From: Clostridia bacterium | Lineage (GTDB): Bacteria; Bacillota; Clostridia; Christensenellales; Aristaeellaceae | Reading direction: 5' to 3' | NCBI GenBank assembly: GCA_017433405.1 | Contig: JAFRHH010000024.1 | Coordinates: forward strand, 1-38,586 | Length of the DNA stretch: 38,586 nucleotides | Shown: in pieces, positions 1-38,586 of the stretch | Layout: each line of letters opens with the position of its first letter | Position numbering within the stretch: the first letter of the stretch is position 1 | Program-made: the position numbers and the translations under genes | Notes under the pieces: model-generated | Database searches by the model: none | What the model was told of the DNA's origin: nothing | What the model saw: only the letters and a program-made list of their open reading frames with translations

Positions 1-1086
1 GGGCCGGCCGCGACGGCGGCGCCGGAGGGAACCGTGCGCGAGGCTGAGCCGGCGCCGACGGCGGCGCCGAAGCGGCGGACGCTGAAGTCCGGCTCCAAAG
101 GAGAGGACGTGACCCGGCTGCAGGAGCGCCTTCGGGAGCTGCGCTATTTCACCCTGGAGCCGGACGGCGCCTACTGGGCGGATACGAAGGCCGCGGTGAA
201 AACCTTTCAGCGGGCCAGCGGCCTGAAGGCGGACGGGATCGCGGGGCCCAAAACCCTCGCGGCGCTGTACGCGGAGGACGCGGCAGCCGCGCCTCTCCCG
301 GTGAACGTGCTGGAGGGGGCGCTGCCGATGCTGGTCAACAAGGCGCATCCCGTTCCGGAGACCTTCGTTCCCGCCGATCTGGTGCTGATGACGGAGCTGT
401 GCGATCCGGAACTGGTGATCATCAAATACGATCAGACCCAGGGGGTCCGAACCGCGGTGGAAGCCCTGGTGCGGATGCTGGAGGCGGCCCGGGAAGAGGG
501 TGTCACGAAGTGGCAGATCAGCGCCGGATACCGGAGCTATCAGAAGCAGACGACGACCCTGAACGCGAAGATCAATACCTACCTGGAGCGGAACAGCGAC
601 TGGACGAAAGCCCGGGCGCGGAGCGCGGCCCTCAAGACCGTGGCGGAGCCCGGCGCCAGCGAGCACCATACGGGGCTGGCCTTTGACATCAATGTGCCGA
701 AAACCTCAGGCTTCCTCGGGACGCCTCAGTGCACCTGGCTGCATGAGCGCTGCTGGGACTACGGATTTATTATCCGCTATCAGGAAGGCAAGGAAAACAT
801 CACCGGCTTCCTTCCGGAGGCCTGGCATATCCGCTACGTCGGGGAGGAGCATGCCCGGATCATCCGGGACCGGGGCTGGTGCCTGGAGGAATACCTGGAG
901 GCGATGGGCGCGGAGGCGCCGGACGAGGTCGAAGTTGTGACGGAAACCGACCCCATGGCAGAGACCGCGGCCGGGAACGATATTGAGACTGAAACCGAAA
1001 CCTTGACAGAGACCGCGACCGGGGACGAAGACGAGCTTGAAATCGAAACCGTGATCGAGACCGCGGCGGAGGAAAAGCATGAATAG
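1..1086 (+). CDS. VanY-like D,D-carboxypeptidase with peptidoglycan-binding domain (5' end outside window)
   Basis: The reading frame is open to the left edge, so the true start and any signal peptide lie upstream. A GTG at 34 is the first in-window start, but it has no convincing ribosome site. The visible protein has an Ala/Pro-rich linker, then a PG_binding_1 repeat (from LKSGSKGEDVTRLQERL to GPKTLAALY, nt ~85-275), then a peptidase M15B/VanY domain. The zinc-site motifs are present: SEHHTGLAFDIN (nt ~658-693) and EAWHIRY (nt ~820-840). This family trims the terminal D-Ala from peptidoglycan stem peptides outside the cell. The C-terminus (nt ~925-1083) is an acidic Glu/Thr-rich low-complexity tail with repeated ETxTET units, probably surface-exposed. 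It overlaps the next gene by 8 bp, so the two are translationally linked. The family call is firm; the physiological substrate is inferred. Confidence 0.85.
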   Translation, partial: GPAATAAPEGTVREAEPAPTAAPKRRTLKSGSKGEDVTRLQERLRELRYFTLEPDGAYWADTKAAVKTFQRASGLKADGIAGPKTLAALYAEDAAAAPLPVNVLEGALPMLVNKAHPVPETFVPADLVLMTELCDPELVIIKYDQTQGVRTAVEALVRMLEAAREEGVTKWQISAGYRSYQKQTTTLNAKINTYLERNSDWTKARARSAALKTVAEPGASEHHTGLAFDINVPKTSGFLGTPQCTWLHERCWDYGFIIRYQEGKENITGFLPEAWHIRYVGEEHARIIRDRGWCLEEYLEAMGAEAPDEVEVVTETDPMAETAAGNDIETETETLTETATGDEDELEIETVIETAAEEKHE

Positions 1087-1603
1087 CCGCGGGCTCAGCC
1101 GGGGAATCTGGATCGCCGCGGCCCTCGTGCTGGTGATTGCGGCCGCGACGCTGCTGTGGCCCGCCGCTCCCGCCCGGCCTTATACGCTGACGCTGGACGG
1201 GGCGCCCTGGGAGGGCGGCATCCTGACGGAGGACGGAAATCTGCCCAAAGACGGAAGCCCGGCGGAAGACGAAAGCCCGGCGGAAGACGGAAGCCCGGCG
1301 GAAGACGGAAGCCCGGCGGAGGGCGAGAGAGAAAACCTCCGGGTTATTGTGACCGTGGACGGGGCGGAGGCGGCGGTGCTGCCCTTTACCGAGCCGCATA
1401 CGCTGCGAATTGTTCAGCCGGGGATCGGAGAAAACACGGTGATCCTGAGCGGAAGCGCGGTGCGGATGGAATCGTCGGACTGTCCGAATCAGGACTGCGT
1501 CGGAATGGGGGAGATTACGGCGGAGAACCTGGAGACCCGGGCGATGGGCGGGTTCATCGTCTGCCTGCCCCACCGTCTGGCGGTGGAGGTCCGGGAACGA
1601 TAA
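1079..1603 (+). CDS. NusG domain II-containing exported protein
   Basis: 174 aa. An N-terminal membrane segment (residues ~8-30) acts as an uncleaved anchor or signal. The C-terminal half matches the NusG_II family of Firmicutes: a beta-rich region, then a Cys pair (DCPNQDC), an invariant-looking Gly segment and a final FIVCLPHRLAVEV strand. Members lie beside Gx-family transporters, ApbE and FMN-binding proteins, and are thought to belong to extracytoplasmic flavin or redox modules; that gene context is present here. An acidic insertion of four DGSPAED-type repeats follows the membrane segment and makes the protein longer than usual. The ATG overlaps the end of the VanY-like gene. Confidence 0.8.
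   Translation: MNSRGLSRGIWIAAALVLVIAAATLLWPAAPARPYTLTLDGAPWEGGILTEDGNLPKDGSPAEDESPAEDGSPAEDGSPAEGERENLRVIVTVDGAEAAVLPFTEPHTLRIVQPGIGENTVILSGSAVRMESSDCPNQDCVGMGEITAENLETRAMGGFIVCLPHRLAVEVRER
1253..1324 (+). repeat. Four tandem 18-bp repeats inside the NusG_II gene
   Basis: Unit GGAAGCCCGGCGGAAGAC occurs at 1253-1270, 1271-1288, 1289-1306 and 1307-1324. The second copy has one substitution and the last copy two. The length is a multiple of three, so copy-number change keeps the reading frame and only alters an acidic linker (Gly/Glu-Ser-Pro-Ala-Glu-Asp). Confidence 0.9.
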
Positions 1604-1635
1604 CCCCAAAGCCTCCCGGACGAAAAAGGGCAGAC

Positions 1636-1660
1636 GTGAACTGATGTTCACAGAGGAGGA
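1636..1660 (+). promoter_or_regulatory. Dyad-plus-Shine-Dalgarno element, copy 1
   Basis: GTGAAC (1636-1641), loop TGAT, GTTCAC (1646-1651), then GAGGAGGA (1653-1660) 7 nt before GTG 1668. The 6-bp stem is perfect. This is one of seven such elements in the window. It lies inside the VanY-NusG_II-Gx-ApbE operon with no recognisable promoter just upstream, which favours a role in the RNA. Confidence 0.7.
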
Positions 1661-1667
1661 AACGTCG

Positions 1668-2213
1668 GTGAATGAAAAAACGCTTCGGGTGACCCGCCTG
1701 GGGCTGATGATCGCGCTGATGGCGGTGCTGGGCTGGCTGGACCGGGCCATCCCGCTGGGGACGCTGCTGGGCGGCGGTCTGCCCGGCGTCCGGCTGGGGC
1801 TGGCCAATACGGTGCTGCTTTACGCGGTCTGGCTGATGGATCCGGGAAGCGCCCTGCTCCTGCTGGCGGCGAAGGTGCTGCTGAGCGGGTTTCTGTTCGG
1901 CTCCCTGTCGGCGATTCTCTACAGCCTGGCGGGGAGCGTGCTCAGCCTGGCGGCGATGACGGCGCTGCGGCGGGGCCCGGCAAAGGCCTGGCGGGTGATC
2001 CTGACCTCCGTGGCGGGGGCCATGGCGCATAATCTGGGCCAGGTGCTGGCGGCGGCCGCCGTAACGAGGACGCCGGGGCTTCTGACGGTTTATCTGCCGC
2101 CGCTGCTGGGCATCGGCGCAGCGGTGGGCATCCTGACGGGGACGGTGGCCTGGCGGGTGATCGACCTGCTGGGGGTGCGGAACGGAAAAGGCGGGGAAGT
2201 GGAAAAAGCATGA
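1668..2213 (+). CDS. Gx transporter family membrane protein (Hpre_diP_synt_I family)
   Basis: About 181 aa and very hydrophobic, with roughly five membrane helices. The pattern LGLMIALMAVLGWLDRAIP, then GGGLPGVRLGLANTVLLYAVWLMDPGSA, is typical of the Gx family, formerly labelled heptaprenyl diphosphate synthase component I. These proteins resemble ECF-type substrate-binding membrane subunits and sit next to NusG_II and ApbE genes, as here. The start is taken as GTG 1668 because GAGGAGGA ends 7 nt before it. The in-frame ATG at 1644 falls inside the upstream hairpin and has no ribosome site. It shares ATGA with apbE. The substrate is unknown; a role in flavin or quinone redox metabolism is inferred from context. 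Confidence 0.8.
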   Translation: MNEKTLRVTRLGLMIALMAVLGWLDRAIPLGTLLGGGLPGVRLGLANTVLLYAVWLMDPGSALLLLAAKVLLSGFLFGSLSAILYSLAGSVLSLAAMTALRRGPAKAWRVILTSVAGAMAHNLGQVLAAAAVTRTPGLLTVYLPPLLGIGAAVGILTGTVAWRVIDLLGVRNGKGGEVEKA

Positions 2214-3280
2214 AGAAACGGCTGACTGGGCTGCTGGGACTGCTGGCCTTGATGCTGGCACTTCTGAGCGCCTGCGGTGCCGGACAGCGGGAGACAGGGA
2301 ACCGGACGGCGGAGGCGGCTTCCGGAAACACGGATTCCGCGCGGAATGAGTCCCCGGGAACTGTCCCGGCGACGCGGCGGGAGTCGGTCGTCGGCTATCA
2401 GCTGGATACGGTGATCACGCTTTCCGGCTATTGCGATCGCTCCATACTGGAGGAGGGCCTGGCGGAATGCGCCCGGTATGAGCGGCTTCTCTCGAGAACC
2501 ATCGAAGGCAGCGACGTGTGGCGGATCAACCACGCGGAGGGGAAGCCGGTCGAGGTGGATCCGGTCACGGCGGAGGTGATCCGGACCGGGCTGGAGATCA
2601 GCGAAATCACGGAGGGCGCCTTCGATATTACCATCGGCCCAGCGGTGGTTCTCTGGAACTTCCGGGATCCGGACAGCCCCCTTCCTTCCGCGAAGGCGCT
2701 GGAGGAGGCGGCCGGGAGGATCAGCTGGCGAAGGGTGGAGCTGAACGGCAATACGGTCCGCCTGCCGGCGGGGATGATGATGGATCTGGGAGGGATCGCC
2801 AAAGGGTATATCGCGGACGCCGTCTGCGCCTTCCTGCGGGGGAAGGGCGTGGAAAGCGCCATTCTCTCCTTCGGCGGCAATATCATCACCATCGGCGGAA
2901 AACCGGACGGAAGCCCGTGGACTGTCGGCATCCAGGATATCGACCGGCCGACGGGGGACATCATGCTGGCGGTGGAAAGCCGGGACAGCTCCACGGTGAC
3001 CAGCGGCACCTACGAGCGATGCTTCGAGCGGGACGGCGTCCGGTATCATCATCTGCTGGATCCGGCGAGCGGCTGGCCGGTGCAGAACGGGCTGGCCTCG
3101 GTGACCATCCTGACATCCAGCTCCGCCCGGGCGGACGCCCTGTCCACGGCGGTCTTTATCCTGGGGGAGGAGAAGGGCCTGGCGCTGATCGACGCTCTGC
3201 AGAACACGGAGGCGGTCCTGATCCGCGAGGATCGGACGATCGTTCCCTCCGCCGGGGCGGGAAGCCTGATCCTGCGATAG
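2210..3280 (+). CDS. apbE: FAD:protein FMN transferase (ApbE), lipoprotein
   Basis: 356 aa. It has a lipoprotein signal with lipobox LLSAC (Cys ~22), so it should be anchored on the outer face of the membrane. Family landmarks are LDTVITLSGY near residue 65, MMDLGGIAKGYIADAV (flavin site), ILSFGGNI, STVTSGTYERCFE and HHLLDPASGWPV, then SSARADALSTAVFILG with the metal-binding Asp. The enzyme transfers FMN from FAD to Thr or Ser of exported flavoproteins, using Mg2+. No target FMN-binding protein is visible in this window. The gene begins at the ATGA overlapping the Gx transporter stop, so it is the last gene of the operon. Confidence 0.93.
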   Translation: MKKRLTGLLGLLALMLALLSACGAGQRETGNRTAEAASGNTDSARNESPGTVPATRRESVVGYQLDTVITLSGYCDRSILEEGLAECARYERLLSRTIEGSDVWRINHAEGKPVEVDPVTAEVIRTGLEISEITEGAFDITIGPAVVLWNFRDPDSPLPSAKALEEAAGRISWRRVELNGNTVRLPAGMMMDLGGIAKGYIADAVCAFLRGKGVESAILSFGGNIITIGGKPDGSPWTVGIQDIDRPTGDIMLAVESRDSSTVTSGTYERCFERDGVRYHHLLDPASGWPVQNGLASVTILTSSSARADALSTAVFILGEEKGLALIDALQNTEAVLIREDRTIVPSAGAGSLILR

Positions 3281-3369
3281 GGGCTTCATTTCCGGGCTGG
3301 AGACATGATCCCTCGGCAGCGGTATCATCCCGGAGACGCCGGGGATGGGGAAATCTTTTATTTGCACTG

Positions 3370-3399
3370 TAGACGGCATGGCGTGATCTGTGTTATACT
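3370..3399 (+). promoter_or_regulatory. Predicted sigma-A promoter for the 3457 gene
   Basis: TAGACG (3370-3375), an 18-bp spacer, and TATACT (3394-3399) preceded by TG at 3391-3392, an extended -10. It separates the downstream gene from the apbE operon. Confidence 0.6.
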
Positions 3400-3456
3400 G
3401 CTTTAGCGCATTCAAGCGCGGAGGATGGAAGAAGACGACTGAAGGAGGAAAAGAAC

Positions 3457-4170
3457 ATGAAGAAACTGGTATCTCTGATGTTGGCGCTCTGCCTGGCCTG
3501 CCTGATGGTTTCCGCCGTGGCGGAGGACTCCCTGGTGGGCACCTGGTACGCGCATACGGTGGAGTCGAACGGTCAGAAGATCGACGCGGCCGGCCTTGGC
3601 ATGAACGTGACGCTGACGCTGAACGAGGATAAGACCTTCACCATGGACGCCATGGGAACGGCCACCAACGGCACCTGGACCCAGGATGGCAACAGCCTGG
3701 CCCTGACGGCGCAGGAAACGACGATCAACGCGACCTACGCGGACGGGACGGTGACCATCCAGGATGGCGAGATGGCGATGCATCTGACCCGGGAACCCGT
3801 TGAAGCGCTGAAGATGGCGGACCCGAAGACCGACGCGACGGCGGAGGAATATGAAGGCACCTGGACGACGGCCTATGCCAGCGTGGGCGGCATGACCATC
3901 AACGCGGACGCCTCTCCGGATATGCTGGCGACGGTTGTGATCAAGGACGGCAAGATGACGATTACCGGCGAGGGAACCATGGGCAACCTGGCCGGCGGCG
4001 TGGAAATTCCGCTGAACTTTGAAAACGGAGCCATGAGCTATACCATGACCGCTGGCACTATGTCCGTGAGCTATAACCTGGCGATGCTGCAGGATGGCAT
4101 GCTGAGCCTGACCGCGACGGTGGGTGACAGTCTGTCGCTGATCATCTACTGCACCAAAGTGGTCGAGTAA
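3457..4170 (+). CDS. Secreted two-repeat beta-rich protein (lipocalin-like), function unknown
   Basis: 237 aa. It has a clear Sec signal peptide (MKKLVSLMLALCLACLMVSAVAED, cleavage near VA-ED). The mature protein has two related halves, LVGTWYAHTVESNGQ (from ~26) and YEGTWTTAYASVGG (from ~130). Each is followed by alternating short beta strands and Thr/Gly/Asp turns, with motifs such as LTLNEDKTFTM and VVIKDGKMTITGEG. This is the usual look of lipocalin-like GTW-domain secreted proteins of gut Clostridia. The ribosome site GAAGGAGG lies before the ATG. It has its own promoter and stands alone. Ligand and role cannot be read from the sequence. Confidence 0.75.
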   Translation: MKKLVSLMLALCLACLMVSAVAEDSLVGTWYAHTVESNGQKIDAAGLGMNVTLTLNEDKTFTMDAMGTATNGTWTQDGNSLALTAQETTINATYADGTVTIQDGEMAMHLTREPVEALKMADPKTDATAEEYEGTWTTAYASVGGMTINADASPDMLATVVIKDGKMTITGEGTMGNLAGGVEIPLNFENGAMSYTMTAGTMSVSYNLAMLQDGMLSLTATVGDSLSLIIYCTKVVE

Positions 4171-4241
4171 TAATAATTCCACATGCAGACAGACGGGCGC
4201 TTTTGCCCTGGAGACATTGATCAGGGCGTCGAAGGGTTCCG

Positions 4242-6926
4242 TCAGAGAAACAGAGAGCTGATCCAACCCTCTGTTAGCGACTGGCGGGGCTGAAACAGAT
4301 CCGAGGACAGATAATCATAGATCGCGCGCTGCAGCGCCCGGGCTTCCGGACGCTGCTTTATTTCGTGGAGCCCCAGGGAGGAGACCAGGAGCCTGCCGGC
4401 GCCGCAGCGGCATTCAAACAGCATGGCCATGGGGCGCATAAAGGCATAGGAATCCATTTCCGCAACGATGCATTCGATCGGCTCTGGGAGGAGCAGGGCC
4501 CGCCGGCCGGCCATCGGGTGCCATTGCCAGTTGCCGAAGCTTTCCGTCGGAAAGTTCCGGAAGAGGGGATGGCTTTCGTCGATCAGCAGCCCCATACATC
4601 CCGTCTGGTGGGGGAAGGTGCAGACGGACCAGAAATCCGGGCTGAACTGGGCCTGGATCGAGCGGGGGAAGGCCTCTTCCGTGCTGTCCGGGGCCAGATA
4701 AACGATGCTGCCGCGGCGAAGGGCTTCCCGGGCGGTTTCGTCCCAGGCCCGGCATTCCAGAACGGAGGCGGGACAGATCGGTTCCTCCTCATCCGGATAG
4801 ACCCAGAGGGGATATTCGTTCCGATGGCCGCAGTAATCGACGGTCAGGTTCAGACGGGCGGCCTTTTTCAGACCCTGCAGCGGAACGGAGAGGCTGCCCA
4901 GATCCGTCAGGGCGCCCGCGGGGGCGGAGACCTCCGCCAGTTCGCCCCGGGCGAGGAAACCGTCCCCCTCCAGCCGCCACCGGGCCCTTCCCCGCAGCGG
5001 CTGCTTTCCGTAATGGGCCAGCCGGATCCGGGCACGGAGCGTTTCACCGGCCGGGTAGGTAAATCTTTCCAGCAGCACCAGCGGCAGGGTGTCCCGGAAG
5101 AAGGCGGCGAAGCGCGCGGGATCCGCGAAGGCGTAGGGCTTGGGCATAAGATGCGCGTTCATCATGCCCACCAGGGCGGTTCCCTGGCCGGGAAAATCCT
5201 GCAGCCCCAAAAGGGAGATGCCGCTGTAGCCCCCGGTGCGCAGGGCGGCCTCCACCTCCGCCCGGTAGCACAGAAGGCTGCTTTCCCCGGTGGCCTCCAC
5301 CCGGCGCTTCCAGTCCTCCTCCAGCCCCTTTTCCCTGACCTTCCGCCGGATATGCCTCAGGTTTTCCGGGCTGGTGACGCCCTGATACCGGCCGATTTCA
5401 TCAAAGTCCGGCAGGATTTCATACTGGCCCACCTCGAAGGAGAAAACAGGCTGATCCGTTTCCTTCCGGATTTCCGCCACCGTTTCCCGATAGTCGTGGC
5501 AGGTGTTCGGGGGCTCATGGTTCAGCCATCCGGTCATCCCGTCGCAGGTGGCCCGCATCTCCCTTCCGCGAAAGCTCATGGCGGTATAGAAATCGCTGGC
5601 GGGATCCGCCCCCCGCTGGCCGTAATGGGGGTTGGAGCCGCCGGCGTAGAGCCGGGTCGGATCCAGGGCCCGGGCTTCCCCGAGAAGCTGACGGATGAAG
5701 GCATGACCCTCGTCGTCGGCCTGGAGCTCGTTGCCAAAGGTCAGCATGACGAAGGAGGGGTGATTGGCCAGATGGAGCAGGATCTCATGCAGCTCGCTTC
5801 GATAATACCGCCGGGCTTCCTCCGAGCCAAAGGCATGCTGCGGATCCCAGTGGGAAAGTTCCGGCTGCATCAGCATCCCCAGCTCGTCGGCGGCGGCAAA
5901 GGCGGCCTCCGGCGGACAGTGGCTGTGAAAGCGCAAGCAGTTGACGCCGTACGCACGGTATTTCTCCAGGATGGCCTTCCAGGCCGCCGTGTCCATCGGG
6001 GCGTAACCGGTTTCCGGGAATACGGCGCAGTTGGCCTCGCTCCGCAGAAAAACACGGCGGCCGTTCAGGGTCAGATATCCGTCCCGGGCGGCGAAGGCGC
6101 GAAGGCCAAACCGGACAGTCCGGGGCGCGAGCCCCTCGGCGGAGACTGTCAGATTATAAAGGTTTCCCTCCTCCGGATCCCAGCGGCGGGCGCCTTCCCG
6201 GACCGGCAGGGAGACGGAAAAGGTCCGGCACCCGGGCTTCATCCGTACCGGAAGGCGCCCGCCCTCCTTCAGCGCTTCACAGGAGAGCCTCAGCTCGCCC
6301 TGCCAGGGGCTGGCGGCGTCCATTTCGATGTCGACGCGGATTTCGTTGTCAGAAGGAAGGACCCGAACCCGGGAAATAAACACCTTCTCCTCCATTCGCA
6401 GGCGAAGAAAGCCCAGCAGCCCATTCCAGTTGGTCTGGGTTTCGTCGGAGGCGGCGGAGGCATAAACGATGGCCTCCCGGGGCCAGCCGGGGTAGCTGTT
6501 GTCAGAGATCAGTTCGAACAGGTCACGGCCGGTGACGAGCTCCGTGACCTCAAAGGCACAGGGGGCGGAAAGGGTGGCCGGCCGGCAGGGGAACGCCTCC
6601 GTTCCGTTGACCAGCAGCCGGAGATGACGCGCCCTTTCCGCCTCCAGGAAGGCCCGCTTCCCTTCCGGCACCTCCCAGGCTACCCGGCGGGAGAAGAGGG
6701 CCGCGCCCTCGAAGCGGTGCTTCCGGGTCAGCCGGGTGACGATCGGATCCCCCTCCCGCCAGAAGCCGATCCGGCGCACCTCGCCCAACTGCCACTGGCG
6801 GGAGGGATCGTCCGGGGCGCCGATGCCGTTTTCATCGAGGGTTCCGGGAAGCCGGACCCATCCGTGGAAGCCCGGCAGATCGCAGACCCAGGCGCCGGAG
6901 AGGTCGATCAGGTTTGCTGTTTTCAT
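4242..6926 (-). CDS. Glycoside hydrolase family 2 enzyme (beta-galactosidase/mannosidase-like)
   Basis: 894 aa from ATG 6926. Order: jelly-roll sugar-binding domain (WVCDLPGFHGWVRLPGTLDENGIG onward), immunoglobulin-like domain, TIM-barrel catalytic domain, then beta-rich C-terminal domains. The barrel carries RFHSHCPPEAAFAAADELGM, the acid/base motif FGNEL (Glu ~400) and the probable nucleophile in FSFEVGQYE (Glu ~498), so the active site looks intact. No signal peptide is seen, so it is likely cytoplasmic and acts on imported glycans. Longer in-frame starts reach 7088 but add only Arg/Pro-rich sequence not found in the family. The ribosome site is weak. The exact sugar specificity cannot be assigned. 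It is convergent with the lipocalin-like gene. Confidence 0.85.
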   Translation of the reverse strand: MKTANLIDLSGAWVCDLPGFHGWVRLPGTLDENGIGAPDDPSRQWQLGEVRRIGFWREGDPIVTRLTRKHRFEGAALFSRRVAWEVPEGKRAFLEAERARHLRLLVNGTEAFPCRPATLSAPCAFEVTELVTGRDLFELISDNSYPGWPREAIVYASAASDETQTNWNGLLGFLRLRMEEKVFISRVRVLPSDNEIRVDIEMDAASPWQGELRLSCEALKEGGRLPVRMKPGCRTFSVSLPVREGARRWDPEEGNLYNLTVSAEGLAPRTVRFGLRAFAARDGYLTLNGRRVFLRSEANCAVFPETGYAPMDTAAWKAILEKYRAYGVNCLRFHSHCPPEAAFAAADELGMLMQPELSHWDPQHAFGSEEARRYYRSELHEILLHLANHPSFVMLTFGNELQADDEGHAFIRQLLGEARALDPTRLYAGGSNPHYGQRGADPASDFYTAMSFRGREMRATCDGMTGWLNHEPPNTCHDYRETVAEIRKETDQPVFSFEVGQYEILPDFDEIGRYQGVTSPENLRHIRRKVREKGLEEDWKRRVEATGESSLLCYRAEVEAALRTGGYSGISLLGLQDFPGQGTALVGMMNAHLMPKPYAFADPARFAAFFRDTLPLVLLERFTYPAGETLRARIRLAHYGKQPLRGRARWRLEGDGFLARGELAEVSAPAGALTDLGSLSVPLQGLKKAARLNLTVDYCGHRNEYPLWVYPDEEEPICPASVLECRAWDETAREALRRGSIVYLAPDSTEEAFPRSIQAQFSPDFWSVCTFPHQTGCMGLLIDESHPLFRNFPTESFGNWQWHPMAGRRALLLPEPIECIVAEMDSYAFMRPMAMLFECRCGAGRLLVSSLGLHEIKQRPEARALQRAIYDYLSSDLFQPRQSLTEGWISSLFL

Positions 6927-7052
6927 GCTGCTTCTTGCGCGCGCCCGGGGGATCACCTGGACAGGGGCGCGCTCCGCCTTTCCTGGTTGATTCCGGCGGG
7001 ACAGAACGGACATCCGGCCCGCGGATGATGGTGCCTGCCGCCTGTTTGCTTT

Positions 7053-7082
7053 ACTGTACCAGACGTGCGGTTGGTTTGTAAA
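7053..7082 (-). promoter_or_regulatory. Predicted promoter for the GH2 gene
   Basis: On the minus strand TTTACA (7082-7077), an 18-bp spacer, and TACAGT (7058-7053) with an upstream TG, an extended -10. The leader would be ~120 nt before ATG 6926, which rules out the longer start codons upstream of the promoter. Confidence 0.5.
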
Positions 7083-7118
7083 TGGCAAAACTTTTTTATT
7101 GAAACTTTCTTCCGGAGA

Positions 7119-7148
7119 TTGAAATCAGGGGGGGAAGTCAGATAAAAT
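7119..7148 (+). promoter_or_regulatory. Predicted sigma-A promoter for the 7208 operon
   Basis: TTGAAA (7119-7124), an 18-bp spacer, TAAAAT (7143-7148). It is divergent from the GH2 promoter and would drive the secreted protein, the FHA-ABC transporter and probably mscS. Confidence 0.6.
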
Positions 7149-7207
7149 AAAAAGTTGTAGAAAGGCAGCCGTGAAGGGATGCTCACGGCGGAGGGGAGGG
7201 GACCCGG

Positions 7208-8092
7208 ATGAAGGAAAAGGGAAACAGCGCCTTCCTCCGTCGGCTGATGTCAGCCGTCCTGGCGCTTGCGATGGCGCTCCCGGGGGCGCTGACGCTTCCG
7301 GCGGGAGCGGCCGCGGCGGAGGAAAACCGCCCGAGCAACGCGGATCTGGAGGAAACGGTCTTTTCCCGGGAGGATAAGGAATACGGCTCCCAGGCCAGCC
7401 TCATTGAAATCATGCGGGTGGTGCAGTCGGAGGAGTTTCAGGCCCTGATGGAGTTCGACGATGTGCGGGAAGTGATCGGCGAGGGGCTCGGAAAGGTGCT
7501 GGGCTGGCTGCGGGAAAACCGGGAGGTCACGATGAAGATCTTCCGGGAGCTGGGGTTTACGGACCCCGAAATCGTAATCATCGCCCGCATCTGGGATTAT
7601 GGGAAGGACATGGAGGCGGCCGGACGGGGGTATCTCGATTCCGAGGACGGGAGGCAGCTGGTCCGGGAGTGCGAAGCCCTGTGGGAAAGCGGCCTTCTGC
7701 AGCATTCGCTCCGGGATCTGGCCGAGCTGGGGAGCAGCCGTGATCTGGAGATCCTCCTGCAGGAATACGGCGACCGGATGGATATGGGCGCGGATTCATG
7801 GACGGAGGAAAACCGGGGGGAGCGGCACGGGCTGCTGGACTCCCTGGCAAAGCTGGTTGATCAGAGCGCCTGGATGCGGGAATCCCTGCCGAAGCTGACG
7901 GCGGACGAACGGTTCGGCACCGTGACGGAGCACCTGGGGCGGCTGATGCGGTCGGAGGAGCTGACCCCCTTCTGGGAGGCGGTTGAGCGGCTCCTGGATG
8001 ATTCGGAGGCGGTCCGTTTTCTCGCGAAGATGGGCTATGCCGCCATTTACGGAGCCTTCGGCATCGCGCCGAAAAGCCCGGTGGAGGACTGA
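7208..8092 (+). CDS. Secreted helical protein of unknown function
   Basis: 294 aa. It has a Sec signal peptide (residues ~1-37; hydrophobic core SAVLALAMALPGALTLPAGAAAA, cleavage near AAA-EE). The mature part is predicted mostly alpha-helical and acidic, with several amphipathic segments such as SLIEIMRVVQSEEFQALMEFDDVREVIGEG. No Cys, metal-binding or catalytic motif is obvious. A GGAGGGGAGGGG purine run precedes the ATG. It is first in an operon with the FHA-ABC transporter, so an exported partner of that transporter is a reasonable but unproven idea. I do not recognise the family. Confidence 0.7.
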   Translation: MKEKGNSAFLRRLMSAVLALAMALPGALTLPAGAAAAEENRPSNADLEETVFSREDKEYGSQASLIEIMRVVQSEEFQALMEFDDVREVIGEGLGKVLGWLRENREVTMKIFRELGFTDPEIVIIARIWDYGKDMEAAGRGYLDSEDGRQLVRECEALWESGLLQHSLRDLAELGSSRDLEILLQEYGDRMDMGADSWTEENRGERHGLLDSLAKLVDQSAWMRESLPKLTADERFGTVTEHLGRLMRSEELTPFWEAVERLLDDSEAVRFLAKMGYAAIYGAFGIAPKSPVED

Positions 8093-8120
8093 TTCTGGAC
8101 GAAGCCAGACAGGGGGCAAA

Positions 8121-8176
8121 ATCGTCATCCGGACAGAATGACAGACGTGAACTAACGTTCAAAGAGGAGAATAACC
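8121..8176 (+). promoter_or_regulatory. Dyad-plus-Shine-Dalgarno element, copy 2 (long form)
   Basis: The conserved upstream block ATCGTCATCCGGACAG (8121-8136) is followed by CAGAC, GTGAAC (8147-8152), loop TAAC, GTTCAA (8157-8162) and AGAGGAG before ATG 8177. The outermost base pair is lost (A instead of C), leaving 5 bp. The upstream block is shared with the copies at 18950 and 25080. Confidence 0.7.
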
Positions 8177-10729
8177 ATGAGCACAGCAGGAACAGCGTCG
8201 ATTCCGGCCCATCCGGCAGGACTTGTTTTCTTTGAGGGTCACGAAAAACCCCGGCAGTTTGTGATCTTCCAGTCCGCCATGATTCAGGGACAGCGGGAGA
8301 TGGAGGTCTTTACCACCTCCGCGCTGCAGCTGAGCTATCCCTTCCTGGATCCGGAGCAGGGGACGATCCGCTTCGAGTACGGGGAATGGCGGTATCAGAA
8401 TCTGAGCGAAAACACCTTTACCTTCGTCGGCGGAAAGGCCCTGGCGAAGGGGGAAACCGCGGTCCTCCGGGACAACACGGTGATCCGGATCTCCAACGAC
8501 CGGATGCTGACGGCGGTTTTTCTCAGCCGGTTCGCCGCCTCTACCGACTGGAAGATCATCAACATGGACGACGGCCGCCACGAGGTCCGGATCGAGACGG
8601 AAGTTGTCCGTGGTTCGCGCCTCCGGGACGCGGCCGCACAACCGTCATCCGGCCGGACCGGCGGACAGGAAGGGGCGTCCACGGAGGAAAACGCGGCGGG
8701 GGCCGGGGAAAATACCGCCCTGGCGCTGGAATACGAGGCCAGCCGCTGGTGGCTCCGGGAGGTCGGAGCCAGGGCCGTGACGCGGAACGGGGAGCCGGTG
8801 ACCGGGCGCTGCCCGCTGAACTTCGACGACTGCCTGGAGATCGGGGAGACCCGGTTCATCTTCGAGGGCTCCGGTCTGCTCTACGGATACAGAACCCTGA
8901 CGGGCGGCCTGTCCATCCGGATCGACGAGCGCTCCGTCCACAGCGCCCTGAAAAAGATCACCCTGCTGAAGGATATCAACCTGGAGGTGGAGCCGGGGAA
9001 CATGGTGCTGATCCTCGGGGGGTCCGGCGCCGGAAAGAGCACCTTTGTCAATGCCGTTACCGGGTACGAAAAGGCGAAGGCCACGATTACCGAAGGCGGC
9101 GTGGATTACTATAAGCAGTACGACCAGGTCAGGCACCGGGTGGGCTTCGTGCCCCAGGAGAACCTGCTGCGGGAGGAGGATACGGTGCTGATGACCCTCC
9201 GGAACGCCGCGGAGCTCCGGCTGCCCGCCGGCCTGCCGCGGGAGGAGATGGACCGGCGCATCCGGCTGGTGCTGGAAACCTTCGGCCTCACGGGGCTGGA
9301 GGAGGAGCAGGTGGCCAAGCTCTCCGGCGGCCAGAAAAAACGCCTCTCCATCTGTACGGAGTTCGTGGCCAGCCCCGCCCTGTTTATCCTGGATGAACCG
9401 GACTCCGGCCTCGATGGAATCATGGCGATGGAGCTGATGGAAAACCTGCGGCTGATCGCCTGCCAGGGGCATATCGTCATGGTGATCACCCATTCGCCGG
9501 ACCGGGTGGCCCATCTCTTTGACAAGGTCATCGTGCTGGCGAAGGGAACCCGGAACCGGGTTGGCCAGCTGGCCTTCTACGGCGGGATCCGGGAGGCCCG
9601 GGATTTCTTCGGAACGGATTCCCTCGAAAACGTCGTCAAGCGGATCAACGCCCGCAACGAGGGCGGGGAAGGCCGGGCGGATGAGTTTATTGAAAAATAC
9701 CGATCCTACGCCCGGGAGCGGGAGACCCGGGAGCAGGCGGTTTACCGGGAGACCGGGGGGGAGGAGGAACGGAGCCCCGTGGCGGTCGCCGAAACCGGGG
9801 AGGATCTCCGCTACAAGGGCCGGCTGGCCCAGATTCCGATCTTCCTCGGGAAGCATCTCCGGCTGTTTTTCAGCGAGGGCAACTGGAAGGTGCTGCCCCT
9901 GTCCGCCATCATCGCCTATCTGGTGGTCTACGTTATCGGCAAGCGGATGTTCATCAACATGGAGGGAACGGCCTACGCGGCCTTCGCCATTACCTGCGTC
10001 TGCCTGTGGAACGGGGTCTTCAATTCCGTCCAGTCGGTCTGCAAGGAGCGGAAGATTATCAAGCGGGAGCACCGGGCGGGGCTGCATATCTCCTCCTACC
10101 TGATCTCCCATATGATCTACCAGGCGGCCGTCTGCCTGATTCAGGTCCTGGTGACGGTGCTGATCTTCTGGGCCTTCCGGGTTCAGATGCCCTCCCCGGG
10201 CGCGGTGACGGGAATGTTCGTTATGGATCTGATCATCACCATGTTCCTGATCACCTATTCGGCGGACATGCTGGGGCTGATGATCTCCTGCATCGTTCAT
10301 ACGCCCATGGCCGCCATGACCGTCATGCCCTTCGTTCTGATCGTGCAGCTGGTCTTCGCCAATTTCGTCATCCCCCTCAACGCCGTCGGCCAGCAGATGT
10401 CGAACGGGACGATCAGCAAGTGGGGCATCCAGGCCATCAGCTCCGTGGCCAACTATAACAGCCAGGAATCCACGGTGATCCTGACGGCGCTCAATACCAT
10501 GAGCAACAAGGATCCGGAGTCCCTGGTCAGCAAGATACAGCGGGTGCTGACCATCGACGAGGTGCGCCATAAGGTCGGAGAGGTGACGGCGGCCAACCTG
10601 CAGAAGGCGGAATACGATTTTTCCCGGGAAAACGTGCTGAAAAACTGGGGGATGCTGGCGGGCTTCAGCCTTTTATACATCCTGATCGGCCTCCTGTTCC
10701 TGGAGCAGGTGGACCGGGACAGGCGATAG
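8177..10729 (+). CDS. FHA-FHA-ABCG-type ABC half transporter (Rv1747-like architecture)
   Basis: 850 aa. Two N-terminal FHA-like domains (~50-120 and ~175-245; the cores EWRYQNLSENTFTFVGGK and SRWWLREVGARAVTRNGE are FHA beta-strand patterns) precede an ABCG nucleotide-binding domain. That domain has Walker A GGSGAGKST (~281-289), signature LSGGQKKR, Walker B LFILDEP and H-loop VITHS. A charged linker (~500-545) leads to a six-helix ABC2 membrane domain (~560-845). This order matches mycobacterial Rv1747, a phospho-regulated exporter, and differs from plain ABCG proteins. The FHA domains lack an obvious full GR...SxxH phosphothreonine pocket, so phospho-binding is uncertain. No Ser/Thr kinase gene lies in the window. 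Export is inferred; the cargo is unknown. Confidence 0.85.
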   Translation: MSTAGTASIPAHPAGLVFFEGHEKPRQFVIFQSAMIQGQREMEVFTTSALQLSYPFLDPEQGTIRFEYGEWRYQNLSENTFTFVGGKALAKGETAVLRDNTVIRISNDRMLTAVFLSRFAASTDWKIINMDDGRHEVRIETEVVRGSRLRDAAAQPSSGRTGGQEGASTEENAAGAGENTALALEYEASRWWLREVGARAVTRNGEPVTGRCPLNFDDCLEIGETRFIFEGSGLLYGYRTLTGGLSIRIDERSVHSALKKITLLKDINLEVEPGNMVLILGGSGAGKSTFVNAVTGYEKAKATITEGGVDYYKQYDQVRHRVGFVPQENLLREEDTVLMTLRNAAELRLPAGLPREEMDRRIRLVLETFGLTGLEEEQVAKLSGGQKKRLSICTEFVASPALFILDEPDSGLDGIMAMELMENLRLIACQGHIVMVITHSPDRVAHLFDKVIVLAKGTRNRVGQLAFYGGIREARDFFGTDSLENVVKRINARNEGGEGRADEFIEKYRSYARERETREQAVYRETGGEEERSPVAVAETGEDLRYKGRLAQIPIFLGKHLRLFFSEGNWKVLPLSAIIAYLVVYVIGKRMFINMEGTAYAAFAITCVCLWNGVFNSVQSVCKERKIIKREHRAGLHISSYLISHMIYQAAVCLIQVLVTVLIFWAFRVQMPSPGAVTGMFVMDLIITMFLITYSADMLGLMISCIVHTPMAAMTVMPFVLIVQLVFANFVIPLNAVGQQMSNGTISKWGIQAISSVANYNSQESTVILTALNTMSNKDPESLVSKIQRVLTIDEVRHKVGEVTAANLQKAEYDFSRENVLKNWGMLAGFSLLYILIGLLFLEQVDRDRR

Positions 10730-10781
10730 GGGAGCAGGCAGGATGCACGTGAACGGACAGTTATAAAGGAGGGCCGGAAGC

Positions 10782-11627
10782 ATGCAGGCGATTTCTGATT
10801 TTTTCAAGGAGAACAAGCTGCTGGGCGAGGTCGCGTGGCTGATCCTTTCCATTGTGATCGCCATGGTGGTGGTGATCGTTCTTTTCAAGATCCTGGAGCG
10901 GGTTTTCCCGAAGCTGCAGCAGGGAAAGAAGAAAAACCTGACCTCCCGCATGATTGAAAACGCGGTCCGCGTCGTGATCATCTTCGTGGCGGTTCAGTGG
11001 GTGATGATGAGCTCAAACCTGACGAAGGGATTCGGCCAGACCCTCTTCCGCGGCACCGCGGTGGTGGCGGCCATCGCCGGCTTCGCCGCCCAGAACGTGC
11101 TGGCGGATATGCTCTGCGGCGCCATAATCAGCCTGACCAAGCCCTTCGAGATCGGGGACCGGATCGTGCTGGAGAGCGGTATTGCCGGGATCGTGAAGGA
11201 TCTGACGCCGCGGCACGTGGTGCTGCAGGGAATCGATACCCAGCAGTACGTGATCCCCAACAGCCGGCTGAACACCCAGCGGCTGACGAATATGAGCTGG
11301 CATACGGATATCCGCTCCGTGGATTTTCGGTTTAACGTGGGCTACGGCTCCGATACCGACGAAACCCGGCGGATTATCCGCCAGGCGATCATGGACAGCC
11401 CCCTGTCCGTTCCCGGCAAGGGAAGGGGCCAGAACCGGGACTACGCAGACGTCTATTTTCTCGAGATCGGGGAGTACAGCCTGGTGCTGGGCACCACCGC
11501 CTACTATAAACCCAGCGTCACGACGGAGGTGTTCAAAACGGATATCAACACCCGGGTCAAGAAGGCGCTGGACGAGAACCAGATCGAGATTCCCTATAAG
11601 TACGTTACCGTGGAGATGAAGAGCTGA
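10782..11627 (+). CDS. mscS: Small-conductance mechanosensitive channel MscS
   Basis: 281 aa. Three membrane helices: residues ~15-40, ~60-80, and the pore helix ~85-115 with the Gly/Ala-rich pattern TAVVAAIAGFAAQNVLADMLCGAI. The MscS beta domain follows (KPFEIGDRIVLESGIAGIVKDL...VIPNSRLNTQRLTN), then the C-terminal alpha/beta domain. It opens on membrane tension to release solutes during hypo-osmotic shock. Its ribosome site AAAGGAGGG is strong. It lies 52 bp after the ABC transporter and is likely co-transcribed. Its 3' end overlaps the esterase gene on the other strand by 23 bp. Confidence 0.93.
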   Translation: MQAISDFFKENKLLGEVAWLILSIVIAMVVVIVLFKILERVFPKLQQGKKKNLTSRMIENAVRVVIIFVAVQWVMMSSNLTKGFGQTLFRGTAVVAAIAGFAAQNVLADMLCGAIISLTKPFEIGDRIVLESGIAGIVKDLTPRHVVLQGIDTQQYVIPNSRLNTQRLTNMSWHTDIRSVDFRFNVGYGSDTDETRRIIRQAIMDSPLSVPGKGRGQNRDYADVYFLEIGEYSLVLGTTAYYKPSVTTEVFKTDINTRVKKALDENQIEIPYKYVTVEMKS

Positions 11628-12600
11628 GGATCTCCTCCGCTTCCGGGGTGGCGCAGGACTGGCAGACAGGGGGACGGTTCTTGCTGTCGGTCACGACAGA
11701 AGAACTGTCTCCCCTGTCTGCTGGAGACGAAGAACTGTCAGCGCCGTCCTCCCCGGCCCTGCGCGCCGGCTGGGGCGCGAAATAATGCTCCGTGGCATAC
11801 TGATACTGCGCCTCGAAGGCGGCGATGGCCTCGTGAACGATTTTCCGGGTCGGGAAAAAGAGATCGTAGGCGTGGAACCAGTTTGGATAGACGTCCACCC
11901 GGGCGTCCACGCCGGCCTCCTGCAGGCGCCGGACGAAATCCACCGTCTCCTGATAGAAGGGTTCAATATCTCCGACAAAGGTATAGCAGGGCGGGAGCCC
12001 GCGGACGTCGCGCCGGCGGGCCGGGGCGGCGTAGGCCGGGACGATGTCCGTGCCGTAGGCGTGCCGCAGGTACCGCTTCCAGGCCTTGTGGTTGCGTTTC
12101 GTGTTCCAGTTGGGGGCATGATTGTCGGCGGAGGAGGCGGTATCCCGGTCATCCAGCATGGGGTAGAGGGGCATCTGAAAGGCGATGCTGACGGTGCCCC
12201 GGTCCTTGGCCAGCATGCAGAGGGCCGCGGCCATTCCGCCGCCGGCGCTTTCCCCGCCGACCATGATCTGATCCTCCCGGATCCCCAGCTCCTCCGCGTG
12301 GTCCCGGACATACAGGAGGGCGGCGTAGCAGTCGTACAGGGCGGCCGGGTAGGGATGATGCCGGGAGAGCCGGTAGTTCGGTGCGATCAGAACGGCGCCG
12401 AACTTGACGACCAGGGACAGGGCCCGGGTCACGAAGACATCCCGCGCGGAGCCGGACTGATAGCCGCCGCCGTGAATCCAGAGCACGCCGGGAACCTTCT
12501 TTCCGGGCGACTCCAGGGGGCGGAGGATCAGCAGCCGGATCCGATGCTGCCCGACGGGAATCCAGACCTTCTGAACCCGGAATAGATGTTTTTTGGCCAT
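11605..12600 (-). CDS. Alpha/beta hydrolase, HSL-type esterase, with REP-encoded C-terminal tail
   Basis: 331 aa from ATG 12600, which has CAGGAGG just upstream. Hormone-sensitive-lipase family features are the oxyanion motif WIHGGGYQSG (~40), nucleophile elbow GGESAGGGMAAAL (Ser ~116), catalytic Asp in TFVGDIEPF and His in WFHAYDLFF. Such enzymes cleave short acyl or acetyl esters. The natural protein seems to end near EHYFAPQPARR (~285). The last ~45 residues (DSSSSPADRGDSSSVV and onward) are encoded by a REP-like hairpin repeat and are probably not functional. It is the last gene of a minus-strand trio with a zinc-ribbon membrane protein and an acyltransferase, suggesting acyl-ester metabolism. 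No signal peptide. Confidence 0.85.
   Translation of the reverse strand: MAKKHLFRVQKVWIPVGQHRIRLLILRPLESPGKKVPGVLWIHGGGYQSGSARDVFVTRALSLVVKFGAVLIAPNYRLSRHHPYPAALYDCYAALLYVRDHAEELGIREDQIMVGGESAGGGMAAALCMLAKDRGTVSIAFQMPLYPMLDDRDTASSADNHAPNWNTKRNHKAWKRYLRHAYGTDIVPAYAAPARRRDVRGLPPCYTFVGDIEPFYQETVDFVRRLQEAGVDARVDVYPNWFHAYDLFFPTRKIVHEAIAAFEAQYQYATEHYFAPQPARRAGEDGADSSSSPADRGDSSSVVTDSKNRPPVCQSCATPEAEEILSSSSPR
11664..11719. repeat. REP-like hairpin repeat, copy 1 (inside esterase coding end)
   Basis: GACAGGGGGACGGTTCTTGC, then a short loop, then GACAGAAGAACTGTCTCCCC pair as a long imperfect hairpin. A further half copy (GAGACGAAGAACTGTCAG, ~11724-11741) follows. It shares its core with copies at 15891, 20555 and 22404. 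Confidence 0.8.
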
Positions 12601-12661
12601 AATGCCTCCTGAAAACGAACAGGGCCGCCGCAAAGAAACGGCCGGCCTGACCCTGAAGAGA

Positions 12662-13348
12662 TCAATACAGGAAATAGCGCCGCATGCTCTGGCGGAGGGA
12701 CGGAACCATGCCGGCGATCAGCAGGAAGATTCCCCCGAGGGCCAGCACGCCCAGGGAATAAAGGCTCCAGCGGAACATGCGGGCGCCGAAGGTGATGTGC
12801 TCAAAGAACTCGATCAGCACGGTCGCCCCGCCGAGCAGAAGCAGGAATCCGCCCAGAATATAGGGTTTCCCGCCCCGGACATATTTGAGCAGGAACAAAA
12901 GGGCGGTGACCAGCAGGCAGCTGATCCCGCAGAGGGGAAAGGCAAAGCTCAGGAACCAGTTTCCGCCGGTCTGAACGCAGATAAAGAGCAGGAACAGCGC
13001 GACGGCGACGTGATCCGCCGGCACCAGCAGCTCCGCCCGGGGGTGGGAGAACCAGAGGGGCAGAACCGCCACGACGTCAAACAGCAGAATGGCGCCGATG
13101 GCGTAGCCGCCCCATTTCAGCCAGCCGTAGAGGCGGAAGCAGATGATCAGGATGACGGCGATGCTCATGACGCTGATGACCGTCAGCGCGATGGCGAGGG
13201 CCCGGGAGGATTCCCGGTAATGGGGCGGCAGCTGATCCGGGTAGCTGGCTTCCCCGGCAACCTCCCCGGGATTCCAGACCGGCGTCCGGCACAGGGGGCA
13301 GCGCTCCGCGCCCTCCTGAAGCCGGACCCCGCATTGAACACAGTACAT
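12662..13348 (-). CDS. Zinc-ribbon membrane protein (DUF6320-like)
   Basis: 228 aa. The N-terminus has a zinc-ribbon with two CxxC pairs (YCVQCGV and RCPLCRTPV), followed by a short linker and six to seven hydrophobic helices (~50-220). I believe it is the DUF6320-type family that accompanies predicted alcohol acetyltransferases in Clostridia; this is from memory of gene neighbourhoods, not a search. Start ATG 13348 is set by AGAGGAGG 7 nt upstream, which belongs to dyad element copy 3. It sits between the acyltransferase and the esterase on the same strand. The biochemical role is unknown. Confidence 0.75.
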   Translation of the reverse strand: MYCVQCGVRLQEGAERCPLCRTPVWNPGEVAGEASYPDQLPPHYRESSRALAIALTVISVMSIAVILIICFRLYGWLKWGGYAIGAILLFDVVAVLPLWFSHPRAELLVPADHVAVALFLLFICVQTGGNWFLSFAFPLCGISCLLVTALLFLLKYVRGGKPYILGGFLLLLGGATVLIEFFEHITFGARMFRWSLYSLGVLALGGIFLLIAGMVPSLRQSMRRYFLY

Positions 13349-13352
13349 GAAA

Positions 13353-13379
13353 GAACCTCCTCTGTGAACGTCGGTTTAC
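13353..13379 (-). promoter_or_regulatory. Dyad-plus-Shine-Dalgarno element, copy 3
   Basis: On the minus strand GTAAAC, loop CGAC, GTTCAC (13379-13364), then AGAGGAGG (13362-13355) and ATG 13348. The stem has one A-C mismatch. It fills the whole gap between the acyltransferase stop (13386) and the next start, so it lies inside an operon. Confidence 0.65.
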
Positions 13380-13385
13380 GTCCGG

Positions 13386-14648
13386 TTAGTTGCTTTCGAT
13401 CGCCACCGGAACCCCCCGGGCCACCAGGGCGGAGAAAAAGCGGCGCTCCAGCTCGGATTCCCGGATGTTTCGGATCATGCTGATGACGGTCTTTCCGCCG
13501 TAGCTGACGACGGAGCAGTTATTGGGGTAGCTGAGCTGGGGCCCGATGATGAATTCCAGCAGCTCCACCCGCTCCGCCATCTCCGCCGGCAGCCGGACCA
13601 GGCCCAGATTGGAAAGGTTGATGCATCCCCCGCATTCCCCCGCGCGGCGGTAGACCAGCCGCATGACGGCGTTCTTGATGCCGACGGGGGCCAGCCGCAG
13701 CGCCAGGATCTGCTGGGGCTGGACGTTGGAGGCGATGATCCCCGCCATGTGCTGGGGGGTGTTTTCCGCGGCCAGCTGATGGCTGATGACGGTGCAGAGC
13801 TCCTGAAGGGAATAGTCCCCGAACCGGGGATCGACCCCGAGGTTCAGCACCAGGGAAAAGTTCCGCAGGGTCCGGCTTCCGTAGAGGCGCCGCAGGTCGA
13901 CCGGCAGGGTGATCCGAACCGGGCGCTGATGCTTCCGGGGCGCCTCCTGATCCTGCATGTCCATGATGCAGCGGGCCATCAGGCCGGCGAGGAAGCAGGT
14001 GACGGAAACCTGGTAGCGGTGGGCGAGGGAGAGCAGCTCATCGGTGGGAAGAATCCCGGTGGTCAGATGGCGGAAGCCCCGGATTTCCCGATGACCGTGA
14101 AGGCGGTAGGCCCGGGGTTCGCCGCGGGAAGCGGCCGCCGGGGCGGCGTTTTTGAGAAAGCTGTCCTCCGTTTCTTCCGGGGAGGGGGGATCGCCGGCTT
14201 TAAGAACCAGGGGACCGGCCGGAACGGAAAGGCCGTATTTCCGCTCGAGATAGCGGGCCGTCAGGCTCAGCAGATAGACGCTTCCGCCCCGGCCGTCGCT
14301 CAGGGAATGAAAGCATTCCACGGCGATCCGGTTCCGGTAGTACAGGATCCGGAGACAGCAGGTCTGCCGCTCCCGCCGGCCCATAAAGGTCAGGGGATAG
14401 GCGTAATCCTCCCGGATCTGCGGGGACTTGCGGACCTCCTGAAGGGTATACCAGAAAAGCCCCCGCTTCAGCCGGACGTAGAAGGAGGGAAACCGGGAAC
14501 GGAGATCATCGGCCGCCTGCTGAAGGATCTTCGGATCCACCGGCTCCTTCAGCGTCGCGGAAAAGCGAAACACGTTCGCCCAGTCGGAATGGGCGACGGC
14601 CGGAAAAATCAGTCCGGCGGTATCGAGCCGGAACCACCGCTTCGACAC
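13386..14648 (-). CDS. Predicted acyltransferase of the condensation/alcohol acetyltransferase superfamily
   Basis: 420 aa from GTG 14648, chosen because AAAGGAGG lies 4-5 nt upstream; a longer frame to 14792 runs through the promoter. The motif ECFHSLSDGRGG (~145) matches the HxxxDG active site of the CoA-dependent acyltransferase/condensation superfamily. A second landmark, ITLPVDLRRLYGSRTLRNFS (~295), resembles the family's conserved Pro-Val-Asp-Leu-Arg strand. No signal or membrane segment. It heads the trio with the zinc-ribbon membrane protein and an esterase, so the three may make and break the same ester. The substrate is unknown. Confidence 0.75.
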   Translation of the reverse strand: MSKRWFRLDTAGLIFPAVAHSDWANVFRFSATLKEPVDPKILQQAADDLRSRFPSFYVRLKRGLFWYTLQEVRKSPQIREDYAYPLTFMGRRERQTCCLRILYYRNRIAVECFHSLSDGRGGSVYLLSLTARYLERKYGLSVPAGPLVLKAGDPPSPEETEDSFLKNAAPAAASRGEPRAYRLHGHREIRGFRHLTTGILPTDELLSLAHRYQVSVTCFLAGLMARCIMDMQDQEAPRKHQRPVRITLPVDLRRLYGSRTLRNFSLVLNLGVDPRFGDYSLQELCTVISHQLAAENTPQHMAGIIASNVQPQQILALRLAPVGIKNAVMRLVYRRAGECGGCINLSNLGLVRLPAEMAERVELLEFIIGPQLSYPNNCSVVSYGGKTVISMIRNIRESELERRFFSALVARGVPVAIESN

Positions 14649-14708
14649 AGCTCCTCCTTTCCCGCCGGCCCGCCGGCGAATGGCAGGATTTTTTCCTGAA
14701 TCCTTCAG

Positions 14709-14737
14709 AGGATACACCTTTCTGAAAAAAAAGACAA
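14709..14737 (-). promoter_or_regulatory. Predicted promoter for the acyltransferase trio
   Basis: On the minus strand TTGTCT (14737-14732), a 17-bp spacer that includes a T-tract, then TATCCT (14714-14709). It lies ~60 bp upstream of GTG 14648 and is divergent from the threonine aldolase promoter. Confidence 0.55.
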
Positions 14738-14743
14738 CCTGCC

Positions 14744-14772
14744 TTTCCAAGCGAAGACGGATGGGATATAAT
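14744..14772 (+). promoter_or_regulatory. Predicted sigma-A promoter for threonine aldolase
   Basis: TTTCCA (14744-14749), a 17-bp spacer, perfect TATAAT (14767-14772). Transcription should start at about 14777-14780, at the very edge of dyad element copy 4. Confidence 0.7.
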
Positions 14773-14776
14773 AGCC

Positions 14777-14801
14777 GTGAACGGAGGTTCACAGAAGGAG
14801 G
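14777..14801 (+). promoter_or_regulatory. Dyad-plus-Shine-Dalgarno element, copy 4 (5' end of mRNA)
   Basis: GTGAAC (14777-14782), loop GGAG, GTTCAC (14787-14792), then AGAAGGAGG (14793-14801). The 6-bp stem is perfect. Because the TATAAT box ends at 14772, the hairpin would form the extreme 5' end of the transcript. This is the only copy with a promoter directly before it. Confidence 0.7.
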
Positions 14802-14803
14802 AT

Positions 14804-15856
14804 ATGAGCGTGCAGCAGGCCGACGGGACGAAACTGTTCTTCGCGTCCGATTATCAGGAGGGGGCCCATCCGGCCATCCTCCGGCGCCTTGTGGAAACCA
14901 ATCTGGAAAAAACCGCGGGGTACGGCTTCGACCCCTATACCGAATCCGCCCGGGCGAAAATCCGGGAAGCCTGCCAAAGTCCTGAGGCGGAGGTGTTCCT
15001 GCTGGTGGGGGGAACCCAGACCAACGCCACGGTGATCGACGCGCTTCTGTGCCCCTGGCAGGGGGCGGTGGCCGCGGAAACGGGGCATATCGCGGTTCAC
15101 GAGGCCGGGGCGATCGAGCTCGGCGGCCATAAGGTGCTGACGGTTCCCCAGACGGAGGGGAAGATGACGGCGGAGGCGCTGGAAAAGGCGTTTTCGGGAT
15201 ATTGGGCGGACGAAAACCGGGAGCATATGGTCATGCCCGGCCTGGTGTATCTTTCCCAGCCGACGGAATACGGGACACTGTATTCCCTGAAGGAGCTGGA
15301 GGGGATCCGCGCCCTCTGCGACCGCTACGATGCCGCCCTCTACGTGGACGGCGCCCGGCTGGCCTACGCCCTGGCGGCCTCGGAAAACGACGTGACCCTT
15401 GCGGATCTCGGGCGCCTTTGCGACGCCTTCTATATCGGGGGAACGAAGTGCGGGGCGCTGTTCGGGGAGGCGGTGGTCTTCCCGGGGCGGCGGAAGGCGC
15501 CGCATTTCTTTACGGTCGTCAAGCAGCACGGGGCACTGCTGGCCAAGGGGAGGATCGCGGGAATTCAGTTCGACACCCTGTTTACCGACGGCCTGTATGA
15601 GGCGGCGGGCAGAAACGCCGTCGAGGCCGCGAACCGGATTCGGGCCGCCCTGCGGGAAAGGGGGATTCCCCTGGCCCTTGAAACGCCGACGAACCAGATC
15701 TTTGTTTCCCTGGATGACGATCAGCTCCGCCGCCTGAGCGACCGGGTGGCGATGGATTATTGGGAAAGAACCCCGGAGGGCCGGACGGTGATGCGGATCG
15801 CCACCAGCTGGGCGACCGCGGAGGAGGACGTGGACCGGCTGATCGCCTGCCTGTAG
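14804..15856 (+). CDS. Low-specificity L-threonine aldolase (PLP-dependent)
   Basis: 350 aa. Fold-type I PLP enzyme of the threonine aldolase/beta-eliminating lyase family. It has GGTQTNATVIDALL near 70 (cofactor phosphate site), HIAVHEAGAIELGGHKV, YVDGARLAYAL (PLP-ring Asp and Arg) and the Schiff-base lysine in YIGGTKCGALFGE (Lys ~215). It splits L-threonine or allo-threonine into glycine and acetaldehyde in the cytoplasm. ATG 14804 is only ~2 nt after GGAGG; GTG 14810, 8 nt after it, may be the true start and loses only two residues. It is transcribed alone or with feoAB; a REP-like repeat lies between the two. Confidence 0.9.
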   Translation: MSVQQADGTKLFFASDYQEGAHPAILRRLVETNLEKTAGYGFDPYTESARAKIREACQSPEAEVFLLVGGTQTNATVIDALLCPWQGAVAAETGHIAVHEAGAIELGGHKVLTVPQTEGKMTAEALEKAFSGYWADENREHMVMPGLVYLSQPTEYGTLYSLKELEGIRALCDRYDAALYVDGARLAYALAASENDVTLADLGRLCDAFYIGGTKCGALFGEAVVFPGRRKAPHFFTVVKQHGALLAKGRIAGIQFDTLFTDGLYEAAGRNAVEAANRIRAALRERGIPLALETPTNQIFVSLDDDQLRRLSDRVAMDYWERTPEGRTVMRIATSWATAEEDVDRLIACL

Positions 15857-15890
15857 CCAGGAGGACAGGGGAAACTGTCAGTCACAGTAC

Positions 15891-15948
15891 AGGACAGGGG
15901 GACGGTTCTTCCTGTCCGCCAGGACAGAAGAACTGTCCCCTCTGTCCT
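15891..15948. repeat. REP-like hairpin repeat, copy 2
   Basis: GGACAGGGGGACGGTTCTTC...GTCC, loop GCCA, GGACAGAAGAACTGTCCCC...GTCC: near-perfect pairing over ~19 bp, flanked by outer GGACAG/CTGTCC arms. A partial unit precedes it (15863-15880). There is no T-tract, so it is not a standard terminator. It lies between threonine aldolase and feoAB. Confidence 0.85.
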
Positions 15949-15978
15949 GAAATACAGATAAGAGAAGAGCGGGAAACG

Positions 15979-18312
15979 ATGAAGTTAAGCGAGCTGAAGG
16001 CTGGACAGCGGGCCAGGATTCTATCGGTGGGCGGTGAGGGCGCCCTTCGCCAGCATTTTCTGGATATGGGGGTCATCCCGGGGGCGGAGCTCAGCGTGGT
16101 CAAGCTGGCGCCCATGGGGGATCCCATGGAGCTGCGGATTCACGGCTATGAGCTGACATTGCGGCTGGCGGACGCGGAGCAGATTGAGACGGAGACGCTG
16201 GAGGCGGCCGCGGCGGAAACGGGCAGCAGGGAGCCGCTGAAAAGAACGGCGCATCCCGGCCTGGGGGAGGAGGGAATCTTCCATCCCCGGGGAACCGGGG
16301 TACAGCTGCCGGAAGGGGAACTGCTGACCTTCGCACTGGTGGGAAATCAGAACAGCGGGAAAACCACGCTGTTCAACCAGCTGACCGGCTCCAATCAGCA
16401 TGTGGGTAATTTTCCCGGGGTCACGGTGGAGCGGAAGGACGGGATGATTCGGGGCAGGAAAAACACCCGGATCACGGATCTGCCCGGGATCTATTCCATG
16501 TCCCCCTATACCGGCGAGGAGCTGGTGTCCCGCAATTTCGTCCTGGGGGAGCACCCGAAGGCGATCATCAATATCGTGGACGCCACCAATATCGAGCGCA
16601 ACCTGTATCTGACGATGCAGCTGCTGGAAATGGGCATTCCCATGGTGATCGCCCTGAACATGATGGACGAGATGCGGGGAAACGGCGGAACCGTCAGCGT
16701 GAACCTGATGGAGAGCCTGCTGGGGGTGCCGGTGGTGCCGATTTCCGCGTCGAAAAACGAAGGCGTGGACGAGCTGGTGCGCCACGCGGTCCATATCGCG
16801 AGGTATCAGGAGCCGCCGCTGGAGCAGGACTTCTGCGGCGCGGAGGATCACGGTGGCGCGGTGCACCGGGCGCTGCACGCCGTCAGCCATCTGATCGAGG
16901 ACCACGCGAAGGCCGTCGGGCTGCCCCTCCGCTTTGCCGCCGCCAAGCTGATTGAGGGGGACCCCTATATTACCGAACAGCTGCGGCTGGACCAGAACGA
17001 AAAGGATATGCTGGCGCATATCGTGCTGCAGATGGAAAAGGAACGGGGTCTGGATCACAGCGCGGCCATGGCGGAAATGCGCTTCGATTTTATCCGGAAG
17101 GTCTGCGACGCCTGCGTGGTGAAGCCCCGGGAAAGCCGGGAGCGAATCCGGAGCGAGAAGATCGACCGGGTGCTGACGGGAAAATATACGGCCATTCCCC
17201 TTTTCATCGGGATCATGGCCCTGGTTTTCTTCCTGACCTTTTTCCTGATCGGGCCCTTCTTCCAGGATCTGCTGCAGGGCGGGATCGACGGGCTGAAGGG
17301 GCTGGTGCTGAGCTGGATGGAGCGGCGGCATATCAATCAGACGGTGCAGAGCCTGGTGACGGAGGGATTCTTTGAAGGCATCGGAACGGTGGTCAGCTTC
17401 CTGCCGATTATCGTGATTCTGTTCTTTTTCCTCTCCCTGCTGGAGGACAGCGGATACGTGGCCCGGGTCGCTTTCGTGCTGGACAAGCCCCTGAGGCGGA
17501 TCGGGCTCTCGGGGCGAAGCATCGTTTCCATGCTGATCGGCTTCGGCTGCACCGTGCCCGCGGTCATGTCCACCCGCACGATTCCCAGCGAGCGGGACCG
17601 GCGGATGACCATTCTGATGACGCCCTTTATGTCCTGTACGGCCAAGCTGCCGATCTATGGCTTTTTCGTCCAGGCCTTCTTCCCCCGGTGGAGCTGGCTG
17701 ATCATTACCGGCCTGTATCTGATGGGCATCGTCTGCGGGATTCTGGCGGCCCGGGTGATGAAACGGGTTTTCCGCGGGGAGCCGGTTCCCTTCGTGATGG
17801 AGCTGCCCAACTACCGGATTCCGACCCCGAAGAGCGTCGCGCTGCTCCTTTGGGAAAAGGCCAGGGATTTCCTGCACCGGGCCTTCTCCATTATCCTGGT
17901 GGCGACCCTGCTGGTCTGGTTCCTGAAGAGCTTTGATTTCCGGCTGAACCTGGTGGAGGATTCCCACCGGAGCATTCTGGCGGCCCTCTCGGGGCTGCTG
18001 ACGCCGATCATGACGCCGCTGGGGCTGGGGGACTGGCGGTTTGTGACCTCCCTGATCTGTGGCTTCATCGCCAAGGAAAGCGTCGTCTCGGTCATGGAAA
18101 CCCTCTTTGCCGGCGGCGTGGGCGCCATCGGCGCCCTGTCCGCCGCCGCCATGCTGGTCTTCAGCCTGCTCTATACGCCCTGCGTGGCCGCGGTGGCCGC
18201 CATCAGGCGGGAGCTGGGGTGGAAATGGTCCCTCTGGGTGGTGCTCAGACAGTGCGCCCTGGCCTGGGTCGCGGCCTTCCTGGTCCGCCTTCTCGGCTCC
18301 CTGCTTTTCTGA
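15979..18312 (+). CDS. feoB: FeoA-FeoB fusion, ferrous iron transporter
   Basis: 777 aa from ATG 15979. Residues ~1-75 form a FeoA/SH3-like domain (MKLSELKAGQRARILSVGGEG...FLDMGVIPGAELSVVKLAPMGDP). A linker of ~40 residues leads to the FeoB G domain with G1 GNQNSGKTT (~120), G2 in NFPGVTVERK, G3 DLPG, G4 NMMD and G5 SAS, then the helical regulatory domain. The Gate-containing membrane part (~400-777) includes LLEDSGYVARVAFVLD and GFGCTVPAVMSTRTI, with its conserved Cys. It imports Fe2+ across the cytoplasmic membrane. No separate feoA, feoC or Fur-type operator is evident nearby. It ends 12 bp from the convergent Nudix gene. Confidence 0.95.
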   Translation: MKLSELKAGQRARILSVGGEGALRQHFLDMGVIPGAELSVVKLAPMGDPMELRIHGYELTLRLADAEQIETETLEAAAAETGSREPLKRTAHPGLGEEGIFHPRGTGVQLPEGELLTFALVGNQNSGKTTLFNQLTGSNQHVGNFPGVTVERKDGMIRGRKNTRITDLPGIYSMSPYTGEELVSRNFVLGEHPKAIINIVDATNIERNLYLTMQLLEMGIPMVIALNMMDEMRGNGGTVSVNLMESLLGVPVVPISASKNEGVDELVRHAVHIARYQEPPLEQDFCGAEDHGGAVHRALHAVSHLIEDHAKAVGLPLRFAAAKLIEGDPYITEQLRLDQNEKDMLAHIVLQMEKERGLDHSAAMAEMRFDFIRKVCDACVVKPRESRERIRSEKIDRVLTGKYTAIPLFIGIMALVFFLTFFLIGPFFQDLLQGGIDGLKGLVLSWMERRHINQTVQSLVTEGFFEGIGTVVSFLPIIVILFFFLSLLEDSGYVARVAFVLDKPLRRIGLSGRSIVSMLIGFGCTVPAVMSTRTIPSERDRRMTILMTPFMSCTAKLPIYGFFVQAFFPRWSWLIITGLYLMGIVCGILAARVMKRVFRGEPVPFVMELPNYRIPTPKSVALLLWEKARDFLHRAFSIILVATLLVWFLKSFDFRLNLVEDSHRSILAALSGLLTPIMTPLGLGDWRFVTSLICGFIAKESVVSVMETLFAGGVGAIGALSAAAMLVFSLLYTPCVAAVAAIRRELGWKWSLWVVLRQCALAWVAAFLVRLLGSLLF

Positions 18313-18324
18313 CAGCGGGGCGGC

Positions 18325-18936
18325 TTACTCCTCCCGGCTTTGCGACCTCCTGATCCGCAGATACAGCAGCCACGCCAGGATATGCACCGCCTGCTGAAAT
18401 CCGCCGGAGGCGATCAGGCTTTCGATTTCCTCGCCGCTGAGCTGTATGACCTTCAGAACCTCCGTTTCGTCCAGCTGCTGTCCGGAGACCGGACGGCAGT
18501 CCTCCGCCAGGAAAAGATGGGCGTAATTATCGCTGAGGGTCGCGTGGGAGGGAACGGTGAGCAGGTGGGTCCACCGGTCGGACGCGTAGCCGGTTTCCTC
18601 CCGAAGCTCCCGCTTCGCCGCCGCGAGGGCTTCCGCCGGCCCGGGGCGCTCGCCTTCCCCGTGCTCAATCCCCCCGGCGGGAAATTCCGTCGTCACCTCC
18701 CGAAGCCCCTGGCGGAACTGGCGGACGCAGAGATACTTCCCCTCCTCCGTTCGGGCCACGACGACGGAGTAATCCTTCTTGCTGTAGGTGTAAAAGGGTT
18801 CAAAGACCCTTCCGTCCGGATACCGGTAGGCGGAGCGGCGAAAGTCGATCCACTGATCGTGAATGAGATGCTCCCGCCGGATTTCCTCCCAGGCGAGGCT
18901 CCTGTCCTCGGCGTCGCTTCTGTTCAAATCGGCCAC
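18325..18936 (-). CDS. Nudix hydrolase, ADP-ribose pyrophosphatase type
   Basis: About 203 aa. The Nudix box reads GEGERPGPAEALAAAKRELREETGY, a complete Gx5Ex7REUxEExGU, preceded by EFPAGGIEHGE, the pattern of ADP-sugar pyrophosphatases. Activity on ADP-ribose, giving AMP and ribose 5-phosphate, is inferred from the family. The start is not certain: GTG 18936 is used, but TTG 18927 has AAAGAGG 8 nt upstream and may be correct. A frame extending to 19077 is rejected because it begins at the predicted -10 box. The leader (~125 nt) contains dyad element copy 5. Confidence 0.85.
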   Translation of the reverse strand: MADLNRSDAEDRSLAWEEIRREHLIHDQWIDFRRSAYRYPDGRVFEPFYTYSKKDYSVVVARTEEGKYLCVRQFRQGLREVTTEFPAGGIEHGEGERPGPAEALAAAKRELREETGYASDRWTHLLTVPSHATLSDNYAHLFLAEDCRPVSGQQLDETEVLKVIQLSGEEIESLIASGGFQQAVHILAWLLYLRIRRSQSREE

Positions 18937-18949
18937 CTCTTTCCGCCCT

Positions 18950-19004
18950 TCGCCTTTCCTCCGCGAACGCCGGTTCGCGTCTGCCATGCTGCGACGGATG
19001 ATGC
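18950..19004 (-). promoter_or_regulatory. Dyad element, copy 5, with compensatory base-pair change
   Basis: On the minus strand: conserved block GCATCATCCGTCGCAGCATG (19004-18985), then GCAGAC, GCGAAC, loop CGGC, GTTCGC (18978-18963), then GGAGG (18962-18958). Relative to other copies, T2 becomes C and the partner A becomes G, so the 6-bp stem stays perfect. In this copy no start codon follows GGAGG at the usual distance; the nearest in-frame GTG is ~21 nt away. Confidence 0.7.
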
Positions 19005-19067
19005 TTTTGCAGCCGCTTTCGCTGACGCGACCGCGGACAAAAGCTGTCTTCCCGAAGGGCTGTCCGC

Positions 19068-19097
19068 ATGATAGCATGAAACCGGGGCGGATGGCAA
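19068..19097 (-). promoter_or_regulatory. Predicted promoter for the Nudix hydrolase
   Basis: On the minus strand TTGCCA (19097-19092), an 18-bp spacer, TATCAT (19073-19068) with upstream TG, an extended -10. Confidence 0.6.
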
Positions 19098-19169
19098 CGG
19101 AGATGGGGCTGATTGTTCAACAGGATCCACACACAGGATCAAAATACAGCTGAAAAACAGCGCTCCCCC

Positions 19170-19198
19170 TTGACAGGGACGGACAGGCGTTGTATCCT
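19170..19198 (+). promoter_or_regulatory. Strong sigma-A promoter for the T-box/trpXYZ operon
   Basis: Perfect TTGACA (19170-19175), a 17-bp spacer, TATCCT (19193-19198). The transcript would start near 19205, just before the T-box Stem I. Confidence 0.8.
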
Positions 19199-19204
19199 CC
19201 CTGT

Positions 19205-19488
19205 AAACCGGTGAGAAAGAAAAGTAGTCTTCCCGCGGCACGGGACAGGGAGCCGCCGACAGTGGAACGGCGGCGCGTGCGGAGAGGACGAATGGGCTTT
19301 CGAGGGCGCTCCGAAAGGCGACGCGTTTGAAGCGGGCCGAGTAGGCGGCGACGGGGACCGTACCCGTTATCAGGGCGGAATGTATCAGAGGGTACATGGA
19401 AATGAGCGCGCCCTTTTCGGGCGAAGCTGAGTGGCACCGCGGGAATTCCGCCTCAGCACACAGGAGGACTGTGTTCTGGGGCGTTTTT
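19205..19488 (+). promoter_or_regulatory. T-box riboswitch, tryptophan specifier (UGG)
   Basis: A ~280-nt leader with the T-box order. The Stem I 5' strand carries the AGTA motif (GAAAGAAAAGTAGTC), followed by AGGGAGCC and a distal GC-rich hairpin. The specifier side reads GACGAATGGGCTTTC, so UGG (19293-19295) faces AGTA, and GAAAG/CTTTC close the helix. A Stem III-like region with GACCGTACCCGTTATC follows. The T-box proper, TGGCACCGCGG (~19432-19442), lies in an antiterminator closed by GCTGAG/CTCAGC. A terminator follows. Uncharged tRNA-Trp should stabilise antitermination and turn on the transporter when tryptophan is scarce. The specifier reading is inference from position. Confidence 0.88.
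19449..19488 (+). terminator. T-box attenuator terminator
   Basis: CGCC-T-CAG-C-ACACAG, loop GAGGA, CTGTGT-T-CTG-G-GGCG and then TTTTT (19483-19487). Its 5' arm uses CCGCCTCAGC, which also closes the antiterminator, so the two structures exclude each other. Confidence 0.85.
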
Positions 19489-19526
19489 CTATGATTCAAA
19501 AAAAGACCGGAAAGGAAGGAAAACCC

Positions 19527-20543
19527 ATGAAAAAGATACTGGCGATTGTCCTGTCCCTCGTACTGGCTTGTTCCCTGGCTTCCCTGGCCCTGGCGGAAGG
19601 AAAGACCGCCTATAAGATCGGGATCTGCAACTTTGTGGACGACGCGAGCCTGAATCAGATCATTGAAAATATCCGGGCCCGCCTCGGCGAAATCAGCGCC
19701 GAGCGGAACGTGACCTTCGAGATCGCGGAGGATAACTGCAACCTGGACGGCAGCGTCATGCAGCAGATCATTACCAATTTCATCACCGACGAGGTGGACC
19801 TGATGGTCGGCGTGGCGACGCCGGTGGCCATGACCATGCAGGGCATGACCGCGGAAAACAAAATTCCCGTGGTCTTCGCCGCGGTTTCCGACCCGGTGGG
19901 GTCCGGCGTGGTCGCCAGCCTGGAGGCCCCCGGCGCCAACCTGACCGGAACCTCCGACTATCTGGATACCGCCGCCGTGCTGAATCTGATTTTCGCGGCG
20001 AACCCGGAGGCGAAGAAGGTGGCCCTGCTCTATAACCCCTCCGAGGATTCCTCCACCAACCCCATCGCCGAGGCGAAGCGGATCCTGGGGGAGAAGGGCG
20101 TCGAAGTGAAGGAATACACCGGCAGCAACGCCTCGGAGGTCATGCTGGCGGCGGAGGCGATCGTCAACGACGGGATGGACGCGGTGTTTACCCCCACGGA
20201 CAATACGATCATGAGCGCGGAGCTGTCCATCTATGAAAAGCTGGCGGAGGCGAAGATTCCCCACTATACCGGGGCGGATTCCTTTGCCCTGAACGGCGCC
20301 TTCCTGGGCTACGGTGTCGATTACGCGAATCTGGGCCGGGCGACGGGCGATATGATCGCCGCGATCCTGCTGGACGGCGCGGATCCCGCCGTGACCCCCG
20401 TGATGACCTTTGACAATGGCACCGCGACGGTGAATACGGAAACCTGCGCCGCCATCGGTTTCGATTTCGAGACCGTCAAGCAGGCCTTCGCCCCCTTCTG
20501 TACCCAGGTGAAGGAGATCACCACGGCGGAGAGCTTCCAGTAA
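19527..20543 (+). CDS. trpX: Tryptophan ABC transporter substrate-binding protein TrpX
   Basis: 338 aa from ATG 19527 (GGAAGG upstream). It has a signal sequence (MKKILAIVLSLVLACSLASLALAEG). It may be cleaved after ALA; the Cys in VLAC at residue 14 could instead make it a lipoprotein. The mature part is an ABC_sub_bind/TrpX (PF04392-type) periplasmic-binding fold: IGICNFVDDASLNQIIENIRA, GVATPVAMTMQ, PVVFAAVSDPVGSG, TGTSDYLD, VALLYNPSEDSS. It captures ligand outside the cell for TrpY and TrpZ. The Trp-specific T-box makes tryptophan the likely ligand. A frame reaching back to 19431 exists but runs through the terminator. Confidence 0.85.
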   Translation: MKKILAIVLSLVLACSLASLALAEGKTAYKIGICNFVDDASLNQIIENIRARLGEISAERNVTFEIAEDNCNLDGSVMQQIITNFITDEVDLMVGVATPVAMTMQGMTAENKIPVVFAAVSDPVGSGVVASLEAPGANLTGTSDYLDTAAVLNLIFAANPEAKKVALLYNPSEDSSTNPIAEAKRILGEKGVEVKEYTGSNASEVMLAAEAIVNDGMDAVFTPTDNTIMSAELSIYEKLAEAKIPHYTGADSFALNGAFLGYGVDYANLGRATGDMIAAILLDGADPAVTPVMTFDNGTATVNTETCAAIGFDFETVKQAFAPFCTQVKEITTAESFQ

Positions 20544-20554
20544 AGCGGAACTGC

Positions 20555-20609
20555 AGACGGGGGGACGGTTCTTCCTGTCCGCCGGGACAGAAGAACTGTC
20601 CCCCTGTCC
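20555..20609. repeat. REP-like hairpin repeat, copy 3
   Basis: GACGGGGGGACGGTTCTTCC...GTCC, loop GCCG, GGACAGAAGAACTGTCCCCC..GTCC. It lies between trpX and trpY, inside the operon, where it could protect trpX mRNA or lower downstream expression. Confidence 0.85.
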
Positions 20610-20634
20610 GCGCACAGAGGAGACAGATTAAAAA

Positions 20635-21570
20635 ATGACCATTGACAAGTTTCTGGCCCTGAGCCAGACGGCCGCGGAGCTGGGCCTGGTCAACGCGCTG
20701 ACGGTGCTGAGCCTGTTCCTGAGCTATTCCATGCTGAACGTCTGCGACCTTTCCACCGACGGATGCTATACCCTGGGCGCCGCCGCGGGCGCGCTGGTGG
20801 CGATTGCCGGGCATCCCTGGCTTTCGCTGCCGGCCGCCATGGCGGTCGGGGTGATTTCCGGCTTCGTGACGGCGACGCTTCAGACCCGGATGGGGGTCCA
20901 GAGCCTGCTGGCGGGCATCGTGGTGAACACGGGGCTGTATTCCGTCAACATGGCGCTGACGGGAAACCGGGCGACGCTGAACATGAACAAAACCGCCACG
21001 GTGTTCTCCATGGCGAAGGAGCTGCTGCGCGGAACGCCCCTGGCGGGGCAGAGCGCGCTGCTGGTGATGCTGATCGTGGTAGCGCTGGTGGCGGCCTTCC
21101 TCTGCGCCTTTCTGAAAACGAAGCTGGGGCTGGCCATCCGGGCGACGGGAAACAACGCGGATATGGTCCGCTCCTCCTCCATCAATCCCACCTTCACGAC
21201 GACGGTGGGCCTGTGCGTTTCCAACGCCTTTACCGCCCTGAGCGGCGCGCTGATGGCGCAGCAGCAGAAGAATTTCGAGATCAACATGGGTTCCGGCATG
21301 GTGACGGTGGCCCTGGCCAGCCTTCTGATCGGCGGCGTGTTCTTCGCCCGCCATAAGCCGGTGCCGCTGCGGGCGCTGGGGGCCGTGCTGGGGGCGGTGC
21401 TGTTCCGGATTGTTTACGCCCTGGCGCTGCGGTTTAATATGCCGGCCTTCATGCTGAAGCTGGTGTCGTCGGTCATCGTGGTCCTGGCGATCTCCGGGCC
21501 CTATCTGCGTAAGCGGATTCCGCTCGCGATCCGCCGCTGGCGGGCTTCCCGGGAAGGGGGGCGCGCCTGA
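20635..21570 (+). CDS. trpY: Tryptophan ABC transporter permease TrpY
   Basis: 311 aa. A BPD_transp_2 (branched-chain/sugar type) permease with about eight membrane helices. Landmarks are TDGCYTLGAAAGALVAIAGHPW near 40 and LGLAIRATGNNADMVRSSSINPTFTTTVGLCVSNAFTALSGAL (~165-205), the region that contacts the ATPase. It forms the membrane channel of the importer. Ribosome site AGAGGAG is ~13 nt before the ATG, rather far. It follows trpX after a REP-like repeat and is one base from trpZ. Confidence 0.85.
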   Translation: MTIDKFLALSQTAAELGLVNALTVLSLFLSYSMLNVCDLSTDGCYTLGAAAGALVAIAGHPWLSLPAAMAVGVISGFVTATLQTRMGVQSLLAGIVVNTGLYSVNMALTGNRATLNMNKTATVFSMAKELLRGTPLAGQSALLVMLIVVALVAAFLCAFLKTKLGLAIRATGNNADMVRSSSINPTFTTTVGLCVSNAFTALSGALMAQQQKNFEINMGSGMVTVALASLLIGGVFFARHKPVPLRALGAVLGAVLFRIVYALALRFNMPAFMLKLVSSVIVVLAISGPYLRKRIPLAIRRWRASREGGRA

Positions 21571-21571
21571 A

Positions 21572-22363
21572 ATGCTGCGGATGGAGCATGTTCATAAGAC
21601 CTTTTCCCCCGGTACGCCGGACGAGAAGAAGGCGCTGATCGATTTTTCCCTGACGGTGGCGGAAGGGGATTTTGTCAGCATCATCGGGGCCAACGGCGCG
21701 GGAAAATCCACGCTGTTTAACGCCATCTGCGGAAGCTTCGCCGTCGATTCGGGAAGAATCCTGCTGGACGGCCGGAACGTCACCATGATGCCGGAGCACC
21801 ACCGGGCCCGGATGATCGGCCGCCTGTTTCAGGATCCCATGCGGGGCACCGCGCCGGATATGAGCATCGAGGAAAACCTGGCCCTGGCCGCCGGGGAGGG
21901 CGGATGGCTTTCCCGGGTATCCGGGAAGGACCGAAAGGCCTTCCGGGAGCGGCTGAGCCTGCTGGGCATGGGGCTGGAGGACCGGATGCGTCAGCCTGTG
22001 GGTCTTCTGTCCGGCGGGCAGCGGCAGGCGCTGACGCTTCTGATGGCCACCTATCACGCGCCGAAGGTGCTGCTGCTGGACGAGCATACGGCGGCGCTGG
22101 ATCCGGGAACGGCGGAAAAGGTGCTGGCCCTGACCCGGTCCATCGTGGAGGAGAACCGGATCACCTGCCTGATGATCACCCATAATATGCAGTCCGCCCT
22201 GGATCTGGGAAACCGGACGCTGATGATGGATCAGGGCCGGATCATCTATGACGTCTCGGGCGGGGAGCGGAAGGGGCTGACGATCGGGGATCTGACGGAC
22301 CGGTTCCGGCAGCTGAGCGGACGAAAGCTCGACAACGACCGAATGCTGCTCACCAAAGCCTGA
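21572..22363 (+). CDS. trpZ: Tryptophan ABC transporter ATP-binding protein TrpZ
   Basis: 263 aa. A cytoplasmic ABC ATPase with Walker A GANGAGKST (~37-45), Q-loop in RLFQDP, signature LSGGQRQAL, Walker B VLLLDEH and H-loop ITHNM. In Walker B the catalytic Glu is present (DEH), with His in place of the usual Pro or Ala, as in TrpZ/YtrE-like importers. It is encoded one base after the trpY stop and is translationally coupled; its ribosome site GGGAAGGGGGG is inside trpY. It powers uptake through TrpXY. Confidence 0.88.
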   Translation: MLRMEHVHKTFSPGTPDEKKALIDFSLTVAEGDFVSIIGANGAGKSTLFNAICGSFAVDSGRILLDGRNVTMMPEHHRARMIGRLFQDPMRGTAPDMSIEENLALAAGEGGWLSRVSGKDRKAFRERLSLLGMGLEDRMRQPVGLLSGGQRQALTLLMATYHAPKVLLLDEHTAALDPGTAEKVLALTRSIVEENRITCLMITHNMQSALDLGNRTLMMDQGRIIYDVSGGERKGLTIGDLTDRFRQLSGRKLDNDRMLLTKA

Positions 22364-22403
22364 AACGGAATACGGGGCCTGCCCGCGAGGAAGCGCCCGC
22401 GCA

Positions 22404-22450
22404 GACAGGGGGACGGTTCTTTCTGTCCGCCGGGACAGAAGAACTGTCCC
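22404..22450. repeat. REP-like hairpin repeat, copy 4
   Basis: GACAGGGGGACGGTTCTTTC...GTCC, loop GCCG, GGACAGAAGAACTGTCCC. It lies after trpZ and before the promoter of the peptide-transport operon. Confidence 0.85.
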
Positions 22451-22483
22451 ATCGTCTGGCCCCGGAATCTCGCCGAATCAGGA

Positions 22484-22513
22484 TTTACAAATCAGGGGCC
22501 GATATGGTATGAT
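22484..22513 (+). promoter_or_regulatory. Predicted promoter for the oligopeptide transport operon
   Basis: TTTACA (22484-22489), an 18-bp spacer, TATGAT (22508-22513) with TG at 22505-22506, an extended -10. Confidence 0.65.
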
Positions 22514-22587
22514 GATATCGGTTCTTTTCTTGTATTATATCGGGCCAGACCCGAGTAATAAAAAACAGAACGAGGAGGCACCTATCC

Positions 22588-24954
22588 ATGAAAAAACTGT
22601 TGGCCCTTCTGTTGGCCGCGTGCATGCTCCTGAGCGTGACCGCCGCCTTCGCGGAAAGCACCACCGCGGATATCCCGCTGGTGGTGGCGACGAGCGCCCT
22701 GTCCCAGAAGTTCAGCCCCTTCTTTGCTGACACCGGCTATGACCAGGATGTGGTCAGACGGACCCAGATCAACATGATGACCACCGACCGCGTGGGCGGG
22801 ATCATCTATAACGGGATCAAGGGCGAGACCGTGGCCTATAACGGAACGGACTACACGTACTACGGAACCGGCGATCTTTCCGTCAAGTATGACGAGAAGA
22901 CCGACATCACCACCTACGGCTATAAGATGCGCGAGGATCTGAAGTTCTCCGACGGAGAGCCCGTGACCATCGACGACGTCATCTTTACCTATTATGTCTT
23001 CCTGGATCCGGCCTACAACGGCTCCACGACGCTGAACAGCTATGACATCGTGGGTCTGAAGTCCTACCTGACCCAGATTCCGGAAGCGAACGTGGAAGAG
23101 GTTTCCGCCATTGCGGACGCCGTGAAGGCCGCCTTTGCCGCCCATGGCGCGGATTACAAGGTCGCCGAGGGCGATTCCTTCACCCAGGAAGTCTTCGATA
23201 CCTATGCCGCCGCCGCCACGAAGCTGTGGAAGGAGGATCTGCAGGGGATCGTGGACTATGTTTTCGCCAACTATGCCACGGACTACGCGGAGAGCATCAC
23301 CGGCAAGACCGCCGAGGAAGTCGGCAAGTCCGACGCCCTGAAGGTCTTCCTGGCCGGCAATCTCTGGGGCTTCCCGATCGAGAATCAGGAATGCACCCTG
23401 GATGATCTCTATGCCGCCGCTTCCGCCAAATACGCGGGCAGCCTCGACGCCTATCTGGCCGCGGGCGAATCCGCGACCGGCACCACCGCCGACGCGATCA
23501 ACAGCCAGCTGATGACCGACGCGGCGGCCGCCGCGGGCGTCGATACCTCCGCCGGCGTGCCCAACATCACCGGCATCAGGCGGATCGACGACTACAGCCT
23601 GGAGGTTCAGGTCAAGGGCTTCAGCGCCCCCGCCGTGTATTCCATCCTGGGGCTGGACATTACGCCGATGCACTACTACGGCGATCCCTCCCAGTATGAC
23701 TACGCGAACAACACGTTCGGCCATCCCTTCGGCGATCTTTCCCTGATCCAGGCGAAGACCGACGCGCCCATGGGCGCGGGCCCCTATAAGTTCGTCAAGT
23801 ACGACAACCGCGTTGTGTACTACGAGGCGAACGAGAACTACTTCCTGGGCGCCCCCAAGACGAAGAACTTCCAGTACAAGGAAACCAACGCGGCCGAAGT
23901 GGCTTCCGCCGTTCAGACCGGAACCGCCGACGGCGGCGAGATGACCGGCAGCAAGACCAACTTCGAAATGCTGAGCTCCTTCAACGACAACGGCGAGGTG
24001 ACCGGCAACGTTGTGACCACCTACAGCGTGGCCAACCTGGGCTACGGCTACATCGGCCTGAACGCCGACACGATGAACGTGGCGGGCGATCCCGGCAGCG
24101 AGGCCTCGAAGAATCTGCGGAAGGGCTTCGCCACCGTGCTGTCCGTCTACCGCGATACCGCCTTTGACAGCTACTACGGCGACGCCGCGGCGGTCATCAA
24201 CTATCCGATTTCCTCCACCAGCTGGGCGGCTCCCCAGCCGACGGACGAAGGCTATCGCGTCGCCTACTCCGTGGATGTGGACGGCAACCCCATCTATACC
24301 GCCGACATGACCGCGCAGCAGAAGTACGAGGCCGCCAAACAGGCCGCCATCGGCTTCTTCAAGGCCGCCGGCTACACCTTCGACGAGGCGGCGGGCAAGT
24401 TCACCGCGGCTCCGGAAGGCGCGGCCCTGAGCTATGAAGTCATCATCCCCGGCGACGGCACCGGCGACCACCCCTCCTTCGCGATCCTGACGGACGCCCG
24501 GGAAGCCCTGGCCTCCATCGGCATCGAGCTGAAGATTAACGACCCGGCGGACTCCAACGTCCTGTGGGACGCCCTGGACGCCGGTACCCAGAACATGTGG
24601 TGCGCCGCCTGGGGTTCCACCATCGATCCCGATATGTACCAGGTCTATCATTCCTCCAACATCGTGGGCAAGGGCGGCAGCGACAGCAACCACTATCACA
24701 TCCAGAGCGAGAAGCTGGATGAGCTGATCCTGAACGCGCGCCAGAGCGCCGACCAGGCCTACCGCAAGGAAGTCTACAAGGACGCCCTGAACGAGATCAT
24801 GGACTGGGCGGTTGAAATCCCCGCCTATCAGCGCCAGAACATCGTCATCGCCAGCACCGAGCGGGTGAACATCGGGACCGTGACGCCGGATGTGACCACC
24901 TACTGGGGATGGCTGAGCGAAGCGGAGCTTCTGGAAATGAACGCCACCAAGTAA
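22588..24954 (+). CDS. Oligopeptide ABC transporter substrate-binding protein with large insertion (SBP_bac_5)
   Basis: 788 aa, versus about 530-600 for the family. Sec signal MKKLLALLLAACMLLSVTAAFAE. Cluster C solute-binding features are TYGYKMREDLKFSDGEPVTIDDVIFTYYVFLDPAYNG (~110-145), PMGAGPYKFVKYD (~395) and the C-terminal GDHPSFAILTDAREALASIGIELKIND (~630). Between ~155 and ~325 there is an extra, mostly helical, Ala/Asp-rich region (VEEVSAIADAVKAAFAAHG...). It binds extracytoplasmic peptides or similar ligands for OppB and OppC. Ribosome site GAGGAGG. The base composition of this gene is more pyrimidine-balanced and regular, consistent with high expression. Confidence 0.88.
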   Translation: MKKLLALLLAACMLLSVTAAFAESTTADIPLVVATSALSQKFSPFFADTGYDQDVVRRTQINMMTTDRVGGIIYNGIKGETVAYNGTDYTYYGTGDLSVKYDEKTDITTYGYKMREDLKFSDGEPVTIDDVIFTYYVFLDPAYNGSTTLNSYDIVGLKSYLTQIPEANVEEVSAIADAVKAAFAAHGADYKVAEGDSFTQEVFDTYAAAATKLWKEDLQGIVDYVFANYATDYAESITGKTAEEVGKSDALKVFLAGNLWGFPIENQECTLDDLYAAASAKYAGSLDAYLAAGESATGTTADAINSQLMTDAAAAAGVDTSAGVPNITGIRRIDDYSLEVQVKGFSAPAVYSILGLDITPMHYYGDPSQYDYANNTFGHPFGDLSLIQAKTDAPMGAGPYKFVKYDNRVVYYEANENYFLGAPKTKNFQYKETNAAEVASAVQTGTADGGEMTGSKTNFEMLSSFNDNGEVTGNVVTTYSVANLGYGYIGLNADTMNVAGDPGSEASKNLRKGFATVLSVYRDTAFDSYYGDAAAVINYPISSTSWAAPQPTDEGYRVAYSVDVDGNPIYTADMTAQQKYEAAKQAAIGFFKAAGYTFDEAAGKFTAAPEGAALSYEVIIPGDGTGDHPSFAILTDAREALASIGIELKINDPADSNVLWDALDAGTQNMWCAAWGSTIDPDMYQVYHSSNIVGKGGSDSNHYHIQSEKLDELILNARQSADQAYRKEVYKDALNEIMDWAVEIPAYQRQNIVIASTERVNIGTVTPDVTTYWGWLSEAELLEMNATK

Positions 24955-24988
24955 GGCCGGTCCTGCTACAGAGAAACTGAACGATCAA

Positions 24989-25031
24989 TCCCTGACCGGT
25001 TTTCGCCCCCGCGGCGGGAACCGGTCAGGGA
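24989..25031. other. Perfect 13-bp hairpin between SBP and permease genes
   Basis: TCCCTGACCGGTT (24989-25001) and AACCGGTCAGGGA (25019-25031) with a 17-nt loop. No U-tract follows on the plus strand, so it is a weak or no terminator. It likely stabilises the upstream mRNA, giving more SBP than permease, as is common in ABC importers. Confidence 0.75.
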
Positions 25032-25052
25032 AAATTCTGCTTTATCGGCGGA

Positions 25053-25078
25053 GCGCGGGAACTGTCCCCGCGTTCCGG
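25053..25078. repeat. Short REP-like palindrome (GGGAACTGTCCCC type)
   Basis: GCGCGGGAACTGTCCCCGCG then TTCC; a related unit lies at 30426-30450. It abuts dyad element copy 6. Confidence 0.55.
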
Positions 25079-25079
25079 A

Positions 25080-25127
25080 ATCGTCATCCGGACAGCATGG
25101 CAGACGTGAGCTGCTGTTCACAGAGGA
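25080..25127 (+). promoter_or_regulatory. Dyad-plus-Shine-Dalgarno element, copy 6 (long form)
   Basis: ATCGTCATCCGGACAGCATG (25080-25099), GCAGAC, GTGAGC (25106-25111), loop TGCT, GTTCAC (25116-25121), AGAGGAG, then GTG 25138. The stem has a G-T pair that is allowed in RNA (G-U) but is a mismatch in DNA. Confidence 0.7.
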
Positions 25128-25137
25128 GAACGTCAAC

Positions 25138-26133
25138 GTGTGGAAGTTTATTGTACGGCGGATCTTTCTGGCCGTCATCATCGTGATCCTGGGGTCCTTT
25201 ATTATCTACGGCGTGATGCGCGCCATGCCCACCAGCTTCGTGGAGTCGATGGCCCGGCAGCGGGCCGCCGCCAGCGCCACCACCGGCGGGCCGACCTATC
25301 AGGAGTGGCTGGAACAGCTCAATGAATCCTATCATATGAACACGGACATCCTCAGCGGCTTTTTCAGCTGGCTGGGCGGCGTCCTCCGGGGGGATTTCGG
25401 GGACAGCTGGAAATACGGCGTTCCCGTGACCCAGAAATTCGGGGAGGTCATCTGGCACTCCGTGATCCTGAACTGTATCACGCTGGTGCTCCAGGTGATC
25501 ATCTGTATTCCCCTCGGCATCCAGGCGGCCCGGCGCCAGTACAGCGGCTTCGATTACGGCATTACCGTCTTCGCCATGCTCTGTATCTCGCTGCCGACAT
25601 TCTTCCTGGCGACGCTTTTGAAATACGCCTTCGCCATCAAGCTGGGGTGGTTCGACCTCTACGGCCTGGTGGGGCGGTATCATGAGCAGCTGAGCCAGGG
25701 CGCCAAGATCCTGGATATTGCCCACCACATGTTCCTGCCGGTGCTGACGCTGGCGATGCTGAACATCGGCGGCCTGACCCGGTATACCCGGACGAACATG
25801 CTGGAGGTTCTGAACGCGGACTATATCCGAACCGCCCGGGCCAAGGGCCTGCCGGAGCGGACGGTGATCAACCGCCACGCCTTCCGCAACACCCTGATTC
25901 CCCTGGTCAGCTATATGAGCTATCTGATCCCGAGCCTCTTCTCCGGCTCCATGATCACCGAAACGCTGTACCAGATCCCGGGCATCGGTTACATATCCTA
26001 TGACGCGATGATCGCGGGCGACCTGCCCTTTACCATGTTTTATTCCATGTTCGGTCTGATCCTCACCCAGATCAGCCTGATGCTGGCCGATATCATGTAC
26101 GCCGTGGTGGATCCGCGGGTCCGTGTGAACTGA
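25138..26133 (+). CDS. oppB: Oligopeptide ABC transporter permease OppB
   Basis: 331 aa from GTG 25138, set by AGAGGAG upstream. Binding-protein-dependent transport permease with six helices. An N-terminal helix (FIVRRIFLAVIIVILGSFIIYGVMRAMP) opens the protein, and the EAA-type loop reads NADYIRTARAKGLPERTVINRHAFRNTLIPL (~222-252). The extracytoplasmic first loop is slightly long (QRAAASATTGGPTYQEWLEQLN). It pairs with OppC to form the channel. Confidence 0.92.
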   Translation: MWKFIVRRIFLAVIIVILGSFIIYGVMRAMPTSFVESMARQRAAASATTGGPTYQEWLEQLNESYHMNTDILSGFFSWLGGVLRGDFGDSWKYGVPVTQKFGEVIWHSVILNCITLVLQVIICIPLGIQAARRQYSGFDYGITVFAMLCISLPTFFLATLLKYAFAIKLGWFDLYGLVGRYHEQLSQGAKILDIAHHMFLPVLTLAMLNIGGLTRYTRTNMLEVLNADYIRTARAKGLPERTVINRHAFRNTLIPLVSYMSYLIPSLFSGSMITETLYQIPGIGYISYDAMIAGDLPFTMFYSMFGLILTQISLMLADIMYAVVDPRVRVN

Positions 26134-26143
26134 GGAGACTGAA

Positions 26144-27904
26144 ATGAGCGAAATGATCAAGGACAACAACCGGGAACCCCAGGAAAATCTGGCCCTGGAC
26201 GACGGCCGCCGGGTGAAGGTGCTCTCCCCGGGCATGATGGTCTTCAAGCGTTTTATCCGGAACCGGCTCGCCATCGTGGGTATTTGCATTCTGATCTTTA
26301 TGTTCCTGTTCTCCTTCCTGGGGGGCGTCATCTCCCCCTACCGGCAGGACCAGGTTTTCTATAAGGTGGATTCCGCCAACAAGGAATACGCGGGGGCCGT
26401 GGTCAATACCGATTACCGTTTTGCCACGGTGGACGGGTCCCCCCTGTCCACCATGGTCCGCGCCACCTTTAACAGCCAGGTCAAGGGAAAACCGGAGGAG
26501 TCGGTGACCTTTACCGCCGATGGCGCCACCTATACCGCGAAGAAGGTGGACGACGGCTTCTGGCTGATTACCGCCGGACAGGACCTGGGGAAGGTCGCCC
26601 TGCTGGGGAAGATCGTGGACGTCAAGGCGGCGGAGGGGAAGGAGATCTCCCCGGCGCTGAAGGAGGCCGCCGCCGCGGCCGCCGCCGCGGGCCAGACGGC
26701 CTTCGAGCTGGAGGGCGACGCCTATACCCTGACCCGGGATGTGGGCAAATCCTATCGGCTCAGCGGCATGAGCGAGATCGCCCTGGCGAGCCTTCTGAAC
26801 TTTGACGCCCCGGATCCGGCCCGGGCCGGCCTGGCGGCGGACTATACCTTCCGCCGCAACTGCGAAACGGCCATGCACCGGGGGGAGAAAGCCTTCGAGG
26901 CGGGAGGGGAAACCTATACCCTGAACGCTGTCAGCGAGAACGACGCCGAGGTGCTGGACCGGAGCGGCGCGCCGGTGGCCCGCGTTTCCAATATTATCGT
27001 CAACCCGGTCACCAGCGGCGTCCTGCTGCCCCCGGCCTACCGGGAAGCGGTGACGGACGCCATCGCCAACCACCAGACCGCCTTCGAATACGTCAATCCG
27101 GAGGGCGTCACCGAAAAGCACACCATCCAGATGCGGGGCAATACCTATATCATCTCCACCGTCCAGCAGACCTACCTGATCGATATGTATGCCGCTCCGG
27201 GCCCGGATCATCCCCTGGGGACCGACGACCACGGCATGGACGTGCTGACCCGCCTGATGTACGGCGGCCGGATCTCCCTGATGGTGGGCTTCATTGTCAT
27301 GATCCTGGAAAACATCATCGGGATCATTATCGGCGGCGTGTCCGGCTATTTTGGCGGCTGGGTGGATACGCTGCTCATGCGCTTCGTGGATCTCTTCAAT
27401 TCGATTCCCTATTACCCGATGATGATCATCGCCGGCGCCATCATGGATTCCTTCGAGGTGGATCCCTATCTCCGGCTCTATATGATGATGGCCATCATGG
27501 GCATCATGGGCTGGACCGGCGTGGCCCGGGTGGTCCGGGGCCAGATCCTCTCCCTCCGGGAGCAGGACTTCATGGTGGCCACCGAAGCCACCGGTATCCG
27601 GGTGTCCCGGCGGATCTTCCGCCACCTGGTGCCCAACGTCATGCCCCTGCTGATCGTGCAGGCCACCATGGGCCTGGGGAGCATCATCCTGACGGAGGCG
27701 ACGCTGAGCTTCCTGGGCCTGGGCATCAAATATCCCCTGGCCTCCTGGGGCAGCATTATCAACTCCTCCTCGAATATTTACGTTATGACCAACTGCTGGT
27801 ATCTGTGGATCCCGGCGGGCCTGCTGATCGTGCTGACGGTGCTGGGCTTCAACTTCGTCGGCGACGGGCTGCGGGACGCCTTTGATCCCCGGATGAAACG
27901 CTGA
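26144..27904 (+). CDS. oppC: Oligopeptide ABC transporter permease OppC with ~280-residue extracytoplasmic insertion
   Basis: 586 aa; ordinary OppC proteins are about 300. Helix 1 (~43-65, IVGICILIFMFLFSFLGGVI) and the segment PDHPLGTDDHGMDVLTRLMYGGRISLMVGF (~353 onward) are standard OppC, as is the EAA loop REQDFMVATEATGIRVSRRIFRHLVPNV. Between them, where ~40 residues are normal, are ~280 residues of extracytoplasmic sequence. This contains four loosely repeated units built round FTADGATYTAK, FELEGDAYTLT, FEAGGETYTLN and a last one with MRGNTYIIS. Each looks like a beta-hairpin pair, and an Ala-rich helix lies between the first two. Reading frame and helices are intact, so this is a domain insertion, not a frameshift. 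Confidence 0.9.
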   Translation: MSEMIKDNNREPQENLALDDGRRVKVLSPGMMVFKRFIRNRLAIVGICILIFMFLFSFLGGVISPYRQDQVFYKVDSANKEYAGAVVNTDYRFATVDGSPLSTMVRATFNSQVKGKPEESVTFTADGATYTAKKVDDGFWLITAGQDLGKVALLGKIVDVKAAEGKEISPALKEAAAAAAAAGQTAFELEGDAYTLTRDVGKSYRLSGMSEIALASLLNFDAPDPARAGLAADYTFRRNCETAMHRGEKAFEAGGETYTLNAVSENDAEVLDRSGAPVARVSNIIVNPVTSGVLLPPAYREAVTDAIANHQTAFEYVNPEGVTEKHTIQMRGNTYIISTVQQTYLIDMYAAPGPDHPLGTDDHGMDVLTRLMYGGRISLMVGFIVMILENIIGIIIGGVSGYFGGWVDTLLMRFVDLFNSIPYYPMMIIAGAIMDSFEVDPYLRLYMMMAIMGIMGWTGVARVVRGQILSLREQDFMVATEATGIRVSRRIFRHLVPNVMPLLIVQATMGLGSIILTEATLSFLGLGIKYPLASWGSIINSSSNIYVMTNCWYLWIPAGLLIVLTVLGFNFVGDGLRDAFDPRMKR

Positions 27905-27923
27905 GAACGGGAGGATAAAGAAG

Positions 27924-29075
27924 ATGGCCAGAAAGGATTCCAACTTTATTTCCGCCCGTGAATCCCGCCGAATCAGCCGGGAAAACGCGAAGATTACGAA
28001 AAAGCTGGACGCGCGGTTGAACCGGAAGCACGTGCCGGAGCGGGAATACCTCACCCAGATGCATGACCCGGGCAACGTCGTGGAGTTTGACGATCTGCAT
28101 ACCAGCTTTTTTACCGACGTGGGCACGGTCAAGGCCGTGGACGGCGTCAGCTTCAGCGTGCCGGTGGGCAAAACCGTGGGCATTGTGGGGGAGAGCGGCT
28201 GCGGAAAGTCCGTGACCAGCCTCAGCCTGATGCAGCTCCTGCAGCGGCCCAGCGGCCAGATCGTTTCCGGCGAGATCCGCCTGAACCTGGGGGAGAAGGC
28301 CTACGATGTGGCGAAGATGCCGATCCGGGCCATGGAAAAGATTCGGGGCAACGTGGTTTCCATGATTTTTCAGGAGCCCATGACCAGTCTGAATCCGGTC
28401 TTCCGCATCGGCTTCCAGCTGGATGAGATCATCCATCTCCACAGCCCCGAGCAGACCTCGGAGGAGGTCAAAAGGCGGTCCATCGACGCGATCCGTCTGG
28501 TGGGCATCCCCGACGCGGAAGGCATCTATAACCGCTATCCCCACGAGCTTTCCGGCGGCATGCGCCAGCGCATCGTCATCGCCATGGCCCTGGTCTGCCA
28601 TCCCCGGCTGATCATTGCCGACGAGCCTACGACGGCCCTGGACGTTACGATTCAGGCCCAGATCCTGGAGCTCCTTCGGAAGCTGAAGGGGGAGATCAAC
28701 GCCTCCATTATGCTGATCACCCATGACCTGGGGGTCATCGCCGAAATGGCGGACTACGTGGTGGTCATGTATGCCGGCCGCGTGGTGGAAAAGGGCCTGG
28801 CCCGGGAGGTCTTCCTGGATCCCCGCCATCCCTATACCATCGGCCTGATGGAGTCCAAGCCCGTGATCAATAAAACCGTGGAACGGCTGTACTCCATCCC
28901 CGGCTCCGTGCCGAATCCCGTGAACATGCCGGATTACTGCTATTTCCGGGACCGGTGCGAAAAATGCGTGAGCCGGTGCCAGGGGGAGTATCCGCCGGAG
29001 GTTCACGTCTCCGACACGCATATCGTCAGCTGCTGGCGGTATTTTGACGATCCGAAGCGAGGTGGCAACGAATGA
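27924..29075 (+). CDS. oppD: Oligopeptide ABC transporter ATPase OppD with basic N-terminal extension
   Basis: 383 aa. Residues ~1-48 are a highly basic, helical extension ([24 protein letters not shown]) not typical of OppD. Walker A is GESGCGKS (~90), with [10 protein letters not shown], signature LSGGMRQR, Walker B LIIADEP and H-loop ITHDL. The oligopeptide-transporter C-terminal region has HPYTIGLM and four Cys in [14 protein letters not shown], as in the family's Cys cluster. It is a cytoplasmic ATPase subunit forming a heterodimer with OppF. Ribosome site GGGAGG. It ends in ATGA overlapping oppF. Confidence 0.92.
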
Positions 29076-30082
29076 GCGAGACCAGCGCGAACGTCCTGGA
29101 GGTTCGCAACCTCTGCAAATATTTTCCGATTAAGGCTGGTCTCTTCAGCCATGTGGTGGGCCAAGTCCACGCGGTGGAGAACGTCTCCTTCACCCTGAAG
29201 CGGGGCACGACCATGGGCCTGGTGGGGGAGAGCGGCTGCGGCAAGACCACCATCGGCAAAACCCTCCTCAACCTGACCCCGAAGACCAGCGGCGAGGTGA
29301 TCTTCAACGGCAGCGTCCATCTGGACCAGCTTTCCGCCCGGGAGCTCCGGGCCTTCCGTCCGAAGATTCAGATTATCTTCCAGGATCCCTATGCCAGCCT
29401 GTCCCCCCGGCTGCCGGTCGGAGAGATTATCGGCGAGGCGGTCCGGGAGCACCATATCGTGCCCGACGGCGAGCTGAACGCCTATGTCTCCCGCATCATG
29501 AAGAGCTGCGGCCTCTTCGATTACCAGAAGGACCGCTATCCCCATGAGTTTTCCGGCGGCCAGCGCCAGCGGATCTGTATCGCCCGGGCCATCGCGCTGA
29601 ATCCGGACTTCATCGTCTGCGACGAGCCGGTGTCCGCCCTGGACGTGTCCATCCAGGCGCAGATTATCAACCTGCTGGAGGATCTCCAGAAGGAGTTCAA
29701 CCTGACCTACCTGTTTATCAGCCATGATCTGTCCGTCGTCCAGCACATCTCCGACACCGTGGGGGTCATGTATCTGGGAAACATGGTGGAGTACGCCGAT
29801 AAGAAGGAAATTTTCGCCCGGCCGCTCCATCCCTATACCCGGGCGCTCTTCAGCGCGATCCCGGTGCCGGATCCCACGGTGAAGATGAACCGGATCATCC
29901 TGGAGGGGAGCATTCCGTCCCCCGCCAATCCGCCCTCGGGCTGCAAGTTCCATACCCGGTGCCGGGAGTGCCGCGGCGTCTGCGCCCAGAAGGCTCCGAA
30001 GCCAGTCGACATGGGCGGCGGCCATACCGTGGCCTGCCATATGTACGATCCGGAGAGCGGCTATGCCCAGGAAAAGAACTGA
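29072..30082 (+). CDS. oppF: Oligopeptide ABC transporter ATPase OppF
   Basis: 336 aa. Walker [10 protein letters not shown] (~52-60), [18 protein letters not shown], signature FSGGQRQR, Walker [16 protein letters not shown] and H-loop ISHDL, then [12 protein letters not shown] and the C-terminal Cys cluster ([17 protein letters not shown]). It partners OppD. The start overlaps the oppD stop by 4 bp, implying coupled translation. Confidence 0.93.
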
Positions 30083-30389
30083 TCTTCCGAAGGGGGACGA
30101 TGGCCGGATCATCGCCGATATGAACGTGGAGGGCATGCCCTGGTATACGCCGGGAGCCCGGCCCCGGCGCGCCGGCGAAAAGAACGAAGAAGACCCGCCC
30201 CGGTATCCGCCTGGGGCGCAGCCCCGGCGCGGCGGCGACAGAGAAGGGCTCGCCGGGCCGGCCCTGAGCCGGGAGGAATCCCGCCTCTATACCTGGGGAG
30301 CCCTGAAGGCGGCCCTGCTGGTGGTCGGCGTCCTGTGCGCCGGCATCATCCTCTTCGTGCTCTTCTGTACGGAGATCTGGTTTCGGTAA
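30063..30389 (+). CDS. Small tail-anchored protein linked to the opp operon
   Basis: 108 aa, starting 20 bp inside the end of oppF. The N-terminus [27 protein letters not shown] looks like a conserved motif. It is followed by two imperfect Pro/Arg-rich repeats, WYTPGARPRRAGEKNEED and RYPPGAQPRRGGDREG. One C-terminal membrane helix (~82-104, ALKAALLVVGVLCAGIILFVLF) ends at the C-terminus, so the bulk should face the cytoplasm. The overlap and position suggest co-expression with the importer. I do not recognise a named family; the function is unknown. Confidence 0.7.
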   Translation: MPRKRTDLPKGDDGRIIADMNVEGMPWYTPGARPRRAGEKNEEDPPRYPPGAQPRRGGDREGLAGPALSREESRLYTWGALKAALLVVGVLCAGIILFVLFCTEIWFR

Positions 30390-30425
30390 AAATACTGCCC
30401 AACAATCTGAGCGCCCGGTAACCGG

Positions 30426-30464
30426 AACGTGGGAACTGTACCCCTGTTCCACGCGTGTGGAACA
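30426..30464. repeat. REP-like palindrome pair after the opp operon
   Basis: GTGGGAACTGTACCCCTGTTCC (similar to 25053-25078), then the perfect dyad TGTTCCAC-GCGT-GTGGAACA (30445-30464). No T-tract. It lies between convergent genes. Confidence 0.6.
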
Positions 30465-30485
30465 ACACACCCCGCGTTCATCACC

Positions 30486-31022
30486 TTATGTCCCGCGTTC
30501 CACGAGCGCTCTCTCGGCCTCCCGGAAAACCGCCGCGGCGGCGAAGGCGACGCCCCCAACCGCCAGCAGCATCAACAGCCCCGGCCATTCCGCCGCGGCG
30601 CTTCCCCCGGTCAGAAGAAAAACAGCATCCCCGATCACGGCCCCCAGGGAGCAGGCTCCGCAGCCAACCGCGGAGCGGAGCACCCGGCCGGGGCCGTTTT
30701 CCTTCTGCAGACGGGTCATTTTTTCCGGCGCCCGGAACAGCCCCCAGAGGCCAAGCGCCCAGTAGAAGCAGGGAAACAGGCTCAGCCCGGCGGGCAGGAA
30801 CACAAACAGCGCCCGGGTTCCGGGAAAGTCCAGCCGGAAATACGCAAGCAGCAGCGCCAGATAAAGCCCCCAGAGGATCAGCCCCCGGAGCGCCAGGCTT
30901 TTCCCGGAGGCGCCGCCCTCAAAGACGAACAGGGGTCCCCGGTATACGGGCACCCGCTTTTCCCGGCTGCCTTCGAACCGGGTTTCGTTGATCCAGTCTT
31001 CCTTATACTTTCGCTCTTTCAT
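30486..31022 (-). CDS. Small multi-pass membrane protein, unknown function
   Basis: 178 aa. A polar, charged N-terminus (MKERKYKEDWINETRFEGSREKR) is followed by about four hydrophobic helices (~43-62, 68-90, ~115-136, ~140-160). It ends in a charged tail. No catalytic motif. The ribosome site before ATG 31022 is weak (GGCGGGGTAAAC). It is convergent with the opp operon and divergent from the SpoIID-like gene. I do not recognise the family. Confidence 0.6.
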   Translation of the reverse strand: MKERKYKEDWINETRFEGSREKRVPVYRGPLFVFEGGASGKSLALRGLILWGLYLALLLAYFRLDFPGTRALFVFLPAGLSLFPCFYWALGLWGLFRAPEKMTRLQKENGPGRVLRSAVGCGACSLGAVIGDAVFLLTGGSAAAEWPGLLMLLAVGGVAFAAAAVFREAERALVERGT

Positions 31023-31075
31023 GGCTGCAGTTTACCCCGCCGGGAAAAGGCTGTCAATCCCCTTCCCCTTTTTCG

Positions 31076-31104
31076 TTGCGCGGAGGAGGCCAAAGAGGTA
31101 CAAT
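31076..31104 (+). promoter_or_regulatory. Predicted promoter for the SpoIID/LytB gene
   Basis: TTGCGC (31076-31081), a 17-bp spacer, TACAAT (31099-31104). The ~80-nt leader that follows is almost pure purine (31110-31165). Confidence 0.6.
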
Positions 31105-31190
31105 ACCGGAAGAAGGAACGAAGGAACGAAGAAAAGAAGAAAAGAAAAAAAGACGGAAAGACGATAGAAGGAAACGGAGGCGGTAAAGGA

Positions 31191-32927
31191 ATGCGAAGGA
31201 TCGGGCGAAGGACGTCGGAAAGGGCATGGCCGCGAAGGCTTGCGGCGGCGCTGACGGCGCTGGTCTGCCTTGCGACGCTTTCCCTGGCGGTGGCCGCGGC
31301 GGCGGCCTCCGGGCCGGAGGGGACGGAAACCCCGCTGCGGGTGCTTCTGCGGCGGCTGAACCTGTCCGACCGGGCGGAGCTGACGCTGCGGGGGCGATAC
31401 CTGGGGCGGGGAGAAAACGGCATGGAGGTGGTCTTTCCCCGGGACGGGCGGATGACCCTGATGCTGGAGGACGGGCGAATCCTGGTCCGCTACGAGGGGG
31501 CCTTTCTTTCCGCGGGCGCTTCCTTCACCCTGACGCGCCTAGAGGACGGGGGAGACGGCTCCGAACCCGAACCCGGCAGCACCTCCGAATCCGCTTCAGG
31601 CAGCGCCTCCGGGCTCTATATCGGCAGCGCGGGGCTGTATCCCGGGGACCTTCGGCTGACCGTTTCGGAGGGAAAGCTCCAGGCGGTTCTGACCCTGTCG
31701 ATGGAGGACTATCTGCTCGGCGTCGTGCCCTACGAGATGAGCGACAGCTTTCCCCTGGAGGCGCTGAAGGCCCAGGCGGTCTGCGCCCGGACCTACGCGA
31801 TGAACAAAATGAATCCCCAGCGGGAGTGGGACGTGGTGGACACCACCAACGACCAGGTCTTCCGCGGGGTTTCGGAGAATACGGTGAACGCTGCCCGGGC
31901 GGTGGCGGAGACCGCCGGCCTGCTGCTGACCCGGAACGGGCGCCTGGTGGAATGCTATTATTCCGCCTCCAACGGCGGCCAGACGGAGATCCCCGCCCAC
32001 GTCTGGGGCAGCGGGGAAACGGCGGGGAAATACGAGATCGCCGACGACCCCTGGGACGCGGGCAATCCCGACAGCCTGACCCGCTCGGCGACGCTGAAAA
32101 AGGATGGTACCGGGCTGTACCGCCGGATCACCGGCCTGATCCGGGAGGCGGTTTTTGCCAGGCCTGAATGGCAGAAGGGCGGCTTTTCAACCCAGGAATC
32201 GGACTTCCGGGTGGACGGGTTTTCCGCGATGGCCCTGAAGACGCCGCGGTTCGATTCCCCCAGCCGCCTGATGACGGAGCTGGAGATCACCCTGACAGCC
32301 TCCGGCCGAAAGGTGGCGGGAGGAACGCTGGGCGGCTTTGAATCCGCCGGAAGCCTGACCATTACCCTGCCGCTGTTTCCGGCGGTCAAGCATGCCCTGG
32401 GGCTGGCCATTAACGGCACGGATAACGAAATCTTCACCCTGACGGAAACGGAGGAGGCCTTCCGCCTGACGGCGGGCCGCTTCGGCCACGGGGTCGGCCT
32501 GAGCCAGCGGGGCGCCCAGTGGATGGCCCAGGAGGGTGGAAAGACCTTCGACGAGATTCTCGCCTTCTATTTTCCGGACAGCCAGATCATGAAATATGAG
32601 GCCCATCCGGCGCCGCTGCCGACGGTGCCGCCGGCTATGAACCGGACGCCGGCGCCGGAGGCCACCCCGGCGCCGAAGCCGACCCTGATGCCGGTTTCCG
32701 CCGAGGGACTGCCGGAGGGGGCGTATCTGGCTTCCGTGGAAAACATTCAGGACGGAACGACGCTGAATCTGCGGGCGGAACCCTCCCCGACGGCGGAGGT
32801 GCTGCGGACCCTGGCCAAGCATCAGCGGCTGATCGTGCTGGACGAGATGGACGTTCCCGGCTGGGCCCGGGTCCGAACGGACGTCATCGAGGGCTACGTG
32901 ATGCGGTCCTATCTGGAAAGAGAATAA
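31191..32927 (+). CDS. SpoIID/LytB-domain protein with C-terminal SH3 domain
   Basis: 578 aa from ATG 31191. N-terminal signal/anchor (~14-40). The SpoIID/LytB domain (~145-460) has LSMEDYLLGVVPYEMSDSFPLEALKAQAVCARTYAM, containing the catalytic-type Glu, and GHGVGLSQRGAQWMAQEGGKTFDEILAFYFPD near its end. A Pro/Ala-rich linker (~470-505) leads to a bacterial SH3 domain (SVENIQDGTTLNLRAEPSPTAEVL...GYVMRSYLE). SpoIID-type enzymes are peptidoglycan lytic transglycosylases acting on denuded glycan; the SH3 domain would hold it to the wall. The linker and SH3 domain suggest a cell-wall role rather than the canonical sporulation SpoIID. It has its own promoter and a REP-like dyad right after its stop. 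Confidence 0.88.
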   Translation: MRRIGRRTSERAWPRRLAAALTALVCLATLSLAVAAAAASGPEGTETPLRVLLRRLNLSDRAELTLRGRYLGRGENGMEVVFPRDGRMTLMLEDGRILVRYEGAFLSAGASFTLTRLEDGGDGSEPEPGSTSESASGSASGLYIGSAGLYPGDLRLTVSEGKLQAVLTLSMEDYLLGVVPYEMSDSFPLEALKAQAVCARTYAMNKMNPQREWDVVDTTNDQVFRGVSENTVNAARAVAETAGLLLTRNGRLVECYYSASNGGQTEIPAHVWGSGETAGKYEIADDPWDAGNPDSLTRSATLKKDGTGLYRRITGLIREAVFARPEWQKGGFSTQESDFRVDGFSAMALKTPRFDSPSRLMTELEITLTASGRKVAGGTLGGFESAGSLTITLPLFPAVKHALGLAINGTDNEIFTLTETEEAFRLTAGRFGHGVGLSQRGAQWMAQEGGKTFDEILAFYFPDSQIMKYEAHPAPLPTVPPAMNRTPAPEATPAPKPTLMPVSAEGLPEGAYLASVENIQDGTTLNLRAEPSPTAEVLRTLAKHQRLIVLDEMDVPGWARVRTDVIEGYVMRSYLERE

Positions 32928-32928
32928 T

Positions 32929-32956
32929 GGGACGGGGGGACGGTTCCTCCGTCCCA
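32929..32956. repeat. REP-like hairpin fragment, copy 5
   Basis: TGGGACGGGGGGACGG, loop, TTCCTCCGTCCCA: about 11 bp of stem starting at the SpoIID-gene stop. It shares GGGGGGACGGTTC with the other copies but lacks their GACAGAAGAACTG arm. Confidence 0.6.
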
Positions 32957-33055
32957 TGGAACGGGGGCTGGCGCGGGATCCTGTGATGGCCACGGTGGGG
33001 GAGCGGGCCTTTCCGCGGCCATCCGGTCAGGTTCGGAAAAAGACCAGAACGGATA

Positions 33056-33084
33056 TTGCGTTTCTCCGCTTTCTCGTCTACAAT
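33056..33084 (+). promoter_or_regulatory. Predicted promoter for the small protein/copA operon
   Basis: TTGCGT (33056-33061), a 17-bp spacer, TACAAT (33079-33084). No clear CopY (TACANNTGTA) operator is seen around it. Confidence 0.6.
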
Positions 33085-33123
33085 CTATTGCGGTTTTGAT
33101 TAATTCGGAGAGGTGACTGCTTC

Positions 33124-33261
33124 ATGGATGAGGAGACGAAAGAAACGCAGGAATCATGGGAAGAATCCCATCCCTGGCTCTCGAAGATGACGCGGCAGGA
33201 TGAGAATGATTCCGTGGACGAAGTGATCCGGTATACGCTGGATGAACTGAGGCTGGCGTGA
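33124..33261 (+). CDS. 45-residue acidic small protein upstream of copA
   Basis: 45 aa: MDEETKETQESWEESHPWLS, then a helical half ending VDEVIRYTLDELRLA. GGAGAGG lies ~10 nt before the ATG and a promoter ~40 bp upstream. It has two Trp, one His and no Cys, so it is not a CopZ-type metallochaperone. The 43-bp gap to copA holds dyad element copy 7. I do not recognise the family. It may be a real small protein or a leader peptide that affects copA translation. Confidence 0.6.
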   Translation: MDEETKETQESWEESHPWLSKMTRQDENDSVDEVIRYTLDELRLA

Positions 33262-33275
33262 GGGGGGGATCACCC

Positions 33276-33300
33276 GTGAATTACCGTTCACCAGGGAGAA
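33276..33300 (+). promoter_or_regulatory. Dyad-plus-Shine-Dalgarno element, copy 7
   Basis: GTGAAT (33276-33281), loop TACC, GTTCAC (33286-33291), then CAGGGAGAAGG and ATG 33305. The innermost pair is T-G, tolerated in RNA as U-G. It sits inside the predicted small protein-copA-tcdA transcript. Confidence 0.65.
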
Positions 33301-33304
33301 GGAT

Positions 33305-35860
33305 ATGGAACAGTACATTGTTACGGGCATGAGCTGTGCCGCATGCCAGGCCAGGGTGGAAAAAGCCGTCAGCAAGGTGCCGGGCGTAACGAACTGCTCG
33401 GTGAGCCTGCTGACCAATTCCATGGGCGTGGAGGGGTCCGCCTCCCCGGCGGAGATCATCGGCGCCGTGGAAGCGGCGGGCTACGGCGCCAGCCTGAAAA
33501 CCGGCGCCAAAGCGGAAAGCGCCGCCTCCGCCGGTGAGGAAGCGCTCAGGGACCGGGAAACGCCGGTCCTGAAAAAAAGGCTGATCGCCTCCGTGATCCT
33601 GCTGATTCCGCTTCTGTATCTGTCTATGGGCCACATGATGTGGGGCTGGCCGCTTCCCGCCTGGTTTGATGGGAACCACATGGCCATGGGGCTGGCACAG
33701 ATGGTGCTGACGGGGCTCATCATGGTTATCAACCAGAAGTTCTTCATCAGCGGCTTCAGGGCGCTGGGGCATCTTGCTCCCAATATGGACAGCCTGGTAG
33801 CCCTGGGGGCGTCCGCTTCCTTCCTGTGGAGCCTGTATGTGCTCTTTGCCATGACCCGGGCGGCGGCGGACGGGAACCAGGCGGCGGTCACGGCTTATAT
33901 GATGGATTTCTATTTCGAATCCGCGGCTACCATTCTGACGCTGATTACCGTGGGGAAGATGCTGGAGGCACGGGCAAAGGGCAAAACAACGGACGCCCTG
34001 AAGGGCCTCATGAACCTGGCTCCCAGGACCGCCGTTCTGCTGCGGGACGGAAGGGAGACGGAGGTGCCCATCGCCCAGGTCAGGCAGGGGGACATCTTCG
34101 TGGTGCGGCCGGGCGACAGCATCCCGGTGGACGGCGTCGTCCTGGAGGGCGGCAGCGCGGTCAACGAGGCGGCCCTGACCGGCGAGAGCGTGCCCGTGGA
34201 TAAGGCGGCGGGCGACAGCGTATCCGCCGCCACCGTTAATCAGTCCGGCTTCCTGAAATGTCAGGCCACCCGGGTGGGCGAGGATACCACCCTGAGCCAG
34301 ATCATCCGCATGGTCAGCGACGCGGCGGCCACCAAGGCCCCCATCGCCAAGATCGCCGACAGGGTATCCGGCATCTTCGTGCCGGTGGTGATCGGGATCG
34401 CCGTCATCACGGCGGCGGTCTGGATGCTGGTGGGGAAGGATACGGGCTATGCCCTGGCCCGGGGAATCTCCGTGCTCGTGATCTCCTGCCCCTGCGCCCT
34501 GGGCCTGGCCACGCCTGTGGCCATCATGGTGGGCAACGGTGTCGGCGCAAGGAACGGCATCCTGTTTAAAACCGCCGCGTCCCTGGAGGAAACGGGCAGG
34601 GTGCGGATCGTGGCGCTGGACAAGACCGGCACCATCACCCAGGGGGAGCCGCGGGTGACGGACCTTGTTCCCGCCGCGGGCGTTGACGAAAAAACGCTGC
34701 TGACCCTGGCGGCCTCCGCCGAGCGGCACAGTGAGCATCCCCTGGCAAAGGCCATTCTCCGGGAGGCGGAAGAAAGGAAGCTGGCCCTGGCCAGGGCTAC
34801 AGACTTTGAAGCACTGCCCGGCAGCGGCATCCGCGCTTCCCTGGAGGGGGGGAAGCTCCTTGGCGGCAGCGTGGCCTTTATCCGGAGCCTGATGGGGCTT
34901 TCCGCCGATACGGAAGAGAAAGCCCGGGCGTTTTCCGAACAGGGGAAAACCCCTCTGCTGTTTGCCCGGGACGGGAAGTTCATCGGCATGATCGCCGTAG
35001 CGGACGTGATCAAGGAGGACAGCCCCCGGGCCATTTCCGAGCTTCGCGGCATGGGCGTGCGGGTGGTTATGCTCACCGGCGACAATGAGCGTACGGCCAG
35101 GGCCATCGGCAATCAGGCCGGCGTGGATGAGGTGATTGCCGGCGTCAGACCCGACGGCAAGGAACAGGCCATCCGGCAATTACAGGAAAGCGGGAAGGCC
35201 GCCATGGTGGGCGACGGCATCAACGACGCGCCGGCCCTGACCCGGGCGGATATGGGCATCGCCATCGGCGCGGGTACGGACGTGGCCATTGACGCGGCGG
35301 ACGTGGTGCTGATGAAAAGCCGGCTGTCGGATGTGCCCGCCGCCATTCGCCTGAGCCGCGCCACCCTGCGGAACATTCACCAGAACCTCTTCTGGGCTTT
35401 TATCTATAATGTGATCGGCATTCCCCTGGCGGCGGGGGTGTTTATTCCGATCTTTGGATGGACGCTGAACCCCATGTTCGGGGCGGCCGCCATGAGCCTT
35501 TCCAGCTTTTGCGTGGTCAGCAACGCCCTGCGGCTGAACTTCGTCCGCCTGCGGGGCCGGGAAGGCGACCGGGCGCTCCGGCCCGCTCCGGAGGTCAGGA
35601 CTGTTTCCGCGGCGCGGGCGCCCCGGGTACGGATGAAGCTGACCATCGATGGAATGATGTGCGAGCATTGCGAGGCAAGGGTTCAAAAGGCGCTGGAATC
35701 CATCCCCGGCGTGATCAGCGCGCAGGCGGATCATCGGGCGGGGCAGGCCACCCTACAGGCGGAAGGAGCGATTGACGAAGCGCTGCTCCGCCAGGCCGTG
35801 GAGGCGGAGGATTATCAGGTGCTTGAGGTTTTCGACGAAACGGAGATGGAGCGATGCTGA
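33305..35860 (+). CDS. copA: Copper-exporting P1B-type ATPase CopA with N- and C-terminal metal domains
   Basis: 851 aa. An N-terminal HMA domain (GMSCAACQARVEKAV, ~5-70), eight membrane helices, then the ion motif SCPCALG (Cys395-Pro-Cys397), phosphorylation motif DKTGT (Asp439), SEHPLAK in the nucleotide domain, and hinge GDGINDAPAL. A second HMA domain lies at the C-terminus after a linker (DGMMCEHCEARVQKAL, ~780-850). The CPC motif marks Cu+ (or Ag+) export to the outside using ATP. The C-terminal HMA is unusual for CopA in general but is known in some Clostridia. No csoR, copY or copZ gene is next to it. It overlaps tcdA by 7 bp. Confidence 0.95.
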   Translation: MEQYIVTGMSCAACQARVEKAVSKVPGVTNCSVSLLTNSMGVEGSASPAEIIGAVEAAGYGASLKTGAKAESAASAGEEALRDRETPVLKKRLIASVILLIPLLYLSMGHMMWGWPLPAWFDGNHMAMGLAQMVLTGLIMVINQKFFISGFRALGHLAPNMDSLVALGASASFLWSLYVLFAMTRAAADGNQAAVTAYMMDFYFESAATILTLITVGKMLEARAKGKTTDALKGLMNLAPRTAVLLRDGRETEVPIAQVRQGDIFVVRPGDSIPVDGVVLEGGSAVNEAALTGESVPVDKAAGDSVSAATVNQSGFLKCQATRVGEDTTLSQIIRMVSDAAATKAPIAKIADRVSGIFVPVVIGIAVITAAVWMLVGKDTGYALARGISVLVISCPCALGLATPVAIMVGNGVGARNGILFKTAASLEETGRVRIVALDKTGTITQGEPRVTDLVPAAGVDEKTLLTLAASAERHSEHPLAKAILREAEERKLALARATDFEALPGSGIRASLEGGKLLGGSVAFIRSLMGLSADTEEKARAFSEQGKTPLLFARDGKFIGMIAVADVIKEDSPRAISELRGMGVRVVMLTGDNERTARAIGNQAGVDEVIAGVRPDGKEQAIRQLQESGKAAMVGDGINDAPALTRADMGIAIGAGTDVAIDAADVVLMKSRLSDVPAAIRLSRATLRNIHQNLFWAFIYNVIGIPLAAGVFIPIFGWTLNPMFGAAAMSLSSFCVVSNALRLNFVRLRGREGDRALRPAPEVRTVSAARAPRVRMKLTIDGMMCEHCEARVQKALESIPGVISAQADHRAGQATLQAEGAIDEALLRQAVEAEDYQVLEVFDETEMERC

Positions 35861-36606
35861 ACCAGTTTTCAAGAACCGAGCTCCTGCTGGGTCCGGAAGC
35901 CATGCGGCGCCTGTCCGAATGCCGGGTAGCCGTCTTTGGGATTGGCGGCGTGGGCGGATACGCAGTGGAAGCCCTGGCCCGGTCCGGCATCGGCGCGCTG
36001 GATCTGATCGACGACGACCGGGTCTGTCTGACCAACCTGAACAGACAGCTGTACGCCACCCGGAAAACGGTTGGGAAATACAAGGCTGACATAGCGGAAG
36101 AAAGGGTGCGCGAGATCAATCCGGACTGCCGGGTCGTTACCCACAAAACCTTTTTCATGCCCGAAACACAGGCGGAATTTGATTTTACTCAATATGACTA
36201 TGTGGTGGACGCCATTGATACCGTGAAGGGAAAGCTGGCGCTGGTGGAACAGGCGCGGGACGCCCATACCCCGATTATCTCTTCCATGGGCGCCGGAAAC
36301 AAGCTGGATCCGACGGCTTTTCGGGTGGCGGATATCTATCAGACGTCCGTCTGTCCCCTGGCGCGGGTCATGCGCACCGAATGCCGGAAAAGGGGAATCC
36401 GCCATCTGAAAGTCGTCTATTCGACGGAAAAGCCGATCCGTCCGCTCGAGAACCCCGCCATCAGCTGCCGGGAGCACTGTATCTGTCCGCCGGATACCCG
36501 AAAATGCACAGTGCGCAGGGATATTCCCGGCTCCACGGCCTTCGTTCCCTCCGTGGCCGGGCTGATTATTGCCGGCGAGGTTGTCAAAGACCTGTGCGGG
36601 ATGTGA
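35854..36606 (+). CDS. tcdA: tRNA threonylcarbamoyladenosine dehydratase TcdA
   Basis: 250 aa. A ThiF/E1-like fold with the nucleotide motif VFGIGGVGGYAVEAL (~28-42), LIDDDRVCLTNLNRQLYA, DYVVDAIDTVKGKLAL and SSMGAGNKLDPTAF. A C-terminal SCREHCICPPDTRKC segment has several Cys that may bind zinc. TcdA uses ATP to cyclise t6A37 to ct6A37 in ANN-decoding tRNAs. It starts within the end of copA (ATGCTGA), so it is translationally linked, probably for expression reasons and not function. Confidence 0.88.
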   Translation: MLNQFSRTELLLGPEAMRRLSECRVAVFGIGGVGGYAVEALARSGIGALDLIDDDRVCLTNLNRQLYATRKTVGKYKADIAEERVREINPDCRVVTHKTFFMPETQAEFDFTQYDYVVDAIDTVKGKLALVEQARDAHTPIISSMGAGNKLDPTAFRVADIYQTSVCPLARVMRTECRKRGIRHLKVVYSTEKPIRPLENPAISCREHCICPPDTRKCTVRRDIPGSTAFVPSVAGLIIAGEVVKDLCGM

Positions 36607-36627
36607 TATTTTGCGGAGCATAAAAAG

Positions 36628-36722
36628 GGAACATGGCCTTTGGCCATATACTCAACCACGACAAAAGGGTATTCATTATGAAAAACATAGACTACAGCCC
36701 CGCAGGATTTTTCATAAATCAT
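36628..36722 (-). pseudogene. 5' remnant of a Nudix (Ap4A-hydrolase-like) gene
   Basis: From ATG 36722, with AGGAGG upstream, the peptide begins MIYEKSCGAVVYVFHNEYPF and continues to MAKGHVPF. This is the N-terminal strand pattern of Nudix bis(5'-nucleosyl)-tetraphosphatases (EKSCGAVV...), ending just before the Nudix box. Downstream the frame runs antisense into tcdA with no Nudix homology. The gene was cut, leaving its translation start. Confidence 0.7.
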
Positions 36723-36764
36723 GTAATGCCTCCTGAATCATTGCTTTGAAACCGGACGGGCCCG

Positions 36765-37598
36765 TCAGAGCAGCCGCTTGAAGGCTTCCGTCATGGTCAT
36801 CAGCTGATAGCGCAGCAGCCACCAGGCATCATTCCATTCCGGAACCTTCTTGACGACCTCCAGGATATCCGGATAATACTTGTCCGTGAGCGTGACATAA
36901 GCCGCCATCCTTTTCCGGGAGAAGCAGTCTGCCATGCCGGCGATGTTGTTGACCCGGTCCAGACACTTGATCAGGCAGGCCAGGGGATTCTTCCGGATGT
37001 TTTCAAAATAGACGTCGTCCAGATCCGGCCGGGATTCGTCATAGGTATTGTAGGATACCAGCCGGACCACCTCCCGAACCCGATCGCCCACGGGCAGGTC
37101 CGATAGCTTCAGGTCGGAATCCTCCACCATGTCGTGGGCCAGGCAGGAGGCGATGATATCGTCGTCCCGCAGCCCCATGGCCAGGGCATGACAGGCCATG
37201 GTCAGGGGATGCACCATGTAGGTGGTATCAAAGCCGTTGCGGCTGGAGCGAACCTGCCCGCCGTGGGCTGTGCGCAGCAGATCCAGCACCGCCAGGGTCT
37301 GGGGCATGTTCAGCAGCTGGGCCCGGCCCTTGACAAAGGAGAACATGTGGCTGAAGCTGAAGTTGACCGGCTTCAGATCCCAGCGGTGCTCCTCCTGCGC
37401 GAAGAGGCTGTCCAGGGAGAGATCCAGAACCTTCGCGAGTATCGGCAGATGTTCCGAATCCGGGATATACTTTCCCTGTTCCCAGGTGCTGACGGCCTGA
37501 AAGCTGACCCCCAGCTTATCTCCCAGCTGCTCCTGGGTCAGCCCCCTGGCCTTTCGTGCTTTCGCGATGCGCTGTCCGATCAGGACGGATTGTTTCAT
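36765..37598 (-). CDS. XRE-family regulator fused to a SpoT-like HD hydrolase domain
   Basis: 277 aa from ATG 37598, chosen for AAAGGAG ~6 nt upstream; in-frame ATGs at 37631 and 37640 are possible. Residues ~1-65 are a Cro/CI-type helix-turn-helix (RIAKARKARGLTQEQLGDKLGVSFQAVSTWEQGKYIPD). The rest resembles the HD fold of RelA/SpoT/MESH1: HPLTMACHALAMGL (~125), AHDMVEDSD (His155-Asp156 and Glu159-Asp160, the HDxxED arrangement), VREVVRLVSYN and LIKCLDRVNNIAG (Asp of the metal site). This suggests a DNA-binding protein that senses or hydrolyses (p)ppGpp or a related nucleotide. The HTH call is firm; the enzymatic activity is inference. Confidence 0.82.
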   Translation of the reverse strand: MKQSVLIGQRIAKARKARGLTQEQLGDKLGVSFQAVSTWEQGKYIPDSEHLPILAKVLDLSLDSLFAQEEHRWDLKPVNFSFSHMFSFVKGRAQLLNMPQTLAVLDLLRTAHGGQVRSSRNGFDTTYMVHPLTMACHALAMGLRDDDIIASCLAHDMVEDSDLKLSDLPVGDRVREVVRLVSYNTYDESRPDLDDVYFENIRKNPLACLIKCLDRVNNIAGMADCFSRKRMAAYVTLTDKYYPDILEVVKKVPEWNDAWWLLRYQLMTMTEAFKRLL

Positions 37599-37696
37599 GG
37601 CGGCGGTCTCCTTTGCTGCTTTGTCTGTCATACGGATCATCTCCCTTCCGAAAAACAGGATATCAGAAAGGGGAGGGGAGAACCAGCAGACTCGAA

Positions 37697-37733
37697 TTGA
37701 ACTTGAATATAATAATTCCAGTTTAACTTGAAT
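37697..37733. repeat. Direct repeat upstream of the XRE-HD gene (possible operator)
   Basis: TTGAACTTGAAT (37697-37708) and TTTAACTTGAAT (37722-37733) share 11 of 12 bases and are 25 bp apart, ~100 bp upstream of the XRE gene in an AT-rich stretch. A self-regulatory site is plausible. Confidence 0.5.
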
Positions 37734-37849
37734 TATCCTGTCGGAAATGTTTTCCGTGAAGAAACCGGTTTTTTCCGGATGGAGAAAATGGACAGCAAAA
37801 GCCTCCCCGTGAAGCCGGAAGAAAGGCGCTTCAGGGAGGAAGAATGGAG

Positions 37850-37905
37850 TGGTCTGTACTGGACTCGAATCAGTGACCCCATCAAGGTGAACGATGTGCT
37901 CTCAC
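37850..37905 (-). pseudogene. 3' fragment of a tRNA gene, probably tRNA-Val(CAC)
   Basis: On the minus strand: GAGAGCACA (3' part of D arm), anticodon arm CATCG-TTCACCT-TGATG (anticodon CAC; unusual C at position 37), GGGGTC variable region, T arm with loop TTCGAGT, then 3' acceptor strand ACAGACC and A. The 5' acceptor strand GGTCTGT and the AGCTCAG D-arm half are missing; homology stops near 37906. No encoded CCA. A 3' tRNA remnant in an AT-rich stretch is typical of an integration site (att) or its scar. Confidence 0.5.
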
Positions 37906-38136
37906 TATGTAGTATGTTTGCAGCAAAACCACAAGATCTTGTGGTTATGAACCATCAAAATCCATCAAATTCCACAAGAGTCGCTTGGCTTTACCGGTGG
38001 GGCAAACTGTTATCAACCATAATCCAAAACGAAAAACATAAAATGAAAATGACGAAAAAAGTAAAATGATCATACTCTCTTGCGGTCATTTCTTCTCCCC
38101 CTCTGTTCCTGTCCATTGAAATCGAGTTTCCCGAAT
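37906..38136. other. AT-rich stretch with no supported gene
   Basis: A 113-codon frame crosses 37728-38069, but it runs antisense through the tRNA fragment, has no ribosome site, and its codon use is random. I see no gene here. The base composition differs sharply from the rest of the window, suggesting foreign or decaying DNA. Confidence 0.5.
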
Positions 38137-38168
38137 AAAAAAGGAGCCGGTTCACATCTCCGTGCTCC
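38137..38168 (-). terminator. Intrinsic terminator of the candidate small RNA
   Basis: On the minus strand GGAGC-A-CGG, loop AGATGTGAA, CCGGCTCC, then TTTTTT (38142-38137): an 8-bp stem with one bulge. Confidence 0.8.
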
Positions 38169-38264
38169 ACTTAGCCCTTCGTACGACCCACTCGCCGTAC
38201 GGTTTTGCCCTTTCGGGCTGTTCAGTTGATAAGATTCAGCGATTACGACCTTACCAGTCGGTTC
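38137..38264 (-). ncRNA. Candidate small RNA (~128 nt) of unknown family
   Basis: Bounded by a good promoter (38299-38271) and an intrinsic terminator (38168-38137). Between them is no open frame of note but several hairpins: GCCC-GAAA-GGGC (around 38210-38221), CGTAC...GTACG around 38176-38200, and the terminator stem. I considered a group II intron remnant and known riboswitch or SRP/6S signatures and could not match any. Confidence 0.55.
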
Positions 38265-38270
38265 GGATAG

Positions 38271-38299
38271 AGTATATCATATATCATTCTACTTTGCAA
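38271..38299 (-). promoter_or_regulatory. Sigma-A promoter of the candidate small RNA
   Basis: On the minus strand TTGCAA (38299-38294), a 17-bp spacer, TATACT (38276-38271). Confidence 0.7.
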
Positions 38300-38357
38300 T
38301 ACCCTCCGGCAATTTTTTCGACCTGTGCGGTTGAAAAATATTATCCCCAATAGCGAT

Positions 38358-38558
38358 TCAAGCTCCGCATGTTAATGTGGAGCTCAGATCGTAGACAAAT
38401 CCTCCGATAGCGTCGTATTGTGCAAATGCGCTGCTGTCCTGATCCACGACCCAAATATCTTCCGCCCGCAACAGCTGCTCCCGGACCCAAAGAGAGAGAA
38501 GGGAATTTCCAACAAGTCCCATTCCCAATATCATTATTTTTTTATTATCGTCATTCAT
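38358..38558 (-). pseudogene. N-terminal Rossmann-fold fragment (saccharopine dehydrogenase/homospermidine synthase-like)
   Basis: From ATG 38558, with AGGAGAAGG upstream, the peptide MNDDNKKIMILGMGLVGNSL... has a beta strand, a GxGxxG nucleotide-binding turn and DIWVVDQDSSAF, the second strand. Homology to NAD(P)-binding enzymes such as homospermidine synthase is suggested by pattern only. The frame stops after 66 residues inside an imperfect palindrome (AGCTCC...GGAGCT, ~38350-38374), far short of a working enzyme. Confidence 0.45.
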
Positions 38559-38586
38559 AATGCTCAGCCTTCTCCTGCTAAACTGA

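Follow-up and report, generated by a model that had tools for sequence, protein, structure and literature searches.

Dyad and Shine–Dalgarno sites in the window

The window analyzed here, a 38,586-nt stretch of DNA, belongs to the metagenome-assembled genome of an uncultured gut bacterium (G000; 2.53 Mb, 92 contigs, 89% complete). The earlier note on this DNA described seven sites, in front of unrelated genes, at which a dyad GTGAAC-N4-GTTCAC, or a close variant, runs directly into a Shine–Dalgarno (SD) sequence. All seven are present at the coordinates given, and a weaker eighth site was found at 7171 on the plus strand. Allowing up to two mismatches, the window contains eight dyad–SD matches as compared with 0.83 expected, and none of 100 shuffles reached this number, which places the sites far above chance. 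They comprise the following features:

1543–1658, plus strand: 5′-shortened copy, 34 bits to the long model; its dyad GTGAACTGATGTTCAC at 1636..1651 is the right-end hairpin
1652–1658, plus strand: SD AGAGGAG, with an in-frame GTG start at 1668 of a Gx transporter-like gene (PF07456)
7171..7186, plus strand: weak eighth copy with 4 of 6 pairs, followed by GGCGGAGGGGAGG and ATG at 7208
8083..8169, plus strand: 5′-shortened element, 58 bits (model R1), with dyad 8147–8162, SD 8163–8169, and ATG 8177 of an ABC transporter gene
13357..13379, minus strand: dyad GTAAACCGACGTTCAC and SD AGAGGAG, with ATG at 13348; the element 5′ of the dyad is reduced to GAC
14777..14801, plus strand: exact dyad and SD AGAAGGAGG, with in-frame ATG 14804 of an aldolase-like gene (PF01212); no more than 4 nt of the element lie 5′ of the dyad
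18956..19052, minus strand: full-length element, 93 bits, with left flank GGAAG, hairpin 1, dyad 18963–18978, and right end GGAGGAA, located 5′ of a Nudix gene
25043..25128, plus strand: 5′-shortened element, 47.6 bits, with dyad 25106–25121, SD 25122–25128, and GTG 25138 of an oppB-like gene
33276..33298, plus strand: dyad GTGAATTACCGTTCAC and SD CAGGGAG, with ATG 33305 of a copA-like gene

The dyad is exact at 1636 and 14777 only. At 18963 it reads GCGAAC-N4-GTTCGC, with changes in both arms that retain the pairing, and here the motif does not lie directly at the start of the Nudix gene, as had been thought, because a second SD-like sequence, AGAGGTGG, intervenes downstream of it. The loop is indeed 4 nt long, but its sequence is not free, since TGCC was found in 49 and TGAC in 34 of 196 copies. 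The dyad with its SD also proved too short to be the whole feature, as copies in the window extend further (long-model matches of 93, 58, 48, and 34 bits); the dyad and SD alone are retained at 13364, 14777, and 33276. A gut-2 RNA, unrelated to the dyad element, lies at 38156–38204 of the window.

Architecture and distribution of the element

The dyad with its SD is the right end of a dispersed element of about 90 nt and not a free-standing RNA hairpin. The full unit consists of (A)GGAG followed by ACAG-hairpin 1-CATCCGGACAGAATGGCAGAC-GTGAAC-N4-GTTCAC-AGAGGAG, where hairpin 1 is GAC-GATTTTG-CCGC ... GCGG-CAAAATC-GTC, and is followed by a conserved spacer, by the dyad as hairpin 2, and by the right end AGAGGAG. 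The 3′ foot of hairpin 1 is CGTC, which is replaced by AGTC in some copies of G047, G056, and G043. Among 83 parsed non-tandem copies (46 of 149 were unparsed, and 20 tandem-like ones were set apart), the last four positions of the left flank are G in 60, G in 71, A in 76, and G in 81 copies, the fifth is a purine in 60, and little is conserved beyond. At the right end, at least six of the seven letters of AGAGGAG are kept in 130 of 149 copies, including the seven in-gene copies listed. No terminal inverted repeats were found, as the left ACAGATTTTG and the right CACAGAGGAG are not inverted repeats of each other. Some copies form tandem units of 90–91 nt, a part of which have loops and mutations in common. 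Eighty of the 196 dyad–SD copies fall outside the 149 model matches, and 78 of these keep less than 40 nt 5′ of the dyad, with varied breaks.

The whole genome contains 132 exact dyads (none in the reversed control), 166 matches to the dyad with AGAGGAG at up to one mismatch (control 0), and at least 149 full-model matches among the 150 candidates scored, 72 on the plus and 77 on the minus strand, besides many 5′-shortened copies. A scan of the genus with strict filters gave no match in 40 of 45 genomes and 1–11 matches in four others, and an order-wide scan of 200 genomes, based on the best ∼21 candidates per genome, detected the element in G000 only, which is weak evidence; the copy numbers from G000 and from both scans are lower bounds. 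No exact match was obtained for one element pattern in viral contigs or for one 29-mer in named genomes, and literature searches, as far as the accessible parts of the sources go, returned no description of such an element. The multiplication of the element is lineage-specific. An artefact of assembly or binning is hardly credible as its source: contigs C41 and C79 do end in an element copy, but copies lie in ordinary operons with orthologs, related copies are found in the four other genomes, and one element locus is common to G000 and G009 at 92%–94% DNA identity.

Placement of the copies and tests of an RNA or DNA role of the dyad

A start codon lies behind 78 of 147 copies, as compared with 692 of 3114 background [AG]GGAG sites (p = 2.6 × 10⁻¹⁵), so that the enrichment before start codons on which the earlier note had staked its proposal holds genome-wide. 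In-gene copies with no start behind the SD do exist as well. At SD distance before starts lie 114 of 192 copies, with a mode of 9 nt. By crude ORF calls, made without a gene finder, about half of the full copies are located at ribosome-binding sites and about half elsewhere, with 42 of 149 unclassified.

One reading frame is open through the element, and copies within proteins amount to about 30 residues; in-frame copies are found inside FtsK, MutL, an HI0933-type flavoprotein, and a glycosyltransferase, the predicted peptides in FtsK or MutL being of the form ETDFVRER...TEE. The open frames are distributed by phase as 28, 11, and 2 of 196 copies, some of the 28 being spurious, and this bias is partly trivial because the TGA in the dyad closes the other two frames. 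In the flavoprotein, the element-encoded peptide is missing from all 15 relatives aligned (a 16-row alignment, in which 8 of 24 loci were left out because no long frame was obtained). G044 and G059, neither of which is in the 16-row alignment, have other extra residues in the same flavoprotein loop, as seen in an earlier alignment with minus-strand loci unturned.

The placement before starts could be explained by a cis-acting leader hairpin, in which the dyad would fold in the 5′ UTR and, for many genes, adjust mRNA decay or the access of ribosomes in the manner of a regulon. Both the SD distance of the copies and the covariation of the pairs agree with this reading, the covariation score being 0.197 as compared with 0.094 for shuffles (22 copies from four relatives, in an alignment fitted to the model). 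On the other hand, G·T wobbles and A·C mismatches are about equally frequent, at 38 each among 857 dyad cells and at 62 and 61 among 2295 cells of hairpin 1, in alignments likewise fitted to the model. With a start behind it, the SD is better kept (6.65 versus 6.07 of seven letters, p = 5 × 10⁻⁵), while the pairing of the dyad is equal with or without a start (5.04 versus 5.19 of six pairs, p = 0.56). The lack of a preference for G·U over A·C and the retention at starts of the SD rather than of the hairpin argue against an RNA-hairpin function. Moreover, the dyad is lacking in those orthologs of relatives that were looked at, copies of the element lie inside genes, and of four RNA folds, just one has the dyad as its predicted hairpin. 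No Rfam family matched at the window dyads, and neither conservation at orthologous genes nor a pairing constraint on the RNA strand, as expected of a regulatory leader or riboswitch, was seen. Hence, the tests of wobble, of conservation at starts, and of orthologs all speak against the hairpin setting translation or mRNA stability that the earlier note had suggested, and we regard such a hairpin as improbable.

Two other RNA pairings were considered and rejected. The partners of an alternative hairpin, GGCAG/CTGCC, are unassociated (25/88 versus 8/39, p = 0.39), yet two of four folds prefer such a hairpin. Kissing of the hairpin 1 loop with the dyad loop is possible in 17 of 98 parsed copies (51 of 149 unparsed) as compared with a shuffled mean of 11.4, and 75 of 2000 shuffles were as high or higher, a weak signal to which relatedness may contribute.

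The dyad could alternatively be an operator bound in duplex DNA by a dimeric regulator, its fusion to the SD being incidental. The palindrome is symmetric, its mismatches lack strand bias, and a duplex site predicts covariation equally well; still, we find this reading very improbable, given that the dyad shares a 90-nt element with another hairpin, that in-gene copies, too, carry the SD motif as part of the element, and that the spread is lineage-specific and includes in-frame copies.

Empty sites, possible mobilization, and comparison with known systems

At two gene pairs, relatives have a plain SD where G000 has the element. At ktrB-ktrA, the empty site of G007 reads GGATAAC-AGGAG/GTTGCGATTC-ATG and the filled site of G000 GGATAA...GATGAG/element-AAAGGAG/GAAGCGATTC-ATG. 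At the ATPase gene of a hydrogenase operon, the empty site of G008 reads AGAGGAG/AGGGATCAGC-GTG and the filled one AAGGAG/element-GGAGGAA/AGGGAAGAGGC-ATG; here 17 of the 23 relatives listed have no spacer at all. No target duplication is apparent at the two sites. A loss in the relatives instead of a gain in G000 is, strictly speaking, possible at any single one of the two loci, because only two sites were read closely, the downstream proteins of the relatives are 64% (G007) and 85% (G008) identical to those of G000, and one end is imperfect in either G000 site (the left, GATGAG, at ktrB-ktrA and the right, GGAGGAA, at the ATPase gene).

The plain SDs at two orthologous sites, the lineage-specific multiplication, and the in-frame copies inside genes support the other suggestion of the earlier note, that of a small mobile module bringing its own ribosome site. 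Judged from sequence, the element is probably a non-autonomous, dispersed, mobile-type palindromic element of about 90 bp and of the single-strand kind, with the dyad and SD as its right end. The absence of inverted termini, the two subterminal hairpins, and the sharing of one motif by the left flank and the right end agree with a single-strand mechanism (HUH/Y1), as in REP-RAYT or IS200/IS605 systems. Insertion would occur directly 3′ of a sequence of the GGAG type, in most cases an SD, and since this motif also closes the element, the gene would be given a fresh SD some 9 nt ahead of its start and keep its expression, which would allow the element to settle in ribosome-binding sites. The hairpins would act in mobilization and not as mRNA regulators. 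The varied breaks of the 5′-shortened copies are not predicted by precise transposition and count against this explanation, as do the copies, about half of the total, that lie away from ribosome-binding sites.

G000 has a single RAYT-like gene, on the minus strand of C5, whose product scores 58.5 bits with the NCBIfam RAYT model, below the cut-off of 80, and 41 bits with Pfam Y1_Tnp, above the cut-off of 23. An element copy lies ∼150 nt upstream of this gene and none downstream within the locus; a copy on one side only could be there by chance. No autonomous parent with the same ends was found, the sole Y1 locus found in G000 being this one, and model R1 at E up to 5 gave no matches in 25 loci that surround relatives' Y1 genes (two of these loci cover the same G009 gene). 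Many RAYT-bearing relatives are without the element, and G056 (77% complete) has elements and no Y1 match. GGAG-tagged palindromes occur near RAYT genes in sister species of the same genus. Mobilization of the element by the one RAYT-like protein of G000 is plausible, if short of probable. Tentatively, a single-strand transposase of the RAYT kind might recognize GGAG, in practice a ribosome-binding site, and the right end might restore GGAG, so that translation starts could be colonized without loss of expression, while the 90-nt open frame would also thread 30-residue inserts into proteins.

Alternatively, host processes such as ectopic recombination, gene conversion, and tandem duplication could have dispersed the copies with no transposase, as a Rickettsia palindromic element (RPE)-like sequence of unknown vehicle. 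The 90–91-nt tandem units that share loops and mutations and the varied 5′ breaks are in line with this, and we know of no vehicle for RPEs either. This origin seems unlikely in view of the placement at the SD with the right flank preserved at two loci, and of the GGAG-tagged palindromes beside RAYT genes in sister species.

If the mobile-element reading is true, the ribosome-binding site, among the most sensitive places of a gene, is made a safe target by an element carrying the same signal at its own end. This would account for one short repeat before dozens of unrelated genes, caution against taking such repeats for regulons, and supply naturally replaced ribosome-binding sites with which to test leader changes against expression. 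It would also bring RPE-like in-frame insertion, with FtsK and MutL as examples, into gut Clostridia, and link such insertion to a GGAG tag that palindromes close to RAYT genes bear as well in this genus.

Like MITEs, the element is short, non-autonomous, and dispersed, but it differs from those of the TIR type in lacking terminal inverted repeats and in that neither empty site shows an evident target duplication. With miniature elements derived from IS200/IS605, as far as they are described in the available part of PMC6006769, it shares subterminal hairpins at both ends without inverted termini, a fixed motif 5′ of the left end (GGAG), a similar right end (AGAGGAG), and the lack of target duplication at two empty sites, both of them imperfect at one end. 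It differs in that no parent element bearing such ends was detected, the one Y1 protein found in the genome being RAYT-like. It resembles REP/RAYT systems, in the portion of PMC3733652 consulted, in its high copy number in a narrow lineage, in hairpin 1 lying beside a short tag (GGAG), in intergenic and some intragenic copies, and perhaps in that an element copy precedes the genome's RAYT-like gene, though on one side only, where a RAYT gene flanked by the repeat would be expected. In contrast to REPs, for which the same portion gives GTAG or GTGG 5′ of the hairpin and a single 20–40-bp palindrome, the tag is [AG]GGAG, the unit is about 90 nt with two unlike hairpins, and the right end is an SD. 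That portion of the text places GTAG-tagged repeats in Proteobacteria, Cyanobacteria, Chloroflexi, and PVC, and neither "Firmicutes" nor "Clostridi" occurs in it. RPEs, according to the available parts of PMC3733652 and PMC10969869, are likewise palindromic, inserted in frame into unrelated protein genes, and of conserved encoded peptide, with no vehicle proven; an in-frame insertion missing from orthologs was found here at the one locus compared with relatives, the flavoprotein. The element differs from RPEs in its phylum, in its left tag GGAG, and in that about half of the full copies stand at ribosome-binding sites and carry the SD. In one of these two sources, RPE-4 and RPE-6 correspond to CGTC-tagged repeats.

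The dyad as the end of a longer unit

With two mismatches allowed, the window holds eight matches to the palindrome GTGAAC-N4-GTTCAC where 0.83 would be expected; eight was not reached in any of 100 shuffled sequences. All seven dyads listed in the earlier note were present, each with an AGAGGAG-type Shine-Dalgarno (SD) motif directly behind it. The genome-wide search for dyad plus SD which that note had proposed gave 166 copies in the genome that holds the window (G000; 2.53 Mb in 92 contigs) and none for the control, with one mismatch allowed, while the exact palindrome occurred 132 times and its reversed control never. Under the same rule a single copy was found in one of 40 other genomes searched.

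Alignment of the first loci showed that the dyad is the end of a longer unit of about 90 nt, which follows a flanking GGAG and reads ACAGATTTTGTCCGC-loop-GCGGCTACAAAATCGTCATCCGGACAGAATGGCAGAC-GTGAACNNNNGTTCAC-AGAGGAG. Hairpin 1 has the arms GAC.GATTTTG.CCGC and GCGG...CAAAATC.GTC, and the dyad forms hairpin 2. A covariance model of this element, R1, had at least 149 matches in G000 (150 candidates scored), 72 on one strand and 77 on the other, and tandem copies showed a period of 90-91 nt. The left flank is [AG]GGAG; among 83 parsed non-tandem copies (of the 149, 46 were unparsed and 20 tandem-like ones were set apart) its last four bases were G in 60, G in 71, A in 76 and G in 81, and the fifth base was a purine in 60, with little preference further out. 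At the right end, at least six of the seven letters of AGAGGAG were kept in 130 of the 149 copies. The copies in the window were as follows.

18956-19052, minus strand: full element copy (R1 model)
Dyads at 8147, 25106 and 1636: shortened element copies (R1 model)
13364, 14777 and 33276: dyad and SD kept, nothing more (upstream sequence inspected)

A survey of G000 that covered 514,270 distinct bases, with up to two mismatches and an SD-like motif required within 14 nt, counted 196 dyad-SD copies, 116 inside the 149 R1 matches and 80 outside. In 78 of these 80 the part of the element kept ahead of the dyad was shorter than 40 nt. The shortened copies included the form ACAGAATGGCAGAC-dyad directly behind GGAG, which would fit a deletion between the two flanking GACAGA repeats that removed hairpin 1; other breaks varied. 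A palindrome, GGAAC..GGGGAC.GTCCCC..GTTCC, was observed directly 5′ of several shortened copies.

Window, about 25055-25080: palindrome
Upstream of G000 dyads C79:3439, C27:22038 and C8:4074 (contig:position): palindrome

At two places on contig C32 (1101-1215 and 1685-1797, locus L108) a dyad standing alone precedes a full element whose loop is identical to its own, and in the first place odd letters are also common to both. These pairs suggest that units may arise by tandem duplication or mutual conversion. A dyad-SD tandem pair at C36:13883-13965 (L195) has a 60-nt period and a different spacer.

Empty sites in relatives

Among 45 genomes of the genus, R1 matched G000 and four others only; these four had 9, 6, 2 and 1 matches under strict filters, and 11, 8, 3 and 1 when E values up to 0.1 were accepted. 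Among named genomes, the nearest relatives are assemblies of uncultured Clostridia, from the gut of goat, sheep, roe deer and horse where a source is given. Two junctions, with ktrB, ktrA and the hydrogenase-type operon gene named by eye from sequence, showed the empty site when compared with orthologs. Between ktrB and ktrA, relatives such as G007 read GGATAA-C-AGGAG-GTTGCGATTC-ATG, and G000 reads GGATAA...GATGAG-[element]-AAAGGAG-GAAGCGATTC-ATG; in 27 relatives the 50 nt ahead of the start held no element (of 30 loci, 28 could be parsed). Before the ATPase-domain gene of a hydrogenase-type operon, G008 reads TAAGCG-AGAGGAG-AGGGATCAGC-GTG and G000 reads TAAGCATTTG-AAGGAG-[element ending GGAGGAA]-AGGGAAGAGGC-ATG; one named assembly shows this empty site too. 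In 17 of the 23 relatives listed this gene overlaps the preceding one with no spacer. At both loci the SD-to-start stretch is kept and the element sits in the SD, with one imperfect end per G000 site (left GATGAG and right GGAGGAA, respectively). The downstream proteins are 64% (G007) and 85% (G008) identical to those of G000. At a third locus, compared with G017, agreement with this pattern was less exact. The earlier note had offered, as one of two readings, a mobile module that brings its own ribosome site, and the plain SD at two orthologous junctions and the restriction of R1 matches to five of 45 genomes favor it; judged from these sequences, the element behaves as an insertion.

One locus with its element copies is common to G000 and G009 (L113, L184), the DNA being 92-94% identical. 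In four other matches between the two genomes identity was 65-84%; the high identity could reflect either recent exchange or strong conservation.

Start codons, RNA structure and host genes

A start codon (frame of at least 60 codons) lay 3-15 nt behind the SD in 114 of 192 copies, most commonly at 9 nt, compared with 42 at control places 300 nt downstream, 42 at 600 nt downstream and 27 on the opposite side. Starts followed 78 of 147 full copies versus 692 of 3114 [AG]GGAG sites outside elements (p = 2.6e-15). By place, 77 of the 149 R1 copies were at a start, 23 within an open frame running in either direction, 7 before another copy and 42 neither.

The other reading in the earlier note was an RNA hairpin regulator, for which it had proposed a covariation analysis. 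Among 148 distinct G000 copies, 14 of 22 pairs had two-sided changes, with a covariation score of 0.097 versus 0.069 shuffled, and 22 copies from four relatives scored 0.197 versus 0.094, both alignments being fitted to the model. The pairs covary, so the palindromes are apparently of importance to those copies that spread. An mRNA hairpin, however, is expected to favor G·U, and G·T was no commoner than A·C among mismatches in G000 (62 versus 61 in hairpin 1, 38 versus 38 in the dyad) or in relatives (12 versus 12, and 3 versus 7). Nor was the dyad better kept before starts: in 145 of the 149 copies, 5.04 of 6 pairs were kept with a start behind versus 5.19 in other copies (p = 0.56), while the SD kept 6.65 versus 6.07 of 7 letters (p = 5e-5). 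Three of four RNA folds lacked the dyad as a predicted hairpin. As far as sequence can tell, the element is not an RNA regulator. Better keeping at starts is thus seen for the SD and not for the dyad: the ribosome site would seem to be used, and selection on the hairpin is not visible where it is transcribed. A match to Rfam gut-2 RNA (RF02990) at window 38156-38204, minus strand (40.4 bits, gathering score 39.8), is unrelated to the dyad.

The element frame ETDFVRERVSEAATKSSSGQNGRRELTFTEE is open, and 28 of the 196 dyad-SD copies lay in it (with 60 or more open codons ahead of the copy and 30 or more behind it), whereas the other two frames held 11 and 2, a bias that is partly trivial because those frames carry TGA in the dyad, and some counted frames are spurious. 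A Pfam scan of five in-frame host proteins gave families for four and none for the fifth.

HI0933-type flavoprotein: element copy in-frame
FtsK gene, L104 (G000 C3:3570-4009): two element copies in-frame, linker
MutL, L173 514-626 (G000 C79): partly decayed in-frame copy, linker
Group-1 glycosyltransferase: shortened element copy in-frame

The element peptide was missing from the flavoprotein in all 15 aligned relatives (16 of 24 fetched loci entered the alignment); in an earlier alignment, two relatives carried other residues, unrelated to the element, inserted in this loop. In all seven in-gene copies inspected AGAGGAG differed at no more than one of its seven positions, so the motif is part of the element itself rather than of a downstream gene.

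Possible mobilization and known systems

Inverted termini are absent; the element carries two subterminal hairpins, is immediately preceded by GGAG on its left and closes with GGAG on its right. Such anatomy is that of single-strand elements handled by HUH/Y1 enzymes, as in IS200/IS605 work, and the element may have been moved as single-strand DNA by an enzyme of this type. In folds of two full copies, the left GGA paired with TCC just past hairpin 1. One Y1 protein (247 aa) was found in G000; it matches Pfam Y1_Tnp and resembles REP-associated tyrosine transposases (RAYTs; NCBIfam score 58.5 bits against a cut-off of 80), and an element copy lies about 150 nt upstream of its gene. Between the two are short tandem repeats of type GAACTTCCTTAACGAACT (L009 1368-1440), and the RAYT-like gene is adjoined by one at L009 1834-2760 (+), whose product we take, by eye, to resemble the Rpn / PD-(D/E)XK putative transposase family.

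A flanking hairpin of at least 7 bp was present at 10 of 11 RAYT loci examined, the G000 locus being the exception, and four of the ten hairpins start with GGAGACA (G003, G009, G017, G047). Palindromes GGAGACAG-N-CTGTCTCC occurred in 27 of the 45 genomes, with 36 in G047, none in G000 and at most 1 for the reversed control; among the matches listed, coordinates placed copies no more than about 450 nt from a Y1 match in G001, G002, G009 and G010. A GGAG tag thus accompanies some RAYTs of the genus, and hairpin 1 appears to be related to such palindromes. Against a link of the element itself to the RAYT, its copy flanks the G000 gene on one side only, this single case could be due to chance, and RAYTs occur in many genomes without the element. 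A second dispersed GGAG-tagged palindrome, GGAGACAGGGGACGGTTCTCTGTCTCC with variants, was seen in relatives (e.g., G001, G002, G009, G010, G017 and G047), in several cases near RAYT genes, with 36 pattern matches in G047 and none in G000; it has the look of a clostridial REP family tagged with GGAG.

The literature searches turned up no description of an element that has the SD both as its target and as its end. The GTAG tag and single short palindrome that define REPs are both absent from it, and no parent IS of the IS200/IS605 type was found. In how it works, it is nevertheless similar to REP/RAYT systems and to IS200/IS605-derived elements, and it has in-frame insertion in common with the Rickettsia palindromic elements.
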